NCBI GenBank assembly: GCA_020851375.1
Contig: JADZCV010000025.1
Span: forward strand, 62,001 to 126,000
Direction: 5' to 3'
DNA length: 64,000 bases
From: Nitrospirota bacterium
GTDB lineage: Bacteria; Nitrospirota; 9FT-COMBO-42-15; HDB-SIOI813
Position numbers and translations under genes: made by a program. This document shows positions 1 through 64,000 of this stretch, in pieces. Under the pieces are notes generated by a model, which saw only the letters and a list, made by a program, of their open reading frames with translations, made no database searches and had not been told where the DNA came from. Numbering within the stretch: position 1 is the stretch's first letter; every line of letters begins with the position of its first letter.

Positions 1-2
1 TC

Positions 3-476
3 CTGAACCAACAGCAACTCGCATTCCAGAAGGTGGGCGGCGTTATTATAATTCTGCTTGGCACACATTTTACAGGAGTCATAAACTTTGGCCTCCTGCA
101 GAAGGACAAGCGATTTCACATAAAGGATAAACCTCTCGGATATGCAGGCTCCCTGCTTGTCGGGATTAGCTTTGCAATGGGCTGGACCCCTTGCATCGGA
201 CCAATCCTGGCCGCTATACTTATGTACGCCACAACAACGAGCAGCATGGGCCATGGAATGGCACTCCTGTTTATTTACTCGATGGGTCTGGGCATCCCGT
301 TTTTTCTCTCATCTCTGGCCATTAACACCTTTTTAAGTACTTTTAAAAGGATTGCCCCGTACATGAAGGTCGTAACTGTCGTAAGCGGCGTATTCCTGAT
401 CGGGGTTGGGTTGTTGATATTCACTAATAACTTCGGTATCCTTTCCCATTATGTCACATACTGGTTTTCAGAATAA
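3..476 (+). CDS. ccdA: CcdA-like cytochrome c biogenesis membrane protein (5' truncated)
   Basis: The reading frame is open back to the window edge, so the N-terminus is missing. The visible ~157 residues are mostly hydrophobic helices. They contain the GWTPCIGP motif, which in the CcdA/DsbD transmembrane family carries one of the two redox cysteines. That family passes electrons from cytoplasmic thioredoxin to periplasmic thiols for cytochrome c maturation or periplasmic disulfide reduction. The stop overlaps the next gene (apbE) by 26 bases, so the two are probably translated from one message. A gene for a thioredoxin-like partner would be expected upstream, outside the window. The family call is strong; the exact partner is unknown. 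Confidence 0.85.
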   Translation: MNQQQLAFQKVGGVIIILLGTHFTGVINFGLLQKDKRFHIKDKPLGYAGSLLVGISFAMGWTPCIGPILAAILMYATTTSSMGHGMALLFIYSMGLGIPFFLSSLAINTFLSTFKRIAPYMKVVTVVSGVFLIGVGLLIFTNNFGILSHYVTYWFSE

Positions 477-1452
477 ACGGGCGATTCCCCTTATTGCACT
501 GTTTATTTTACTGATATCACCAATTCCGTCCTTTGCAAGAGTCTTTAAGAAGACCAGCGTATTGATGGGTACAGACATTGAACTGACTGCTTCGGATTCG
601 GATGAGTCCAGAGTCAATACTGCATTTAATGCTGCTCTTCATGAAATAGACCGGATTGAAAATGAGATGAGCGAATGGAAAGATGGGACTCCGCTATCCA
701 TAATCAATCAGAAGGCAGGGAAAGAGGCGGTACCCGTGCCTGAAGAGCTGTTCAATGTCCTGCTTGCGGCTCAAAAGATCTCTGAATTATCTGAGGGTGC
801 ATTTGATGTATCGTGGGCCTCGATGAGGGGGGTGTGGAACTTTTCAAAGGGAATGGAGCATGTGCCATCCGCAGAAGATGTCAGTGAGAAGCTTTCGTTG
901 GTCAATTATAAGGATATTGAACTGGATGGGATAAAGAAGACCGTATTTCTTAAAAGGCCAGGGATGGCCATCGGTCTCGGCGCTATTGCAAAAGGGTATG
1001 CTGTAGACAGGGCCATGCAGGCATTAGTAAACTCAGGGATTAAAAATGCAATAGTTAAGGCCGGGGGAGATATGAGGGTTCAGGGGACTGATGATGGAAA
1101 ACCATGGGAGATTGGCATACAGCACCCGAGAAACAGGGAGAAACTGTTGGGAAAGCTGGCCCTCAGCAACATCTCTATCTCTACATCCGGAGATTATGAA
1201 AGGTTCTTTATAAAAGATAACATCCTGTATCATCACATTATGAACCCTAAGACAGGCTATCCAGCCAGGGGCTGCCAGAGTGTAACCATTCTTGCTCCAG
1301 ACACCATGACATCAGATGCACTGTCAACTGCTGTCTTCGTCCTCGGCCCTGAAGAAGGTATGCAGTTGATTAAAAGTCTTCCAGGAATAGAGGGGATTAT
1401 AGTGGATAGTAATGGAGATGTGCTCCATTCACCGGGTATATACTTACATTAG
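451..1452 (+). CDS. apbE: FAD:protein FMN transferase (ApbE)
   Basis: A 333-residue protein of normal ApbE length. Residues 11-29 form a signal peptide or signal anchor with no lipobox cysteine, placing it in the periplasm or at the membrane. ApbE family hallmarks are present: a VLMGT segment near residue 40, a KAGGDMRVQG nucleotide-binding stretch near 203-212, the W.IGIQHPR segment, and DALSTAVFVLG near 290-300, which in characterised ApbE proteins holds Mg2+-binding Asp and Thr. Such enzymes attach FMN covalently to threonine in proteins such as the Rnf and Nqr subunits. The ATG lies inside the 3' end of the CcdA-like gene, which points to coupled translation and a shared role in extracytoplasmic redox protein assembly. 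Confidence 0.93.
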   Translation: MSHTGFQNKRAIPLIALFILLISPIPSFARVFKKTSVLMGTDIELTASDSDESRVNTAFNAALHEIDRIENEMSEWKDGTPLSIINQKAGKEAVPVPEELFNVLLAAQKISELSEGAFDVSWASMRGVWNFSKGMEHVPSAEDVSEKLSLVNYKDIELDGIKKTVFLKRPGMAIGLGAIAKGYAVDRAMQALVNSGIKNAIVKAGGDMRVQGTDDGKPWEIGIQHPRNREKLLGKLALSNISISTSGDYERFFIKDNILYHHIMNPKTGYPARGCQSVTILAPDTMTSDALSTAVFVLGPEEGMQLIKSLPGIEGIIVDSNGDVLHSPGIYLH

Positions 1453-1659
1453 TAAAACGCTTCACAATTTACATTGAACTGGAATTTACCTTTTTAGGCG
1501 GTTTTTCCGGTACAAATCTTTGCGGGCTTATTAGGTGCGACAATTCTATGTTCTTCTTTATGTATATCTATGCTCTCTTTAGTCCGGTCTTCCTGGTTAA
1601 TCATTTATTTCAGGGAAAAGGCGTATGATGCCTGATACCTGTTTAATAGGAAAATTCTC

Positions 1660-1687
1660 TTGACATTTCAACTGACTGAATTATAAT
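1660..1687 (+). promoter_or_regulatory. Consensus sigma-70 promoter of rpmH
   Basis: TTGACA at 1660-1665 and TATAAT at 1682-1687, both perfect hexamers separated by 16 bases. Transcription should begin near 1694, about 16 bases before the rpmH ATG, with an AAGGAGG ribosome site at 1699-1705. It is the strongest promoter visible in the window, as expected for a ribosomal protein gene. The remaining 1453-1659 upstream shows no gene, and I saw no clear DnaA boxes even though rpmH often lies near oriC. Confidence 0.8.
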
Positions 1688-1709
1688 TATCTTTTTCGAA
1701 GGAGGCATT

Positions 1710-1844
1710 ATGTCGCTTACATACAGACCACACAACAAGAGCAGGAAAAGGACCCATGGCTTCAGGAGACGGATGAAGACAAAAGGCGGGAGAAATGTCT
1801 TAAGCCGTAGAAGGGCCAAGGGGCGTGCAAGGTTGACAGTTTAA
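1710..1844 (+). CDS. rpmH: Ribosomal protein bL34
   Basis: A 44-residue, very basic protein. It begins with a [15 protein letters not shown] segment, continues with [12 protein letters not shown], and ends in [13 protein letters not shown], a textbook L34 sequence. It sits in the large ribosomal subunit. ATG at 1710 follows a strong AAGGAGG site 4 bases upstream. The gene is first in the conserved rpmH-rnpA-yidD-yidC order found across bacteria. Confidence 0.97.
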
Positions 1845-1863
1845 CCTATTTGAAATACCTGTA

Positions 1864-2202
1864 TTGAGTGAATCGAAATATAAGATCCGGAAGGGATGGG
1901 AATACCGGCATATTTACAAAATCGGGCGGAGAAAGGCCAGTCGTTATTTAGTCCTCTACTATGTAGAAACCAACCTTGGATACAGCCGGATTGGATTATC
2001 TGTCAGCCGAAAACTTGGCAATGCCGTTAAACGCAACAGGGTTAAAAGACTTATCAGAGAGATCGTCAGGGCTGATGATTATGCATTCCTAAATGAGGCA
2101 AGTATGGACATGGTAGTTGTTGCCCGTCAGGGAATGGTCGGAATAAAACTGGCTGAGGCAAAGGATGCGTTTACTAATTTAGTCAGGTCAATAGAACGTT
2201 GA
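1864..2202 (+). CDS. rnpA: Ribonuclease P protein component
   Basis: A 112-residue basic protein with the RnpA signature [15 protein letters not shown] near residues 52-66 (the RNR motif that contacts the P RNA). An upstream aromatic and hydrophobic cleft sequence (YLVLYYVE near 33-40) is where family members bind the pre-tRNA 5' leader. It acts with the catalytic RnpB RNA to mature tRNA 5' ends. The best start is TTG at 1864, 19 bases after rpmH, with no strong ribosome site. The stop codon overlaps the start of yidD, indicating coupled translation. No rnpB gene was seen in the window. Confidence 0.95.
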
Positions 2203-2420
2203 ATATTAAAGGTTCACAACTCTTTGTTATTACTATCAGGAATTACCAAAGGTACTTGTCCATATTAAAACCCCCATCCTGCAGATTTTATCCGACGTGT
2301 TCACAATATTCAATAGATGCGTTTGAACGATTTGGGGTCTTTAAAGGAATTATTAAAACTGTTTTGAGGTTATTCAAGTGCCATCCGTTTCACCCGGGCG
2401 GGTACGACCCGGTCAAATAA
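2199..2420 (+). CDS. yidD: Membrane protein insertion efficiency factor YidD
   Basis: A 73-residue protein with the family core: [20 protein letters not shown] near residues 16-35, followed by [10 protein letters not shown] and a [12 protein letters not shown] tail. These conserved Cys, Pro and aromatic residues define YidD (UPF0161), an amphipathic inner-membrane-associated protein that assists YidC. The start is TTG at 2199, which overlaps the rnpA stop (TTGA), so translation is probably coupled. yidC follows 12 bases downstream, the standard arrangement. Confidence 0.96.
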
Positions 2421-2432
2421 GAGACTCTGCTT

Positions 2433-4046
2433 ATGGATAGTATGAATAAAAGGATATTGATTGCTATAGTGTTGTCAGTAGCTGTGCTGGTGGTATATCC
2501 ATTTATTGTGCCGGCGCCAAAGGTCTCTCCAAAGAAGGAGCTGCCTGCATCTCAGGGAGTAGATCAGGTGGCAGAGAACAAGGAAGGCAAAACACTTACT
2601 GAAATAGTTACGACTCATGCCAGGGGTGAGGTCGGCAAAGAGGAACGTATGATAGCTGTAGATACGGATCTCTATAAGGCGATATTCACCAATAAAGGCG
2701 GGGTCATTAAACACTGGGAATTAAAGAAGTATTGGATGGATGTTACCAGGCAGAAAAGTATTGTCCTCTTTGATCCAGGACAGGACATGGTGATGTCCTA
2801 CCCACTTGGTATTTCTGTGGGGAACAATGAATTAAGCAGAATGTTGAAAGACGGTCTCTATAGTGTTGATGGCTCTGACTTACAGTTAAGCGCCGGCAAT
2901 CCAACAGGAACACTTGCCTTTACCCTTGTGGATCCAAAGAGCGGTAAAGGTTTTAAAAAGAAATTCACCTTCCACAATGACACATATAATGTTGATGTAG
3001 ATATCCTTCCGGTAAACATCACAGAAAACTATTCAGTTTCAACAGGATCAAACTTCGGTATCCATGAGTGGGGTGAGGAAAGGATACTTGGATTTGTAGG
3101 GCCGCTGACTATGGTTGGTTCTAAGGTAAATAAAGACAAAGTGGCCAAGATAGAGGGACCGGTATATCACGATGGCGATATAAAATGGACGGCCATTCAG
3201 GACAAGTATTTCATATCAGCCCTGATACCAAAAGATAAGGTCAACAGGGTTATTGTCATAAAAAATAAGGCAAAGGATGTTCAGTCTTCCATTGAAGTTA
3301 CGACCGGACAGAAGATTTCCTTAGAGCTTTATGCAGGCCCAAAGGAGTCTAAGAGGCTGGAGGATCTTGGGGTTGGGCTTGATAAGAGCATCCCATTTGG
3401 CTGGTTTATGTTTTGGGAGCTGGGTCCAATAAGCTGGCTGGCAAAGGGGTTGTTCTACGTCCTCCAGATTTTCCACAAGTATAGCGGTAATTATGGGATT
3501 TCTATTATAGTCCTTACTGCTGTTATCAAGATCATCTTTGTACCGCTCACATACAAGAGCATGAAGTCTATGAAAGACATGCAAAAGCTTCAGCCTGAAC
3601 TCCAGAAATTACAGAAGAAATACAAGGATGACAGGGCTGAGCTTAATAAGGCAATGATGGAGATGTATAAAACCCACAAGGTCAATCCTCTTGGTGGGTG
3701 TCTTCCTATGTTGCTGCAATTGCCGGTCTTTATAGGACTGTATAATCTGCTTGCAAGCTCAATAGAGCTGAGACAATCTCCTCTATTCTTATGGGTTAAG
3801 GACCTTTCTTTAAAAGACCCTTACTATGTACTCCCTATCATAATGGGGATAAGCATGCTTCTGCAGCAGAAGATGAGTCCTACTACTGTTGATCCGACGC
3901 AGGCAAAGATTATGCTTATAATGCCTGTTATCTTTACCTTCTTCTTCCTGAACTTCCCCTCAGGGCTGGTCCTTTACTGGCTTGTAAACAACCTCCTGAC
4001 GGTTGGCCAGCAGGTCATTCAGAACAAATATTTTTCAGGCAAGTAG
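2433..4046 (+). CDS. yidC: Membrane protein insertase YidC
   Basis: A 537-residue protein with Gram-negative YidC architecture. It has an N-terminal membrane helix (about residues 6-25), a long periplasmic P1 domain (about 60-330), then the five-helix insertase core from about 345. Core landmarks include YGISIIVLTAVIKIIFVPLTY, the cytoplasmic coiled hairpin with LQPELQKLQKKYKDD, and NPLGGCLPMLLQLPVF. The conserved positive residue of the hydrophilic groove is Lys (VIK) where E. coli has Arg. A second in-frame ATG lies at 2442. The usual downstream partners jag and mnmE are absent; a repeat and a reverse-strand macrodomain gene follow instead. Confidence 0.97.
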   Translation: MDSMNKRILIAIVLSVAVLVVYPFIVPAPKVSPKKELPASQGVDQVAENKEGKTLTEIVTTHARGEVGKEERMIAVDTDLYKAIFTNKGGVIKHWELKKYWMDVTRQKSIVLFDPGQDMVMSYPLGISVGNNELSRMLKDGLYSVDGSDLQLSAGNPTGTLAFTLVDPKSGKGFKKKFTFHNDTYNVDVDILPVNITENYSVSTGSNFGIHEWGEERILGFVGPLTMVGSKVNKDKVAKIEGPVYHDGDIKWTAIQDKYFISALIPKDKVNRVIVIKNKAKDVQSSIEVTTGQKISLELYAGPKESKRLEDLGVGLDKSIPFGWFMFWELGPISWLAKGLFYVLQIFHKYSGNYGISIIVLTAVIKIIFVPLTYKSMKSMKDMQKLQPELQKLQKKYKDDRAELNKAMMEMYKTHKVNPLGGCLPMLLQLPVFIGLYNLLASSIELRQSPLFLWVKDLSLKDPYYVLPIIMGISMLLQQKMSPTTVDPTQAKIMLIMPVIFTFFFLNFPSGLVLYWLVNNLLTVGQQVIQNKYFSGK

Positions 4047-4109
4047 CGCCGGCCTTTAGTTCGATAGTTCGACAAGCTCACTACTCACTACAGGTGTGGC
4101 CGGCTTCAT

Positions 4110-4182
4110 GTGGGGGATGAACCCCCACGCTACGGTAATTGGGGACACTTCCCCCACAGGTGGCGCGATGGGAAGTGTCCCC
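4110..4182. repeat. Double palindrome (REP-like intergenic element)
   Basis: Two hairpins lie side by side between convergent genes. The first pairs GTGGGGG (4110-4116) with CCCCCAC (4122-4128) around a 5-base loop. The second pairs GGGGACACTTCCC (4141-4153) with GGGAAGTGTCCCC (4170-4182), a perfect 13-base inverted repeat with a 16-base loop. There is no T-run of the intrinsic-terminator type, though a stop for either convergent gene is possible. The sequence style resembles REP elements associated with Y1 transposases, but no transposase gene is present here, so that link is inference. Confidence 0.6.
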
Positions 4183-4183
4183 G

Positions 4184-4720
4184 TCAAAACGGAACAATTT
4201 TCTGCAATGCCGATTCGTATGCCTTGTAAGCCTCCGGCCCGAACAGAACAAAACGTACGATCTCAATCTCCGGATGAGATTTCACATATTCAATAACGGT
4301 CTTCAATGCAACCGGCGCTGCTTCGTCAAAGGGATAACCGTATGCGCCCGTGCTTAATGAGGGGAATGAAATGCTACCGATGTTATTGTCAGTTGCGCGC
4401 TGAAGGCTGTTTCGATAGGCGCTTGCAAGAAGTTCCGCTTCTCCTTTATTACCTCCATGATAAATTGGCCCTACCGTATGTATTACATATTTCGCCTTCA
4501 GTCGTCCGCCTGAAGTAATCACGGCGCTGCCCGTGGGGCATCCTCCGATCTTCCTGCACTCTTCCATAACCTGCGGTCCGCCTGCCCTGTGAATAGCGCC
4601 ATCAACACCACCACCACCCCGGAGACCTGAATTCGCAGCATTAACAATTGCCTCAGTCTCCTCTTTCGTAATATCACCTTCGACTAATTCTATAATGGAG
4701 TTATTTACTTTTACTTTCAT
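4184..4720 (-). CDS. Macrodomain protein (probable O-acetyl-ADP-ribose deacetylase)
   Basis: A 178-residue single macrodomain of MacroD/YmdB type. Visible motifs are EGDIT near the N-terminus, IVNAANSGLRGGGGVDGAIHRAGG around residues 25-48 (ADP-ribose pocket with the catalytic Asn/Asp region), GGCPTGSAVIT, YVIHTVGPIYHGG, and PSLSTGAYGYP near 120-130 (phosphate-binding loop). Family members remove ADP-ribose or acetyl groups from ADP-ribosylated protein or O-acetyl-ADP-ribose in the cytoplasm. The ATG is preceded by a strong AAAAGGAGG ribosome site. It stands alone, divergent from the 4791 gene set. No PARP or DarT-like partner is adjacent. The exact substrate cannot be read from sequence. Confidence 0.92.
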   Translation of the reverse strand: MKVKVNNSIIELVEGDITKEETEAIVNAANSGLRGGGGVDGAIHRAGGPQVMEECRKIGGCPTGSAVITSGGRLKAKYVIHTVGPIYHGGNKGEAELLASAYRNSLQRATDNNIGSISFPSLSTGAYGYPFDEAAPVALKTVIEYVKSHPEIEIVRFVLFGPEAYKAYESALQKIVPF

Positions 4721-4747
4721 AAGTACCTCCTTTTGAATGTATAGTCG

Positions 4748-4777
4748 TTGTCCCTGTTAATAAATTTATGATATGAT
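4748..4777 (+). promoter_or_regulatory. Probable promoter with a very short leader
   Basis: TTGTCC (4748-4753) and TATGAT (4772-4777) are separated by 18 bases. The predicted start of transcription is near 4784, only about 7 bases before the ATG at 4791, and no Shine-Dalgarno sequence precedes that ATG. The operon from 4791 through secA may therefore begin with a nearly leaderless message. This is inference from spacing alone. Confidence 0.5.
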
Positions 4778-4790
4778 ACACCGTTGAAAA

Positions 4791-4988
4791 ATGCAAAAAG
4801 AACGGGAAAGGATAGACTGTTTTAAATGCAGGCACTTCTATATCACATGGGAGCAGGATTTTCCAAGGGGTTGCAAGGCGATGGGATTTAAGACGAGGGA
4901 GATGCCCTCTGATGTTGTTTTTCAGTCGTCAGGTATGGAGTGTATGAGGTTTGAAGGCAAGGAGACCCCGGAAGGATCTCGTAATTAA
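4791..4988 (+). CDS. Small conserved cysteine-rich protein
   Basis: A 65-residue protein with four cysteines in a CFKC pair near residues 10-13, a CKAMGF segment near 28 and a late CMRF near 52. This arrangement fits a small metal (probably zinc) site. I recognise it as a conserved short protein seen next to housekeeping genes in diverse bacteria. It has sometimes been annotated with DNA-repair names that the sequence does not justify, and I cannot assign a function. It is the first gene of a tightly packed set (cutA starts 3 bases after its stop). No ribosome site precedes its ATG. Confidence 0.75.
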   Translation: MQKERERIDCFKCRHFYITWEQDFPRGCKAMGFKTREMPSDVVFQSSGMECMRFEGKETPEGSRN

Positions 4989-4990
4989 AT

Positions 4991-5314
4991 ATGGTGTCCC
5001 AGGAATTCTGTATTATACTGATTACTGCAGGCTCTGTTGAAGAGGGTGAAAGGATAGCCGGTTCACTGGTGGACAATCACCTTGTGGCCTGTGTGAATGT
5101 TGTGCCTTCAGTTACATCTTTCTTTTTCTGGGAGGGAAAGAGTGACAGGCAGTCAGAGGTACTCCTCATTGCAAAGAGCAGGAAGTCCCTTCTGAATAAC
5201 ATAATAGATCATGTAAAGAAAATTCATAGTTACACGGTACCGGAGGTCATAGCCCTCCCCATAATTGGCGGTCCTGAAGATTATCTTAAATGGGTAGAAG
5301 AAACCACTTCTTAG
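4991..5314 (+). CDS. cutA: Divalent cation tolerance protein CutA
   Basis: A 107-residue protein of standard CutA1 length with the family signature segments. These are ILITAGSVEEGERIA at the N-terminus, LVACVNVVPSVTSFFFWEGK near residues 31-50, the KSRK strand near 67, and IHSYTVPEVIALPI near 83-96. CutA proteins are small ferredoxin-like-fold trimers in the cytoplasm linked to copper tolerance in E. coli; their biochemical role remains poorly defined. It starts 3 bases after the small Cys gene and its end overlaps the next gene by 25 bases. Confidence 0.95.
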   Translation: MVSQEFCIILITAGSVEEGERIAGSLVDNHLVACVNVVPSVTSFFFWEGKSDRQSEVLLIAKSRKSLLNNIIDHVKKIHSYTVPEVIALPIIGGPEDYLKWVEETTS

Positions 5315-5961
5315 AAATATACAACGTGCTCCTTAAACACTTTGGCCCTCAGCACTGGTGGCCTGGTGAAACACCCTTTGAGGTCATAATCGGGGCAATC
5401 CTGACACAGAACACCTCCTGGGATAATGTTGAAAAGGCGATTCTATCACTTAAGGCATCCGGGAACTTAACTCCGCATGGACTATATAAACTCCAATTAG
5501 ACAAACTTGCACTCCTAATCAGGTCATCGGGTTATTTTAATATCAAGGCAAAACGCCTTAAAAACTTCCTTTCTTTCCTCTTTAATGATTATGAGGGTGA
5601 TTTAGGCCGTTTATTGAAGGAGGATGGCAAAATATTGCGGCACAAGCTTCTTAGTGTAAATGGTATTGGACATGAGACTGCTGATTCAATACTGTTGTAT
5701 GCTGCAGAATACCCCGCTTTTGTAGTAGATGCGTATACAAAAAGAATATTCTCAAGACATGGTTATGTAACTTCCGATGCAACTTACCATCAAATTCAGG
5801 AACTGTTTGCAGCAGCCCTTCCGGTAGGTACTCAATTATACAATGAGTATCATGCCCTGATAGTCAGGGTCGGCAAAGAGCTGTGCAGGAAAACGCCCCG
5901 CTGTAATGAATGCCCTATTGAGTATGATTTGCATAAGAAGGGCAAAAATGCTATAAGATAA
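5290..5961 (+). CDS. Endonuclease III-like HhH-GPD DNA glycosylase
   Basis: A 223-residue base-excision-repair glycosylase of the COG2231/MagIII-like branch. Seen directly: the N-terminal FEVIIGAILTQNTSW segment, a helix-hairpin-helix VNGIGHETADSILLY near residues 120-134, and the catalytic Asp in FVVDAYTKR near 141-149. The Lys used by bifunctional endonuclease III in the hairpin is replaced (GHE), so a monofunctional glycosylase is likely. The C-terminal cysteine loop has CRKTPRCNEC but no fourth Cys in the expected place, so an intact [4Fe-4S] cluster is doubtful. It overlaps cutA by 25 bases and ends 3 bases before secA. The substrate is unknown. Confidence 0.85.
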   Translation: MGRRNHFLEIYNVLLKHFGPQHWWPGETPFEVIIGAILTQNTSWDNVEKAILSLKASGNLTPHGLYKLQLDKLALLIRSSGYFNIKAKRLKNFLSFLFNDYEGDLGRLLKEDGKILRHKLLSVNGIGHETADSILLYAAEYPAFVVDAYTKRIFSRHGYVTSDATYHQIQELFAAALPVGTQLYNEYHALIVRVGKELCRKTPRCNECPIEYDLHKKGKNAIR

Positions 5962-5964
5962 AAG

Positions 5965-8709
5965 ATGTTTGACTTCTTTAAAAAGATAATAGGCACGAAA
6001 AATGAGCGGGAAATAAAGCGTCTTGATGAGATCGTAGACCGGATAAACTCCCTTGAGCAGTCAATCTCTTCTATCACTGACAGCGCCTTAAAACAGAAAA
6101 CAGATGAGCTTCGCTCTGCTTTGTCAGCAGGAAAGACGCTTGACGAAATCCTGCCTGAGGCATTTGCCGTAGTTCGTGAAGCATCCAAAAGGACTATTGG
6201 TTTGCGCCACTATGACGTCCAGCTTATAGGCGGAATGATCCTGCATGAAGGCAAAATTGCCGAGATGAAGACCGGCGAAGGCAAGACCCTTGTGGCAACA
6301 TTGCCTGTATATCTTAATGCACTGACAGGACGTGGAGTTCATGTTGTAACAGTTAACGATTATCTGGCAAGACGTGACAGCCAGTGGATGGGGCAGATAT
6401 ATAAATTCCTGGGACTTACGGTTGGGGTTATTCTTCACGGTTTGAACGACAGGGAACGGCAGGTGTCGTATGCAAGTGATGTTGTATACGGAACGAATAA
6501 TGAGTTTGGTTTTGACTATCTCAGGGATAATATGAAGTTTGACGCAGCAACGTTTGTCCAGAGGGAGCTTAATTATGCCATAGTGGATGAGGTGGACAGC
6601 ATCCTTATTGATGAGGCAAGGACACCGCTTATTATTTCAGGCGCTACTGAAGAATCAACTGACAAGTATTATAAGATAAACAAGATTATCCCTAATCTGA
6701 AAAAGGAAGTTGATTATACCATTGAAGAGAAGACGCGCACAGTTGCATTAACAGAAGATGGAAATGCGCAAGTGGAGAAGCTTCTTGGACTGAAAAACCT
6801 TTATGATATATCTAACATGGACCTGGTTCATCATGTGGTTATGGCCCTTAAGGCGCACGTCATCTTCAAGCGTGATGTGGATTATGTCGTAAAAGACGGC
6901 GAAGTTCTTATTGTTGATGAATTTACCGGCAGATTGATGCCTGGACGCCGTTATAGCGACGGCCTGCATCAGGCATTAGAGGCAAAGGAAAATGTAACTA
7001 TTGCACAGGAAAACCAGACCCTTGCCTCCATTACATTCCAGAACTATTTCAGGCTGTATAATAAATTAGCCGGTATGACCGGCACTGCGGACACAGAGGC
7101 TGCAGAATTTCAGAGCATTTATAATTTAGAGGTCGTTGTGATACCTCCAAACAAGCCTATGATCCGTGCTGATCAGGCTGACCAGGTCTATAAGACTGAA
7201 CGTGAAAAATTTAATGCAGTAGTGAGCGAGATTGCAGAAAAGAATAAAAAAGGGCAACCCGTATTGGTCGGAACCGTTTCCATTGAAAACTCTGAAAAAC
7301 TTTCGGAACTTCTTAAAAAGAAGGGGATTAAGCATACGGTTCTGAATGCCAAGTTTCATGAAATGGAGGCAGAAATAGTTGCGCAGGCAGGGAGAAAGGG
7401 TGCTGTAACAATAGCCACTAACATGGCCGGTCGCGGTACTGACATCCTGCTTGGCGGTAACCCAGAGTTTCTTGCGAAAAAAGTATTTGCCGGACAACCG
7501 GAGTTGCCTACTGAAGAATGTGACAAGATATTCAGAGGGCTTAAGGATGAATGTGACAAGGAGAAGGAGGATGTCCTGAAATCGGGCGGACTCCATATAA
7601 TCGGCTCAGAGAGGCATGAGGCAAGACGTATAGATAACCAGCTTCGCGGAAGGTCAGGCAGACAGGGTGATCCGGGGTCTTCCCGCTTTTATCTGGCGCT
7701 GGAAGATGACCTGATGCGCATATTCGGGTCAGACAAGATTGCCGGACTGATGAACAGGCTTGGCATGGAAGAGGGGACACCGATAGAACACAGGATGGTT
7801 TCAAAGGCCATCGAAAATGCCCAGAAAAAGGTTGAAGCCCATAACTTTGACATAAGAAAACACCTCCTCGAGTATGATGATGTAATGAATCAGCAGAGGA
7901 CGGTCATATATAGTCAGCGCAGACAGATCCTTCAGGGTGAAGGCCTTACTGATGTCATATTTGACATGATCGAAGACCTTGTTGATGAAAACTTGTCCCT
8001 ATATTGTGGAAAAGATATTTATCCTGAAGAGTGGGATATAAAAGGTCTTAAGGAGGCACTGTCAAGACAATTCGCCCTTGAGATAAGTGACAACGATATT
8101 GACTTTCTCCACACCGCTGTAGAAGGACTGAAAGACATTTTATTGGAGAAGTTACGGAAGGAATATGCTGATAAAGAAGCTGGGTTTACCAGTGAGGTCA
8201 TGAGGCAGGTAGAAAAGGTAGTCCTGCTTCAAGTAGTAGATACCCACTGGAAGGACCACCTCCTTTCTATGGATCATCTGAAGGAAGGGATTGGACTTAG
8301 GGGGTATGGACAAAAAGATCCCCTTATTGAGTATAAGCGTGAAGGCTTTGACATGTTTAATGATATGATTAACAGAGTCAAAGCAGATGCAGTGGAACGG
8401 GTATTCAAGATCCAGCTTGTCAGGCAGCCTGAACCTGTTCATCATCACCAGCAACACGATCACGCCGGGCAACACGAACACCATCAGGGCCAACAGACTC
8501 AGTCCGAACAACCCTCTCAGCTTCAGCAGACACAGGTGCGCCCGCCGGTGCTTAATCCTGTTCCGGTGATGAGGCCTCAAAGGATGCAGCTTAATCGCGG
8601 TATGCCGCCGCCTCAGGCAAGTCAGGCACATAAGGGTGATAAAGTAGGGAGAAATGATCCCTGTACCTGTGGAAGCGGGAAAAAATATAAGAAATGTCAT
8701 GGTGCGTAG
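5965..8709 (+). CDS. secA: Preprotein translocase ATPase SecA
   Basis: A 914-residue SecA with every expected landmark. It has the Walker A motif GEGKT at residues 104-108, the [18 protein letters not shown]-type segment near 208, and the [13 protein letters not shown] helicase motif near 485. The [12 protein letters not shown] segment lies near 560, and a C-terminal zinc domain [13 protein letters not shown] spans 900-912 and binds SecB or ribosomes. It drives export of unfolded proteins through SecYEG. The linker before the zinc tail (about 820-890) is unusually rich in His, Gln and Pro. It ends the tightly packed set that begins at 4791. Confidence 0.99.
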
Positions 8710-8768
8710 CCTAATAAAGTTAAAAAGTTCTGCCGATAGTTAGTTGCTCGTATATAACCAGGGGCAAC

Positions 8769-9845
8769 ATGAGAGACCTTAAACAGGAAAATCAAAAACT
8801 TCGACGCACCCTTAAACAGGTACAGAAAGAACTTGCCTTCTTTATTAATGTAGGAAGACTTTTTACCTCTACCCTTGAACTCACTAAAGTAACAGAAATT
8901 ATTACAGAAAATGTTCAGAAAATAGTCCCTGCTGAGGCATGGTCTCTTTTATTGATGGACGAAAAAATGGACGAACTCTATTGTTCTGTTGCCAAAGGGG
9001 GCTACCTTCCAGGAGAGCTTAAAGATGTCAGGCTCAGCATAGGGGACGGTATAGCTGGAATTGTTGCAAAGCGGGGCAAACCCATGATTGTGCGGGATGT
9101 TCTAAGTCATAAAAATTGTAGTAAATACCTCAGGCAAATCAAGGGGATTGTACCAAAAGACGTCCTCTGCGTTCCAATTATCAGCAAGAAAAATACAATT
9201 GGGGTGCTGGAGCTTATAAACAGAAAAAATGGCAAGTCGTTTTCAAAGAGCGACCAGGACCTTATGATGAAATATGCTGACCAGGCATCCATGGCCATTG
9301 AACGTGCGTCCCTCTATAATAAGATGGCCAATCTTGCCATAACAGATGACCTGACGAAGTTATTTAACCTGAGATACCTTTACAGGGTACTCGACACAGA
9401 GGTTAAGCGGTGCAGAAGGTATCACTCTACATTCGCCATTATATTTTTAGACCTTGACTCCTTTAAGCTTGTTAATGATACACATGGTCATCTTATAGGC
9501 AGCAAGACCCTTGTTGAGGTGGCGAGGATGCTGGTAAGCAGCCTGAGGGATGTAGATATTATCGCACGTTATGGCGGAGATGAGTTTGTCATTGTTTTAC
9601 CTCATACTACAGTTGAAATGGCCTACCGGATTGCCGCCAGGATTCAGTATGACATAAACAAGCACCCATTTCTTACAGAAGAGGGATTGTCACTTAATAT
9701 AACTGCGAGTTTTGGAGTTGCAGGGTATCCGGATCATGCTGGTGACGAGACCGAACTTCTCAAAATAGCTGATTTGGCTATGTATACTGCCAAAGGCATG
9801 GGCAGAAACCGTGTTGTGGTTGCGTCAGACCCTGCCTTGAAATGA
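8769..9845 (+). CDS. GAF-GGDEF diguanylate cyclase
   Basis: A 358-residue soluble protein. A short coiled coil (residues 1-28) precedes a GAF sensor domain (about 30-182), and a GGDEF domain follows (about 190-352). The active site reads GGDEF at residues 269-273. An RxxD inhibitory site (260-263) sits exactly five residues upstream, so active cyclase with product inhibition is predicted. There is no membrane helix, so the signal is probably a small cytoplasmic ligand. It has its own 59-base upstream gap and ends convergent with smc (16 bases apart). Cyclic di-GMP could plausibly influence the downstream glycan cluster, but nothing in the sequence proves it. Confidence 0.93.
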   Translation: MRDLKQENQKLRRTLKQVQKELAFFINVGRLFTSTLELTKVTEIITENVQKIVPAEAWSLLLMDEKMDELYCSVAKGGYLPGELKDVRLSIGDGIAGIVAKRGKPMIVRDVLSHKNCSKYLRQIKGIVPKDVLCVPIISKKNTIGVLELINRKNGKSFSKSDQDLMMKYADQASMAIERASLYNKMANLAITDDLTKLFNLRYLYRVLDTEVKRCRRYHSTFAIIFLDLDSFKLVNDTHGHLIGSKTLVEVARMLVSSLRDVDIIARYGGDEFVIVLPHTTVEMAYRIAARIQYDINKHPFLTEEGLSLNITASFGVAGYPDHAGDETELLKIADLAMYTAKGMGRNRVVVASDPALK

Positions 9846-9861
9846 GGTTTACCCTGTTTTT

Positions 9862-12800
9862 CTATCCTACAGGCTGTAACGCCATTTCGGATTGATATTC
9901 TTCTTGTTTTTCCCGTTTTGCCAGGTGTACAGAGATTAGTTTTGAGACGCCCGGTTCTTCCATTGTTACTCCATAGAGCATGTCAGAGCCTTCCATGGTG
10001 CGTTTGTTGTGTGTAATGACCACAAACTGTGAGAAGCCCATCATTTCACGAAGGGTTCTAATATAGCGCTCCGTGTTTGTCTCATCGAGTGGTGCATCAA
10101 TTTCATCAAGAACACAGAATGGGGTCGGACGGGCAAGGAATGTTGCAAAAAGCAGTGACATGGCTGTAAGGGCCTTTTCACCACCGGAAAGGAGTGCTAA
10201 TTGGCTTACCCTCTTTCCAGGGGGCTGGGCAATAATCTCGATGCCTGATTCAAGGACATTGTTTTCATCGGTAAGTGCAAGCCTCGAGGTCCCTCCCTGG
10301 AAGAACATCTGAAACATCTGCTGGAATTTCTCATTAATAATATTGAAAGTATTAATGAACATCTCTTTTGTGGTCTTGTTGATTTTCGAGATGGTCGAGT
10401 GCAGGGTTTCACATGCCTGGGTTAGGTCAGCCTCCTGTGTGGTCATGAATTCATAACGCTGATTTAATTCCTGATATTCTTCAATGGATGCGAGGTTAAC
10501 GGGCCCCATCCTGTTTAGTTTCTCCTTCAGCGCTGCGACCTCAGCAGACAGTGTTTCCATAGTTACGTTATTCAGTAATTCCTTATGAGCAGGGTTCCCG
10601 ATCTCCCCTTCCAGTTCGACCTGGTAGGCAGTGTAAAGTGAATCCTTCAGGTGCCCTATCTGCAATCTCAACTCAGTCTTTTGCAGTTCTATCTGATTTA
10701 GGGAGCCCTTCAATCCTTCAATCTTCCGCCGCCTGTCCTTTATAGCCTCTTCCAGAGTCTTAAGCCTTTCCTCTCTGCTGTTTCTCTCCTGCTCCTTGCC
10801 GGTGACGTCTGCACAGAGGGCCTCTTTTTTAAGCCACTGCTCCTTAATAGCTGATTCTACGCCGGTTTTTTCAACAAGATACTCCTCAATGCGACCTCTT
10901 ATCTTCAGGATTTCACCTTCCTTAATATCTATAAGCCCGCTTGCCTCCTGGATGCGCAATTCAATCTCTTTTATACGTATGGACAAAGACTCCCGTTTCT
11001 CTTTCTGTGTTGCAAGTTCCAGTTTCTTTAGCGTAACTTCCCGCTGTGCCTCCTCCCACCTTTCGCGGCCGAGCCTCTGTGTCTCTATGAGTTCCTGGAT
11101 ATGCTGTTCTATCGAAAGTTGTTCCGCCACCAGGGCATGGATGTCACCTTCATGTTTCCTTAATTCTTCATTTAAGACAGCCACCTCAGAATCTATCTCC
11201 CTTTCCTCTGCGGATAGGGTCTCAATCTGGAGCTTCCGCCTTTCTTCTTCATCCCGCAGTGCCTCAAGGTCCTTCTCTGTATTTACCAGCGACAGCTCAG
11301 TCTGACGTGTCTGGCTATTGATTTCTTCGATCTGATCATTTACCAGGGCACTCTCATCTTTTGTCCGTTCAAGCTCACCCTCAAGCGAGGATACTTCCTG
11401 ACCAAGTTTAACCACATCGCCCTTGAGGTTCTTAAGTTCTTTTCTCTTCTCAATCAGTCCCTGCGATTTTCCGGTTGATACACCGCCGGCAATACGTCCG
11501 CCCGGTTCAACAATCTCGCCATCCAGGGTTGCAAATGTATAGCCTGTCTTGTCATCATTCCATAACGACAAGGCAGTATCAAGGTTATCTACAATTATGA
11601 CATCAGAGAGGAGATATTCGGCAAGCGACCTGTACTCATCTTTGCAGGTTACAAAATTCAGCGCCGGGCCGATTACAGCGTTAGAAATGGGTATAGCGCC
11701 CAATTTTTCCTTCAATAAATGGGCGTTGTCCCCATTTATCCGGGGCTTCACAGGAATAAATGAAGAGCGTCCGGCGCTCTTTGTCTTTAAAAATTCTATA
11801 GCCTTTTTCGTTTCCCCGTGATCAGTTACCACAATATTCTGAAGGCGGTCACCGAGGACGGTTTCAATTACCTTTTCCGCAGAGAAACCCTCAGTCCCTG
11901 TTACTTCAAAGAAATCGGCAACTATCCCGCGGACCCCTTCAGCATTAATCTCATTTTTTGCCTTGGAAAGGAAAAGTGACCGGACCCCTTCCTGATACCC
12001 CACAAGGTTTTTCTCCATTTCCTCAAGGGAGTGATAGCGTGCCTCACTCCTGTGAAGAAGTTCCTTCTTTGCATTAAGGCGATCTGTCAACTCATAAATT
12101 GCATCATCCAGAGAAGCAGACTTGTCTGACAGGGATTCAAGATTACGTTGCTTTTCATCCAGTATACTCCTGGTGGAGTTTCTTATATCATCAGTTGAAG
12201 ATATCCTGGTTCTGACATCTGATATTGCACCCAGGCTGTTGTTCCTCTCTGAGACGATGCGTTCCTTTAGTCGTGCCAGCTCAGAGGCCCTTGATTGAAG
12301 AGAGACCTCCCGGTTTCTTGCCTCTGTTATCCTCGTTACAATGCCAAAGAGGGTTTTACGGGCATTTTCAATCGTTTCCTGCAGGCTATGAAACTCCCTG
12401 CTTGCAGCCTCATATCTTCCCTCAACTTCATTGATGGAATCTTCCCCTTTTGAGAGGAAGTCATCAACAATGACCTTTTCCATATTATATGAGTCAAGAG
12501 ATGTGGAAAGTGACGAAATATCTTCCTTCAGTCTCGCTATCTCAGATGATATACGTTCTATCTCGCTATTTTGGTGAGTCATCTGATTGTCAATGAGCAG
12601 CAGCCTGTTTTCTTTTCCTCCGATCTCTTTTTCCATCTCGTGGAGGAACTGTTTCATGGAAGCAAGGTTCTTGTCCTCTTCTATAATAGCTGTACGCGTC
12701 TCTTCTCCATCTGCCTCAATCCTGGTGAACTCAGACAGTGCCTGCATCTCCTCATTCCTCAGCGATTCCTCCCGGCTATTCATATCCTTAAGGCTGCCAT

Positions 12801-13521
12801 CAAGATCAATATATTTTGCAACTGTAAGGGCTACGTCACGCTCCCTTATGCTGCCGGCAAGTTCCTGATAGTCTTTAGCCTTTCTGACCTGTCTGTCGAG
12901 AGAGTTTATCTGTCTCTTAACCTCTGAGATGATGTCCCGCACCCGCAGCAGGTTATGCTGAGTTGATTCTAATTTTCTGAGGGCTTCGGTCTTTCTGAAC
13001 TTGTACTTCATTATTCCGGCGGTATCTTCAATGATGGCCCTCCGGTCTTCAGGGGTAGAGGTAAGGATCTTCTCTACCCTCCCCTGTTCTATTACGGTAT
13101 GTCCTTTGAACCCTATGCCTGCATCAATGAGAATATCCCTGATGTCCTTTAACCTGCAATGGACCTTATTGATAAGATATTCGCTCTCACCAGAGCGGAA
13201 GAGCCTTCTGGTAATCTCTATTTCAGAATATTCGGAGTACTGGGAAGGGAGTTCGCCCCTTATATCCCCTATTGTGAGGGTGACCTCTGCCAGACCAATG
13301 GTCTTTCGGGACTCACTTCCGAAGAATATGACATCTTCCATCTTGTCCCCCCTGAGGGTTTTGGTACTCTGCTCGCCCATAACCCAGAGGATGGAATCAA
13401 CGACATTGCTCTTTCCGCAGCCATTTGGTCCAACGATACACGTTATCCCTGGCTGGAAATGGATAGTGGTCTTTTCGGGGAAGGTCTTAAAGCCGAAGAT
13501 TTCTAATTTCTTCAGACGCAT
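9862..13521 (-). CDS. smc: Chromosome segregation protein SMC
   Basis: A 1219-residue SMC of normal length. The Walker A GPNGCGKS is at residues 31-38. Two long coiled coils flank a hinge around 520-660 (GVRGIVADFFEV through the GGRIAGG region). The C-terminal head carries the signature LSGGEKALTAMSLLFA and the Walker B with CVLDEIDAPLDE. It forms the ATP-driven condensin ring that organises the chromosome with ScpA and ScpB, neither of which is in the window. ATG at 13521 gives the expected MRLKKLEIFGFK start of bacterial SMC. It is followed by a convergent diguanylate cyclase gene. Confidence 0.98.
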   Translation of the reverse strand: MRLKKLEIFGFKTFPEKTTIHFQPGITCIVGPNGCGKSNVVDSILWVMGEQSTKTLRGDKMEDVIFFGSESRKTIGLAEVTLTIGDIRGELPSQYSEYSEIEITRRLFRSGESEYLINKVHCRLKDIRDILIDAGIGFKGHTVIEQGRVEKILTSTPEDRRAIIEDTAGIMKYKFRKTEALRKLESTQHNLLRVRDIISEVKRQINSLDRQVRKAKDYQELAGSIRERDVALTVAKYIDLDGSLKDMNSREESLRNEEMQALSEFTRIEADGEETRTAIIEEDKNLASMKQFLHEMEKEIGGKENRLLLIDNQMTHQNSEIERISSEIARLKEDISSLSTSLDSYNMEKVIVDDFLSKGEDSINEVEGRYEAASREFHSLQETIENARKTLFGIVTRITEARNREVSLQSRASELARLKERIVSERNNSLGAISDVRTRISSTDDIRNSTRSILDEKQRNLESLSDKSASLDDAIYELTDRLNAKKELLHRSEARYHSLEEMEKNLVGYQEGVRSLFLSKAKNEINAEGVRGIVADFFEVTGTEGFSAEKVIETVLGDRLQNIVVTDHGETKKAIEFLKTKSAGRSSFIPVKPRINGDNAHLLKEKLGAIPISNAVIGPALNFVTCKDEYRSLAEYLLSDVIIVDNLDTALSLWNDDKTGYTFATLDGEIVEPGGRIAGGVSTGKSQGLIEKRKELKNLKGDVVKLGQEVSSLEGELERTKDESALVNDQIEEINSQTRQTELSLVNTEKDLEALRDEEERRKLQIETLSAEEREIDSEVAVLNEELRKHEGDIHALVAEQLSIEQHIQELIETQRLGRERWEEAQREVTLKKLELATQKEKRESLSIRIKEIELRIQEASGLIDIKEGEILKIRGRIEEYLVEKTGVESAIKEQWLKKEALCADVTGKEQERNSREERLKTLEEAIKDRRRKIEGLKGSLNQIELQKTELRLQIGHLKDSLYTAYQVELEGEIGNPAHKELLNNVTMETLSAEVAALKEKLNRMGPVNLASIEEYQELNQRYEFMTTQEADLTQACETLHSTISKINKTTKEMFINTFNIINEKFQQMFQMFFQGGTSRLALTDENNVLESGIEIIAQPPGKRVSQLALLSGGEKALTAMSLLFATFLARPTPFCVLDEIDAPLDETNTERYIRTLREMMGFSQFVVITHNKRTMEGSDMLYGVTMEEPGVSKLISVHLAKREKQEEYQSEMALQPVG

Positions 13522-13621
13522 GTGACAATTCTTATACCATACCCAAATTGGAAAGTAAAGGGAAAAATACTATGACAAGGGTAGACAGGTTCTGATTGCT
13601 ACAATATAGAGTAGACGAAAC

Positions 13622-14017
13622 TTATGCCCTTATAAGCTTCCCGGTCGCGGTTGCGATACAGGTACCGTTGCTGTCAACGACCTCTGCAATTGCCTCGAAG
13701 AAATTATTTCTTTCTTTGATAATGTTTGCTGACACAAAGACTCTTTCCCCCGTTGACAGGGGAGACTTGTAGCGAACCTCCATCCATGCAGTCACAGCAT
13801 AGATCCCAAGCTCAAACAGGAGCCTGCCCATTGCCTCATCAAGCAGCGTAGCTATTATCCCGCCATGGGTTATACCCTGATAACCCTGATGCTCAGGGCA
13901 GGGAGTAAACTCACCAGATATCGCCTTCTTTTCCCTGTCCAGGGTAAAGGCGATCTTAAGGCCAAGGGGATTTTCCTTTCCGCAGCCAAAGCATCTGTTG
14001 TTGTCAGTGAGGTTCAT
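13622..14017 (-). CDS. PaaI-family hot-dog thioesterase
   Basis: A 131-residue hot-dog-fold protein. It carries the PaaI/YbgC-like helix motif HGGIIATLLDEAMG (about residues 50-63), in which the HGG and the Asp/Glu region form the acyl-CoA site. The N-terminal NRCFGCGKENPLGLKI is also typical of this subfamily. It is predicted to hydrolyse a small-acyl or aryl-CoA thioester in the cytoplasm; the substrate is unknown. Its ATG overlaps the HEPN gene by 14 bases, so it is cotranslated with the MNT-HEPN pair upstream, an odd partnership that may be accidental. Confidence 0.88.
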   Translation of the reverse strand: MNLTDNNRCFGCGKENPLGLKIAFTLDREKKAISGEFTPCPEHQGYQGITHGGIIATLLDEAMGRLLFELGIYAVTAWMEVRYKSPLSTGERVFVSANIIKERNNFFEAIAEVVDSNGTCIATATGKLIRA

Positions 14018-14408
14018 TAGTTGCTGGAGGAGTTGGGCCTATGAGACTTTCGGCTAATGTTAAGAAATCTTCTGCACGCTTGATCTGTTCTTTAGCCTGT
14101 TCTAATGTCACTCCACATTCTACATCATAATCACAAGTGTGCCTCATTTCTTGTGCTTCCATAAGAAATCTGTGAAACTCGACCGGCACTTTACCTGTGT
14201 GAGCAAACTCGCGACCAAAAGCAGCGATAACCGCAGAATGTTTGGAAAAAGATAAGGACTCACCTTCAAGGAAGGCCTCTGCAATATAGAACATTGCATA
14301 GTATGCACGCACCACAGCAAACTCTGGATATCCGCCAGTTACGAGCAGTTTTGCAGCCGAGATGCTTTCGCGTGATTTCAAGAGGAGTCCTGATTGCTCT
14401 TCAGTCAT
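14004..14408 (-). CDS. HEPN-domain protein (UPF0332 type), partner of the MNT protein
   Basis: A 134-residue all-helical HEPN protein of the COG1895/UPF0332 group. The helix-2 signature RAYYAMFYIAEAFL (from residue 34) and a later MRHTCDYDVE segment (near 88-97) define it. The canonical R-x4-6-H ribonuclease motif is not evident, so nuclease activity is uncertain. Its ATG overlaps the stop of the MNT nucleotidyltransferase gene (ATGA at 14405-14408). Such HEPN-MNT pairs act as toxin-antitoxin or nucleotidyl-transfer modules, in which the MNT protein neutralises the HEPN toxin. It lies next to restriction genes, in keeping with a defence block. Confidence 0.88.
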   Translation of the reverse strand: MTEEQSGLLLKSRESISAAKLLVTGGYPEFAVVRAYYAMFYIAEAFLEGESLSFSKHSAVIAAFGREFAHTGKVPVEFHRFLMEAQEMRHTCDYDVECGVTLEQAKEQIKRAEDFLTLAESLIGPTPPATNEPH

Positions 14409-14728
14409 GCTGCGATTCCTTCCTTGCGAATATTCCTTAAAAGGGGGCCATTTCTGTGAAGAAAACGGTTCTCATCCATAAAGACGCAACTTATAACAGT
14501 ATCATTCTCCAATGACAACCCTGTAACTATTTCGCCGGTTCTCTGTATTTCTTCTCCAGGATTAACCATTCCCCGTAACACGACAAGCACATCTATATCT
14601 GAATCAGGATCGGCATCGCCCCTGGCATGAGAACCAAAGAGGATTACATGTGCAAGTCTATTGCCATAAAGCGCTTCCAATTGTTTTCTCAATTCAGATA
14701 CAATTTGCCTCACATCATACATCTTCAT
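14405..14728 (-). CDS. Minimal nucleotidyltransferase (MNT) antitoxin-like protein
   Basis: A 107-residue protein of the DNA polymerase beta-like nucleotidyltransferase fold. The active-site signature FGSHARGDAD..SDIDVLV spans residues 31-49 with metal-binding Asp44 and Asp46. In characterised HEPN-MNT systems the MNT enzyme adds AMP groups to the HEPN toxin and silences it. The ATG at 14728 has a GAGGAG ribosome site. A promoter (14764-14792) and a palindrome (14734-14748) sit just upstream, so the pair has its own control. Its stop overlaps the HEPN start. Confidence 0.9.
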   Translation of the reverse strand: MKMYDVRQIVSELRKQLEALYGNRLAHVILFGSHARGDADPDSDIDVLVVLRGMVNPGEEIQRTGEIVTGLSLENDTVISCVFMDENRFLHRNGPLLRNIRKEGIAA

Positions 14729-14733
14729 CTCCT

Positions 14734-14748
14734 CGTACTTGTTGTACG
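14734..14748. promoter_or_regulatory. Palindrome in the leader of the MNT-HEPN operon (possible operator)
   Basis: CGTAC (14734-14738) pairs with GTACG (14744-14748) across a 5-base loop. It lies between the predicted transcription start (near 14757) and the ribosome site of the MNT gene. The position suits an autoregulatory operator or an RNA hairpin affecting translation. No DNA-binding protein is encoded in the pair, so the regulator is unknown. Confidence 0.4.
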
Positions 14749-14763
14749 TGTTACAAATATTTT

Positions 14764-14792
14764 ATTATAATCGTTACATTAAATGATGGCAA
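14764..14792 (-). promoter_or_regulatory. Promoter of the MNT-HEPN operon
   Basis: Read on the minus strand, TTGCCA (14787-14792) and TATAAT (14764-14769) are separated by exactly 17 bases. Transcription is predicted to start near 14757, about 30 bases before the MNT ATG. The pair is therefore expressed separately from the restriction genes upstream. The 14793-14852 stretch between this promoter and the end of hsdM shows no clear terminator. Confidence 0.65.
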
Positions 14793-14852
14793 TTTTAACT
14801 TTCTTGTTCTTTTTTGTTCTGCACCACTCTTTTCTTGTCTTGTTCTATTGGA

Positions 14853-16613
14853 CTACACATTCAGTTTCCGCAGAGCTGATAATGCCCCTACGATCTCCTT
14901 TTCCTTGACCTCGATCAAGTCCAATAATTCTTCAGGTCTCCTTGTGTCCTCTTCTCCTTTTGCGTGGGGATTCACGGCCTTGAGGTCATAGACGGCGTCT
15001 TCGATTTCTTCCGCCTTGGCCGACTGCTCACGAGCCTCTTTTATCAGTTTCGTGACCTTTTGCTCGACTTCCATAATAGCCGCCTTGTCAGATGAAGTAG
15101 TCTTTTTCAGCTCACTCAGGCGCTCTTTCCATTGGGCAGCCTGCTGTTCCTTCTCACGGGCTGCGGCCTTAAAAGGCCCGGCCTCCTCCATTGCCTTATG
15201 TTTTCTTGCTGTGAAATCTATAGTCCAGCTTCGTTCGCTATCTCCCCTGGCTGGCAAGAGCTTAAAGAACTCAGCAAACCTGTCCATCGTAAAAGGGGTT
15301 TTCTTCCCGACCTTTATGTCTGAAAGGTCATAGTACCATATCTTTTCCGTGTGCTTTCCCCTGGTAAAGAAGAGGAGGTTTGTCTTCACACCGGCGCCTG
15401 CGGTGGTAAAGACACCTGCGGGAAGGCTGATGATACACCAGAGGTCAAACTCCTCAAGAAGTTTCCTCTTGGTCTGGACAAAGGCGGTCTCATTCGTCCT
15501 GAACAATACCCCTTCATCCAAAACGATCCCACAGCGGCCTCCCGGCTTCAGAGAATCCATCACATGCTGTAAAAAGAGGACTTGAGTGGCGCCTGTCTTA
15601 TATGCGAAATTAGTCTGTGCCGACTTTCCCTCTTTGCCACCGAAAGGGGGATTCATGAGCACGACATCATATTGAGGAGGGGCATCGAGGAAGAGACCGT
15701 CATAGGTCTTCTCATTCGTCAGGGTATTGCCATGCCAGATGTTGGGCTGGTCTATGCCGTGAAGGATCAGATTGGCAAGGGCAATCGGATAGATGAGGTT
15801 CTCCTTTTCGCGGCCATAGAATGTCCTGTGTTTCAGGGTCTCCAATTGATCAGCGGTCGTATCTGCACCAAGCGCATCTTTCATGTATTCATAACTCTGT
15901 GCCAGAAACCCTCCGGTTCCGCAACCCGGATCATAGACAGTCTCACCTACAACCGGATTGATCGTCTTAACCATGGCCCTGATGATCTCACGGGGTGTGA
16001 AGAACTGACCGCCGTCATTATTCTTTTCTCCCATCTTCAGGAGAAGCCCTTCATACACCTGGGAGAGACTGAATATGTGGGTGGGGTCTATCGTATGGAC
16101 ACTGACATCATGCACCTTGTCGAGCACGTCAAGGAGGTTACGCTCCGTATCAATCCGGACCCTTTCAATGCCGGACATGATCTCGCTGATGACCTTCTGG
16201 CGGGGAAAGGCATTCGGCATGCTCTCCAATCCTCTCAGATGAGGGATCAGCTCCTGATTGACAAACCTGAAGTAATCCCCCATCGGCCCATCGGTAAGCT
16301 CCTTCCGTTTCCACCCCTGCTTGTGGCCATTTTGCGAAACTGTGATTTCTTTATCAAAAGGGGCCGCCCAGTCCTGCCAGCGGTAGGGTGCGGATAAGGA
16401 GGGCTTAAACTCTATGCCAAGCGCCTCGTGCTCATCCGCCTCCCGAACCTCGGTCTCATCAAGGATGCGGAGGAACAGTATCCACGTCAGCTCAGGAACA
16501 TACTGCATCGCCCCAGCACAGTTCGACCGCCGCATGATGTCGCAGATGGATTTGATGGCGGAGTTAACCGATTGTGGGGTAGATAATTTACGGGAATTGT
16601 TATTTTCGGGCAT
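14853..16613 (-). CDS. hsdM: Type I restriction-modification methyltransferase subunit HsdM
   Basis: A 586-residue N6-adenine methyltransferase. It has an N-terminal helical HsdM_N domain (about 12-165), then the SAM-binding motif DPGCGTGGF at residues 228-236 and the catalytic NPPF at 321-324. A coiled C-terminal tail (about 480-586) is where HsdM contacts HsdS. It methylates adenine at the site chosen by HsdS, protecting host DNA. It lies downstream of hsdR, hsdS and a DUF559 gene on the same strand, starting 8 bases after the DUF559 stop. The placement of hsdM last (R-S-M) is less common than R-M-S or M-S-R. The protein looks intact. Confidence 0.96.
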   Translation of the reverse strand: MPENNNSRKLSTPQSVNSAIKSICDIMRRSNCAGAMQYVPELTWILFLRILDETEVREADEHEALGIEFKPSLSAPYRWQDWAAPFDKEITVSQNGHKQGWKRKELTDGPMGDYFRFVNQELIPHLRGLESMPNAFPRQKVISEIMSGIERVRIDTERNLLDVLDKVHDVSVHTIDPTHIFSLSQVYEGLLLKMGEKNNDGGQFFTPREIIRAMVKTINPVVGETVYDPGCGTGGFLAQSYEYMKDALGADTTADQLETLKHRTFYGREKENLIYPIALANLILHGIDQPNIWHGNTLTNEKTYDGLFLDAPPQYDVVLMNPPFGGKEGKSAQTNFAYKTGATQVLFLQHVMDSLKPGGRCGIVLDEGVLFRTNETAFVQTKRKLLEEFDLWCIISLPAGVFTTAGAGVKTNLLFFTRGKHTEKIWYYDLSDIKVGKKTPFTMDRFAEFFKLLPARGDSERSWTIDFTARKHKAMEEAGPFKAAAREKEQQAAQWKERLSELKKTTSSDKAAIMEVEQKVTKLIKEAREQSAKAEEIEDAVYDLKAVNPHAKGEEDTRRPEELLDLIEVKEKEIVGALSALRKLNV

Positions 16614-16621
16614 CTAACTTC

Positions 16622-16990
16622 TCATCCTTTTCCCCCTCCCTTGATGGGAGGGGCGAGGGGAGGGTGATCTAAACAGGTTCCCCTTATTACTTCTAATATC
16701 CCTTCGATATTTGTTAATACTTCATTATTCCAGAATCTTAAAACCTTAAATCCTTCATCTTTAAGCCATTGGTCCCTTGTATTATCCTCGTTTTCCATCA
16801 TTGAATGCTGTCCACCGTCAACTTCAATAACAATCCGCTTTTCATAACAGGCAAAATCTACAATATATTTACCAATTGCCTCTTGCCTTCTGAATTTCAG
16901 TCCTTCCATCTGCTTTGCTCTCAAATGCCTCCATAACAGATTTTCTGTGTCGGTCGACTTCTTTCTAAGAATCTTAGCTATACTGGTCAT
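16622..16990 (-). CDS. DUF559 endonuclease-domain protein (Vsr/MTH fold)
   Basis: A 122-residue DUF559 protein. Family motifs are LLWRHLRAKQMEGLKFRRQ (about 18-36), IGKYIVDFAC (about 40-49) and the nuclease-core strand IVIEVDGGQH (about 54-63). RDQWLKDEGFKVLRFWNNEV follows (about 72-91). These match the PD-(D/E)xK-like fold of the Vsr family, though function is mostly unproven. ATG at 16990 is preferred over an upstream TTG (17002). The last ~13 residues (PPLAPPIKGGGKG) are encoded by a G/C-rich hairpin repeat. A second, inverted copy of that repeat lies just upstream of the gene, so the unit looks like a repeat-bounded insert between hsdS and hsdM. Confidence 0.88.
   Translation of the reverse strand: MTSIAKILRKKSTDTENLLWRHLRAKQMEGLKFRRQEAIGKYIVDFACYEKRIVIEVDGGQHSMMENEDNTRDQWLKDEGFKVLRFWNNEVLTNIEGILEVIRGTCLDHPPLAPPIKGGGKG
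16633..16664. repeat. G/C-rich hairpin repeat at the 3' end of the DUF559 gene
   Basis: CCCCTCCC (16633-16640) pairs with GGGAGGGG (16646-16653) around the loop TTGAT, followed by a further GAGGGGAGGG. The repeat is inside the coding frame and supplies the C-terminal residues and stop of the DUF559 protein. It is an inverted copy of the hairpin at 17024-17046. Confidence 0.8.
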
Positions 16991-17023
16991 ATCATTGCTC
17001 AACTTCTGAACACCCCCACCCTG

Positions 17024-17046
17024 CCCTCCCCCATCAAGGGGGAGGG
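17024..17046. repeat. G/C-rich hairpin repeat 5' of the DUF559 gene
   Basis: CCCTCCCCC (17024-17032) pairs perfectly with GGGGGAGGG (17038-17046) around the loop ATCAA. The loop is the reverse complement of the loop in the 16633 copy, so the two copies face each other across the DUF559 gene. It lies in the 17003-17080 gap between DUF559 and hsdS. Confidence 0.8.
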
Positions 17047-17080
17047 AATTAAAATTGAACCCCTTTACACCTGCACAATA

Positions 17081-18295
17081 TCACAACTCTCCACTGAATG
17101 CCTGGCGCAGGAGCGCTGGAGGCAGGGATTTTATGGTTTCAAGCTGATCTTCTATGGATTTTCTCAGTCTATCTGTTCCTGTAATCTGATTGTAAAGAAT
17201 AAGTGCAATGCTTTTTTGTTCAGCAAGGGGAGGAAAGGGAATTATTAGATTGCGAAGCACATTGAGAGAAGCAAATTTTTGGATGCCACCCTGTAATGAT
17301 TTGTCTAATTGCCTTGTCACAATGGAAGATTGCAATAAGAAGAAAAGAAAATCTCTGTTGATAGGGCTCTTATTTATTTTGAATAATCCCACATTTTTTA
17401 TAGAAAATTCTCTATCTGTGTTTACAATCACCGGGTTACCAATTGTCCCTATCATTGCAAAAAGGATATCACCAACATCCACTTTTGAACGTCTTTTTAT
17501 TTGTTCATGATCTTCTTGGGATATATATTGAACATTCGAAAAATCTAATCCGGACGATTTAAGATTTTTTGATGTAACAAGAGGAATACCTTTGTCTACA
17601 TATTTGGGTGTATCATGTGTCCCATCCCTTACTTCTATTATTTCTTGACATCTTTTCTTTGGCCATTTCTTCGCTTTTTCTTTCTCAAAAACCTTCCTCA
17701 GATATGCGCCTGGTAAAGTCTTGGCTGCTTCAACCTGCGCCTCTGCTGCAACCCGCGCCTTCTCAACCGCTGCCATCTGCTCATTGAGGATTGCGGCAAT
17801 GCGCTTTTGTTCAGGGAGCGGGGGAAGAGGGATTACTTGAGCTTTTACTTGCTTGTCGGTTACTGCTGGATATAGAGCGCCCTTGACAAGATCAGAAAGA
17901 TTTTTCACAAAATTAGGAGAACATACGTAGGCAAACAGAAAGTTACGTTCTAATTCTTTCTTGGGTCGCAGCACGCAAAAACCTGTACTGCATATTTGAT
18001 TGTCAAGTTCATGGGGCACTAATGCAACTGCATTCAGATTTGGTCGAGTTGTTGAGACGATTACATCCCCCGCCTTAATGACCTGCCTCGCCCGACTTGG
18101 TGCATCCTTCCCAAGCAAAATACTGGTACCAAGAATACGCTTTTGATTATTACCAACACTCGATATATCAACATAGCGAAACGTATCTTTAGGTTGCAAT
18201 CGAGGATCCTTAGTGCCTGTCTTTTCCTCACACACCTCCCCCAGCCTCACCCATCGCCAGCCGTCAGGTAGTTTTGCCACATTATTCAAGTTCAT
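17081..18295 (-). CDS. hsdS: Type I restriction-modification specificity subunit HsdS
   Basis: A 404-residue protein with two target-recognition domains and conserved helical spacers, the normal HsdS plan. The first TRD starts LPDGWRWVRLGEVCE, and the spacer PLPPLPEQKRIAAIL lies near residues 165-180. The second TRD begins near WPKKRCQEIIEVRDGT, with the spacer PFPPLAEQKSIALIL near 360. Each TRD reads one half of a split recognition sequence, which cannot be predicted here. ATG at 18295 follows a GGAG site 8 bases upstream. A GTG at 18316 would add 7 residues but abuts the repeat block. hsdR lies upstream on the same strand. Confidence 0.94.
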   Translation of the reverse strand: MNLNNVAKLPDGWRWVRLGEVCEEKTGTKDPRLQPKDTFRYVDISSVGNNQKRILGTSILLGKDAPSRARQVIKAGDVIVSTTRPNLNAVALVPHELDNQICSTGFCVLRPKKELERNFLFAYVCSPNFVKNLSDLVKGALYPAVTDKQVKAQVIPLPPLPEQKRIAAILNEQMAAVEKARVAAEAQVEAAKTLPGAYLRKVFEKEKAKKWPKKRCQEIIEVRDGTHDTPKYVDKGIPLVTSKNLKSSGLDFSNVQYISQEDHEQIKRRSKVDVGDILFAMIGTIGNPVIVNTDREFSIKNVGLFKINKSPINRDFLFFLLQSSIVTRQLDKSLQGGIQKFASLNVLRNLIIPFPPLAEQKSIALILYNQITGTDRLRKSIEDQLETIKSLPPALLRQAFSGEL

Positions 18296-18327
18296 CCGAA
18301 AATCTCCATAGCTCACCCTCCCCCGGG

Positions 18328-18445
18328 CCCCCTCCCGTCAAGGGAGGGGGAAGTTTAGCTGCTCGAACCAGTCTCCCCTTGCGGGAGGGGGAATAGCAAC
18401 AGCCTTTTGCTTTGCTTCGCATCTCCCCTCCCCTCGTGGGAGGGG
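18328..18445. repeat. Cluster of three G/C-rich hairpins between hsdR and hsdS
   Basis: Three related palindromes: CCCCCTCCC/GGGAGGGGG at 18328-18350 with loop GTCAA, CTCCC/GGGAG at 18373-18387, and CCCCTCCC/GGGAGGGG at 18425-18445. They share the core of the hairpins that bracket the DUF559 gene. The gap (18296-18467) holds no gene. Such hairpins may end or attenuate the hsdR transcript before hsdS, or may be a dispersed repeat family; the sequence does not decide. Confidence 0.8.
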
Positions 18446-18467
18446 ATTAAGGGGAGGGAATAATATT

Positions 18468-20831
18468 TCATGCTGAAAAGATCCTCTCTTTTGTCTCCCT
18501 CAGCACGTTTGCAGGATTTCCAAGAGCTCTCAAAGCCTCAAGTCCTCCTGCCCGCATAACCGCTGGTGTTTTAAATATCTGCTGATTCTCAAGGCCTTCC
18601 GTCCCGCCACGCGTAAATTGGGCTGCAATTGCCTTGATGACATCTGCCGTGACCGGAGGCATCTCCCTCAGCCACTCTTCATGCTTGTAGGTGAAGGCCT
18701 CTGCCCGTCCCTTACGGGTCCTCGGCGCCATGCCGTAAGCCGCATCTGCAAGGACATCATAGAGGTCATAGTCCTCCATGGCCTCAACGATGCGGAGGAC
18801 ATTCGGTGAATAACCGGACGAAACAAGCCGGTCAATGAGCGGCTGGCGAACGGCAGGAGTAATCCAGTCTTTGCGGAATATGTCAATCGTCGGGGCCTCA
18901 TGAATGAGCCTCTCAGCCATACGGTTTTTATACTCTTCCACAGTAACCGGCATGGCCTTTCCGTCAACATCTGTAACAATATAACGCCCGGCAGGGGTAA
19001 TCCTTACATCAAACCCTTCTACTACAATAGAGTGCTCAGGTTCTCCTTCGTCGCCTCCACCACCTTCGCTGCCACGACTGCTTTTAGATTGTTTAGTGAT
19101 AAACTCCTCTCCAAAGAGGCGGGTGGCGTCTGTATAGTCATAGACCCGGAACATGAGTTTGCCGGATGGGAGATCAATCCGTGTCCCCCTGCCGACCATC
19201 TGGTAAAAGGCTATAGGGGACTTCACGTATTTGAAAAAGACGATGTTGCGTACACAGGGGACATCAACGCCGGTAGTCAGTAGATCCACTGTCGTGGCAA
19301 TGAAGTGATGCCGCATCGCGCCTCTGAGATCAGGGAGATAATCACTTCCTCCGGATGCTGCTGTACACTTGAAGGCATAGGGCTCAAGTCGTGGCCTCCC
19401 GTTCTCCTTACACCATTCAGTATAGAGGTTGTTCATGGTGGCCGCCACATCGTCTGCATGACGGTCGCGGGCGCAGAAGATAATCGTCTTTTGTTCAGGG
19501 CCTCCGGTCTCAAGGAGGTATTTGAAAAGGTCCTGACACATCACAAGGACACGGTCAGGAAGAAGGAGCTTGTCTTCAAACAGATATTTCTCATACAGGT
19601 GACGGATATCCCCTGCACCCACAGCCTCTCCGGTTACGGCATCTTTGGGTTTGCGGGCGATGATTTCTTCCAAACTGACCCCGGTGTCATCGAGATTCAC
19701 CCGCCCTTTATATATCTCGCAGGCCGCCAGGTATCCATCTTCAATGGCCTGGGCCATGTCGTACTCATACACTGGCTCGCCGAAATGTCTCACGTTGTCT
19801 GCCGTAATCTGCTCGTCTCTCGCGCCTTCATCCGTATCTGCAGTAGGGAATCTTCTCGGTGTCGCAGTCAGGCCTATCTGAACCGCCTCAGGATTCCGTG
19901 TAAGGACCTGAGACCACTTTCCCCATGCCGAGCGGTGACACTCGTCTATGATGATATGGCTGAAGTAGTTTTCAGGATAGTGCTGAATGAGGAAGTTCGC
20001 ATCGGCTTCGTCTGAATCCACATCGAGGGTCTGATAGGTTGCCACAACCACCCTCGCATTTTTGACAGGATCATTACCAGCCGCGGCAGCGGCATCCGAC
20101 CCAAAGAGTCTCTGCATAGCGCCGAGTCCCTGGGTGCGGAGTTCCTCGCGGTCACAGACAAAGAGGGCTCGCCGCATATTGCCGGCGTCCGCGATCTTTT
20201 TGAGGAGGTCGACGGCGATAAAGGTCTTTCCCGCCCCTGTGGCAAGGGAGAGCAGTGCCCGTTTCAGTTCACCGGATAGCTCGCACCGTGCCATCTTTTC
20301 GAGGAGGGCCCGGATCGCGGCATCCTGATAATATCTCCGTGCACCCTCGCCGCCGGTATAAGGCGTCAGGAGCGCCATGGCGGCAGGAGAATCGAGGCGG
20401 AACCCTTTCCCATTCTCATAACGGACACGCAGGTCATCAGGAGATGGAAACTCCGACATGGAACGGGGAGCACTGGTCATACCCGTAAAGAAGTCGTACT
20501 CGACAAATTGGTGACCATTGGAGGAAAAGACAAAGGGGACATTGATCCGCTTACAGATGGCATAAGCCTTGGCCTGCTCAAGGCCATGACCCGGCGGAAG
20601 CCTTTCAGCCTTAGCCTCAATGAGGGCCAATGCTACCGGCTGACTGTCTGCATTTACCCTGATACGAAGGGTATAATCAACCCTCCCTTTGGCCCTGCGC
20701 TGTGCCTTGCCCTCGATAATCTCAATCGTCCCTGCACTGACCTCCCGCTTGATGTGGTCCTCTGTCCATCCACGGGTATGAATGGCAGGGTCAATCAACT
20801 TGGCACGAGTATCCGCTTCGTTCAAGGACAT
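18468..20831 (-). CDS. hsdR: Type I restriction-modification endonuclease subunit HsdR
   Basis: A 787-residue HsdR of the EcoEI-like class. An N-terminal PD-(D/E)xK nuclease domain shows Asp52 and the IEAKAE strand (Glu72-x-Lys74). A superfamily 2 helicase motor follows with Walker A ATGAGKT at 197-203, the DEAH-like IIDECHRS near 295, and VGRGTRID near 585. A C-terminal helical domain (about 660-787) matches the EcoEI R-subunit C-terminal family. It translocates DNA and cuts unmethylated targets. ATG at 20831 gives MSLNEADTRAKLIDPAI; a TTG at 20846 would add five residues. Its 5' end abuts a 35-base direct repeat (20834-20868). Confidence 0.96.
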   Translation of the reverse strand: MSLNEADTRAKLIDPAIHTRGWTEDHIKREVSAGTIEIIEGKAQRRAKGRVDYTLRIRVNADSQPVALALIEAKAERLPPGHGLEQAKAYAICKRINVPFVFSSNGHQFVEYDFFTGMTSAPRSMSEFPSPDDLRVRYENGKGFRLDSPAAMALLTPYTGGEGARRYYQDAAIRALLEKMARCELSGELKRALLSLATGAGKTFIAVDLLKKIADAGNMRRALFVCDREELRTQGLGAMQRLFGSDAAAAAGNDPVKNARVVVATYQTLDVDSDEADANFLIQHYPENYFSHIIIDECHRSAWGKWSQVLTRNPEAVQIGLTATPRRFPTADTDEGARDEQITADNVRHFGEPVYEYDMAQAIEDGYLAACEIYKGRVNLDDTGVSLEEIIARKPKDAVTGEAVGAGDIRHLYEKYLFEDKLLLPDRVLVMCQDLFKYLLETGGPEQKTIIFCARDRHADDVAATMNNLYTEWCKENGRPRLEPYAFKCTAASGGSDYLPDLRGAMRHHFIATTVDLLTTGVDVPCVRNIVFFKYVKSPIAFYQMVGRGTRIDLPSGKLMFRVYDYTDATRLFGEEFITKQSKSSRGSEGGGGDEGEPEHSIVVEGFDVRITPAGRYIVTDVDGKAMPVTVEEYKNRMAERLIHEAPTIDIFRKDWITPAVRQPLIDRLVSSGYSPNVLRIVEAMEDYDLYDVLADAAYGMAPRTRKGRAEAFTYKHEEWLREMPPVTADVIKAIAAQFTRGGTEGLENQQIFKTPAVMRAGGLEALRALGNPANVLRETKERIFSA

Positions 20832-20833
20832 GG

Positions 20834-20868
20834 GTGGATAATACAATAAACAGAGGTTGGATTCAATC
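20834..20868 (+). repeat. Direct repeat copy A (possible attachment-site duplication)
   Basis: A 35-base sequence beginning GTGGATAATACAATAAAC and ending GGATTCAATC. It matches 22145-22179 at 30 of 35 positions in the same orientation. It overlaps the region just upstream of the hsdR ATG. Together the two copies enclose 20869-22144, which holds the AbiU2-type and the acidic hypothetical genes. Confidence 0.7.
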
Positions 20869-20965
20869 TGAACTTAGGGATATAAGTTGCATGCCTATTC
20901 GGAATACTGTATAAAAAATAATATTTTGTTTCCATTTCAAATGGAATGGGATTAACACTAAAAAC

Positions 20966-21649
20966 ATGACACATGATGAAATATTTAAGCAATGGAATGA
21001 GTGGCTGGGGATCATCTATACCGATATTCAGGAATTGGTTATCCGGCGTTATATTTTCTGGGAGGTGCAAAAGATAATTCGGGCAAACCCTCGAATTCAG
21101 AAATCCAGTTCTTTTTACACATGGCTGGGAAGCGTGTTTGCCGCCGCTGCCTCTATTGGTGTCAGGCGACAAGCAGATAACAGAACAGACGTTATCTCTC
21201 TTTACCGATTACTTTCTGAAATTAAGAAAAAACCGGAGGTTCTTTCCAGGGAAAGGTATGTAACTCTATATAGTGATCCAGAAATCAGGAAAGGAGTTGC
21301 CAATTGTCACTTTGATAGATTTGCAGGTGTCGGAAACACCCATGTAGACCGAAGGAAAGTTGAAAAAGATATAGGCGATATTGCCGCTATAACATCCAGA
21401 TTAAAAGACTATGCCAATGAACGCGTAGCACACTATAGCAAAAAAGATCCCAAGACAGTTCCAACATATAATGACCTGAACAAATGTATCGATTTCTTAG
21501 AAGAACTTATTATAAAGTATTGGGCCCTCTTTCGTGCCGAAACTGCAGTGACTCTTCTCCCTACCTGGCAGTATGATTGGAAGGGGATTTTTCGTGAACC
21601 TTGGATTCCTGCAAGCATCCGTAATACTAAGAAGGGATATGCGGAATAG
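20966..21649 (+). CDS. AbiU2-type HEPN protein (probable abortive-infection or toxin component)
   Basis: A 227-residue, mostly helical, soluble protein that I assign to the HEPN_AbiU2 family. Key segments are SIGVRRQADNRTDVISLYRLL (near residues 65-85), LSRERYVTLY (near 95) and HVDRRKVEKDIGDIAAIT (near 128-145). The NERVAHYSKK segment near 155 places an Arg and a His close together as in HEPN RNase sites, though spacing differs from the canonical R-x4-6-H. AbiU2 was named from a lactococcal phage-abortive-infection plasmid. The gene is divergent from hsdR. It sits with the next gene between 35-base direct repeats, consistent with gained defence cargo. The family call is from memory of motifs. 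Confidence 0.72.
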   Translation: MTHDEIFKQWNEWLGIIYTDIQELVIRRYIFWEVQKIIRANPRIQKSSSFYTWLGSVFAAAASIGVRRQADNRTDVISLYRLLSEIKKKPEVLSRERYVTLYSDPEIRKGVANCHFDRFAGVGNTHVDRRKVEKDIGDIAAITSRLKDYANERVAHYSKKDPKTVPTYNDLNKCIDFLEELIIKYWALFRAETAVTLLPTWQYDWKGIFREPWIPASIRNTKKGYAE

Positions 21650-21670
21650 CATAAGATTAAGCCTCTATTT

Positions 21671-22108
21671 TTAACCCTGGGCTTCTATTCTTTCTATGCC
21701 ATGTTCCTCAAACTCTTCCTCATATTTTTCAATGAAAGGGGCCTCTTTTTCTAAACGCTCCTGCCAGGTCATTTTTGTTACTTTGTCTTCTCCATATTCT
21801 CTAATAAGATCACGCCGCGCCAGACGATAAATCAATTCATCCCAGAAATTATCATTATTGTAATCGTCTATATACTGATCTAATTCTCCTTCTTCCAGTT
21901 CTTTGGCAACAAAGTATTCTTTCAGGTCATTATCATAGATGATGCTTTGTTTAAGGCCAAACTCTTTGAAATAAGAAAGAATATATTGCTCCAACTCATC
22001 AAATTTCTTGACACGATCATCCGTGCGAAAGGCATTGACCATCCAGGTCCCCAAATAGACTAACTTTACCAGATCTTCATATTGTTCTTTTGTAAATCTG
22101 ATCTCCAT
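21671..22108 (-). CDS. Acidic hypothetical protein
   Basis: A 145-residue soluble, strongly acidic, helix-rich protein. It starts MEIRFTKEQYEDLVKLVYLG, has an acidic middle with ELEEGELDQYIDDY near residues 90-103, and ends in a charged EKYEEEFEEHGIERIEAQ tail. I do not assign it to a family with confidence; proteins of this look occur as conserved accessory hypotheticals. An AAGGAG ribosome site precedes the ATG. It converges on the AbiU2-type gene (22 bases apart) within the segment bounded by direct repeats. An antitoxin role for the acidic protein is possible but unsupported; convergent rather than operonic order argues against it. Confidence 0.7.
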   Translation of the reverse strand: MEIRFTKEQYEDLVKLVYLGTWMVNAFRTDDRVKKFDELEQYILSYFKEFGLKQSIIYDNDLKEYFVAKELEEGELDQYIDDYNNDNFWDELIYRLARRDLIREYGEDKVTKMTWQERLEKEAPFIEKYEEEFEEHGIERIEAQG

Positions 22109-22144
22109 TGGTAGTGCTCCTTGTAATGAAGTTTAAGTATATGT

Positions 22145-22179
22145 GTGGATGATACAATAAACGGTCGTGGGATTCAATC
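22145..22179 (+). repeat. Direct repeat copy B (possible attachment-site duplication)
   Basis: Begins GTGGATGATACAATAAAC and ends GGATTCAATC. It agrees with 20834-20868 at 30 of 35 bases. It lies in the gap before trmO. Together with copy A it marks the limits of a ~1.3-kb segment holding two accessory genes. Confidence 0.7.
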
Positions 22180-22247
22180 GATGTTGCGGAGAATCGCTCC
22201 TTGTGCTAACCTCGCCTTATCAAACAGCCCTTGAAGGAAGCCATGAG

Positions 22248-22691
22248 ATGAAGAATGTTTTTTCATACACGCCGATCGGCCATCTGCGGACCCCATACAC
22301 GACTGCGGAATCTATCCCGAAGGCGATGGGAAAACCGCCGGTGGCTGAAGGCGTAATCGAGCTTGATCCGGCCTATGTGGAGGGTCTCCTCGACATAGAA
22401 GGTTTTTCTCACCTGCTGGTGATCGTGGCATTCCATCTCAGCATAGACAAACCTCTTCGGGTTATGCCGCCGGGACAATCAAAGGAACGCGGGGTGTTTG
22501 CTACCCGTTCCCCGCACCGGCCCAATGCCATCGGTGTTCTGACCGTAGAACTCCTTTCACGTCGTGGGACCAAATTAAACATCCGTGGAGTGGATGTAGT
22601 AGACGGTACACCAGTACTGGACATCAAACCTTATCTGCGGCATTTCGATTGCCGTCCGGAAGCTGGAACGGGTTGGATTGGTGAACAGTAA
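22248..22691 (+). CDS. trmO: tRNA N6-methyltransferase TrmO (TsaA-like)
   Basis: A 147-residue protein from ATG 22248, preceded by a GAAGGAAG ribosome site. The frame is open to an upstream start at 22167, but the homologous N-terminus is YTPIGHLRTPY. Family motifs are VAFHLS near 63 and RSPHRPNAIGVLTVELL near 85-101, with an LDIKPYLRHFD segment near 125-135. TrmO uses SAM to methylate the N6-threonylcarbamoyl adenosine at tRNA position 37. It stands alone beside the defence block, just downstream of direct repeat copy B. Confidence 0.93.
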   Translation: MKNVFSYTPIGHLRTPYTTAESIPKAMGKPPVAEGVIELDPAYVEGLLDIEGFSHLLVIVAFHLSIDKPLRVMPPGQSKERGVFATRSPHRPNAIGVLTVELLSRRGTKLNIRGVDVVDGTPVLDIKPYLRHFDCRPEAGTGWIGEQ

Positions 22692-22722
22692 ACAGCAATG
22701 TCATAAATTAGAAAAAAGTGCA

Positions 22723-23748
22723 TCATATTAATGTTATTAGTGACGCACCCCACGTCAGCCCCCCTCCAAAGGCAGCCATTAAGACTGTGTCGCCCTTTTT
22801 TATCCTTCCCTCTCTTACAAGTTTATCGAGTGTGATCGGGATAGAGGCTGATGAGGTATTTCCTGTATGAGTAATGGTAACAGGCACCTTTTCTTCAGGG
22901 ATGCCGAGACGTGAAGTTACCTGTTTGATGATGCGAAGGTTTGCCTGGTGGAATATAAAGTGGTCTATATCGTCAAGATTGAGGCCGCACTTTTTTGCTG
23001 TGTCTGTCAGTAGCGACTCAAAGGTCCTGATGGCCTTGCGGTAGACCCTGCTGCCGTCCATCCGCATAGCATGAAGACCGGATGATACTGTATCATCTGT
23101 TGATGGGATTCTTGATCCGCCTGCCGGGAGATGGATCCACTTCCAGCCGGTTCCATCGGCAAAGAGCCAGGTGCCAAGCAGTTTTGCTGACAGGCAGATG
23201 GGATTATCATAAGGGCTTGGGTTGAGTCTTGCATTGTTGCTGCTAAGTACTACTGCGCCTGCCCCATCGCCAAATAATATGGCAGTCTCCTTATCTTTGG
23301 GATTTACAAATCTTGATTTTACTTCTGCGGCAATAACAAGCGCCTTGTCTGTCTGGCCGCTCCGGATAAACATCTCTGCTGTGTTCATGGAATATAAAAA
23401 ACCTGAACAGGATGCGTTGATGTCAAAGGCTGCTGCCTTTTTTGCCCCTATTTTTTTCTGCACGAGACAGGCTGTAGACGGCATGAACATATCCTGGGAG
23501 GTTGTTGACAGCACAATAAGTCCCAACTCATCCGCAGACACCCCTGCAGATTTAAGCGCTGACAGCGCAGCCTGAGTTGCCATGTCAGACGTTGCTTCAT
23601 CCTCGCCTGCCCGCCTGCGCTCAAGTATTCCGGTCATCTTTTCTATTTCGTCTGGCGTTAAACCTGTGAGTCTTGCAAGTTCTTCATTAGCAACGATCTT
23701 TTCAGGCAGATATGAGCCGGTTCCTATGATGTATGCCTTGCTGGTCAT
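22723..23748 (-). CDS. fabH: 3-oxoacyl-ACP synthase III (FabH-like)
   Basis: A 341-residue thiolase-fold condensing enzyme with the FabH triad. It has Cys114 in NASCSGFLYS, His in FHQANLRI (about 260), and Asn in HTGNTSSASIP (about 290). It also shows the G-rich C-terminal FGGGLTWGA. FabH condenses acetyl- or branched acyl-CoA with malonyl-ACP to begin fatty acid synthesis. ATG at 23748 matches the family start (MTSKAYIIGTGSYLPE); a GTG at 23760 is less likely. No other fab or acpP gene is adjacent, so a role outside the main fatty acid operon cannot be excluded. It is divergent from the TPR lipoprotein gene. Confidence 0.93.
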   Translation of the reverse strand: MTSKAYIIGTGSYLPEKIVANEELARLTGLTPDEIEKMTGILERRRAGEDEATSDMATQAALSALKSAGVSADELGLIVLSTTSQDMFMPSTACLVQKKIGAKKAAAFDINASCSGFLYSMNTAEMFIRSGQTDKALVIAAEVKSRFVNPKDKETAILFGDGAGAVVLSSNNARLNPSPYDNPICLSAKLLGTWLFADGTGWKWIHLPAGGSRIPSTDDTVSSGLHAMRMDGSRVYRKAIRTFESLLTDTAKKCGLNLDDIDHFIFHQANLRIIKQVTSRLGIPEEKVPVTITHTGNTSSASIPITLDKLVREGRIKKGDTVLMAAFGGGLTWGASLITLI

Positions 23749-23774
23749 TAAATATCCCACCCTGAAATTAACTC

Positions 23775-23804
23775 TTGCTATTTTATCAAATTTTTGTTTA
23801 TAAT
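23775..23804 (+). promoter_or_regulatory. Probable promoter of the TPR lipoprotein gene
   Basis: TTGCTA (23775-23780) and TATAAT (23799-23804) are separated by 18 bases. Transcription would start near 23811, which excludes the two upstream start codons (23794 and 23803) and leaves ATG 23818 with a leader of about 7 bases and no clear ribosome site. This is a second very short leader in the window. Confidence 0.55.
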
Positions 23805-23817
23805 GTACAAAGTAATT

Positions 23818-24513
23818 ATGAGAAGCAAAACATTTGCAGTATCATCCGCTGTAGTCCTTCTTTCAGCCGCCCTGCTTTTTAACGGTTGCGCAGGGAGCAA
23901 TAAGACTGATACCCTGTCAAAGACTGATGGTCTTACGGACAGCCTCAGGGAATTGTATGATGCAGATACCCTTATAAAGAAGGCTGACAAGCTTTTTAAG
24001 GAAAAAGACTATCCAGGGGCTATACAGGAATACAAACGGTTTCTGGAACTGCATCCAATTCATAAGTCTGCCTCTTATTCCCAGTACAGGATAGGACTTT
24101 CCTACTTCAAGCAGATCAAGTCAATTGACCGGGATATAGAGCCTGTTCAGAAGGCCATGACTGCGTTTGATACAGTTATAAAGGTATACCCTAACAGTGA
24201 CTATATAAGTGATAGTACGGAAAAGATGAAGATATGCAGGGACAGGCTGGCAGAGCGTGAGTTTTATATCGGCAATTTTTATCTGCACAAGGAAGATTAT
24301 CAGGCGGCCATTGTCAGGTTTAATAATGTCCTTTCAGACTATAATGGCTCCTCAGTAGCAGAAAAGACCTTATATCATCTTGGGGTAGCATACAGCTCCT
24401 CGAGCAAAGCTGACAAGGCCAGAGAGATTCTACAGAGCCTCCTCACTGTTTACCCTGAGAGCAGATACAAAGAAGACGCCTCTCAACTCCTTGCCAAACT
24501 AAATGGCAATTAA
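23818..24513 (+). CDS. TPR lipoprotein, BamD-like
   Basis: A 231-residue lipoprotein. The signal peptide (about residues 1-23) ends in LLFNGC, so the Cys would be lipidated, although the residue at -2 (Asn) is not ideal. Tetratricopeptide repeats cover about 55-228, including AIQEYKRFLELHPIHKSA and AIVRFNNVLSDYNGSSVA, each ending near a SRYKEDA-like turn. This is the plan of BamD, which helps fold outer-membrane beta-barrels with BamA. YbgF/CpoB-type TPR proteins are the main alternative. ATG 23818 is chosen from the promoter position. It is divergent from fabH and followed by an inverted-repeat element. Confidence 0.8.
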   Translation: MRSKTFAVSSAVVLLSAALLFNGCAGSNKTDTLSKTDGLTDSLRELYDADTLIKKADKLFKEKDYPGAIQEYKRFLELHPIHKSASYSQYRIGLSYFKQIKSIDRDIEPVQKAMTAFDTVIKVYPNSDYISDSTEKMKICRDRLAEREFYIGNFYLHKEDYQAAIVRFNNVLSDYNGSSVAEKTLYHLGVAYSSSSKADKAREILQSLLTVYPESRYKEDASQLLAKLNGN

Positions 24514-24536
24514 TGCCAACGCAGATAACATAGCCT

Positions 24537-24690
24537 CCATACGGACGGCATAAATGGCTTTCGACAAGGCTTCGATGTGAGCTCAGCCGAACGGCGGACG
24601 ACGATGAAAACCGGAGGCGTACTTATTAGTAAGTCGAGGATTTTCTGAGGAGTCCAACGCCGTATAAAGCCATTTAGAACGTTCGTATGG
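24537..24690. mobile_element. 154-bp inverted-repeat element (MITE-like)
   Basis: The ends are 25-base imperfect inverted repeats, 24537-24561 and 24666-24690, matching at 21 of 25 positions and sharing the perfect core TAAATGGCTTT/AAAGCCATTTA. Inside is a smaller palindrome ACTTATTAGTAAGT (24621-24634). There is no internal ORF of note. The right arm runs into the 3' end of larE and carries its stop codon. No clear target-site duplication was seen, so a large stem structure acting as a two-way terminator remains possible. Confidence 0.55.
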
Positions 24691-25513
24691 CTTCGTTCAT
24701 ACTGCCGGTGCGATATCCTTCCAGATCAAGGGTAATATAGGTAAATCCAAATTCCCTGAACTTCTTTGCGATAGTATCTCTTAAGGACAGGTCTTCCATG
24801 AAGCGGCTTAACTCATCTGATGCAACCTCTATCCTGGCTACTTCTCCATGATAGCGGACACGGAATTGTTTAAATCCGAGCTGGCGCATATATGTCTCAC
24901 ACATCCCAACCTTCTCCAATCTCTCCTCTGTAATCTCAGTGCCATAAGGAAACCTTGACGAAAGACAGGCAAACGAGGGCTTGTCCCAGTTTGAAAGTCC
25001 GAGCATCCTGCTGATTTCCCTCACCATTGCCTTTGTAAGTCCTGCCTCTACAAGCGGACTCCGTACCCCGAGCCTTTTCGCGGCCTCTATACCGGGACGG
25101 TAATCCGACAGATCGTCTATGGTGGTACCACAGGCGATATTGTCCATGTGCAATTCATCTGCGATTGCCTTTAGTTTATCAAATAACTCCATCTTGCAGT
25201 GATAACAGCGGTCACTGTTATTTTTGGCGAACTCTGCTATGTCGAGCTCGTTTGATTCAATCAGGATGTGCCTGATGCCTATTGCTGATGCGGTTTTTTT
25301 AGCCTCTTCTATTTCATATGAGGGATAGGTGGGGGATGTTGCCGTAACAGCAACTGCACGGCTGTCAAGGGAATCATGGGCGACCCTGGCTATAAGGGAA
25401 CTGTCAATACCACCGGAAAAGGCGACTACAAGGGATCCCATGGACTCAACGATTTCCCGGAGTTTAAGATAGTGTTCCCGGACAATGGCCTCATTAAACG
25501 ACTGTTTGTTCAC
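24674..25513 (-). CDS. larE: LarE-like ATP-dependent sulfur transferase
   Basis: A 279-residue PP-loop enzyme. The ATP motif SGGIDSS is at residues 33-39. A CYHC pair (Cys103, Cys106) and Cys183 in KPSFACLSSRFPYG follow. LarE sulfurates the pyridine dinucleotide precursor of the nickel-pincer cofactor. Enzymes with one Cys sacrifice it, while three-Cys versions such as that of Thermotoga maritima carry a [4Fe-4S] cluster; this protein has the three-Cys pattern. GTG at 25513 overlaps the stop of the upstream M16 gene (GTGA) and has a GAGGAA site. larB, larC and larA are not nearby. The last codons lie in an inverted-repeat arm. Confidence 0.9.
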   Translation of the reverse strand: MNKQSFNEAIVREHYLKLREIVESMGSLVVAFSGGIDSSLIARVAHDSLDSRAVAVTATSPTYPSYEIEEAKKTASAIGIRHILIESNELDIAEFAKNNSDRCYHCKMELFDKLKAIADELHMDNIACGTTIDDLSDYRPGIEAAKRLGVRSPLVEAGLTKAMVREISRMLGLSNWDKPSFACLSSRFPYGTEITEERLEKVGMCETYMRQLGFKQFRVRYHGEVARIEVASDELSRFMEDLSLRDTIAKKFREFGFTYITLDLEGYRTGSMNEAIRTF

Positions 25514-26859
25514 TTCCTCAATCCTGTTTTTTCCTGTTTGCCTACGACAACTGTTACACAATTTTCTGTGTCAATATACTTCCTTGCCACACGCAGAATA
25601 TCATCTTTGGTAACACTGTTTATCTTATTTGGGTAGTCTCTTATATAGTCAGGGCCGAGGTTGTAATACTCGACCATCAGCATAAAGTTTGATATCTTTG
25701 CATTCGTATCCAGCCTTAGTGGAAAACTGCCGGTCAGATACGCCTTGGCATCGTTTAACTCATCGTCACTGACCTGCTCTTCCCGGATCTTTTTCAACTC
25801 TGTCCTGATCCCTTCTATTGCATCTCTGGCTGATTCATTTTTTGTCTGCACCTCAACTGTAAAGGCCCCGGGAAACCTGTTTACGTCAAAGTGACTGTAG
25901 ACAGAGTAAGCAAGCCCCTTGTTATCCCTGATCTCCTTTGTCATTCGCGACTCAAAGCCGCCGCCGCCCAATATATAATTCATCAGGCTCACTGCATAAT
26001 AATCCGGGTTGTCTCTTGAGATGCCTGTATGGCCCAACACTATATTAGACTGGGTGATATTGCGGTCAATCAGGATTGAGTCCCCTTTCGAAACCTTATT
26101 CACAGGAGGGACTTCAGGTAATTTAAGCCTGGACTTATCCCATCGCACAAAAGATGTCTCTATAAGTGAGACGGCCTCTTTGTAATTAAGATCACCGGTA
26201 ACTGAAATAATAGTGTTGTTCGGTTTATAAAATTGCTGATAAAAATTCATTATGTCATCCCGCGTAATCCTGCTGACAGATTCTTCATCACCTTCAACAG
26301 GAATTCCGTAAGGGTGTCCCTGAAACACTGCCCTGTAAAATTCCTTTGATGCCACTGCTCCTGGATCATCCCTTTCCGATATGATTGCGGCTATGGTTTC
26401 TTTCTTCTTTCTTTCCAGTTCTTCTGCAGGAAATACGGGATTCAGCAGTATATCAGTCAACAGTTCCATGCCTGTTGAGATGTCTTTTTTGAGCACTACC
26501 AATGAGGCAGAGGAATAGTCTTCACCTCCGGCTGCTGAGAGTTTTCCCCCTATAAAATCAATTTCCTCTGCAATCTGACGTGATGTCCTTGTCGTGGTCC
26601 CCTCATCAATCAAGGCAGATGTGAGACTGGCAACTCCCCCCTTTCCAGGGGGGTCATAAATGGCGCCAGCCTTGATCGCAACAGATATGTTGACCATGGG
26701 AAGGGCATGGGTTTCAACAAAAAGCAGGGTTATGCCATTTTTCAGTACCACCCTCTTTGGCTCAATGCCAGGGGATGCAAGGCTGATTGATGTCCAGAGG
26801 AGAATTATTATTAATAAAGAGGGAAGTATCCTCATAATGTGTCTTGTCTTATAACTCAT
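25510..26859 (-). CDS. M16-family peptidase homologue, non-catalytic subunit
   Basis: A 449-residue exported M16 (pitrilysin-like) protein with an N-terminal signal segment (about residues 9-28). The M16 fold is clear: an N-terminal VLKNGITLLFVETH and a middle RDDIMNFYQQFYKPNNTIISVTGD. The zinc motif HxxEH is replaced by SLTSALIDEG in the helix that should carry it, so the subunit should not bind zinc. The same division into catalytic and non-catalytic halves is known in paired bacterial M16 proteases. The catalytic partner is 17 bases upstream. Its stop overlaps the start of larE. It is probably periplasmic. Confidence 0.9.
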   Translation of the reverse strand: MSYKTRHIMRILPSLLIIILLWTSISLASPGIEPKRVVLKNGITLLFVETHALPMVNISVAIKAGAIYDPPGKGGVASLTSALIDEGTTTRTSRQIAEEIDFIGGKLSAAGGEDYSSASLVVLKKDISTGMELLTDILLNPVFPAEELERKKKETIAAIISERDDPGAVASKEFYRAVFQGHPYGIPVEGDEESVSRITRDDIMNFYQQFYKPNNTIISVTGDLNYKEAVSLIETSFVRWDKSRLKLPEVPPVNKVSKGDSILIDRNITQSNIVLGHTGISRDNPDYYAVSLMNYILGGGGFESRMTKEIRDNKGLAYSVYSHFDVNRFPGAFTVEVQTKNESARDAIEGIRTELKKIREEQVSDDELNDAKAYLTGSFPLRLDTNAKISNFMLMVEYYNLGPDYIRDYPNKINSVTKDDILRVARKYIDTENCVTVVVGKQEKTGLRK

Positions 26860-26876
26860 TGCTCATTGCTTTCGAC

Positions 26877-28193
26877 TCATTGCTTCTGGGGTAGCGGCAC
26901 CAACACCCCCACAGTCCTGTTGTCATCCATGAAATATTTGTTAGCCACCCGCATTATATCCTCTGGCGTGACCTGACGGATTTCATCAATATAGCTTTCA
27001 AGGTACTTTGCCCCGGCGCCGGTAGTTTCAAGCTGGCCTATGAGCATAGCCTGATAGAAAACAGAGTCCTGTCCCATAATGAATGAGGCCTCTATCTGGT
27101 TTCTTGCCTTTTGAAGTTCCCTTGTTGAAACAGGCTCCCTCTTAATCCGCTCTATTTCTTCCTTTAATGCAGCCTCAGCCTCTTCAGTCGTCCTGTCAGG
27201 TTTAAGTTGTGCATAAAAATAGAAAAGCTCAGGGTCGGTCTGTACAGGTGTAAAACCGCCGCCTGCTGTTAATGCAATCTGTTTAGAGTAAACGATATTC
27301 TGATAGAGCCGCGAACTCTTGCCGCCTGACAGTATATTATTCAAGAGCTCAAGTGCATAATGATCCCGGTCTTTATAATTAGGGGCATGATATCCGTATA
27401 TAACATAAGGCAGCTGCGCTTCACGCTTATACAGAAACCGCCTCTCACCTTTTTGATCATCCTCTGAAATCTTTACATCCCGCATAGGTTCACCTTTTGG
27501 AATGCCCCCAAAATAGTGACCAATTTTATTAATAAGGTCTTCCGTATTAAAATCCCCGACAACCACGATTGTGGCATTGTCAGGCCTGTAATATGTTTTA
27601 TAATAATTATAAGTATCTTCCCTGGAGAGGTTGTCGAGGTCCGTCATCCATCCTATTATAGGTGAATGGTATGGATGGATCTTAAAAGCAGCGGCATAGA
27701 GTTCTTCTATCAGGGATGATACCGGGTCATCTTCAGTGCGGAGCCTCCGCTCTTCCTTAACAACATCACGCTCCAGCATGAACTCATTTGGGTCAAGCAG
27801 GAGATTGACCATGCGGTCTGATTCCAGGTCAAAGGATATCTCAAGCCTGTCGCTCGATATGTTCTGAAAGTAGGCGGTGTAATCCTGGCTTGTAAAGGCG
27901 TTTTCATTGCCCCCATTTCTTGCCACAATCCCTGAATACTCACCTTTCCCATATTTTGGTGTTCCCTTGAACATCATGTGTTCAAGCAAATGGGATATTC
28001 CGGTCCTGCCGGTGATTTCATTGCGTGAGCCCACCTTGTACCAGACCTGAAATGTCACGACCGGGGATTTATGGTTTTCTACGGTTACGATTTTAAGGCC
28101 ATTTGGCAGAAAGTGCTCTCTTATTTCTGAACCAAATGCTGAACCCGTGAATAAATATAGTACAGCTAATGCTATGGCTATGAGTCTTGACAC
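26877..28193 (-). CDS. M16-family zinc metallopeptidase, catalytic subunit
   Basis: A 438-residue exported protease with a signal peptide (about residues 1-21, ending SAFGS). The inverted zinc motif HLLEH is at 68-72, and the third ligand Glu lies near 147-148 in VVKEERR. Two M16 domains are visible (about 25-220 and 220-438), the second with the R/Y-containing GGFTPVQTDPELFYFYAQL segment. It presumably forms a clamshell dimer with the inactive homologue downstream and degrades peptides in the periplasm. The substrate is unknown; zinc proteases of this type have been linked to signal-peptide or small-protein turnover. Confidence 0.93.
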   Translation of the reverse strand: MSRLIAIALAVLYLFTGSAFGSEIREHFLPNGLKIVTVENHKSPVVTFQVWYKVGSRNEITGRTGISHLLEHMMFKGTPKYGKGEYSGIVARNGGNENAFTSQDYTAYFQNISSDRLEISFDLESDRMVNLLLDPNEFMLERDVVKEERRLRTEDDPVSSLIEELYAAAFKIHPYHSPIIGWMTDLDNLSREDTYNYYKTYYRPDNATIVVVGDFNTEDLINKIGHYFGGIPKGEPMRDVKISEDDQKGERRFLYKREAQLPYVIYGYHAPNYKDRDHYALELLNNILSGGKSSRLYQNIVYSKQIALTAGGGFTPVQTDPELFYFYAQLKPDRTTEEAEAALKEEIERIKREPVSTRELQKARNQIEASFIMGQDSVFYQAMLIGQLETTGAGAKYLESYIDEIRQVTPEDIMRVANKYFMDDNRTVGVLVPLPQKQ

Positions 28194-28250
28194 ACATCCA
28201 TATTACAGATAGCAGAAGAAGGTGTCAAGAAAGGGGGAACCTGGGTATTT

Positions 28251-29243
28251 TCAGTTGTGGTGAGGCAGGAGTACAGCTGCATCAGCCCAAAGGTTTGCAT
28301 CATAGGTGTTTTCTGTCCCCTTAACTACATCGTAGACCAATATCCCGTCGTCTGAAAGGGTAAATATGAGCTGCCTGTCTGTATAGCTGTTAGCCACGTC
28401 AATGTCTGATGGTGGTTCCATGTAATCATTATGAAAATGGAACAGCCCTATATATTCCCCTTCAATCTTCGTAGAGCCAAGAAAGGATTTGAAGGCAAGG
28501 GGGGAGAGGACAAATTTCAACTGTGAATGGATATCATACGTTCTGATAAAATCTTTGATGAGTTTGTCCTTTATGGGATTACTGACTGAATTCCCGGTCA
28601 GGACATCGATCAATCTTGCCGTTACCGCACTGTCAACTTCAACCTTTGCAAGTATCTCCCTGCTTTCTTCTTTCTTTAAAAGGGCAAGGAAATCACTTAC
28701 AGATGATTCAGAGGCTGCCCTGAGTTTGTCCGAGAATGCCTCGTTTACCGATGGAATCTCATAAAGCCTGAGTTTTGGTTTGTCCTGATCATAAGATATT
28801 GTTGCTATACCGCCTATTTCAGTGTTTGAGTAAGCCTTTGACGCGATGACTCTGCTAAATATCTGTTGGACATCACTTCTGTTTGTCAGCGCTATTGAAA
28901 TATCTGCTGACGGCACCTGATCTATACCCAGGAAATATTTTTTTACTATGGCAATCTCTTTAAAATGCCCTATAAAGGTATAAGGAAAATCTGTGGATAC
29001 CAGACTATAGATAACGGCCGGCCCTTTAAAGAAATAGGCATTCCTCTCGGTAATGTTTCTGAACGGAGAATCAACAGGTGGGATCAAGGCAGTAAATAGT
29101 TCCAGATATAAGACGAATACAGGAACAAGCCAGTAATTGTTAAGGTTCCTCCTTACCCTGTTCCTGATTGTCCTTTTTCTCCGGTCAACAAAATTAAACT
29201 CAAAAAATGGTTCCCTGTAATAGTCAATGTTGTTTGCGCTCAT
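28251..29243 (-). CDS. Single-pass membrane protein with a cryptic JAMM/MPN metalloprotease motif
   Basis: A 330-residue protein not matched to a named family. A basic N-terminus (RRKRTIRNRVRR) precedes one membrane helix (about residues 37-56), which predicts a large domain outside the cytoplasm. Near the C-terminus it has His269-x-His271-x7-Ser279-x2-Asp282, the exact JAMM spacing (H-x-H-x7-S-x2-D). A candidate catalytic Glu142 sits in NTEIGGIATIS, which resembles the start of JAMM domains. The ~125 residues between Glu and the His pair exceed the usual spacing and look helical. ATG 29243 is preferred over TTG 29261. It lies 57 bases upstream of the M16 pair on the same strand, suggesting linked envelope proteolysis. 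Confidence 0.6.
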   Translation of the reverse strand: MSANNIDYYREPFFEFNFVDRRKRTIRNRVRRNLNNYWLVPVFVLYLELFTALIPPVDSPFRNITERNAYFFKGPAVIYSLVSTDFPYTFIGHFKEIAIVKKYFLGIDQVPSADISIALTNRSDVQQIFSRVIASKAYSNTEIGGIATISYDQDKPKLRLYEIPSVNEAFSDKLRAASESSVSDFLALLKKEESREILAKVEVDSAVTARLIDVLTGNSVSNPIKDKLIKDFIRTYDIHSQLKFVLSPLAFKSFLGSTKIEGEYIGLFHFHNDYMEPPSDIDVANSYTDRQLIFTLSDDGILVYDVVKGTENTYDANLWADAAVLLPHHN

Positions 29244-29337
29244 ACAGTGACTACTTCGCAATATCTATGCCATTATTTTGGCTGTCAGCAAAAGAGGTTG
29301 CAATCTGAGTGCATACTTTATTATAATAGACCCTTCT

Positions 29338-30495
29338 ATGAAGAGATTTAAAACTTTTTTAGCCGGCACTATATTTCTGCTCCTGGCAGTTTTTATAATG
29401 AACAGTGCAGGAAATAGGGAGGCCCGGGCTGAGTATCCTTATTCTATAACATCATATCTGGATGGCTCTATTTTTAACAATGACAACAGGGAATACGCTG
29501 TTGATTCATCTGAGGATGTGCCACCGTACGTATTGGAGAAGGCGTCCTCCTATATGGAGCTGTTCACAACATCCGGCCGTGAGTTATTCCAGCAGTGGCT
29601 TGATCAGTCCATGCAGTATATGCCGCTTATTAAGGCAATTTTAAGAGAGGAGGGCCTTCCTGAAGACCTTGCCTTTCTTCCTCTCATTGAGAGTGGATTT
29701 AATGTTAATGCGAGGTCAAGGGCCAGCGCTACCGGAATGTGGCAGTTCATGTCTTCAACAGGGGTGTCGTATGGGCTTAAAGTCAATGGCTGGATAGACG
29801 AGAGGCGTGATCCTGTCAAGTCCACAAGGGCGGCAGCGAGGCATCTAAAGGATTTATATGAGACATTTGGTTCATGGCCTCTCGCCCTTGCGTCGTATAA
29901 TGCCGGCAGCGGTAAAATACAAAGGGTACTTGATAAGAACGGGTCATCTTCATTCTGGGAGATAGGACAAAGCAGGGCACTGGCTGCAGAAACCAAAAAC
30001 TATATTCCGAAGTTTATGGCTGCAATGATAATTGCAAGGAATCCTGAGGCGTTTGGTTTTACCTTCATGGAGGTCCCCGAATTTCAATACGACCTGCTGG
30101 AGGTTCCATCAGGCATTGACTTACACACAATAGAAGAACAATCCGGCATAAGTCTTGGATTGATTCGTGCAATAAATCCAGAACTTAAAGGCAATATTAT
30201 ACCATTAAACGAAAACCGGTATGTTCTTCGCCTTCCAAATGGTGTTGGCTCTGTTTTTATAGAAAACTTTGCACTGCTGCTGCCTGAACAAAGAGTCAGA
30301 TATAAGGAATATAAGATTAGGAAGGGTGACAGTTTGAGCAAGATAGCAGCCAAATTTAATACTTCAGTTGCTTCTGTCAGACAGGCTAACAGACTTAAGA
30401 AGAACAGGATTGTCTCTGGTAAAACCATTCTAATTCCGGTAAGGCTTCCTTATTCAGATGATATTGTAAGGTTGTTAAACCCTCCGGTCGTATAA
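29338..30495 (+). CDS. mltD: MltD-like lytic transglycosylase with LysM domain
   Basis: A 385-residue exported protein from ATG 29338; the frame opens earlier with TTG 29278 but only the ATG gives a clean signal peptide (residues 1-31). An SLT goose-lysozyme-like domain (about 85-230) carries the catalytic Glu in LPLIESGFN and then SATGMWQFM and ASYNAGSGKI. One LysM peptidoglycan-binding domain near 315-365 (YKIRKGDSLSKIAAKFN) follows. MltD-type enzymes cleave glycan strands with 1,6-anhydro ends. E. coli MltD is a lipoprotein with more LysM repeats; no lipobox is evident here. It is divergent from the JAMM-like gene. Confidence 0.93.
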   Translation: MKRFKTFLAGTIFLLLAVFIMNSAGNREARAEYPYSITSYLDGSIFNNDNREYAVDSSEDVPPYVLEKASSYMELFTTSGRELFQQWLDQSMQYMPLIKAILREEGLPEDLAFLPLIESGFNVNARSRASATGMWQFMSSTGVSYGLKVNGWIDERRDPVKSTRAAARHLKDLYETFGSWPLALASYNAGSGKIQRVLDKNGSSSFWEIGQSRALAAETKNYIPKFMAAMIIARNPEAFGFTFMEVPEFQYDLLEVPSGIDLHTIEEQSGISLGLIRAINPELKGNIIPLNENRYVLRLPNGVGSVFIENFALLLPEQRVRYKEYKIRKGDSLSKIAAKFNTSVASVRQANRLKKNRIVSGKTILIPVRLPYSDDIVRLLNPPVV

Positions 30496-30660
30496 TAATT
30501 CCACAAAGATAATTTATTGTAGTAAAAGTAATCACCTTCATTACAGTATATTTACTGTTATAACCACATCATGTTGATTTAATTGACAAATGTTGCGTTG
30601 TTGTAGTTTGCATGGATTTTGCAAAATAAAATCATTAACAAAACAGCAAAGGAGACCACC

Positions 30661-30987
30661 ATGGACGACGGACATAAGATGCGTGACCCGCAGACATCTA
30701 AGATTGCAATGGAATTGCACCTTGCAAAGTTCAACTATTATATGGCAAGGCAGGATTGGAAGTCAGCTGTTGCTGAACTGCAACACGCCCTGAATGCTGT
30801 TATTGATATTCTTGACCATGCCAACAAGACATTAAAGAAGGTAGTTGGAAAGTATCAGCCTGTAAAGGCAGAAACCAAAATTGAAGGGGCTGTCCGGAGT
30901 GAGAAGATATCAGATGATATGCTTCTGATTGAATATCCCGGTGATAAGATTGTCTTAAGGAAACAGGCGCCTCCCGCTGTTAATTAA
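30661..30987 (+). CDS. Small hypothetical helical protein
   Basis: A 108-residue cytoplasmic protein from ATG 30661, with an AAGGAG site just upstream; an earlier TTG in frame (30619) is less likely. The first ~70 residues are predicted helical (ELHLAKFNYYMARQDWKSAVAELQHAL reads like a single TPR-type helix pair), and a short strand-rich end has DDMLLIEYPGDKIVLRK. I do not recognise a family. The 165 bases before it (30496-30660) show no gene or clear promoter. It converges on the MFS gene. Confidence 0.6.
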   Translation: MDDGHKMRDPQTSKIAMELHLAKFNYYMARQDWKSAVAELQHALNAVIDILDHANKTLKKVVGKYQPVKAETKIEGAVRSEKISDDMLLIEYPGDKIVLRKQAPPAVN

Positions 30988-30999
30988 GCGGTGGAATAT

Positions 31000-32373
31000 T
31001 TAATCATGTTCACCTCCGTCTTTCTTCCTGCCTGTAAATAGATCAAAACGGAGTCCTGACAGGGGCCTGATGGATGATACCCGGATTATGAGTTCTTTAT
31101 AAGTGATCGGCTCAACATCCCGTATTTCCATGATTGTGGGGAGAAAGATCAGAGACATAACCAATCTTAGCACTCCGGAGATCAGGAAAAGCCATTGCAG
31201 ATTTGATATGATGTGTATCCTCGCATCAAAAATGGAAATTGAACCTGGAAGATAGCCTGACAACCAGCCGCCGATAGAACCACCCAGAAAAATACCGCAT
31301 GCATTCAATATGTTGAATATGGCGACACATTTAGCGAGCCTTGGGGAAGGGATTGCGTCATATATGAAATTTGCCATGCTCAGGCTGAAACCAGCCCATG
31401 TGAGTCCAGCAAGCATTTGTATCACAAGGATTAAATAGAAGTTGTCTGTAAAAAGCCAGAGCACAGGGACTATAGGGAGTGTAAAACCGGTAATCTCAAG
31501 GACCTTTCTGTTGCCGAATCTGTCGCCGAATTTACCCCAGTTATGAAGTGTAAAGTATTGCATCAACACAGCCATTGCAGCGGCAAACATGAACTGAAGG
31601 TATGAGAAGTGAAGGTCTCTGAGCATATAGACAGCAAAGAAAGGGCCTGCAAGCATGACAGAGAAATGCATGAGCCCGGTATATATTACAAAACGTACAA
31701 ATGTTGAATGCCTGAAACCTGAAAAGAACTCAATCAGGCTGAAATCGTCCTTTTCGTCAACATGATAATAAGGGTTGTCCATCCTGGACAGAGAATATGC
31801 TGATAATAATCGCGAAATTACTGCAGCAACAAAGAGGATTGAAAATCCAAGCCACGGTTTTCCTGCCTTTTCAGTGCCATGGAGAAGCAGGCCGCCAATG
31901 GCAATGGCCCCCAGGCTGTAAATGCTCATGATTCTGTTGCGATATCCAAAGTATGCGCCGCGATTGTACTCAGGAACAATATCACCCATCAGGCTGTTCC
32001 AGGGAGGTGTTGCGAGGTTTCCAAATATATAATATGCAGTGACGCTGATTATTAAAAGGGGGGAGGCGTATGGTACAAATAGAAGAGGCAGGATCAGCAG
32101 CGGTATCCACGAGATGGCCTGAGCAACTACACCGTAAATTATAAGAGGCATCCTGTTCTTTAGTCTGTTTAGCACACTTACTGAGATTAACTGAACGAAG
32201 GCGCCAAGGAGCTGAGGTATTGAGGCAAGCAGTCCGATCTGGGAGTTGGACAGCTTTAAGAAAATGGCAAACGGGCTTATATAACTTTCTCCTGCGCCGC
32301 CCATTATGGCAAAATATATGCCGTCTTTGATTGCATAGCGAAGACTCTTTGAATAGGTTTTCTTAACCATCAC
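31000..32373 (-). CDS. MFS transporter
   Basis: A 457-residue protein with about 12 hydrophobic helices typical of the major facilitator superfamily. It has a FLKLSNSQIGLLASIPQLLGA start of the second helix and an RGAYFGYRNRIMS segment near 150 that stands for the conserved loop region. The longer middle loop contains DDFSLIEFF, and a FGDRFGNRKVLEI motif near 285 resembles the repeated loop 8-9 motif. The substrate cannot be predicted; the group with a PPWNSLMGDIVPEYNRG stretch is seen in many environmental bacteria. It is divergent from the PAP2 gene. Confidence 0.9.
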   Translation of the reverse strand: MMVKKTYSKSLRYAIKDGIYFAIMGGAGESYISPFAIFLKLSNSQIGLLASIPQLLGAFVQLISVSVLNRLKNRMPLIIYGVVAQAISWIPLLILPLLFVPYASPLLIISVTAYYIFGNLATPPWNSLMGDIVPEYNRGAYFGYRNRIMSIYSLGAIAIGGLLLHGTEKAGKPWLGFSILFVAAVISRLLSAYSLSRMDNPYYHVDEKDDFSLIEFFSGFRHSTFVRFVIYTGLMHFSVMLAGPFFAVYMLRDLHFSYLQFMFAAAMAVLMQYFTLHNWGKFGDRFGNRKVLEITGFTLPIVPVLWLFTDNFYLILVIQMLAGLTWAGFSLSMANFIYDAIPSPRLAKCVAIFNILNACGIFLGGSIGGWLSGYLPGSISIFDARIHIISNLQWLFLISGVLRLVMSLIFLPTIMEIRDVEPITYKELIIRVSSIRPLSGLRFDLFTGRKKDGGEHD

Positions 32374-32442
32374 GTGAAAGTTTTGCCCAAAAAAAAATTT
32401 CTGTCAAATAGGGCAGTAATTTCTTTTTTTTTATTTTAAGTT

Positions 32443-33264
32443 ATGATAAATTTGGCCATGTTTAAAAGCAGGGTAATCCTCGCAGTCCTGACTTTATTCG
32501 TATGCTGTTCATACGCATTTCCTGACAGGACTTTTGCTGATGAAGAGGTTTCTGTCAAAGACTACGGTTATCTGCTTGTTCAGGATACCGGACATATATT
32601 ATCGGAACCTCTTCGCTGGGAGAAAAAGGAGTGGAGAACATTTTCCTTATATACAGCAGGGATAGGCTCCATACTCCTTCTGGATGATGAAATATATGAT
32701 GTAATTCAGCGAAACAGGACTGAAACAACAAGCGATACGGCAAAAGTTGTCGAGGAGTTTGGGTCGTATCCCTCATTTGGCATAATGGGGGCCTTTTATC
32801 TTGGCGGGGCGATGTTCGATAATTACAAGGCAAAGGAAGTAGCTATGGATGCCTTTGCCGCCAGCTTCGTAAGCGCCGGGATAATTACGACATCGCTTAA
32901 AATAATTGCAGGCCGCAGCCGCCCTCAGGATGATGAAGGGACATACAAATTTCAACCATTTGGCGGACGCCGCTCTTTCCCATCCGGGCATACTACACAG
33001 GCATTTTCCCTTGCATCTGTTATCGCAGAACATTATGATGAGTGGTGGATAGATGCCATCTCCTATGGTATTGCTGGTGGAGTAGGACTTGCAAGGATTG
33101 AACAGGAGGCCCATTTCCCGTCAGATGTCGTTGCAGGGGCTCTGATCGGTGCTATTGTGGGAAAGGCAATCGTACGATATAACAGAACATTCCATAATAA
33201 TGTTATAATCGGGCCGGCGGCAGATATTAATGGTACAGGCCTTAGTGTCAGGATAGAGTTTTAG
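32443..33264 (+). CDS. PAP2-superfamily phosphatase
   Basis: A 273-residue exported or membrane-anchored phosphatase. The signal segment ends near residue 30. The three PAP2 active-site motifs are complete: KIIAGRSRP (K-x6-RP, about 154-162), PSGHT (about 182-186), and ARIEQEAHFPSD (R-x5-H-x3-D, about 218-229). Such enzymes remove phosphate from lipid phosphates, for example undecaprenyl pyrophosphate or lipid A, at the outer face of the inner membrane or in the outer membrane. MltA follows 24 bases downstream, so an envelope recycling role fits. Confidence 0.93.
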   Translation: MINLAMFKSRVILAVLTLFVCCSYAFPDRTFADEEVSVKDYGYLLVQDTGHILSEPLRWEKKEWRTFSLYTAGIGSILLLDDEIYDVIQRNRTETTSDTAKVVEEFGSYPSFGIMGAFYLGGAMFDNYKAKEVAMDAFAASFVSAGIITTSLKIIAGRSRPQDDEGTYKFQPFGGRRSFPSGHTTQAFSLASVIAEHYDEWWIDAISYGIAGGVGLARIEQEAHFPSDVVAGALIGAIVGKAIVRYNRTFHNNVIIGPAADINGTGLSVRIEF

Positions 33265-33288
33265 GACACCGGAGGGACATGATTCCCC

Positions 33289-34401
33289 ATGCGTAAGATA
33301 GTTATCCTGTTGTTACTGGTAATGGTTGCCAATAGTTGTGCAGTCAGTCAGGCGAACCAGCCATTGTCAGACAACAACTATTCCCTTGTTTATGTTGAAC
33401 CTCCTCACGCCTATGGCAATATTGACAGAAAGGCCTTGCGGGAAGCGATCATGACTAATCTTTCATTCCTGCAGGGGATTGACCCTGAGACAGAATTTGA
33501 CTATGGCGGTAAGATCGTAAGGGCACGGGATGTTGCCAAAACTCAGAAAACCCTTCTGCAGATCCTTGATACCGCTGAGTCTAATGAAATGATAGAACTG
33601 CTCATGGATTATATGTTTGAGTGGTATAAGGCATCGGGTGTTGATGGCAGGGGAAATGTAGTGTTTACAGGTTATTATGTTCCTGAAGTGGAGGGCAGCC
33701 TTTCTCCGTCGGATAAATATCGCTACCCCATTTATCGCCCGCCGGATGGTCTCAAAAAAGATACAGAGTATTTTACACGAAGGGACATAGACGGAGGCAG
33801 GGTTTTAAATGATATGGGACTTGAGATTGCCTGGCTTGCTGATCCGGTTGAGGCATACTTTCTGCACGTTCAGGGTTCAGGAACAATAAGACTGCCTGAT
33901 GGATCAACAATAGGGGTTCACTACGCCGGCAACAACGGGCATTCCTATACGAGCGTAGGCAAGCTCATGATTGAGCGGGACCTCCTTAAGCCGGGTGAAG
34001 GCAGTATGATGGGAATGAAGAAATACCTGTCGGAACACAAAGAGCAAATGTCAGATATATTATATCAGAATCCCAGATATATATTCTTTAAGCTTGATAA
34101 TGGAGGTGCAAAGGGAAGTATCCAGGTTCCTTTGACGGCAGGACATTCCATAGCAACTGACCCAGCCATCTTCCCAAAGGGTGGACTGTCTTTTATTAAA
34201 ACTTCAGCCCCTGTTGTTGATCAATCAGGCAATGTTCTGAAATGGGAGCCGGTTAACCGCTTCGTCCTCAATCAGGACGAGGGGGGTGCAATAAAGGGTC
34301 CCGGAAGGGTAGACCTCTTCTGGGGTGCCGGCCAGGACGCCGGTTTTTCCGCAGGTTCAATGAAAGAACGCGGGGAGCTGTACTTTATTTTACAAAAATA
34401 A
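33289..34401 (+). CDS. mltA: Membrane-bound lytic murein transglycosylase A
   Basis: A 370-residue lipoprotein: the signal peptide ends VANSC, giving a lipidated Cys at 17. The MltA domain (about 95-275) contains GYYVPEVEGSL and the FLHVQGSG segment. The C-terminal 3D domain ends with GRVDLFWGAGQDAG (about 343-356), which holds the catalytic Asp by family comparison. It cleaves peptidoglycan strands from the outer membrane. A GGAGGG site sits 12 bases before ATG 33289; a closer ATG at 33280 runs directly into a stop. It is the last gene before the glycan region. Confidence 0.95.
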   Translation: MRKIVILLLLVMVANSCAVSQANQPLSDNNYSLVYVEPPHAYGNIDRKALREAIMTNLSFLQGIDPETEFDYGGKIVRARDVAKTQKTLLQILDTAESNEMIELLMDYMFEWYKASGVDGRGNVVFTGYYVPEVEGSLSPSDKYRYPIYRPPDGLKKDTEYFTRRDIDGGRVLNDMGLEIAWLADPVEAYFLHVQGSGTIRLPDGSTIGVHYAGNNGHSYTSVGKLMIERDLLKPGEGSMMGMKKYLSEHKEQMSDILYQNPRYIFFKLDNGGAKGSIQVPLTAGHSIATDPAIFPKGGLSFIKTSAPVVDQSGNVLKWEPVNRFVLNQDEGGAIKGPGRVDLFWGAGQDAGFSAGSMKERGELYFILQK

Positions 34402-34719
34402 GTCTTATTCCTTATATGTAATATACACAAATTAATATACTTCACCCTGTCTGGAGTATTTAGTTAGTGACAAAATAATTGACACTTCCGATATTAAACT
34501 ATCTTACTGAATTATTTAAACTTTTATGAATTCATGCCTGAAAAACACCATTTTTTAACAAAAAAAAGCGCTAAAAAGCGACATAAAATTTAACACTCTA
34601 CTCTGGCAGTGAAAAAATAGTTCTTATTAGCCTTTTAAAATCAACCTGTTATATTAATGGCAAGAGTTATGCAGTTACTGAAATACGGAGTTATGTCTAT
34701 ACAAAAAGGAGGGCATGAA
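34402..34719. other. A/T-rich intergenic region before the PEP-CTERM gene
   Basis: A 318-base gap with no convincing gene. It is A/T-rich, with a short direct repeat (AAAAAGCGCTAAAAAGCG, 34562-34579). A weak -10-like TATATT at 34650-34655 with TTAGCC 17 bases upstream could serve the PEP-CTERM gene. I saw no sigma-54 -24/-12 pair and no riboswitch consensus. The gap separates the envelope genes from the glycan cluster. Confidence 0.5.
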
Positions 34720-35370
34720 ATGAAAAAGATATGCTTGTTTTTAGTATTGGTGACGATAGTGGTTTTAATTCTTCCTGAAACAGGAAAGGCCACTGTGGTC
34801 AACCCTTATCCTGCATTTTTTGCAGACGATGATGGTTCAGAACTATTTGTGCCAAATTCTACGGTACTGAGTGTCGAGGGTTATGATTATGCTGGTTCTC
34901 TGGGGTTTCCCAGTTATTTTGGTTTCTTTTATAATAGTGCTCCACTCGATCCCATTGTAATATTTGGTCAGGAGGATCAAGGCTCAACTCAGGCAGCCCG
35001 AATAGATTTTGATAACGGCGTAGTTTACGATGTTGATGATAGTAATTCAGTACAATCAACATTTACTGTTGAAGGAAATCCAATTGGATTCTTTCTCTGG
35101 TTTGATCCAACCCCATATGGATCCCCGCTGTTTTTAACTACAGTGCCTTCGTTTAACCCTGGTAAATTCGATTTCGCAGGGACATTCCCTTATTTAAATA
35201 ATCCTTCGAATTATGGGATTATTTTTGAACTACCGAACGGAACGCCTCTTTCCCTTCATCTCGTTGGCGGTCTAACGGCTGTTCCAGAGCCATCGACGCT
35301 GTTTTTGCTCGGCTCCGGGTTAATAGGACTTGCAGCATATGGGAAAAAGAGGTCCAGGAAAAAAGTATGA
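34720..35370 (+). CDS. PEP-CTERM sorting-domain surface protein
   Basis: A 216-residue secreted protein from ATG 34720, which has a strong AAGGAGGG site at 34706-34713. An N-terminal signal peptide (residues 1-23) and a beta-rich middle without cysteines lead into the C-terminal tripartite PEP-CTERM signal. That signal is VPEPST (about 188-193), a hydrophobic helix, and a basic KKRSRKK end. Exosortase (EpsH/XrtA) is expected to cut after this signal and hand the protein to the exopolysaccharide matrix or outer membrane. No exosortase gene is in the window, but PEP-CTERM genes usually lie near EPS clusters, as here. Confidence 0.9.
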   Translation: MKKICLFLVLVTIVVLILPETGKATVVNPYPAFFADDDGSELFVPNSTVLSVEGYDYAGSLGFPSYFGFFYNSAPLDPIVIFGQEDQGSTQAARIDFDNGVVYDVDDSNSVQSTFTVEGNPIGFFLWFDPTPYGSPLFLTTVPSFNPGKFDFAGTFPYLNNPSNYGIIFELPNGTPLSLHLVGGLTAVPEPSTLFLLGSGLIGLAAYGKKRSRKKV

Positions 35371-35450
35371 ATTTGACCATGGAATTATCTTTTGAAGGGG
35401 CTATGGCACGAGTATGAAAATTGCAACTACTTGTATCATTTGTTATTATG

Positions 35451-35575
35451 AAAGCAGCTCTTCATTGAGAATCTGTGCTTTCTCGATGAGGGGGCCTTTA
35501 CCTGATAGTCCGTAGATACGGCTACCGCCGTATATGGCGGCAGCTTGTCTATTCCGCCAAAGTCTGACTTCCGGT
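35451..35575 (+). other. Possible structured leader before the glycan cluster
   Basis: In the 35371-35610 gap three stems are visible in a row: AAAGCA/TGCTTT (35451-35456 and 35476-35481), CCGTA..TACGG around 35510-35521, and CCGCC/GGCGG around 35525-35540. They precede the first cluster gene by about 35 bases. I could not match them to a known riboswitch. This may be an RNA element controlling the cluster, or chance. Confidence 0.3.
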
Positions 35576-35610
35576 TCTTTGTAATTCTTCGACGCGCTTG
35601 GTATGCACCA

Positions 35611-37314
35611 ATGACAAAAAAGGCAGTTATCCTGGCTGGTGGCCCCAATCAATTTAATCTCAACAGGCCCCTGGCTCTATGGCCACTGATCAACTATTCT
35701 ATCTTAGAGCACCTTATCCTCTCTTTATCTGTTGCAGGATTTGATCACATTATCATAGCCCTGTCTGATTCTCCTGATAAAGCTTATATCCAGAATCATG
35801 CGAGGAAGGTAATTCCTTCAAAAACATCTGTAACTTTCCATTGGAGTATGTCTCATAGAGGCACGGCTGGATCTCTAAAAGAATTAGAAAGGGAAATAAG
35901 GGATGAAGATGCCTTTATTCTGATGAATGGAAGTATATTCCTCAATGGAGTGAAATGGGACAGTCTGTACAGATCTCATCAGGATAATGGCGCATTGATT
36001 ACAGCAGTAGTCTGTAGCAACAAAAAAAAAGATGAACGGCTTGAAGGGGTTCGGATTACACCGGATTGGCAAATCCAGGAGGTATACAGGCCTCATTTCT
36101 CAATGGACCGAAGGAATGGATATCAACTTGCTGGAATTTATCTTCTTTCAAAAAAAATCCTAAGCTATATCCCGGACACTGGTTATATGGATCTCAAGGA
36201 GCAGCTTATTCCCAAAATTGCAAAAGAGGGTAGATACGGAATTGCCTTTAACGATTTCTGCTCTAATCCTCCGCAGATAGAGTCTATAGAGGATTATTTC
36301 CTTCTACACCGAACCCTGCTGCATAATGAGAATTTTGTCAACTCTCTTAAAAAAGAGTTTAAAGAGGTGATGGATGGGGTTTGGATAGAAAATGAGGTTG
36401 AATTATCGCCTAATGCCTATGTGCTTGGTCCGGTGGTATTAAGAAAGGGTAGCAGGATAGAAGATTTCGCACAGATAATTGGTCCCTCGGTGATTGGAAA
36501 TAACTGCCATATTTCGAAAGGGGCGCTGGTTCGTGAAAGTGTACTGTGGGATAATGTAAAACTTTCTTCAAATACGAAGTTACAGTATTCTGTACTGACA
36601 AATGAGGCCATATCAAATATCAAAAATATTCCTGTCTCTTTTAATACTTTAATGACTTCGAATAAAGTGGATGTCCGAAACACTTTTTTCATCAGCAGAT
36701 TTGACTCTAACTGGACATATAAAATAGGGAAACGGATTATTGATATTGTTTTGGGAGTTATATGTATTCTCTTTTTTCTGCCTCTTTTTTTCCTGATAAG
36801 TCTTGCAATAAAGTCAGATAGTAGCGGGCCTGTTTTATTTTTTCAAAAACGTTGTGGCAGGGATGGCAAAGAGTTTTGTATGTTTAAATTTCGAACGATG
36901 GTCAAGAATGCAGAAAAACTCCAAAAAGAAGTATCTCCCAGGAATGAAGTTGATGGTCCTATGTTTAAAGTCTCCAATGATCCCCGTGTTACCAGAGTAG
37001 GCAGATTTCTCAGAAAATCAAGTCTTGACGAACTACCCCAGTTATTTAATGTCCTCAAAGGAGAGATGAGTTTTGTGGGCCCAAGACCTCTAAAAATGGA
37101 AGAGATGGCGTTTTGTCCAAGCTGGCGGGATTTAAGGTTACGTGTGAAACCTGGTATTACAGGGCTCTGGCAGGTTAGTGGAAAATCCCTTGTTTCCTTT
37201 AACAAATGGATTTATTATGATGTTGAATATATAAAAAATCAATCCCTTGGGTTGGATATTAAAATCTTATATAAGACCTTAAGAGTAGTTTGGAAAGGTC
37301 AGGGGGCGACGTGA
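35611..37314 (+). CDS. Nucleotidyltransferase-like / beta-helix / phosphoglycosyl transferase fusion
   Basis: A 567-residue three-part protein from ATG 35611. Residues 1-240 have the nucleotidyltransferase fold (VILAGG, HRGTAGSL at 82-89), but the GxGTRL and PKPL signature is lost (GGPNQFNLNRPLALWP) and the metal-binding Asp is Ser (NGS, 106-108). Residues about 260-330 are hexapeptide-like left-handed helix turns. Residues about 365-567 form a monotopic phosphoglycosyl transferase with a membrane hairpin (372-400), KFRTM and the catalytic Asp473-Glu474 in SSLDELPQ. It should load the first sugar phosphate onto undecaprenyl phosphate. The nucleotidyltransferase part may be inactive or regulatory. 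TGATG couples it to the next gene. Confidence 0.85.
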   Translation: MTKKAVILAGGPNQFNLNRPLALWPLINYSILEHLILSLSVAGFDHIIIALSDSPDKAYIQNHARKVIPSKTSVTFHWSMSHRGTAGSLKELEREIRDEDAFILMNGSIFLNGVKWDSLYRSHQDNGALITAVVCSNKKKDERLEGVRITPDWQIQEVYRPHFSMDRRNGYQLAGIYLLSKKILSYIPDTGYMDLKEQLIPKIAKEGRYGIAFNDFCSNPPQIESIEDYFLLHRTLLHNENFVNSLKKEFKEVMDGVWIENEVELSPNAYVLGPVVLRKGSRIEDFAQIIGPSVIGNNCHISKGALVRESVLWDNVKLSSNTKLQYSVLTNEAISNIKNIPVSFNTLMTSNKVDVRNTFFISRFDSNWTYKIGKRIIDIVLGVICILFFLPLFFLISLAIKSDSSGPVLFFQKRCGRDGKEFCMFKFRTMVKNAEKLQKEVSPRNEVDGPMFKVSNDPRVTRVGRFLRKSSLDELPQLFNVLKGEMSFVGPRPLKMEEMAFCPSWRDLRLRVKPGITGLWQVSGKSLVSFNKWIYYDVEYIKNQSLGLDIKILYKTLRVVWKGQGAT

Positions 37315-38105
37315 TGCGTAAGATTCAACTAACCGTACTACTTTTTCTGTTTGTTTACGGCTGTGCTACTACGGGAGAGCAGCATGGATTTAATAATGCA
37401 CTTATGGAAGAACAAATGCAAATCCCAAAAGTTCAATTAAATGAATTCATCGTTGGCCCCGGTGATTCCATTGAGATTCAGGTTTGGCGCCATCCAGACC
37501 TTACCAGGGCCATAGAAGTCCAGTCGAACGGGTTTATCGCTTATCCTCTTTTAGGTGACGTTAAGGTAGCAGGTATGAATCTTACTGAGCTTCAACAACT
37601 CATCACACAACATCTATCTGAATATATTGTAAACCCGCAGGTCACTATACAGGTGCGACTCCCGAAATCGCAGAAGGTATTTGTTCTTGGAGAGGTTAGA
37701 AGACCTGGGGTCTATCTCCTTGATAACTCCATGACTGCGCTGGAGGCGATTGCTCAGGCAGGCGGATTTACCTTAGATGCAAAGAAAGCAAAGGTATTCC
37801 TGATAAGGCAGAAGCAAGGCAAGGCATCCGAACCTGTATTTCTGGACATAGATAGCACTTTGAAAGGAAAAGATATAGAACAGAATGTCTCCCTTCAAAG
37901 AGGGGATATTCTTTATGTGCCTCCGAGTAATCTTGCCCAAACAGACCGATTCTTCAGGCATCTGGCGATAGCACTGGGTCCTATTGTCACCTTGGAGCAG
38001 GGTATTGTCCTATATCCGCAGGTAGAAAATGTAGTGACAGGGAAAGAAACATCGGGGATAACAACAGTAGCGCCTGTTGTGGTTATAACGCCAACCTCCC
38101 CATAG
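37314..38105 (+). CDS. Wza-like polysaccharide export lipoprotein
   Basis: A 263-residue lipoprotein. The signal peptide ends FVYGC, so Cys18 would be lipidated. A polysaccharide export (Poly_export) domain covers about 43-125 (VGPGDSIEIQVWRHPDL, NGFIAYPLLGDVKVAGM). An SLBB domain follows (about 130-185, KVFVLGEVRRPGVYLL). A hydrophobic Pro-rich end may form the helix that lines the outer-membrane exit. It is shorter than E. coli Wza, as in many EpsE/Wza relatives of exosortase-linked EPS clusters. ATG 37314 overlaps the previous stop (TGATG). No Wzc-type co-polymerase is adjacent. Confidence 0.93.
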   Translation: MRKIQLTVLLFLFVYGCATTGEQHGFNNALMEEQMQIPKVQLNEFIVGPGDSIEIQVWRHPDLTRAIEVQSNGFIAYPLLGDVKVAGMNLTELQQLITQHLSEYIVNPQVTIQVRLPKSQKVFVLGEVRRPGVYLLDNSMTALEAIAQAGGFTLDAKKAKVFLIRQKQGKASEPVFLDIDSTLKGKDIEQNVSLQRGDILYVPPSNLAQTDRFFRHLAIALGPIVTLEQGIVLYPQVENVVTGKETSGITTVAPVVVITPTSP

Positions 38106-38138
38106 AGTTAATCAAGGACAAAACAAAAGGGGTATATC

Positions 38139-39659
38139 ATGAGAGCATTGTTAATTTATCCGGATATGCGGGTACATGTTAACTATCCACTGGGGTTAGG
38201 AATTATCTCGTCTGTGCTGAAAGAAAATGGTCATGAGACCAGGATCCTTCACTTCAATGAAGAGATGAATTTCCCGGTGGATATGACTGTGCTTGAAAAA
38301 AATATCCTGGATTTTGACCCCCAACTTATAGCTTTTTCATCAGTCAGCAATCAGTTTCGCTATGTAAAGCAGATGGCTTCCTTCATCAAACAGAGGTGGG
38401 ACATACCCATTCTCTGCGGCGGAATCCATGCCACCATTGCCTCGGAAAAGGTCTTGCAACTTGGCACTATTGATATGATATGCCGCGGAGAAGGAGAATA
38501 CCCGACTCTCGAATTGGTAGAGAAGATGGAGAAGGGGGAGGATTACACGACCATCCTCAATATGGGTTTCAGAAAAAATGGTGGAACGACGATCAATCCA
38601 ATACGTCCCCTGATTGATGTGGAGACCTATGACACGCTCCCCTTCCCGGACAGGGATGGTTTTGATTTCAGAGAGATTGTAAAGAAGAAGCGGGGTTGGG
38701 CCAATGTCATGGCCAGCCGGGGATGCCACATGAACTGTACGTATTGTGTAAACCACTATTATCATAAGATGTACTCTCCTTTCCATACCACGGCAGAAAA
38801 CCTACGGTACAGAAAGATTGGTACAGTACTAAGAGAAATAGAAGAGATGCTGGACAAATATCCAGAAATTACCCTGATTAACTTTGATGATGATATTTTC
38901 ACGCTGGATAAGGAATGGTTATCCCAGTTCTGTGAGGCATACCCAAAAAAAATCAAACTCCCATTTGCCTGTAATGTCTATCCTACAAACATTAATCAAG
39001 AGACTGCCAGTATGCTTGCTAAGGCTGGCTGTGCAGAAATAAAGATCGGCCTTGAGTCTGGAAGTGAGCGTGTAAGGCGTCAGATATTAAAACGTCCAAG
39101 CCGTGACAGTGTCAATACAGATGCCTTTGTAGTGGCTGAAGAAGCCGGCATACGTTCCTGGTCATTCAATATGATTGGTGTCCCTACTGAGACCAGGGAA
39201 GAGATGTTAATGACAGCCAAACTCAATGCGAAAGTCAGACCTTATATCGTGCGTTGCTCCATATTCTACCCCTATGAGGGAACGGACCTGTATCGCTATT
39301 CTGCAGAGAATCAACTGCTGCATGAAGAACGGGCGGAGAATATCTCCTCTCACCTCGAGGATACCGTGCTGGATATGCCCCAATTGCCGAGGGAAGATAT
39401 ATTGATGTTTAAAACTATGTTCAAGTGGTATGTTGATGCCCATAGTGATATAGAGGCAGCACCAATCTTCCAGATACTTATCTCTCATTTTGAAAGACTA
39501 CCAAAAGAGGAGTGGTCTTCCGGCAGGGCCAAAGAGCTGTTTCAGAGTGTGGATCAGTCATTAGATATGCTTCTTCGGGCATTAAAGATGGAGCATTATG
39601 CAACCCGCCGGCACCTGGACTTGAATTTTACAAAAAAACTCAACTACGAATTGCCTTAG
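38139..39659 (+). CDS. B12-binding-domain radical SAM enzyme
   Basis: A 506-residue protein. Residues 1-130 form a cobalamin-binding Rossmann fold (LIYPDMRVHVNYPLGLG, CGGIHATI), without the DxHxxG ligand motif, as is common in B12 radical SAM proteins. The radical SAM core (about 185-400) has Cys196, Cys200 and Cys203 (CHMNCTYC) for the [4Fe-4S] cluster. This family performs methylation or rearrangement at unactivated carbons. The context (Wza, sugar nucleotide genes) suggests it modifies a sugar or lipid part of the glycan. The substrate is unknown. Confidence 0.88.
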   Translation: MRALLIYPDMRVHVNYPLGLGIISSVLKENGHETRILHFNEEMNFPVDMTVLEKNILDFDPQLIAFSSVSNQFRYVKQMASFIKQRWDIPILCGGIHATIASEKVLQLGTIDMICRGEGEYPTLELVEKMEKGEDYTTILNMGFRKNGGTTINPIRPLIDVETYDTLPFPDRDGFDFREIVKKKRGWANVMASRGCHMNCTYCVNHYYHKMYSPFHTTAENLRYRKIGTVLREIEEMLDKYPEITLINFDDDIFTLDKEWLSQFCEAYPKKIKLPFACNVYPTNINQETASMLAKAGCAEIKIGLESGSERVRRQILKRPSRDSVNTDAFVVAEEAGIRSWSFNMIGVPTETREEMLMTAKLNAKVRPYIVRCSIFYPYEGTDLYRYSAENQLLHEERAENISSHLEDTVLDMPQLPREDILMFKTMFKWYVDAHSDIEAAPIFQILISHFERLPKEEWSSGRAKELFQSVDQSLDMLLRALKMEHYATRRHLDLNFTKKLNYELP

Positions 39660-39673
39660 AAAGGAGATGTTCA

Positions 39674-40426
39674 ATGCAAGTCTTAATCCTATGTGGTGGT
39701 AAAGGGACCCGTGCGTATCCTTATACAGAGCATTTACCGAAACCGATGCTCCCTATCAATGGCCAACCAATTCTAATCCATGTGATGCGGATATTCGCTG
39801 AACAGGGACATAAGGAATTCATATTATCCTTAGGTTATAGAAAAGAGGTCATCATAGATTATTTTGACCGAAAGACCCTGGATTGGGATATCCAGTTTGT
39901 AGATACAGGTGAGGAGACAGACACAGGGGGGCGTATTGAGAAATGCAGGCACCTGCTTAGGGACACATTTTTTGCAACGTACGTGGATGGCCTTTCGGAT
40001 ATCTCGTTGGACAAACTCATCCGCTTCCATAAGTCACATAATGGGTTGGCAACAATTACGAGCGTTCCCCTCATATCTCAATATGGGACGCTGGATTGTG
40101 ATGAATCAGGAAAGATCATTGCCTTTAAAGAAAAGCCGGTCCTTAGGGAACACTGGATCAATGCCGGTTTTTTTGTCTTTAATCCAGATGTGTTTAACCA
40201 CTGGGAAGGGGGTAACCTGGAGAGGCAGGTCTTTCCATCTCTATTGAAAAAAGGGTTACTCTATACCTACAGACACGACGGTTTCTTTAAATCTATGGAT
40301 ACCTATAAGGATCAGCAGGAAATAGAACAGATGTATCAGGAGGGGAAGGTTTTATGGAAAGACCGGCAAGAGGAGGATCAGTCGTGGGACAAGACAATTT
40401 CTGGCAAAATAGAAGCGTCTTTATAA
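39674..40426 (+). CDS. Sugar-1-phosphate nucleotidyltransferase, RfbF-like
   Basis: A 250-residue nucleotidyltransferase from ATG 39674 with an AAAGGAG site; the longer frame back to 39512 is not homologous. The signature [18 protein letters not shown] at residues 7-24 is complete. [18 protein letters not shown], the metal-site YVDG and NAGFFVF near 170 follow. These are closest to glucose-1-phosphate cytidylyltransferases, which make CDP-glucose from glucose-1-phosphate and CTP. The next gene is CDP-glucose 4,6-dehydratase-like and overlaps this one, so a CDP-deoxyhexose branch is likely. No RfbH-type dehydratase is visible. Confidence 0.85.
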
Positions 40427-41370
40427 CGGGATGCACGGGTCTTCTCGGCTCATGGCTGACTAAGACCCTTTTGGACAGGGGCGCTAACATCGTTGGCCTG
40501 ATCAGAGATAACGTTCCCAATTCGAATCTCTATCGCTTCAGATTGGAAGATAAGATAAATAGTGTCAGAGGTGCATTGGAGGATTATTCTATACTTGAAC
40601 GATGCCTCAATGAATATGAAGTGGATACCGTATTCCATTTAGGGGCGCAGGCTATTGTAGGCGTGGCAAACAGAAATCCTCTCTCTACCTTTGAGACAAA
40701 CATTAAAGGGACATGGAATATCCTTGAGGCCTGTCGCCGGAATTCCAAGGTAAAGCGCATTGTCGTGGCCTCCAGTGATAAGGCATACGGCCAGCATGAG
40801 CAGTTACCCTATAAAGAAGACTTTCCCCTTCATGGTATGCATCCCTATGATGTCTCAAAGAGTTGTACTGATCTGATTGCCTACACCTACTACAATACTT
40901 ACAAGTTGCCTGTATGTGTCACTCGATGCGGAAATATTTATGGAGGGGGGGATCTGAATTTTAACCGGATTATTCCCGGCACCATTCAATCCGTCCTGAG
41001 TGGCAAACCACCTGTTATCAGAAGCGATGGGTCATTCGTACGCGACTACATCTACGTTCAGGATATTGTTTATGCCTATCTTGTCCTGGCGGAAAAGATG
41101 GATAACTTAAATATTCAGGGGGAGGCCTTTAATTTCAGTAATGAACACCCGGTCAGTGTTACGGAGATCGTCCAGGCAATACTTAAAGTGATGAAGCGGG
41201 AAGATCTTGCCCCAGTCATTATGAATGAGGCGACAAATGAGATCAAATACCAATATCTGACTTCAGAAAAGGCCCGGACTATATTAAATTGGAAGCCTCA
41301 GTATACGCTTGATCAGGGTTTGATGGATACCCTTCATTGGTATGAAGGGTATTTTAGGGATGTCTCTTAA
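40384..41370 (+). CDS. CDP-glucose 4,6-dehydratase-like SDR enzyme
   Basis: A 328-residue extended short-chain dehydrogenase. The NAD-binding [10 protein letters not shown] lies near residues 15-24. The SSDKAYG segment (near 130) and Tyr-x3-Lys in [11 protein letters not shown] (near 155) form the active site, as in RfbG enzymes. The start is GTG 40384, preceded by an AGGAGG site and giving the [14 protein letters not shown] start seen in the family; ATG 40354 would add 10 residues and is an alternative. It overlaps the nucleotidyltransferase gene by 43 bases. The pair should make CDP-4-keto-6-deoxyglucose for the glycan. Confidence 0.85.
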
Positions 41371-42190
41371 ACCAGGTGTTAAAACTACGTTTGTAATTGG
41401 ACTACCGAGGTCTGGCACAACTTTGCTGGCATACATGCTTGCCGGAGGGGGTGGTGTTTTGTCTTTAAGCGAACCATTCCTTTCACTATCCGCGCGTCGC
41501 CATAGATTGCTTAATTGGCTATACTTCCCTGAAATTCTAAAGTGCCGAATCAATCCACCCATGGATTGCAATGAGGAAGATTTCCTACATTATTTAAAGG
41601 GCTTCTCTAACAAACTCGGACTCTCGTCACTGGTCATCAAGGAGACATATCGCCTGGCCCCTTACCTGGAAAACAGGGCGTTGATGAACTATATAGCAAC
41701 CTGTGGCGATCCGGTAGCAGCGATTATGCGACACCCCTACGACACAGCCAGTTCAACACTCCTGTGGGCCCGTCATCAATTACGGGGGGTACCTGGAATA
41801 GTAAATCGAATTGTCGTTCCCCGCTTTCCGGAATTTTCGGACGACCGTCAGGTCGTTGAGTGGTTTGCAAGAAACTGGGTAAGCTTTGCAGACTGGTGCA
41901 AACGTACGCAGCCTTTTATCATCAAATACGAAGATCTCGTGAGGAACCCAGGCCCTGCGTTGGAGATGCTTTGTGAACGATGTGCCATTCCTTTTACCCC
42001 CAAAATGCTTGATAATAACTCCCCCCGCTTCTTTTCCGGCATGAGTGGCGATCCCGGAGGGATGAATAAGCACAGAAAGAAGCTTAACGTGAGGCCGGTA
42101 GGCCGGAGCGACGATCTGAAGCCGGAATTTCTGGATATTATAAAGAAGACATGCGGCGAGGCTGCAGAGGAAATGGGGTACACACTATAA
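41342..42190 (+). CDS. Sulfotransferase
   Basis: A 282-residue PAPS-dependent sulfotransferase-family protein. The 5'-phosphosulfate loop is [14 protein letters not shown] from residue 20. The later [16 protein letters not shown] (near 121-136) fits the 3'-phosphate binding region. KYEDLVRNP (near 197) is a family landmark. It would transfer sulfate from PAPS to a sugar hydroxyl or amine. The ATG at 41342 overlaps the dehydratase gene by 29 bases; an internal ATG at 41360 also fits. It is one of two sulfotransferases in the cluster; no PAPS synthesis genes are present in the window. Confidence 0.88.
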
Positions 42191-42207
42191 GGGCCGACTT
42201 TACAGTT

Positions 42208-43497
42208 ATGGGACAAACCACACATAAATATCTCACAAAATATCTTCAGAATCACAGCATTCACCGAGGTTCTGTTTTGGTCCTTGGGAATAATCCAAAA
42301 TCTTTAGCTTTCCAGTTGGAGCAACTTGGATTTGACGTGCAGAGCATGCCCCTTGACCATTTGAGAAATATGGTGCGAAATCCTGAAATAATTATGAATA
42401 ATCTTACAAAAACTTTCGACATCGTTATATTAGATGATCTACTCCAATACCTGCCCAATCCTAACTCGGTCATTAAATACTTAAAGAAACAGATGGCAAG
42501 AGGTGGAATCCTTATTGTTACGAGTCCCAATGCCGTAAGGGGAAAAATCAGGCTAAAAATATTGATGGGCAAGAATTCATATCCTCTTTTATATAGCGGA
42601 AATGGCAGTGACAGTATTGTATTTGATTATACCAATGCCTTTTATCGGGAAAGTACGTTGGAAGAAATAAGAACGCTATTGTCAAAGGAGTCATTCTATG
42701 TTATTACAGCTTACTTTTTTAATAGGAATAGTGATGGGAATCAAGACAAGCATATCTTAAGATATTTTTATCGAATGCTGCAAAAAATCATACCTTCATT
42801 CAGAAACGATTTTTTTCTGATGGCCAGGGGAAATTTTTCAACAGATTTACCTACTATTAATAAAATGGATGATTTCAAACTTACAAGTATGCATGTATTC
42901 AACTCCAAGTGGCTTTATAACTATGAAACTCCAACATTATTCAACCGTTTTTTTACCAGGCGATGGGATATAGAAGTTTTTAAACAACTACCTGTAAATG
43001 TCAGTTCTTTGCGGATTTTGGATGTTGGTTGCGGATGGGGACGTCTTTTAACTGCATTTGCTGATGCCGGAGCGCTACATTTGGCAGGTATGGATATAGC
43101 TCCCCGAATGGTTGACCTTGTACGGCAGCGCCTTTTTGAACGGGGTGTAACGGCAGAGGTGAAAGTAGGTGATGCTGAGGATGCTATTCCCTGGGAAGAT
43201 GAATCCTTTGATGTGATAACCCTGACAGGATCTCTTCATCATTTTTATCGGCCTTTTGATGCTCTTAGGGAAATGTATAGAGTACTGAATAAGAACGGGC
43301 TTTTAATAATCACGGACCCGTTGTTCTTTCCCCCGATAAGGCAAATACTTAATTACCTCCTGACTTTTAAAGCTGCACAAGGTGACTATCGTTTCTATAC
43401 TCCCCATGAAGTATCAGAAATGTTAGTTTCAATGGGTTTTACAATGAATAAAAAACAACAATGGATCAATTCGTTCCTTGTTAGTGCTTTGAAATAG
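42208..43497 (+). CDS. Tandem methyltransferase: SAM-loop-less domain plus intact class I domain
   Basis: A 429-residue protein from ATG 42208; the frame extends to 42151 without homology. Residues 1-207 are a methyltransferase-like Rossmann domain whose SAM-binding loop is lost (VLVLGNNPKSLAFQ in place of D/E-x-GxGxG). It keeps FDIVILDDLLQYLP and a C-terminal PSFRNDFFLMARG signature. Residues about 225-429 are a normal class I methyltransferase with LDVGCGWGR at 271-279 and the GSLHHF segment. The first half belongs to the repeated family also found at 46840-47436, 53480-54256 and 60406-61161. It probably methylates a glycan intermediate; the first half may bind substrate. Confidence 0.8.
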   Translation: MGQTTHKYLTKYLQNHSIHRGSVLVLGNNPKSLAFQLEQLGFDVQSMPLDHLRNMVRNPEIIMNNLTKTFDIVILDDLLQYLPNPNSVIKYLKKQMARGGILIVTSPNAVRGKIRLKILMGKNSYPLLYSGNGSDSIVFDYTNAFYRESTLEEIRTLLSKESFYVITAYFFNRNSDGNQDKHILRYFYRMLQKIIPSFRNDFFLMARGNFSTDLPTINKMDDFKLTSMHVFNSKWLYNYETPTLFNRFFTRRWDIEVFKQLPVNVSSLRILDVGCGWGRLLTAFADAGALHLAGMDIAPRMVDLVRQRLFERGVTAEVKVGDAEDAIPWEDESFDVITLTGSLHHFYRPFDALREMYRVLNKNGLLIITDPLFFPPIRQILNYLLTFKAAQGDYRFYTPHEVSEMLVSMGFTMNKKQQWINSFLVSALK

Positions 43498-43511
43498 CAG
43501 CAAAAAAATCT

Positions 43512-44657
43512 ATGACTTCAATCAGCAAGAAGATTAAAAATGGGACCCATGTTCTTCGTTCTGTTCTGCAGGCCCCGAAACCAGAGGATTTCTTTTTCCT
43601 AACGTTTGCCATAACCTATCTCTGCAGTTCAAAATGCACGATGTGCAATATATGGCAGAAGTACAAGGAAGATCCTCATAAAAACAAAGAAGAATTAAAC
43701 GTTCAAGAGATCAGGGAAGCATTCAGCAGATCAAATATTCTGAAGAAAGCCCGAATAATCCTTATAACGGGAGGCGAGCCGTTTCTCAAAAGAGATTTCA
43801 GTGACATAATTCTTTTTTTCAATGAACTCAATCCTACAGCTTCTATTATTATAGCTTCAAACGGACTAAGTCCTGATCTCATTAGTGATAAATTGAGAAA
43901 TATAAGGCAGGCCCTGGTGAAGCGGGGGAACAAGGATGTCGTGATAGGGGTAGGCGTGTCACTGGATGGGATGGAGGAAACCCATGATAGAGTAAGGGGA
44001 GTAAAGGGGTCTTTCAAGAACGCATTAAAGACAGTGGAAGTCATAAGGAATATAGAGGGAATATTCACCGGACTCTCCTTTACATTTACCCCCGAGAACT
44101 TTAGAGAATTTTATTCTGTCCGCGAGCTGGCAAAAGAAATGAAGTTGGGTCTCACTTTCCAGTTTGCCCAGACAAGTGGTCATTATTACGAGAATAAGGA
44201 TATACATTTCAATTGGAACCGGAAACAAATTGACGAAGTGAGAGATATTTTAAAAAAGACAAGGTATTTTGATGTAATCCGCAAAGGATTTTTTGATTAT
44301 GGGACCAGCCAGGCGCTCAAGGACCGTTTGCTGAGTTACAATCGTTTTTTTCTGGAACATGTCCTTGAGTATCAGCTTCATCAAGAGAGGCATTTTAATT
44401 GTTTTTCGGGAACACATTCATGTTTTCTCGACCCCTATGGCAACGTTTATCCATGTATCCCCCTTGAAAAAAAAATAGGAAATATTTGTGAAAATAATTT
44501 CGACGATCTGTGGACATCTCCCATGGTGAATGAAATCAGGGAACATATATCGCAGCGGCAGTGCCACTGCTGTTCATTCTGTGATATCCCGAACTCGCTC
44601 CCAAGAAATCTGTGCGTGATCACGTCCAACCTGAAGAACATATTGATGTCAGGATAA
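43512..44657 (+). CDS. Radical SAM/SPASM enzyme (1)
   Basis: A 381-residue protein. The cluster motif is CSSKCTMC (Cys38, Cys42, Cys45), and GGEPFLKRD near 90 is the radical SAM GGE motif. The SPASM part at the end has CFSGTHSC, YPCIPL and the final CHCCSFC group, for auxiliary [4Fe-4S] clusters. SPASM enzymes usually modify peptides, but homologues in glycan clusters oxidise or otherwise modify sugars. It starts 14 bases after the methyltransferase gene. The substrate is unknown. Confidence 0.88.
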   Translation: MTSISKKIKNGTHVLRSVLQAPKPEDFFFLTFAITYLCSSKCTMCNIWQKYKEDPHKNKEELNVQEIREAFSRSNILKKARIILITGGEPFLKRDFSDIILFFNELNPTASIIIASNGLSPDLISDKLRNIRQALVKRGNKDVVIGVGVSLDGMEETHDRVRGVKGSFKNALKTVEVIRNIEGIFTGLSFTFTPENFREFYSVRELAKEMKLGLTFQFAQTSGHYYENKDIHFNWNRKQIDEVRDILKKTRYFDVIRKGFFDYGTSQALKDRLLSYNRFFLEHVLEYQLHQERHFNCFSGTHSCFLDPYGNVYPCIPLEKKIGNICENNFDDLWTSPMVNEIREHISQRQCHCCSFCDIPNSLPRNLCVITSNLKNILMSG

Positions 44658-44712
44658 GACAGTGTGGGAACGCTCGAATGATTGAATCGTAAATGAAAAG
44701 AGGTTATAAAAA

Positions 44713-45555
44713 ATGTTAAGGCGGTTTTCAAAACTAATAAAGGTGATGCACATGAATAAAGAAGATAAATTAAATCATGCAGATGAGATACGCACAGACA
44801 AACACGGAACACTCTGCGATGAAACTCCCGAACAGAAAGCTATCCTTCACAGGGTCTCGGAAGTCGAATGGTATCATTCTATTGATCTTGGGCATGGGGT
44901 GGTGACACGGGGATTATTTGATCACCGTCCTCTGCTGCCGCACTATCATCTTCCGGAGAATTTAAAAAATATGCGGGTTCTCGATGTGGCTACTTATGAC
45001 GGATTTTGGGCATTTGAGTTTGAAAAGCGGGGAGCTGCCGACGTCGTGGCTATGGATATAAAAACCTGGAATGATATTGATATACCACCCCGTATCAGGG
45101 CCGGAGCTTCAAAAGAGATATTGAATACTGAGATGGGAACAGGGTTCAATATTGCCAGGGATATCCTTGGTTCAAAGGTCCAACGGGAAATAATGAATGT
45201 TTATCACCTTAGTCCTGAATGGAGGGGCAAGTTCGATTTTGTGTTTTGCGGTGACTTGTTGCTGCATTTAATGAATCCCATGAAAGCGCTTCAGAACATT
45301 CACAGTGTCGTGTCAGGCTATGCCTACATAGTTGATGTGTTCAATCCGGAATTTGGCGAAGATGATTCAAATGCAATTCTGCGCTATGCAGGCGGTACCA
45401 GCAGAATGGTGTGGTGGAATTTCGGTCTTGGCAGCTTAAAAAAGATGATAAAAGATGCCGGATTTACGAAAGTCGAGGTAATCAGTAAATTTGAATTTAG
45501 TGTACAGGGACAGAAAGAAAAACACTGGCATGTCGCATTCAAGGCTTATCCGTAG
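44713..45555 (+). CDS. Class I SAM-dependent methyltransferase
   Basis: A 280-residue methyltransferase. The SAM loop reads LDVATYDGFWAFEFEKRGA (near residues 94-112), a form seen in CmoB-like and DUF1698-type methyltransferases, followed by VVAMDI. FDFVFCGDLLLHLMNP near 178-193 is the motif IV region. The first methionine at 44713 and one at 44752 both suit the frame; the first has a GAGG site. It lies between a radical SAM gene and the first GT4 gene, so sugar O- or N-methylation is the natural guess. Confidence 0.82.
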   Translation: MLRRFSKLIKVMHMNKEDKLNHADEIRTDKHGTLCDETPEQKAILHRVSEVEWYHSIDLGHGVVTRGLFDHRPLLPHYHLPENLKNMRVLDVATYDGFWAFEFEKRGAADVVAMDIKTWNDIDIPPRIRAGASKEILNTEMGTGFNIARDILGSKVQREIMNVYHLSPEWRGKFDFVFCGDLLLHLMNPMKALQNIHSVVSGYAYIVDVFNPEFGEDDSNAILRYAGGTSRMVWWNFGLGSLKKMIKDAGFTKVEVISKFEFSVQGQKEKHWHVAFKAYP

Positions 45556-45615
45556 CACCCGAAAACCTTAAATAATCCTTACAGGGCTTCCTCATTAATT
45601 CACTATGCAGAGATT

Positions 45616-47439
45616 ATGGGACTGAAGATCGCTATTACATCAACAGTGAGCTGGCCTTATGTCCGGAGAGGGAGCCGCATTACATATGAACTTGCCGTCT
45701 ATCTTGCTAAACAGGGACATGAGGTTCATTATATCAGCACAAAACCGGGGAATGTCAGCAGAATGAAGGCGCAGGATGGAATTGATGCGGAATATTACCG
45801 GCTCATTGAACACCCACTACTCAATGTATGCAGAATACAGAAATTCGATACCTTCTCTCTTTCATGTCTTGGTGCACTTCTTAAGAACGATTATGACATT
45901 GTGCAAACAACGTTTCCCATGGATGCCTTTGCTGCCAGTATTTACAGATCAATTAAAGGGACTCCTTTTGTGCATTATATGTTCGATAGATTTTATCCCA
46001 GATATTACATCACCCCATATGGGAAATTGGTATTTAACAGGTGTATAAGGACCGCCTCCCGAATAGGAACAATAAGCAGCTTTATCAGAGATGACCTAAA
46101 GGAGAAATTTGGTGTTGAAGGAGTTGTGATCCCCGGTACGGTAGATACCGAGCAATTTACACTTTGCAAAGACAAGGATTTCAGTACTCCCTGTATACTG
46201 TCAACTTCATCGCTCCAGGAGCCAAGAAAGCGGGTTGACCTCCTTGTCAGGGCCTTTGAGCGACTCCTTGATCACATGCCGAATGCAGTATTGAAACTCT
46301 CCGGCCATACTGTTCCGGAAAGAACGACAACACTCCTTCAGTCTGTCAGTTCACGAACGCGAAAGTCTATTGAGATACTGGGGGTAGGCAGACGTGAAGA
46401 CTTGCCCTCGCTTTACCGGAATGCGGCTATTTCCGTTTTGCCTTCAGTAAATGAGGCTTTTGGATTAGTCATCCTTGAATCTCTCGCCTCCGGTACTCCC
46501 GTTGTAGGCACAAGAAGCGGCGGCATTCCTGGCATTCTCAATGATCCAAAAACAGGGGTTCTGTTTGAAGAAACAGACGGACCTGAAGAACTATCCAAAG
46601 CACTGATTAAGGGACTGGAGCTGAGCCGTGATCCAGAAACGAGAATGAGGTGCCGCAACCATGCTGAACAATATTCGTGGAGCAGGATAGGGCCGCTATA
46701 TGAAAAACTCTATTCAGATGTCCTCAATGGCAGACGGCCGGGAAAATCCGGTATAGTGAAAAAAAAGATGGCGTCAAAGAAGATCCCGGCATCCGCTGAG
46801 AGTGTGGGAATACATTTAAATTACCGATCAAACAAGAAGTCATTAAGTTGTCTTTTTGATGATGCCATTGACGAGTTAGATATTGATTATGACAATTATT
46901 ACAGGATCGATCTTTATAAACCATATTGCACATACGTTTTGGGGTGGTTGTTTGATCATGGGGTACGAAAAGGCAATGTTCTTGTTGTCGGCTTCTTCAC
47001 GCGTCCTTTGAAGGCATTACTGGAGAAGTGTGGTTTTATTGTCAGGGAGGCCGGGATTGCACAAGGAGACGAATCATTGGAAGATATACCCGGGACCTAT
47101 GATGTCATAACCTGCGACGACATCATTCAGCACTGTGAACATCCAGGAATAATACTTCAGGTGCTGAGAGACAAGCTGAATCCCGGCGGGAAGATCCTGC
47201 TTACAACGGGAAATGCCGCAAATGTGAGTGAAGTGGAGAAATTAATAACTGACGCAGGTTTTTCTATAAGCCAGAGCGGGTATATGATGAAAGAAAAAGC
47301 CATTGCAGGAAGTCTGTTTCCACCCCCTGTTCGTTTATACTTTTATAAAAATTTGTACTATTTTGCTCAAAGGGCATTTCCCCGTATGAGAAGTCATTTC
47401 TTTGTCGCAGCGAGTAGAAAATCAATGTCACAAGTATGA
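45616..47439 (+). CDS. GT4 glycosyltransferase fused to a SAM-loop-less methyltransferase domain (1)
   Basis: A 607-residue protein. Residues 1-375 are a GT4 enzyme with the cluster-specific N-terminal SWPYVRRGSR, a KRVDLLVRAFERLL donor-domain segment, and the E-x7-E motif (Glu280, Glu288). Residues 376-405 are a basic linker. Residues 409-607 are a methyltransferase-like domain: LFDDAIDELDIDYD, a lost SAM loop (VLVVGFFTRPLKAL), YDVITCDDIIQH and the end RMRSHFFVAASR. The GT4 half should add a sugar from a nucleotide donor on the cytoplasmic side. The second half is probably a substrate-binding or accessory module. An ATGA overlap leads into the next GT4. Confidence 0.87.
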   Translation: MGLKIAITSTVSWPYVRRGSRITYELAVYLAKQGHEVHYISTKPGNVSRMKAQDGIDAEYYRLIEHPLLNVCRIQKFDTFSLSCLGALLKNDYDIVQTTFPMDAFAASIYRSIKGTPFVHYMFDRFYPRYYITPYGKLVFNRCIRTASRIGTISSFIRDDLKEKFGVEGVVIPGTVDTEQFTLCKDKDFSTPCILSTSSLQEPRKRVDLLVRAFERLLDHMPNAVLKLSGHTVPERTTTLLQSVSSRTRKSIEILGVGRREDLPSLYRNAAISVLPSVNEAFGLVILESLASGTPVVGTRSGGIPGILNDPKTGVLFEETDGPEELSKALIKGLELSRDPETRMRCRNHAEQYSWSRIGPLYEKLYSDVLNGRRPGKSGIVKKKMASKKIPASAESVGIHLNYRSNKKSLSCLFDDAIDELDIDYDNYYRIDLYKPYCTYVLGWLFDHGVRKGNVLVVGFFTRPLKALLEKCGFIVREAGIAQGDESLEDIPGTYDVITCDDIIQHCEHPGIILQVLRDKLNPGGKILLTTGNAANVSEVEKLITDAGFSISQSGYMMKEKAIAGSLFPPPVRLYFYKNLYYFAQRAFPRMRSHFFVAASRKSMSQV

Positions 47440-48557
47440 AGATAGCAATTACTTCGCCTTTTGGCTGGCCGTATGTACGACGTGGAAACCGTTTTGCCCA
47501 TGATCTTGCCGCCTATCTTGCGGAGAGGGGTCATCAAGTGCATTTCATTACGACTAAGCCCGGGGTCACCAGCAGAATGAAGCTGCGAGGCAAGGTACTG
47601 GAAGAACACCGCAGGCTTTTTTGCTACCCTTTTCTGTCTCTTCTGAACATTGAAATGTGGGAAACATTTGCGTTAGGATGTTTTCGTTCTCTCATGAGAG
47701 AGAAGCATGACATTGTTCAGACATTCTGGCCTCCGGATGCCTTTGCTGCCAGTCTTAACAGGTCCTTAAGGGGCATCCCTTTTGTACTTCTGATGGTGGA
47801 CTCAAATCATTTTTATCGCCCGACCGCGTTCGGCAAGCCGATGCTAAAAAGGGCCTTGAAAAATGTATCCTGTCTTGAAGTACCCAGCACCTATGTGAAT
47901 GAAGAGCTGAAATCGCAGCTTAACCTGGAAGGGACATTGATCCCCATGCCTGTCAATATGGACGAGTTTACCCCTCGCAATGATAAGGGGCTCAATCCCC
48001 CCCGCATTCTTTGTACATCCTCGTTTCTTGATGCGAGGAAACGGGTATATCTCCTTGTTCAGGCATTCGAGCTGCTTCTTAAGGAGATTCCAAACGCCAT
48101 TTTACAACTATCCGGCCACGGGACCATTGACCAGGCAGCGATGGGGATTCTCAATCTGGTTACGCCGAAAACGAGAAGGTCCATCGAGATACTGGATGTT
48201 GGTAAATTGGAGGATATGCCAAAGATTTACAGCCAGGCCTCGTTAACCGTCCTTCCTTCACTGAGGGAAGCTTTCGGGATGGTCATCATAGAATCACTTT
48301 CCTCGGGAACCCCTGTAGTAGGTGCGAGGAGCGGTGCTATTCCTGAAGTGATTAATGATCCGGAAGTGGGTATACTGTTTGAGGAAACCGGGGGCCCGAA
48401 GGAATTATGCGAGGCCCTTGTCAGGGGGCTGGAACTGGCCCGTGATCCTCAAACGATCACGCGGTGCCGGAAATACGCCGAACGCTATAGCTGGCATGAG
48501 CTGGGTCCCCGGTACGAGGCTCTCTACCTTGGGATCCTGAATGGGCATAAACAGTGA
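47436..48557 (+). CDS. GT4 glycosyltransferase (2)
   Basis: A 373-residue GT4 enzyme, paralogous to the GT half of the 45616 gene. It has GWPYVRRGNRF near residues 11-21, KRVYLLVQAFELLL near 205, and the E-x7-E motif in REAFGMVIIESL. The YSWHELGPRYEALY end is shared by all four paralogues. Here the protein ends where the others continue into the methyltransferase-like domain. It begins with ATGA overlapping the previous stop, so the two GT4 enzymes are translated together and probably act in sequence. Donor and acceptor are unknown. Confidence 0.9.
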   Translation: MKIAITSPFGWPYVRRGNRFAHDLAAYLAERGHQVHFITTKPGVTSRMKLRGKVLEEHRRLFCYPFLSLLNIEMWETFALGCFRSLMREKHDIVQTFWPPDAFAASLNRSLRGIPFVLLMVDSNHFYRPTAFGKPMLKRALKNVSCLEVPSTYVNEELKSQLNLEGTLIPMPVNMDEFTPRNDKGLNPPRILCTSSFLDARKRVYLLVQAFELLLKEIPNAILQLSGHGTIDQAAMGILNLVTPKTRRSIEILDVGKLEDMPKIYSQASLTVLPSLREAFGMVIIESLSSGTPVVGARSGAIPEVINDPEVGILFEETGGPKELCEALVRGLELARDPQTITRCRKYAERYSWHELGPRYEALYLGILNGHKQ

Positions 48558-48578
48558 ATAAAAACGAACGGAAACATC

Positions 48579-49736
48579 ATGCTGTCAGGACTTAAGCAAA
48601 TAAAAAAAGCTTTTTCGAGAGATATATTGGGATATGCTGATTATCCAGCCAATGCCTTCATAGAAGTTAATTATGACTGTATGTTTCGGTGCAAGATGTG
48701 TCAGTTGTGGACCGCTGATTTTAAAAAGTACCGTATAGGCGATGGTCAGATCCTTTCTCAGGATGAAATAAAGAAGGTCATTGATGAGTTCGCTTCAGCA
48801 GGTATGAAAGAAATCGCGTTTTTGGGCGGAGAACCTTTTCTGAGAAAGGATCTGTGCGATCTTATTGCATATTGCAAGGTCATGAAGTTGAGCACCTTTA
48901 CTGTTTCAAACGGTTATTTAATAGGAGAAGACCTGGCTGACAGGATTGTGCGGTCCGGCCTGGATTTGCTGGCGATATCCATTGACGGCCCAAACAGCGA
49001 GATACATGACAGGATACGGGGGGTGACCGGGGCATTTGACCGGGCTGTGGGAGCAATAAGGCTGATCATGAAGCGCCGGAAAGAACTTCATACGGACCGC
49101 CCTCTGATCGGAATAGCCTGTACGGTATCATCAAATAATTTCCTCAACCTGCCGGATATGATTGACCTGGCGAAGAGCCTTGATGTAGGAACTGTTCGCT
49201 TTCAGTACATTTCAGTTATTGATAAATCCACTGTTGAGCAAACTGATAAAATGATGGGAGAGCAGGTTGTGGGCGTGCATAATTTCGTAGACGTACCCCA
49301 GCACTATTTAGTTCCGAAAGAGCAGCTTGTTACATTAGATGATGTGATAGTGGAAATAAAAAAAAGGGCCGGCACTCAGGTGGAGTGTGGTATTGAATCT
49401 GTTTTCTTTAACAAAGACAAAAGTTTTATAGAAAAAGGGATATTCCCTGTGTGGGACTGCAAAGTGCCATGGGCACAGGCCTTTGTAACACCGACAGGCG
49501 ATTTTATTCCGTGTCCGATGTTTCCGGATTATAAAGAGGGAAACATCAGGGAAAGGTCATTTGAACAAATATGGAATGGCCGGCGTGCAAGAGACATAAG
49601 AAAACGTCTCAGCAAAGGTCTTCCTCCGATTTGCCAGAAATGCTGTTTCGTACATTCAGGGACAGAGAGCAGATGGAAGAAGGTGTATCGCAGACTTGCC
49701 GGGGGAGTCTTTAACAAACATCACAAGCCGGAATGA
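48579..49736 (+). CDS. Radical SAM/SPASM enzyme (2)
   Basis: A 385-residue protein. The radical SAM motif CMFRCKMC has Cys34, Cys38 and Cys41, and GGEPFLRKD lies near 87-95. The SPASM end shows CKVPW, PCPMFPDYKEGN and CQKCC. The plan matches the enzyme at 43512 but the sequences are clearly divergent, so this is not a recent copy. It follows the GT4 gene by 21 bases. A modification of the growing glycan or its lipid carrier is inferred only from context. Confidence 0.88.
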   Translation: MLSGLKQIKKAFSRDILGYADYPANAFIEVNYDCMFRCKMCQLWTADFKKYRIGDGQILSQDEIKKVIDEFASAGMKEIAFLGGEPFLRKDLCDLIAYCKVMKLSTFTVSNGYLIGEDLADRIVRSGLDLLAISIDGPNSEIHDRIRGVTGAFDRAVGAIRLIMKRRKELHTDRPLIGIACTVSSNNFLNLPDMIDLAKSLDVGTVRFQYISVIDKSTVEQTDKMMGEQVVGVHNFVDVPQHYLVPKEQLVTLDDVIVEIKKRAGTQVECGIESVFFNKDKSFIEKGIFPVWDCKVPWAQAFVTPTGDFIPCPMFPDYKEGNIRERSFEQIWNGRRARDIRKRLSKGLPPICQKCCFVHSGTESRWKKVYRRLAGGVFNKHHKPE

Positions 49737-49767
49737 CGGCAAGTATGTATCTGCATAAAGGACGGTC

Positions 49768-51201
49768 ATGAAGAACGGTTCTCCTGTATCAGAGAAGATA
49801 ATTTGGGCCATAGGAGCATGTTTCATTATGGCAGGTGTTATTCTCAATGAGAAAATTCTTGCTGCAATATTCAGTGCAGACGGAGCCATAGCTGTTCCGC
49901 ATCGAATCGTAATCGGAATCATTGATATCCTCTTAATAGGCCTGGGGTTGGCAGTTATCATTTACAGAAAGCGCCTTACGGGAGAGATATTGTCTGGTAT
50001 AGCAGGTGTATTAATTATCCTGTCAGGTTTGCTGTTCAATGTGAGGTTCCTTGCGATATTGCTGGATTTAGAGATGAGCCCTCTGAATAAGGTCATTGTG
50101 GGGGTATTTGAACTTTACCTGATAGGTACCGGGGTATTATTTATTTTATTGAGAAAGGCTTTTCAGCTAAAAAATGTATTACTGTATGTGTTCTCAAGTG
50201 TGCTCTCTCTTTCCCTGTTTTTGGCATATGACTGTTATACGGCCTATCGGTTTTTTTCAAAAGACAACCGGTTGCATATATACAATGTTCACGTTGAGGA
50301 CAAATACCTTGGCTGGAAACCCAAAGCCAACAGTATCGGCAAGCATGTCTATTACTCAAATTTTAATGTTGAATATGTGATTGATGAAAATGGATACAGG
50401 AAAATAAAAAAACCGAAAGAGCCTGTCTCCAGCATCTATTTTTTCGGTGACTCCTTCACCTTTGGCCAGGGAGTGAGCGATGATGACACATTCCCGAGCA
50501 TTATAAAGAGGAAATATGTCAAAGAGGATATTAGTGTATATAATGCAGGGGTCCTTGGATATGGAATTGTCCAGATGTTTCAACGATTCCTGAATATGGA
50601 GGACCGGATAAAATCCGGAGATATGATCATTTTTACCCCTCTGTCGCAAGATATAGAAAGGAACATGAAAGATTTTTATATGCCCTATCTTCTTTCCTTT
50701 TTCTATGAGAAACTGGAATATTACCCCTCGTATGATAATGGGGTCATAAGGCCCTGCAAACTGGAAAATAATATGTTCAACTTATTTAAGTTGTTGATTC
50801 TTAAGGCGCCGTATACCGGGAACTTCTGGACAGCTATATACAAGAAAACTATTCCGGACACGACAAAGGAAGCCATCGGGATCATGGATATCATCAGGGA
50901 AAGAACAGAGGCAAGGGGCGGTAAATTCTATCTCTTCTTCCTGCCTAACCTGGAGGAATGCCTTCGTGGTAAATATACTAACGATATCTCCGGATTTGAT
51001 CATTTCGATATCATGCTTTACTTCCCGTCCAAATGGAAGGAATTGGAAAAGATAAAATTCGAAAATGACAGGCACTGGAATGTTCGCGGACATGAGATAG
51101 CAGCAAGGGCAATCGTTAAGACCCTCATAGATAAGGGGGCACTTGAACGGCAAGACTTAAGGCAGAAGGGAATTGATAGTGGATCCTTTTCGTATTACTA
51201 A
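49768..51201 (+). CDS. Membrane-anchored SGNH hydrolase or acyl-transfer enzyme
   Basis: A 477-residue protein. Five hydrophobic helices occupy about residues 10-163. A soluble SGNH domain follows (about 175-465) with FFGDSFTFGQG (nucleophile Ser in GDS 227-229), YNAGVLGYG (block II, near 258) and DRHWNVRGHE (catalytic Asp and His, near 433-442). This places an esterase or O-acyltransferase outside the cytoplasm, resembling the AlgJ/AlgX type of glycan acylation enzyme. It probably adds or removes acyl groups on the glycan. ATG 49768 has an AAAGGA site. It overlaps the next gene by 29 bases. Confidence 0.8.
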   Translation: MKNGSPVSEKIIWAIGACFIMAGVILNEKILAAIFSADGAIAVPHRIVIGIIDILLIGLGLAVIIYRKRLTGEILSGIAGVLIILSGLLFNVRFLAILLDLEMSPLNKVIVGVFELYLIGTGVLFILLRKAFQLKNVLLYVFSSVLSLSLFLAYDCYTAYRFFSKDNRLHIYNVHVEDKYLGWKPKANSIGKHVYYSNFNVEYVIDENGYRKIKKPKEPVSSIYFFGDSFTFGQGVSDDDTFPSIIKRKYVKEDISVYNAGVLGYGIVQMFQRFLNMEDRIKSGDMIIFTPLSQDIERNMKDFYMPYLLSFFYEKLEYYPSYDNGVIRPCKLENNMFNLFKLLILKAPYTGNFWTAIYKKTIPDTTKEAIGIMDIIRERTEARGGKFYLFFLPNLEECLRGKYTNDISGFDHFDIMLYFPSKWKELEKIKFENDRHWNVRGHEIAARAIVKTLIDKGALERQDLRQKGIDSGSFSYY

Positions 51202-52318
51202 ATTTCAGGACATCACTGAAGGCCGGAACGCCGGGGATAAACTGAAGAAGCTGGGAGTCTCAGCGGTACTTAGTGATGCGAATGAGTTATATGTGTCCAC
51301 GGAGCAGGTAGACAAGGCTATCGAGGCTTTGGGGCTTCCATATGATTGCAGGGATGCCAAACAGCCGGGACCCTGGTGTCCGCAGTGCGGCAGACAACTC
51401 GTTTCGAAGAAGGGTGGATTCAGCACCATTCCGGGTTTATTTGCCTCTTCGCGAAGCTGGCATTGTCATGAGTGCAACGAGGAAAGAAGGGATAAAAAAT
51501 CCACGATAAACCGGTTAAGAAAACCAATCAAGAGGGCTCTGGTTAAAATTGGGTATCACTCGAAACCGTCTTTTCTCATCATCGGCGCTCAAAAGGCAGG
51601 AACAAGCGCTTTGTTCCAAATCCTGCAGCAGCATCCGCAGATCGTTGCTCCCAGGGAAAAAGAACTTCGCTTCTTTGATGATTATTGGCGAATCAAGTAT
51701 GGCGATTTCGTGTCGTATCATGAGATGTTTCCGCTCCCCTACCGACTGAAGACAGACAGATTGACGTTCGAAGCATCTCCAAGTTACCTATTCAATCCGG
51801 CTTGTGCACAACGGATTTACCAGTACTCTCCAGGTATACGTCTCATTGTTATCCTGAGAGAGCCTGTATCCAGGGCATTCTCCGCATGGAAAATGAACAG
51901 GAAATTCGCAATGTCAACGAATCCCTATCTTCAATCTCTGGGAGACAGAAGAAGTTTTGCAGAGGCTGTAAAAGAGGAAGCGAGGGTGCTTGAAAAGACT
52001 GACTGGGAAAAGGAACGAATTGGATATATAAAAAGAGGGATATATATAGAGCAGCTGGAGAAATACCTGCAGCATTTCTCCAGGGAGTCACTATTGATAC
52101 TTGAACACTCCCAACTTTTGTGCGACTCCCAGGCCATCTTTGCCGGTGTGTTTCGTTTTCTGCATATAAACGATAAGTTCGTCATCCAGAATCAGCGTGT
52201 TAACGTGTCTGGAAATAATGATGAGATGCCGAAAGAGGCGCGAGACATTCTTCATTCGATCTACAAGCCTTACAACGAGAGACTCTTTAATCTGCTCGGA
52301 AGGGAGTATGGCTGGTGA
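51173..52318 (+). CDS. Sulfotransferase with N-terminal zinc-ribbon region
   Basis: A 381-residue protein. Residues about 130-381 are a sulfotransferase: the PAPS loop IIGAQKAGTSAL (near 136-147), VILREPVSRAFSAW (near 225-238) for the 3'-phosphate site, and NERLF near the end as in heparan-sulfate-type enzymes. The first ~105 residues are unusual: a small alpha-beta domain (LKKLGVSAVLSDANELYV, resembling DUF2007-like modules) and a zinc-ribbon-like pair, Cys69/Cys72 and Cys98/Cys101. The start is TTG 51173 or GTG 51179; both follow an AAGGG site. It overlaps the SGNH gene. It should sulfate a sugar. Confidence 0.85.
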   Translation: MIVDPFRITKFQDITEGRNAGDKLKKLGVSAVLSDANELYVSTEQVDKAIEALGLPYDCRDAKQPGPWCPQCGRQLVSKKGGFSTIPGLFASSRSWHCHECNEERRDKKSTINRLRKPIKRALVKIGYHSKPSFLIIGAQKAGTSALFQILQQHPQIVAPREKELRFFDDYWRIKYGDFVSYHEMFPLPYRLKTDRLTFEASPSYLFNPACAQRIYQYSPGIRLIVILREPVSRAFSAWKMNRKFAMSTNPYLQSLGDRRSFAEAVKEEARVLEKTDWEKERIGYIKRGIYIEQLEKYLQHFSRESLLILEHSQLLCDSQAIFAGVFRFLHINDKFVIQNQRVNVSGNNDEMPKEARDILHSIYKPYNERLFNLLGREYGW

Positions 52319-52345
52319 TTTGCGGAAAAGCACGGCTGAATCAAG

Positions 52346-53470
52346 ATGAGTCTTAAAATAGCAGCAACATCACCTATTGGCTGGCCCTATGTGAGAAGGG
52401 GAAATCGCTTTACGTATGAGCTTGCTGTTTATCTTGCAAGTCAGGGTCATCAGGTGCATTACATCACATCAAAACCCGGAAGAGTGAGCAGGGAAAAGAA
52501 AAAGGATAATCTCCGGCTTAAATATCACCGGCTCTTCGGACACCCCATGCTTTCCCGTCTGAACATCCATTTTTATGAGACCTTTGTCCCCATATGCCTT
52601 TACTCGCTTAGTCGGGAAAGGTACGATATTGTGCACTCCTTTTTGTACGCCGACGCTTTTGCAGCGGGTCTGGTGAAGAGATTCAAAGGAATGGCCCTGG
52701 TTCCTACTCTGACCGATGGGATCCCGATGTATTGGCGAACGAGATTCGGAAAGTCCATGTTCAGCAGCGTTGTGAAAAGTGCGTCCCGGTTTCATGCGCC
52801 CAGCGAGTTTGTAAGAGACTGTTTTAAACGGGAGTTTCATGCGGAATCAGAGGTAATTCCTCCTCCTGTGAATACTGAACATTTTACCCCATGTGATAAG
52901 AAGGATCCCGGCAGCACTAAAATCCTATGTACGTCTGCTCTCCACGTTGGATCAAAAGGGATTGACATGCTGGTCAGTGCCTTTGAGCTTCTTCTGGGGC
53001 ATATTCAGGACGCTGTTTTGCAATTATCAGGTCACATTGACGACAATACAAAAAGAAAGTTACTGAAATCTGTAGGTCCAAAGACCAGAAAGGCCATCGA
53101 GATCAGAGGGGTTGGACTTCAGGCGGCTCTGCCGATGCTGTATCGCGAGGCGTCAATCACCGTTCTTCCTTCTCTTGATGAACCGTTCGGTATGGTGATG
53201 CTTGAATCTTTGGCCTCCGGCACTCCCATAGTTGGAACACGGAGCGGCGCCATTCCGGAGATCATTACTGACCCCGATATCGGTGTATTGTTTGATCATT
53301 CAGATGGTGCAGAAGGTTTGTGCGAGGCGATGATCAGGGGCGTTGAAATTGCGAAAGACCCGAAGACACCAGGGCGGTGCCGTATCTTTGCAGAAAGGTA
53401 CTCCTGGAAAGCGGTGGGGCCGAAATATGAACAAATGTATTACAGGATTCTTGATGAGAAAGGTAGATAA
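52346..53470 (+). CDS. GT4 glycosyltransferase (3)
   Basis: A 374-residue GT4 paralogue with GWPYVRRGNRFTYELAVYLA at the N-terminus. Its donor-domain motif LDEPFGMVMLESL keeps both glutamates of E-x7-E, with Pro where the others have Ala. The typical end YSWKAVGPKYEQMY is present. Nine bases after its stop comes a separate gene for the SAM-loop-less methyltransferase-like domain, which in two other paralogues is fused to this same enzyme. The split gene pair and the fusions therefore describe one functional unit. Confidence 0.9.
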   Translation: MSLKIAATSPIGWPYVRRGNRFTYELAVYLASQGHQVHYITSKPGRVSREKKKDNLRLKYHRLFGHPMLSRLNIHFYETFVPICLYSLSRERYDIVHSFLYADAFAAGLVKRFKGMALVPTLTDGIPMYWRTRFGKSMFSSVVKSASRFHAPSEFVRDCFKREFHAESEVIPPPVNTEHFTPCDKKDPGSTKILCTSALHVGSKGIDMLVSAFELLLGHIQDAVLQLSGHIDDNTKRKLLKSVGPKTRKAIEIRGVGLQAALPMLYREASITVLPSLDEPFGMVMLESLASGTPIVGTRSGAIPEIITDPDIGVLFDHSDGAEGLCEAMIRGVEIAKDPKTPGRCRIFAERYSWKAVGPKYEQMYYRILDEKGR

Positions 53471-53479
53471 ACAGGCATA

Positions 53480-54256
53480 GTGAATAAAAAACAATTGAAC
53501 AGTCTCTTTGATGATGCGATAGATGAACTGGAAATAACCTATGATGTTTATTTCGGGATAGAGCGCTACCGGCCAAGGTGTGTGCATACGATGCACCGGT
53601 TATTATCCAGCAGGATTGAGGGAGGTAAAGTACTGGTCTTGGGATCAAACGAAAAACCGTTCACCATGATGTGTGAAAAACTTGGCTTTCGTGCCGAGGG
53701 ATTCAGTTTTAGACCAACAACAAACAATGTGCATGAAGATGAAAACAGTACGGCATCATCTGAGACTGAATTAATCAAAAACATGAAAGGCGACTTTGAT
53801 ATTATAATATGTGATGATATCCTTCAAAACATTCAATATCCGCAAGATATGTTAATACTTCTGAAAGAACATTTACGGCCTGGTGGGTTGCTCATGCTTA
53901 CAACTCCGAATGTGGCGAGAGGCACATCACGTCTGTGGCTGCTGAGTGGGAGGAATATCTATCCAACACCATCAGTTTCCGAAACAGAGGAAGGCGAAGT
54001 TCTGCGCCTTATACCGTACCGGGAATATACCCTCCGTGAGATTGAAAGGCTGGTAACGGATATCGGGTTGGAACGGTTACAGAGTGAATTTATAATCGGG
54101 AAAAACGTAAATGCGAATATGTGGCCTCCTATGCCGGTAAAGGAATATTTGTTACAGACCCTATTTCTTGCAGTCCAGAAAATTGCAGCCCCGCTAAGAA
54201 GTTACCTTTTTGTGGCAGCGCGAAATCCTCTTTTGAAAGGGAAACAAGTCACGTAA
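53480..54256 (+). CDS. Free-standing SAM-loop-less methyltransferase-like protein
   Basis: A 258-residue protein (GTG start at 53480). It is homologous to the C-terminal halves of the 45616 and 59179 genes and to the first half of the 42208 gene. Shared marks: LFDDAIDELEITYDVYFGIE at the start, VLVLGSNEKPFTMM in place of the glycine-rich SAM loop, FDIIICDDILQNIQYP, LRPGGLLMLTTPN, YREYTLREIERLV and the final PLRSYLFVAARN. SAM binding is doubtful because no GxGxG is left. It directly follows a GT4 gene and should work with that enzyme. Confidence 0.78.
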   Translation: MNKKQLNSLFDDAIDELEITYDVYFGIERYRPRCVHTMHRLLSSRIEGGKVLVLGSNEKPFTMMCEKLGFRAEGFSFRPTTNNVHEDENSTASSETELIKNMKGDFDIIICDDILQNIQYPQDMLILLKEHLRPGGLLMLTTPNVARGTSRLWLLSGRNIYPTPSVSETEEGEVLRLIPYREYTLREIERLVTDIGLERLQSEFIIGKNVNANMWPPMPVKEYLLQTLFLAVQKIAAPLRSYLFVAARNPLLKGKQVT

Positions 54257-54263
54257 AGACACT

Positions 54264-55286
54264 ATGAAAAATGCAATTGAAATCAGAAACTTAAAGAAGG
54301 TCTTTCAGCAACATATAAGCCTCATAGACTATTTTTCAGGACCAAAGAAGGTAGCGAATGCGCTTAATGGCATATCCTTTGATATCAAAGAAGGAGAGAT
54401 ATTCGGACTCCTCGGCCCCAACGGCGCCGGAAAAACAACTCTCATCAAGATACTTACAACACTCATCATACCGACAGAAGGGACAGCAAAGGTTCACGGC
54501 TACGACATTATTAAGGATGAATGGCAAGTCAGGAACATTATCGGGCTTATCCATAGTGACGAGAGGAGTTTTTTTTGGAGGTTGACAGGCAGGCAGAACC
54601 TGGAATTCTTTGCCGCAATCTTCCACATCCCGGGACGATTGGCACGAATCAGGATTGATGAAGTGATAGCCCATGTCGGTCTGGAAAGGCATGCCGATAA
54701 TCTATTCTTTAATTATTCAACAGGTATGAAGCAGAGATTGGCCATAGCCCGCGGTCTATTGAATAGTCCAAGAATTCTTTTTATGGATGAAGCCATGAGG
54801 AGTATTGATCCGATCAGTACTCAAAAAATCAGGGAATTCATTAAGACAATGATACGGGAAAGAAATAATATGACTATAATAATGGCTACTAATCGCCTGG
54901 ATGAAGCAACAAATCTGTGTGACCGTGTTGCTATCCTCAACAAGGGACACCTTGTGAAATGCGGCAGTATTGGAGAACTTGAAGCGGTCGCCAGGGGACC
55001 TGTTGAATACGAAATTGAGGCAAGGAATTTGCGCGAAGAAGTTCTTGAGCAGATTCGCCAGATAAAATGTGTTCACGATTGTAAGAAAACCTTCAATATG
55101 AATGGAAATGTTGGAATCACGATAACATTGGATAATGAGGAGGAAAGCATCCATATGGTATTACAACAGATTATATCAAGCCATGGATATATTGTACGAT
55201 GTGACCGCAGGGAGCCTTCATTTGATGAAACCTTTAACAGGATAATTACTGAGTTTGAAGCCTCTCAGGAAAGAGGTGGGATATGA
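54264..55286 (+). CDS. ABC-2 type transporter ATP-binding protein
   Basis: A 340-residue ATPase. Walker A GPNGAGKTT lies near residues 53-61, the signature YSTGMKQRL near 152, and Walker B RILFMDEAMRSIDP near 168-181. The switch His normally found at the end of the core is replaced by Asn (IMATNRLDEA). A C-terminal extension (about 245-340) resembles the DrrA-type substrate or regulatory tail. The permease gene overlaps its stop by 4 bases (ATGA). The pair could export a lipid-linked glycan or a glycolipid; drug export is the usual annotation of such pairs, but the context favours glycan. Confidence 0.9.
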   Translation: MKNAIEIRNLKKVFQQHISLIDYFSGPKKVANALNGISFDIKEGEIFGLLGPNGAGKTTLIKILTTLIIPTEGTAKVHGYDIIKDEWQVRNIIGLIHSDERSFFWRLTGRQNLEFFAAIFHIPGRLARIRIDEVIAHVGLERHADNLFFNYSTGMKQRLAIARGLLNSPRILFMDEAMRSIDPISTQKIREFIKTMIRERNNMTIIMATNRLDEATNLCDRVAILNKGHLVKCGSIGELEAVARGPVEYEIEARNLREEVLEQIRQIKCVHDCKKTFNMNGNVGITITLDNEEESIHMVLQQIISSHGYIVRCDRREPSFDETFNRIITEFEASQERGGI

Positions 55287-56089
55287 TAAGAACTGCACTC
55301 GCATTCATTAAAAAAGACTTTTTGATAATGATGAGTTATAAGTTCAACTTTGTTCTCCAGATAGCAGGCATCCTGATAATGGTAACAATTATCTATTTTC
55401 TTGGAAGCCTTGTGGGTATCGCTGATATCCCCTTTCTTAAACCGTATGGCGGAAATTATTTCGGATTTCTTATGATTGGTATTGCCTTTTCAGATTATGC
55501 CGGGATTAGTATTAATTCTTTTTCCGGAAACATACGGGACGGGCAGTTGACAGGGACACTTGAAATTATATTAACCTCTCCAACGCGGTTGTTTACCTTT
55601 TTATTTTCTTCTTCATTATGGAGCTATATTTTTACTACTTTTCGTCTTTTTATGTATTTCCTTGTCAGTATCTTTGTCTTTGAACTAAAGATAGGTATGA
55701 TTAATATACCTGCGGCATTTGTCATCTTTGTACTCTCTATGCTGACTTTTATTGCTATTGGAATCATTTCTGCCTCGTTGGTACTTGTTGTTAAACAGGG
55801 GGACTCTGCTTTAAGAAGGATAGGAGGGGTTTCTATGGTTGTCAGTGGTGTTTTGTTTCCTACTGAATATCTCCCTTCTTTCCTGAATAAAATCTCCCTT
55901 TACCTCCCTTTCACCTACACGTATCGCGGTTTAAGGCTTTCCATCCTTCAGGGATATTCCATTACGCAATTACAGGGAGATATTACCGCTTTGTCCGGTT
56001 TTGCAATGGTATTCATGGCAGTCAGCTTGATCGCTTTTCCTTACGCAGTAAAAAAAGCAAAGATTAAAGGTTCATTAGCTCAATATTAA
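55283..56089 (+). CDS. ABC-2 type transporter permease
   Basis: A 268-residue membrane protein with about six hydrophobic helices, spaced from residue 20 to 262. Typical ABC-2 features are the amphipathic N-terminus, the EIILTSPTRLFTFLFSSSLW segment after helix 2 (near 90-110), and the conserved FPTEYLPSFLNKISLYLPFTY before helix 5 (near 190). It forms the membrane channel for the ATPase encoded just upstream. The two genes are translationally coupled. The size and fold match the TagG/Wzm and DrrB group. Confidence 0.9.
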   Translation: MIRTALAFIKKDFLIMMSYKFNFVLQIAGILIMVTIIYFLGSLVGIADIPFLKPYGGNYFGFLMIGIAFSDYAGISINSFSGNIRDGQLTGTLEIILTSPTRLFTFLFSSSLWSYIFTTFRLFMYFLVSIFVFELKIGMINIPAAFVIFVLSMLTFIAIGIISASLVLVVKQGDSALRRIGGVSMVVSGVLFPTEYLPSFLNKISLYLPFTYTYRGLRLSILQGYSITQLQGDITALSGFAMVFMAVSLIAFPYAVKKAKIKGSLAQY

Positions 56090-56096
56090 AAATAAA

Positions 56097-57104
56097 ATGA
56101 TTCAGGCCACATCTCCATTTGTCTCAGTGGTAATACCCACTTACAATAGGCGGAAACTTCTAAAAAGTACTATTGAATCGCTCCTTCATCAATCATATCC
56201 AATGGATCGTTATGAGATCATTGTTATAGATAATTCTTCATCTGATGGGACAGAGGAGATGGTGAATTCACTGCGGCAGAATTCACTGTGTAGTTTATCG
56301 TACTATAGGAAGAAAAACGAAGGCCCTGGCGCCTCCAGGAACCTTGGGATTGCAAAGACCAAAGGGACCATAATAGCATTTACCGACAGTGACTGTGTTG
56401 CTGACACTGACTGGCTGAAAAACGGAGTAGCCAGGATGACAAACGGGATTGGTCTGGTTCAGGGAAAGACACTGCCTCATCCGGGGCAGCCGCAAAGATT
56501 ATTGCAGCATACGATGAATGTTGTTACGGAAAACGGGTTTTATCCAACATGCAATATTTTTTACCGTAAAGACGCCCTCGATCAGGTGGGTGGTATTTCC
56601 CCTGACTTCTGCGGATTAAACTGCTTTGGAAAACCGAGGTGGGGAGGTGAGGATACTGATCTGGCATGGAAGATAAAAGAGCATGGCTGGAGGAGCGTCT
56701 TTGCGGATGATGCTGTTATTTACCACCACGTATTTATATTTACTTCCCTGAAGGAAGTGATCAGGTATGCCCGTTTCAATGTGATCTTTGCATTAGCCCA
56801 TAATATAAAAAGACATCCTGCGCTGCGGAATGCTATTCTCTACCGGAAGATTTTTAAATCGAAGCAAAGGGCGCTTTTTTATCTCTTTGTGTTTTCGCTG
56901 ATCTCTGGAAATGTTATCCACTGGGGCTTTTATTTTTTTACCCTCCCCTATCTGGCAAGACTGATGAGGGTGACTTTCCATGGACGGTCTATCAGGTCGT
57001 ATTACAAGGGGCTATCCCTTTTCTTGTTTATCATTTTTGTTGAAATTGTTGAGTCTGTTCTTTCAATATGTGCAAGCTTGAGATACCGGACAATTATACT
57101 TTAA
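56097..57104 (+). CDS. GT2 glycosyltransferase (1 of a tandem pair)
   Basis: A 335-residue enzyme. The GT2 (GT-A) core shows VVIPTYNRRKLLKSTIESLL at residues 10-29, VIDNSSSDGT near 42-51, the metal site TDSDCVADTDW (the DxD-type Asp-Ser-Asp), and the GGEDTDLAWKI segment near 182-192 for the general base. C-terminal hydrophobic helices (about 255-335) attach it to the membrane. It shares near-identical DNA patches with the next gene. It follows the ABC permease by 7 bases. It is predicted to add a sugar to a lipid-linked intermediate. Confidence 0.92.
   Translation: MIQATSPFVSVVIPTYNRRKLLKSTIESLLHQSYPMDRYEIIVIDNSSSDGTEEMVNSLRQNSLCSLSYYRKKNEGPGASRNLGIAKTKGTIIAFTDSDCVADTDWLKNGVARMTNGIGLVQGKTLPHPGQPQRLLQHTMNVVTENGFYPTCNIFYRKDALDQVGGISPDFCGLNCFGKPRWGGEDTDLAWKIKEHGWRSVFADDAVIYHHVFIFTSLKEVIRYARFNVIFALAHNIKRHPALRNAILYRKIFKSKQRALFYLFVFSLISGNVIHWGFYFFTLPYLARLMRVTFHGRSIRSYYKGLSLFLFIIFVEIVESVLSICASLRYRTIIL
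56577..56670 (+). repeat. Near-identical 94-base patch shared by the two GT2 genes (copy 1)
   Basis: This stretch matches 57605-57698 with one mismatch (T/C). A second shared patch, 56376-56427 and 57405-57456, also differs at one base. The surrounding sequence of the two genes is much more diverged, so local gene conversion or strong recent exchange is likely. Confidence 0.8.
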
Positions 57105-57125
57105 CAGAAATCCATTAGCAGCGTA

Positions 57126-58136
57126 ATGACATCAAATAAGTTGCCATTTATTTCTGTGGTCATCCCGACATACAATATGCGAGACCTCCTGAGGGACACT
57201 GTCGAATCACTGTATAAACAATCATACCCCAAAGATCGTTATGAGATTATCGTTGTTGACAATTCGTCAACTGACGGAACGAAGGACATGATGGATTCCC
57301 TGCAAAAGAAGTCACCATGTTTGATACAATATTATATCAAAGAAAATGAAGGCCCCGGTTCCTCCAGAAACCTGGGAATTGCAAAGGTAAGAGGCACTAT
57401 TATCGCATTTACCGACAGTGACTGTGTGGCTGACACTGACTGGCTGAAAAACGGAGCAGCTAAAATGACTGATGGCATTGGAATTGTGCAGGGGAAGACT
57501 CTGCCCAACCCGTATCAAACGCTTAGCACGTTTTCAAAAACCCAGTCTGTCCCGAACGAGAATGGAATGTATCCAATGTGCAATATATTTTACCGAAAAG
57601 AGGCTCTCGATCAGGTGGGCGGTATTTCCCCTGACTTCTGCGGATTAAACTGCTTTGGAAAACCGAGGTGGGGAGGTGAGGATACTGATCTGGCATGGAG
57701 TGTTAAAAAGCAGAGATGGGGGAGTGTCTTTGCGGATGACGTGATTATCTATCATCACATATTCCATTTGCGTCCATGGCAGGCAATATTCGGTTTTCGC
57801 AACTACCAGTTTCAGGGCCTGTTTTTTGCCGTGCCTTATCTTCTGAAAAAGCATCCGGAGTTGAGGAAACACATGTACTATAGATTCTTCCTGAGCAGGA
57901 AAAAGGCTTTATTTGACATCTTTTTTATATCGCTGCTGTCCGGGATATTGATTCACCCGGTCTTTTTCTTCTTTTCAGTTCCCTACCTTATAGAGTTAAA
58001 AGATGTTTTTCTCGGACGCCCTTTAAAGGAATATCATCGCGGCCTTGTGGTGTTTGTTATCAGGGTCCTCAGCGATTTTATTGATTTTATACTCCTGCTC
58101 AGCGGCAGCATCTGGAACCGCAGCATAATCCTTTGA
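57126..58136 (+). CDS. GT2 glycosyltransferase (2 of a tandem pair)
   Basis: A 336-residue paralogue of the preceding enzyme with the same plan: VVIPTYNMRDLLRDTVESL, VVDNSSTDGTKDM, the TDSDCVADTDW metal site, GGEDTDLAWSV and C-terminal membrane helices. Differences cluster in the central acceptor region (LPNPYQTLSTFSKTQS) and in the C-terminus, so acceptor specificity may have changed. The metal-site and catalytic DNA patches are almost identical to copy 1. It starts 21 bases after the first copy. Confidence 0.92.
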   Translation: MTSNKLPFISVVIPTYNMRDLLRDTVESLYKQSYPKDRYEIIVVDNSSTDGTKDMMDSLQKKSPCLIQYYIKENEGPGSSRNLGIAKVRGTIIAFTDSDCVADTDWLKNGAAKMTDGIGIVQGKTLPNPYQTLSTFSKTQSVPNENGMYPMCNIFYRKEALDQVGGISPDFCGLNCFGKPRWGGEDTDLAWSVKKQRWGSVFADDVIIYHHIFHLRPWQAIFGFRNYQFQGLFFAVPYLLKKHPELRKHMYYRFFLSRKKALFDIFFISLLSGILIHPVFFFFSVPYLIELKDVFLGRPLKEYHRGLVVFVIRVLSDFIDFILLLSGSIWNRSIIL

Positions 58137-58140
58137 ATTT

Positions 58141-59142
58141 ATGTTCAATAAAATGAGAAATACAATAAATAAATGCGTAATCATTTACAACAGATATCTT
58201 AAGGCGGGTATAAAGAAAAATAGATATAAAAAAATAACAAAGATGTTTCTATCTATAATGAATTTCCTGTTTCTGAAGAAGCCTTATATTTTAATCGTTG
58301 AAACTGGAACAGTTTGCAATATAAATTGCCCGACATGTCCTACACCCAGGGATATAGTGGTAGATGCGAGAACTATTAAAAATATGGGCTTTGATGATTT
58401 CAGTAAAATAATAGACAATTCATATAAATCATTCTCTGCTGTCCTGTTATATTGGAGCAACGAACCACTTCTAAATAAAAATATAGCCAAAATGGTTCGT
58501 TATTGTAATGAATTAAACTTATATACATTCATTTCAACAAATGTGATGTTACTTACTGGGAATAAATTCAAAGAATTAAGCGAATCAGGTCTCGATGAAT
58601 TATTAGTCTGCATTGATGGTTTTTCTCCGGACACCTATGAACCTTTCAGAAAGGGAGCGAAATTTGAAATGGTCAAAAGAAATATAGAAAATATATGTAG
58701 AATAAAAAGAGAATTAAGAGCCGTAAACCCCTGGATAGAAATTCAATATATTGAAACAAAAGAAAACTCTAAAGAAATTACTTTATGCAGGGAATGGGCA
58801 GAAGAAATTGGGATTGACAGCTTTCGTGTGCAATCATTATACATTACAAAACATTTGAATGATTATCAAACATTACGTGAAGAATTCTACACAGAAAAAA
58901 ACTGGAAAGAACAGGATAAGAAAATATCAATGAAAGATAAAAAAGCATGCAGAAATGCTGAATCAACAGTTTGTGTTCTTGTAAACGGTCAGACTACAAT
59001 TTGCTGCTATGATATAAAAGGAACTTTTAGTTACGGTAACTTATTAGAAGATTCTTTTGAGAGTATAACCAAAAATGATAAATATACAGAAATAATCAGT
59101 AAAGGTAAAGAGCATGAATTAAGTATTTGTAAAAAGTGTTAA
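58141..59142 (+). CDS. Radical SAM enzyme (3), A/T-rich
   Basis: A 333-residue protein. The cluster motif CNINCPTC has Cys59, Cys63 and Cys66. LYWSNEPLLN near 103-112 stands in for the GGE region, as in the glycan-associated group, and the end carries CVLVNGQTTICCYD and a terminal CKKC for an auxiliary cluster. The gene is visibly richer in A and T than its neighbours (many AAA, ATA and GAA codons), which suggests separate acquisition. It has the same plan as the gene at 63180. The start at 58141 lies 4 bases after the previous stop. Confidence 0.85.
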   Translation: MFNKMRNTINKCVIIYNRYLKAGIKKNRYKKITKMFLSIMNFLFLKKPYILIVETGTVCNINCPTCPTPRDIVVDARTIKNMGFDDFSKIIDNSYKSFSAVLLYWSNEPLLNKNIAKMVRYCNELNLYTFISTNVMLLTGNKFKELSESGLDELLVCIDGFSPDTYEPFRKGAKFEMVKRNIENICRIKRELRAVNPWIEIQYIETKENSKEITLCREWAEEIGIDSFRVQSLYITKHLNDYQTLREEFYTEKNWKEQDKKISMKDKKACRNAESTVCVLVNGQTTICCYDIKGTFSYGNLLEDSFESITKNDKYTEIISKGKEHELSICKKC

Positions 59143-59178
59143 GCAGCATAATAATAATGAACAGGATAAAGTAAAGGG

Positions 59179-61164
59179 TTGTCAATTAAAATAGCTGTAA
59201 CATCCGCATTTGGCTGGCCTTATGTGCGAAGGGGGAACCGGGTTGCCTATGAACTTGCCGTCTATCTTGCCAGTCAGGGGAATGAAGTCCATTTTGTAAC
59301 GACGAAACCGGGTATTCTCAGACGGGAAAAGATCATTGGGAATCTTATTATCAAATATTATCCTGTGATAGATCATCCTTTTCTCACGAGATTTAACCTT
59401 GAGTACTGGCAAACATTTGCACTGACCTGCATCAGTGCCCTTGTGAAAGAAAATTATGATCTTGTATATACATGTCTGACAATGGATGCCTGTGCTGCCG
59501 GTCTTAATAAAACTATCAGGGGAACTCCATTTATCCCCATATTGATTACCGGTGATCCCCTGTATAGAGACGCCCGATGGGCTAAGCGGTTTTTTCGCAG
59601 GGCTATAGAAAAGGCATCCCGCCTGGTGACCATAAGTCATTTTGTTAATGAAATATTAAAGAGAGATTTCAGTCTTGAGGGGGTCATGATACCCTGTCCT
59701 GTTGATACATCAAAGTTTTATTATACCGGGAAGAAGGAGACTGGTTTCCCCAGGATTCTTTGTACTGCTACACTTCTTATGGAAAGAAAAAGAGTCCCTT
59801 TGCTCGTTAAAGCCTTTGAAAGACTCATTGATAATGTTCCTGACGCGGTTTTGCAACTTGCCGGTGAAACGACACCCGAGGTCACACGGAATCTTCTAAT
59901 GTCTGTTAATTCAAAAACAAGAAAATCCATTGAAATTGTGGATATCACATCAGACGCTGTCCTTTCTTCGTTTTACAGGAGTGCAACTATTACTGTCCTG
60001 CCGTCGCTCAACGAGGCATTTGGAATGGTGACGACAGAATCACTGGCATCTGGAACGCCGGTTGTGGGAACAAGGAGCGGTGGAACAGCAGAGATACTTG
60101 ATGATCCACGTGTTGGTGTATTATTTGAGCCTGGTGACGGCCCGGAAGAACTCTGTAAAGCGCTTATAAAGGGGATAGAATTGTCAGGAAACCCGGATAC
60201 ACCAAGGCGGTGCAATGAACATGCGCAACGATATTCATGGAATAACCTGGGTCCTAAATATGAAGAACTGCAGGAAGGAGTCCTTGGTGAGATCAGGAAG
60301 GTGTCCGGAACACCCAAAAAGATTGGATCAAAAATAACAATAACCTCTTTCAAGCCAAATCAATCTTCTTTTACCAAAGGTAAGGCTGATAAGAGTGTGT
60401 TGAGTAAATTATTTGTGGATAATCTGGATTCATTGGAGATCACGTCAAGTATTTATTACAATATTGACAGTCGTGAACCAAGATATCTTCATTTGCTGGA
60501 CTGGATATTTAGCAAGGTGCGTCATCCTGATTCTGTACTCGTTATGAGTTTGGACCCATCCTTCCTGATCCTGCTCTTAAAGGAGTGTGGGATCGAAGCA
60601 AAGCAGGTTATTACTCCCACATGGTTAGATGGTACAAACAAGACGGTCTCTTTTGGGATAGACCCGGCTACTCAAGATGAGGAGCAGATCACCGGCAGTT
60701 TTGACATCATCATATGCGATGATCTTCTCCAGTATTGGCCAGCACCCCTTCGGGGACTTGAGGAGCTGAAGAAACGATTGAAACCTGAGGGGGTATTGCT
60801 GTTGAGCACTCATAATGCGGCGAGTGGCGTATCCAGGCTGCGCTTATTGACAGGACAAAATGTTTATCCGTGGTTTAATGATAGCACGTTAAAAGGTTCT
60901 GCTTACAGGAACGAAAATGGCTCAAATCTTTATAGGGAATATACCCTGGGAGAGGTGAATGACCTTGTGTCCAGAGCCGGATTTAAAATAATCGAAAAGC
61001 AGTGGATCATCGGCAATAAAAATATTGATAAAAGTGTGAATTTTGCCTCAATAGCTGTCAAGACATATATGGCTCATAAGATCTGCCATAAAATCCAACG
61101 AGTTGTGCCCCGGCTGAGAAGCCATCTCTTTGTGGCTGCAGTAAATTCGCTGGATACCCAATGA
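59179..61164 (+). CDS. GT4 glycosyltransferase fused to a SAM-loop-less methyltransferase domain (2)
   Basis: A 661-residue protein with TTG start at 59179, preceded by AAAGGG. The GT4 half (1-375) has FGWPYVRRGNR at 11-21, and Glu279 and Glu287 for E-x7-E. The second half (about 410-661) carries LFVDNLDSLEITSSIYYNID, a lost SAM loop (VLVMSLDPSFLILL), FDIIICDDLLQYWP, LLLSTHNAASG, YREYTLGEVNDLV and RLRSHLFVAA. It matches the architecture of the 45616 gene. An ATGA overlap couples it to the 670-residue protein downstream. Confidence 0.86.
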   Translation: MSIKIAVTSAFGWPYVRRGNRVAYELAVYLASQGNEVHFVTTKPGILRREKIIGNLIIKYYPVIDHPFLTRFNLEYWQTFALTCISALVKENYDLVYTCLTMDACAAGLNKTIRGTPFIPILITGDPLYRDARWAKRFFRRAIEKASRLVTISHFVNEILKRDFSLEGVMIPCPVDTSKFYYTGKKETGFPRILCTATLLMERKRVPLLVKAFERLIDNVPDAVLQLAGETTPEVTRNLLMSVNSKTRKSIEIVDITSDAVLSSFYRSATITVLPSLNEAFGMVTTESLASGTPVVGTRSGGTAEILDDPRVGVLFEPGDGPEELCKALIKGIELSGNPDTPRRCNEHAQRYSWNNLGPKYEELQEGVLGEIRKVSGTPKKIGSKITITSFKPNQSSFTKGKADKSVLSKLFVDNLDSLEITSSIYYNIDSREPRYLHLLDWIFSKVRHPDSVLVMSLDPSFLILLLKECGIEAKQVITPTWLDGTNKTVSFGIDPATQDEEQITGSFDIIICDDLLQYWPAPLRGLEELKKRLKPEGVLLLSTHNAASGVSRLRLLTGQNVYPWFNDSTLKGSAYRNENGSNLYREYTLGEVNDLVSRAGFKIIEKQWIIGNKNIDKSVNFASIAVKTYMAHKICHKIQRVVPRLRSHLFVAAVNSLDTQ

Positions 61165-63173
61165 AACGTCAAACATATCGCGGGCAGGAATCAACAATTG
61201 GCACTTTGTCTTCTGCAATTCAGGAACAGCAAAACATAGAGGGACGTACTCTGAGTTACTATTTGAATCATTTACCATATCCGGAGGGTGCAACCATTGT
61301 GGATGCTGGCCGCAGGTTTCATCGGTTCTTTCTCGAACAACAAGATGAGCAGATGCAGGTTTTATCAGACCATTTCGGTAACGGAAGCGTCTGTGAGTTT
61401 ACGCGGTTGATCCCTCAGGGAAAAGATTATTTCACTCTGCGACTTACAGGGAACTACTGCGCAAATCATACTAAAGGTGGGGGATGGCTATTTCATAACG
61501 AGGATAATGAAAAGCCGCATTTATGGTTACCATGCGAGCCGGTGGCCAGGAGCTATGATAAATTAGGCCGAATCGTTTCAGAAGAGTTCCTCCCAGCGGC
61601 TGAGTTTGCAGTATTGAACAATGAAATGTCTGCCATCTTCAGGATACCGGAAGATAATGTATTTATAGAGTTTGTTGTCTGGACTCTGCCATTTCATTCT
61701 AATCTGTTTGAGGAACTTAATTCCCTCTCAGCACAGGAGCTGCAGAGAATCTTCTTGTGGGGATCTCATACCATATACTCAGGGCCGGAAGACCTATATA
61801 AGAACCTTATTCATGGTGCTATTTACAAGACCGGCTTGCCATGGACTTATCCACCTGAGAGACGCCCCTATTGTGAGGTTATAGCGCAGGCGCTCTATGT
61901 CACTTTTCACAGTTTATGGAAGGCAACAGGAAAGCAAATCTACCAGCAGATGAAAACACAGCTTGTCTTTAGTGTCATTGCCCGTCAGCAGGACAATGGA
62001 GCATGGTGTCATGGTACGTGGACCGAAGATTTTGAAGTTCATTATCGTCATCACTGCAGTGGAATCCACCTGCTTGCAGCTGATTATGATGAAACAAAAG
62101 ATGTGGCAGTTGGTTCCTCACTTAAAAGAGCTGTTGATTACATGAAGAATCAATGCGATGAATTAAGTGTCGGCAAATGGTATCTTCATGACAGCCTTGA
62201 ATTGAATGTGGAAAGTATGCGAAATGCTCCGGTATCGTATCAATATAGCCGGGTTCTCGGCAAATCACCATCGAACATGCTTGTTTTAAACACACACCTT
62301 GATGCCCTTGTAGCGTTTAATCGTTACGGGAAAGTATCCGGACAAAGATATTTGGAGGAAGAGATATCTTCCGGAGTAAATGCAGTTGTTGCTGTTCTTG
62401 GACTTAAACCTGCAGAAGCCCTGTACCGCATCTTGTTTAAGGCAATAGAGCTGGCCTTTCTTCCGGATGCCGAAGCAAAAACAAAGTCCTTACCTGTTCG
62501 TGCCATGAGACGCCTGGGAAGGGAAAAGATTATCCCCATACTCCCCCGAATTAAAAGAATATTCCCAAGGCTTGTAATGCCTAATGGATATATTGATCGC
62601 AGTCTGACACTCAACGAATTCTGGTATCCTTATTTTCTTATTAATGTAATGGACCTCTTGCGCTTCCAAATGTGTTTCAGTCTCCAAATGGTGGACTCTA
62701 TCATTGACAATGCTGTTAAATTTGTTCAGCGTGTTGGCTTAGAGAAATGGTTGAATAATGAAAGGACGGCCTATGCTGTCGGTTTTTGGGCTGAGGCTAT
62801 GTACCTTTATTGTCTTCATACTCCCAATAGAAGCCGTGCTGCATTAGCGGAGGCAGTGATTTCCCTTTACGATTCAAAACAAGGTATCCCTCCGAGCCTC
62901 CTGGGTTGTAATTCTGAGTATATTTGCCTGGCCGATCAGGTTCCATGCCTGCAGACAGACAACGACAGGATTCATGTCATCAATCTTTCTACGGATCCTC
63001 ACCATCTTGAATTTATCCTCGTAAATAACACAGATGCGAAGCAGGACACTTCTATAGCCCGTGTCTACGATAAGCTGATGGTGTTCGATCATGAAGGCAG
63101 CTCAATTTCTTATGAAAAATCCGTCACTTTACCGCCTCGGGGTTGGATGCGTCTGCTTTCCCATAACGTGTGA
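61161..63173 (+). CDS. Large protein of unknown function, possibly a carbohydrate-active alpha-helical enzyme
   Basis: A 670-residue soluble protein without signal peptide or membrane helices. I do not recognise its family. A beta-rich N-terminal part (about 1-190) precedes a long helical part (about 200-590). The helical part has RQQDNGAWCHGTWTEDF (near 275-291) and HHCSGIHLLAADY (near 298), a pattern of repeated helices like (alpha/alpha)6 toroids of epimerases and lyases. A short beta end (about 610-670) follows. It overlaps the GT4-fusion stop (ATGA) and is followed at 7 bases by a radical SAM gene, so it should act in the cytoplasm on the glycan or its precursor. An epimerase would suit a sulfated polymer, but this is a guess. 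Confidence 0.6.
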   Translation: MKRQTYRGQESTIGTLSSAIQEQQNIEGRTLSYYLNHLPYPEGATIVDAGRRFHRFFLEQQDEQMQVLSDHFGNGSVCEFTRLIPQGKDYFTLRLTGNYCANHTKGGGWLFHNEDNEKPHLWLPCEPVARSYDKLGRIVSEEFLPAAEFAVLNNEMSAIFRIPEDNVFIEFVVWTLPFHSNLFEELNSLSAQELQRIFLWGSHTIYSGPEDLYKNLIHGAIYKTGLPWTYPPERRPYCEVIAQALYVTFHSLWKATGKQIYQQMKTQLVFSVIARQQDNGAWCHGTWTEDFEVHYRHHCSGIHLLAADYDETKDVAVGSSLKRAVDYMKNQCDELSVGKWYLHDSLELNVESMRNAPVSYQYSRVLGKSPSNMLVLNTHLDALVAFNRYGKVSGQRYLEEEISSGVNAVVAVLGLKPAEALYRILFKAIELAFLPDAEAKTKSLPVRAMRRLGREKIIPILPRIKRIFPRLVMPNGYIDRSLTLNEFWYPYFLINVMDLLRFQMCFSLQMVDSIIDNAVKFVQRVGLEKWLNNERTAYAVGFWAEAMYLYCLHTPNRSRAALAEAVISLYDSKQGIPPSLLGCNSEYICLADQVPCLQTDNDRIHVINLSTDPHHLEFILVNNTDAKQDTSIARVYDKLMVFDHEGSSISYEKSVTLPPRGWMRLLSHNV

Positions 63174-63179
63174 AAAAGA

Positions 63180-64000
63180 ATGAATAAAATCAGAAAAGCC
63201 ATATCATTGACAAGAAGTGGACGATTTGACTACATTTTTCAAAAAGTGTCATTCCGGCTGGGGATTGTCAAATCATTCCTCTCGAATCCTTCCATCATCA
63301 TGATTGAACCTACTAATGTCTGCAATCTTGAATGTCCCACGTGTCCTACGGGATCAGGTGTGATGAACCGGCCGAAGCGAATGATGAGCTATGATGAATT
63401 CAAAGGAATCATTGATCAGGTCAGGGGATATGCACACAGAATTGTGCTGTGGAATTATGGGGAACCGTTTCTGAACAAAGAACTTGTACCCATGATACGC
63501 TACGCGGCCGACAGCGGAATATTTGTAGAAACAAGCACAAATGGTGAATTCTTCAGATCGGGGGAGTTCTGCAATAGTATTGTAAAAAGCCGATTACAAA
63601 AGTTGATCGTTTGTCTTGACGGAGCAGATCAGGAAACAATAAGCAAATTCAGGAGAGGCTCTCATTTCAAAAAGATAATCGAAGGTATTAAATTAATGGC
63701 TGATGCAAAAAAAGCTCTCAAATCGGTAACCCCTGAAATAGAATTTCAGTTTATCGTGATGAAGCACAACGAACATCAGAAAGCTTATATGAAGGAACTC
63801 GCAGAAGAATTAGGAGTTGATATTTATTGTGAAAAGACTGTTGGGGTAGATTCCAGCGATCCGGACTTCCAGAACCTTGCGAAAGAGCTTTTACCCGGCG
63901 ATTTGTCTCTTAGCCGTTTCGTCCGGAAAAGGGACGGGACCTTTGCTCTGAAGGGCGAGATTACAAATTATTGCTGGCGGATATTTCAAAGTGTTGTAAT
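63180..64000 (+). CDS. Radical SAM/SPASM enzyme (4), 3' truncated by the window
   Basis: The first 273 residues are present; no stop occurs before the window edge. ATG 63180 follows the previous stop by 6 bases. The cluster motif CNLECPTC has Cys48, Cys52 and Cys55. LWNYGEPFLNKE near 86-97 and CLDGADQETISKFRRGS near 148-164 match the glycan-associated radical SAM group. A Cys in ITNYCWRIFQSV near 267 begins the SPASM region. It is closest in plan to the 58141 gene. Its C-terminus must be read from adjoining sequence. Confidence 0.85.
   Translation, partial: MNKIRKAISLTRSGRFDYIFQKVSFRLGIVKSFLSNPSIIMIEPTNVCNLECPTCPTGSGVMNRPKRMMSYDEFKGIIDQVRGYAHRIVLWNYGEPFLNKELVPMIRYAADSGIFVETSTNGEFFRSGEFCNSIVKSRLQKLIVCLDGADQETISKFRRGSHFKKIIEGIKLMADAKKALKSVTPEIEFQFIVMKHNEHQKAYMKELAEELGVDIYCEKTVGVDSSDPDFQNLAKELLPGDLSLSRFVRKRDGTFALKGEITNYCWRIFQSVV

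Follow-up and report, generated by a model that had tools for sequence, protein, structure and literature searches.

A polysaccharide cluster fills the right half of the window, as we call the whole stretch of 64,000 nucleotides analysed here, and it contains four methyltransferase-like domains whose SAM-binding loop appeared to be missing. We asked what these domains are and what they may do beside glycosyltransferases of the GT4 family. We refer to such a SAM-loop-less methyltransferase-fold domain as a pMT. Around the pMTs, the cluster comprises a sugar-phosphate transferase (35545), an export protein (37290), sulfotransferases (41342 and 51173), an ABC exporter (54264-56089) and radical SAM, GT2 and GT4 enzymes, the radical SAM and GT2 assignments being read from the sequences. 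It also holds a membrane protein of about 475 residues with a GDSFTFG motif (49768-51201, no Pfam match), which has a similar counterpart in L064:7699-9123, the two forming a duplicated cluster gene.

Four related domains and the loss of the SAM site

All four pMTs lie on the forward strand. pMT 1 (42208-42855) is the N-terminal half of the open reading frame 42151-43497 and is followed by an intact class I methyltransferase domain (42958-43446; Pfam Methyltransf_11, E 4e-30; motif I LDVGCGWG). pMT 2 (46828-47436) and pMT 4 (60388-61161) continue in frame behind the GT4 domains starting at 45616 and 59179, respectively, whereas pMT 3 (53480-54256) is a stand-alone gene. The start codon of the next gene (61161-63173) overlaps the stop of the 59179 fusion by 4 bases; its 670-residue product, which we label an enzyme of the polysaccharide cluster, has no Pfam or NCBIfam match. 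Pairwise identities among the four domains are 27-38%. When the 53480 protein was searched against its own genome, the other three pMTs were recovered at E-values of 3e-36, 7e-24 and 2e-20, while the next, unrelated place scored 0.009, which rules out a chance resemblance. The original prediction of four related domains at these places was thus borne out, and all four are in open frames. The strand-4 motif FD/YD-[IV]-x-x-x-DD-[IL]-[IL]-Q, which it had described with FD at the start, is matched exactly by every copy (FDIVILDDLLQ in pMT 1). The C-terminal ending R-[SN]-x-[FL]-F-[VL]-x-A was likewise found in all four, but it is not specific to them: it forms the final strand in the parent type of methyltransferase, and the C-terminus of L053, a relative that has the loop, reads FRDDIFLVAIK.

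Judged by their sequences, the pMTs are remote class I methyltransferases of the Pfam Methyltransf_23 (PF13489) type. In a Pfam scan, pMT 3 passed the cut-off of 27 bits for this profile (40.8 bits, E 2.4e-10), as did pMT 4 (the 60406 copy, 32.2 bits); pMT 2 (the 46834 copy) fell below it (23.0 bits), and pMT 1 (the 42208 copy) was merged with its fused neighbour and received no separate score. Comparisons with solved structures, by sequence and by fold, returned class I methyltransferases for the most part, UbiG and CmoM among them, and the nearest named relatives within PF13489 are UbiG, MetW and CmoM. The pMTs have in common with Methyltransf_23 the order of elements, a strand 4 of the form FDxIxxxDxL, a TPN after strand 5, the REYTxxEL motif and the last strand. 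They differ from it by the absence of motif I, of the acid of strand 2 and of the strand-4 E-H, by an additional N-terminal helix and by their coupling to GT4 enzymes. AlphaFold models were weak (mean pLDDT 59.7 for the 53480 protein and 49.5 for the 59179 fusion), too weak for a closed pocket or a GT4 interface to become visible. A Foldseek search with the weak 53480 model gave only class I methyltransferases as top matches, with TM-scores of 0.2-0.4.

The SAM site itself is altered at several positions. The loop D/E-x-G-x-G-x-G of motif I, under a strict match, was found in none of five pMTs (the four of the window and one on a second contig, L039, see below), compared with 37 of 41 wider relatives; the domain fused to pMT 1 also matches. 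The other four relatives carry variants (LLDIGSGP in L012, VLDIPCGEG in L032), or are cut short or have the motif outside the examined stretch. In all five pMTs a valine replaces the motif I aspartate and the second and third glycines are gone. The replacement loops are those given by the original prediction, although it listed them in an order that differs from that of the coordinates: VLVLGNNPK in pMT 1, VLVVGFFTRP in pMT 2, VLVLGSNEKP in pMT 3 and VLVMSLDPS in pMT 4, the sole copy to lack the first glycine as well. The acid at the end of strand 2, which contacts the SAM ribose, is replaced in the five pMTs (FSF, VIT, AGI, MPL and VGI). The E-H of strand 4 reads Q-x in the four window copies, and the glutamate is also a glutamine in L039.

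Among 30 canonical relatives, motif I has an acid in 30, the first glycine in 30 and the third in 29; at the same positions the four pMTs have valine (4/4), glycine (3/4) and K, R or S. Because these 30 sequences were picked by motif pattern, 37 of 41 is the unbiased figure. Moreover, of the stretches compared, the one that was the SAM loop has the lowest conservation among the pMTs (mean pair score 1.26, versus 4.10 in the canonical set), as is expected when the function of a loop has been lost, and strand 4 is their best conserved segment (3.92 versus 3.19). All together, these replacements suggest that SAM binding is gone in the pMT clade.

A single clade under purifying selection

In trees with relatives from the phylum, the four pMTs and L039 formed one clade (support 100/99 and 100/100). 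Four independent losses of the SAM loop are therefore ruled out, and since 37 of 41 relatives retain the loop, we conclude that it was lost once, in one lineage. The loss predicted for all copies is thus real, as one inherited event of the whole clade and not copy by copy. The clade appears to be narrow: no further member turned up in some 450 searched genomes from this phylum or in 247 from the phylum to which the L039 bin is assigned, and no close relative in the plasmids and viral contigs searched, these collections being a sample of known genomes and most relatives being expected in metagenomes. Weaker matches in four genomes (G029, G389, G293 and G570) proved to be intact methyltransferases, and L053 (genome G438) was rejected because its loop, although altered, bears glycines. 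L053:1504-2403 belongs with L014:1399-2259 and L030:1402-2523 to a second methyltransferase family of the phylum, which the tree places close to the pMT clade. Its motif I reads D-[LF]-G-P-[YF]-P-G and no acid follows strand 2, so that, from its sequences, this family is possibly another partly degenerate group.

L039 (JAJRAP010000280.1) is a 3.1 kb contig filed under the Candidatus Methanoperedens bin OWC_0015. It is collinear with window positions 44253-47223 at about 87% DNA identity, over genes for a radical SAM enzyme, a methyltransferase and a GT4-pMT fusion. A search of the bin yielded no further member of the pMT clade or the GT4 clade, and L039 is probably a misbinned contig from a relative of the window's organism. 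The pMT set thus consists of five sequences, four paralogues and one orthologue, the two orthologues being about 75% identical in protein. A loss restricted to this genome, while relatives keep the loop, had been proposed as evidence against a conserved role. Half of this holds: relatives do keep the loop and the loss belongs to one lineage, but this lineage includes the L039 assembly, where the pMT is under selection.

Indeed, compared with L039, pMT 2 has a dN/dS of 0.26 (95% interval 0.14-0.44); the interval lies below 1, hence pMT 2 is under purifying selection, and on this point the original prediction is supported. Values were 0.12 for GT4 45616 and about 1.1 for the linker between the two domains (35 codons, wide interval). 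Within pMT 2, dN/dS was 0.15 in the part with the N-terminal helix and 0.32 in the core; the two intervals overlap. The copy on which selection was measured is also the one with an internal deletion in the window: it is shorter than L039:2595-3095 by about 40 residues behind strand 5 and by another 15 or so in front of strand 4. These features could be those of a relic in decay, left by a one-time fusion of a GT4 with a methyltransferase that spread through module duplication and has no function now, and the roughly 55 missing residues and a core that evolves faster than the GT4 (0.32 versus 0.12) would agree with it. We consider a relic improbable, however, given a dN/dS clearly below 1, four open copies, the stand-alone 53480 gene among them, and a strand 4 that is nearly invariant across paralogues of 33-38% identity.

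GT4 partners, linker and the additional helix

Three of the four pMTs are linked to a GT4 enzyme, two by fusion and one as a gene that starts 9 bases after a GT4; pMT 1 instead shares its reading frame with an intact methyltransferase. The window encodes four GT4s of one clade on the forward strand, marked by WPYVRRG, all with the Pfam domains Glyco_transf_4 and Glycos_transf_1 and with the E-x7-E motif (EAFG/EPFG..E). Two are the GT4 domains of the fusions, at 45616-46725 (WPYVRRG, intact motif EAFGLVILE) and 59179-60291 (EAFGMVTTE). The stand-alone GT4 at 52346-53470 lies immediately upstream of pMT 3, and the GT4 at 47436-48557, whose start codon overlaps the stop of the GT4-pMT 2 fusion, has no pMT of its own. 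About 2.3 kb beyond the window end is a fifth GT4 of the clade (C25:128339-129457, or L064:5343-6476), 39% identical, with WPYRRRG and no pMT domain. Among 296 genomes, the WPYVRRG-type clade was found in this genome alone, plus L039.

The unconserved linker between GT4 and pMT 2 spans 46726-46827 (forward strand), and the stand-alone 53480 protein starts exactly where the linker ends in the fusions. Of the original prediction that GT4 and pMT work as one unit, the close linkage is supported: three of four copies are linked, fused and split forms both occur and the break falls in an unconserved linker. "One unit" is nevertheless too strong, because a methyltransferase is the fusion partner of pMT 1 and the clade includes two GT4s without their own pMT. 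The predicted domain places also stood, except that in the fusions the domains begin slightly earlier, with an additional helix that starts at 46828 in pMT 2 and at about 60388 in pMT 4. This N-terminal stretch, xLxxLFDDAxDxLxI, is common to the three GT4-linked pMTs and L039 and absent from pMT 1, before which no such helix encoded out of frame was found. In the model of the 53480 protein, weak overall, residues 3-15 are predicted helical (pLDDT about 75). Four residues of the 53480 protein, D112, D113, Q116 and N144, are invariant among the pMTs; they lie where strands 4 and 5 end, which in class I methyltransferases is the side of the substrate.

Possible roles and known systems

The methyl-donor site is lost, selection continues and three copies are GT4-linked; hence the pMTs are probably helper domains and not methylating enzymes, a lineage-specific pseudo-methyltransferase probably serving GT4 enzymes. 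The reading that we prefer, with about even chances of being correct in full, is that the pMT is a SAM-independent class I methyltransferase fold, now an auxiliary domain of this GT4 clade in the polysaccharide cluster. As alignment and tree show, a Methyltransf_23-type enzyme lost motif I, the strand-2 acid and the strand-4 glutamate once and was duplicated afterwards. Selection has continued to act on the fold and on the D-D-x-x-Q where strand 4 ends, as the comparison of pMT 2 with its orthologue shows. The N-terminal helix of the GT4-linked pMTs may dock on the GT4, and the bound pMT may stabilise or activate the GT4 and help to keep the glycan acceptor in place on what used to be the substrate side, a role that the invariant D112, D113, Q116 and N144 allow. 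To keep the pair together, a flexible linker would be enough, as would simple co-expression of adjacent genes. This reading is weakened by pMT 1, carried by a methyltransferase, and by the GT4s at 47436 and C25:128339-129457 without a pMT of their own. A broader version, in which the SAM-dead fold with its docking helix is required by the GT4 clade, sets acceptor specificity and also partners a methyltransferase, coordinating several glycan-building enzymes, is possible but rather doubtful.

The pMT could also be a targeting module that binds a glycan or lipid carrier and, with no preference for GT4, recruits three GT4s and one methyltransferase to the growing polysaccharide, its acceptor side being kept. 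It is favoured by the occurrence of the domain on two different enzyme types of a single pathway and by the four residues kept or newly fixed on the substrate side while the SAM side decayed. Yet only the GT4-linked copies have the additional helix, a pattern that speaks for contact with the GT4, and the methyltransferase fold has no known glycan-binding signature; we therefore regard a targeting module as unlikely, if worth weighing. Less probable by far is an active methyltransferase whose atypical SAM site is built from other residues and which transfers a methyl group to the sugar that the GT4 has just attached. The overall fold and many family motifs are kept, pairs of a glycosyltransferase and a methyltransferase are common in polysaccharide pathways, and the unusual GPxPG loop of the L014, L030 and L053 family, which also lacks the strand-2 acid, indicates that SAM loops can drift. 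Against this, the motif I aspartate, glycines 2 and 3, the strand-2 acid and the glutamate of E-H have all gone, and the loop is unconserved even among the pMTs, one of which has lost the first glycine too. The auxiliary GT4 domain remains our preferred reading. If it is true, some "methyltransferase" genes in polysaccharide clusters may methylate nothing, and sugar methylation predicted from them would need revision.

Literature searches for a glycosyltransferase with a pseudo-methyltransferase returned nothing relevant; non-catalytic glycosyltransferase partners are already known in the form of heme-less P450 homologues, and we did not find any methyltransferase-based one described. METTL14 and Trm6 are methyltransferase folds that do not use SAM and act as partner subunits of methyltransferases on RNA. 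pMT 1, a dead fold fused to an intact methyltransferase, resembles this arrangement; in contrast, three of the four pMTs go with glycosyltransferases. EryCII is a P450 homologue without the heme cysteine and the partner of the glycosyltransferase EryCIII; through an added helix it binds EryCIII close to the acceptor site, and it stabilises and activates this enzyme (PMC3391682). Like members of the EryCII/DesVIII family, the pMT is a cofactor-dead member of an enzyme family, encoded beside a glycosyltransferase and equipped with an added helix. Unlike them, it has a methyltransferase and not a P450 fold (its relatives are methyltransferases only), its partners are GT4 polysaccharide enzymes and not enzymes of macrolide antibiotics, and fusions also occur. 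By analogy, the logic of EryCII/EryCIII, a dead fold with an added helix and a glycosyltransferase partner, would fit the pMT/GT4 pair.
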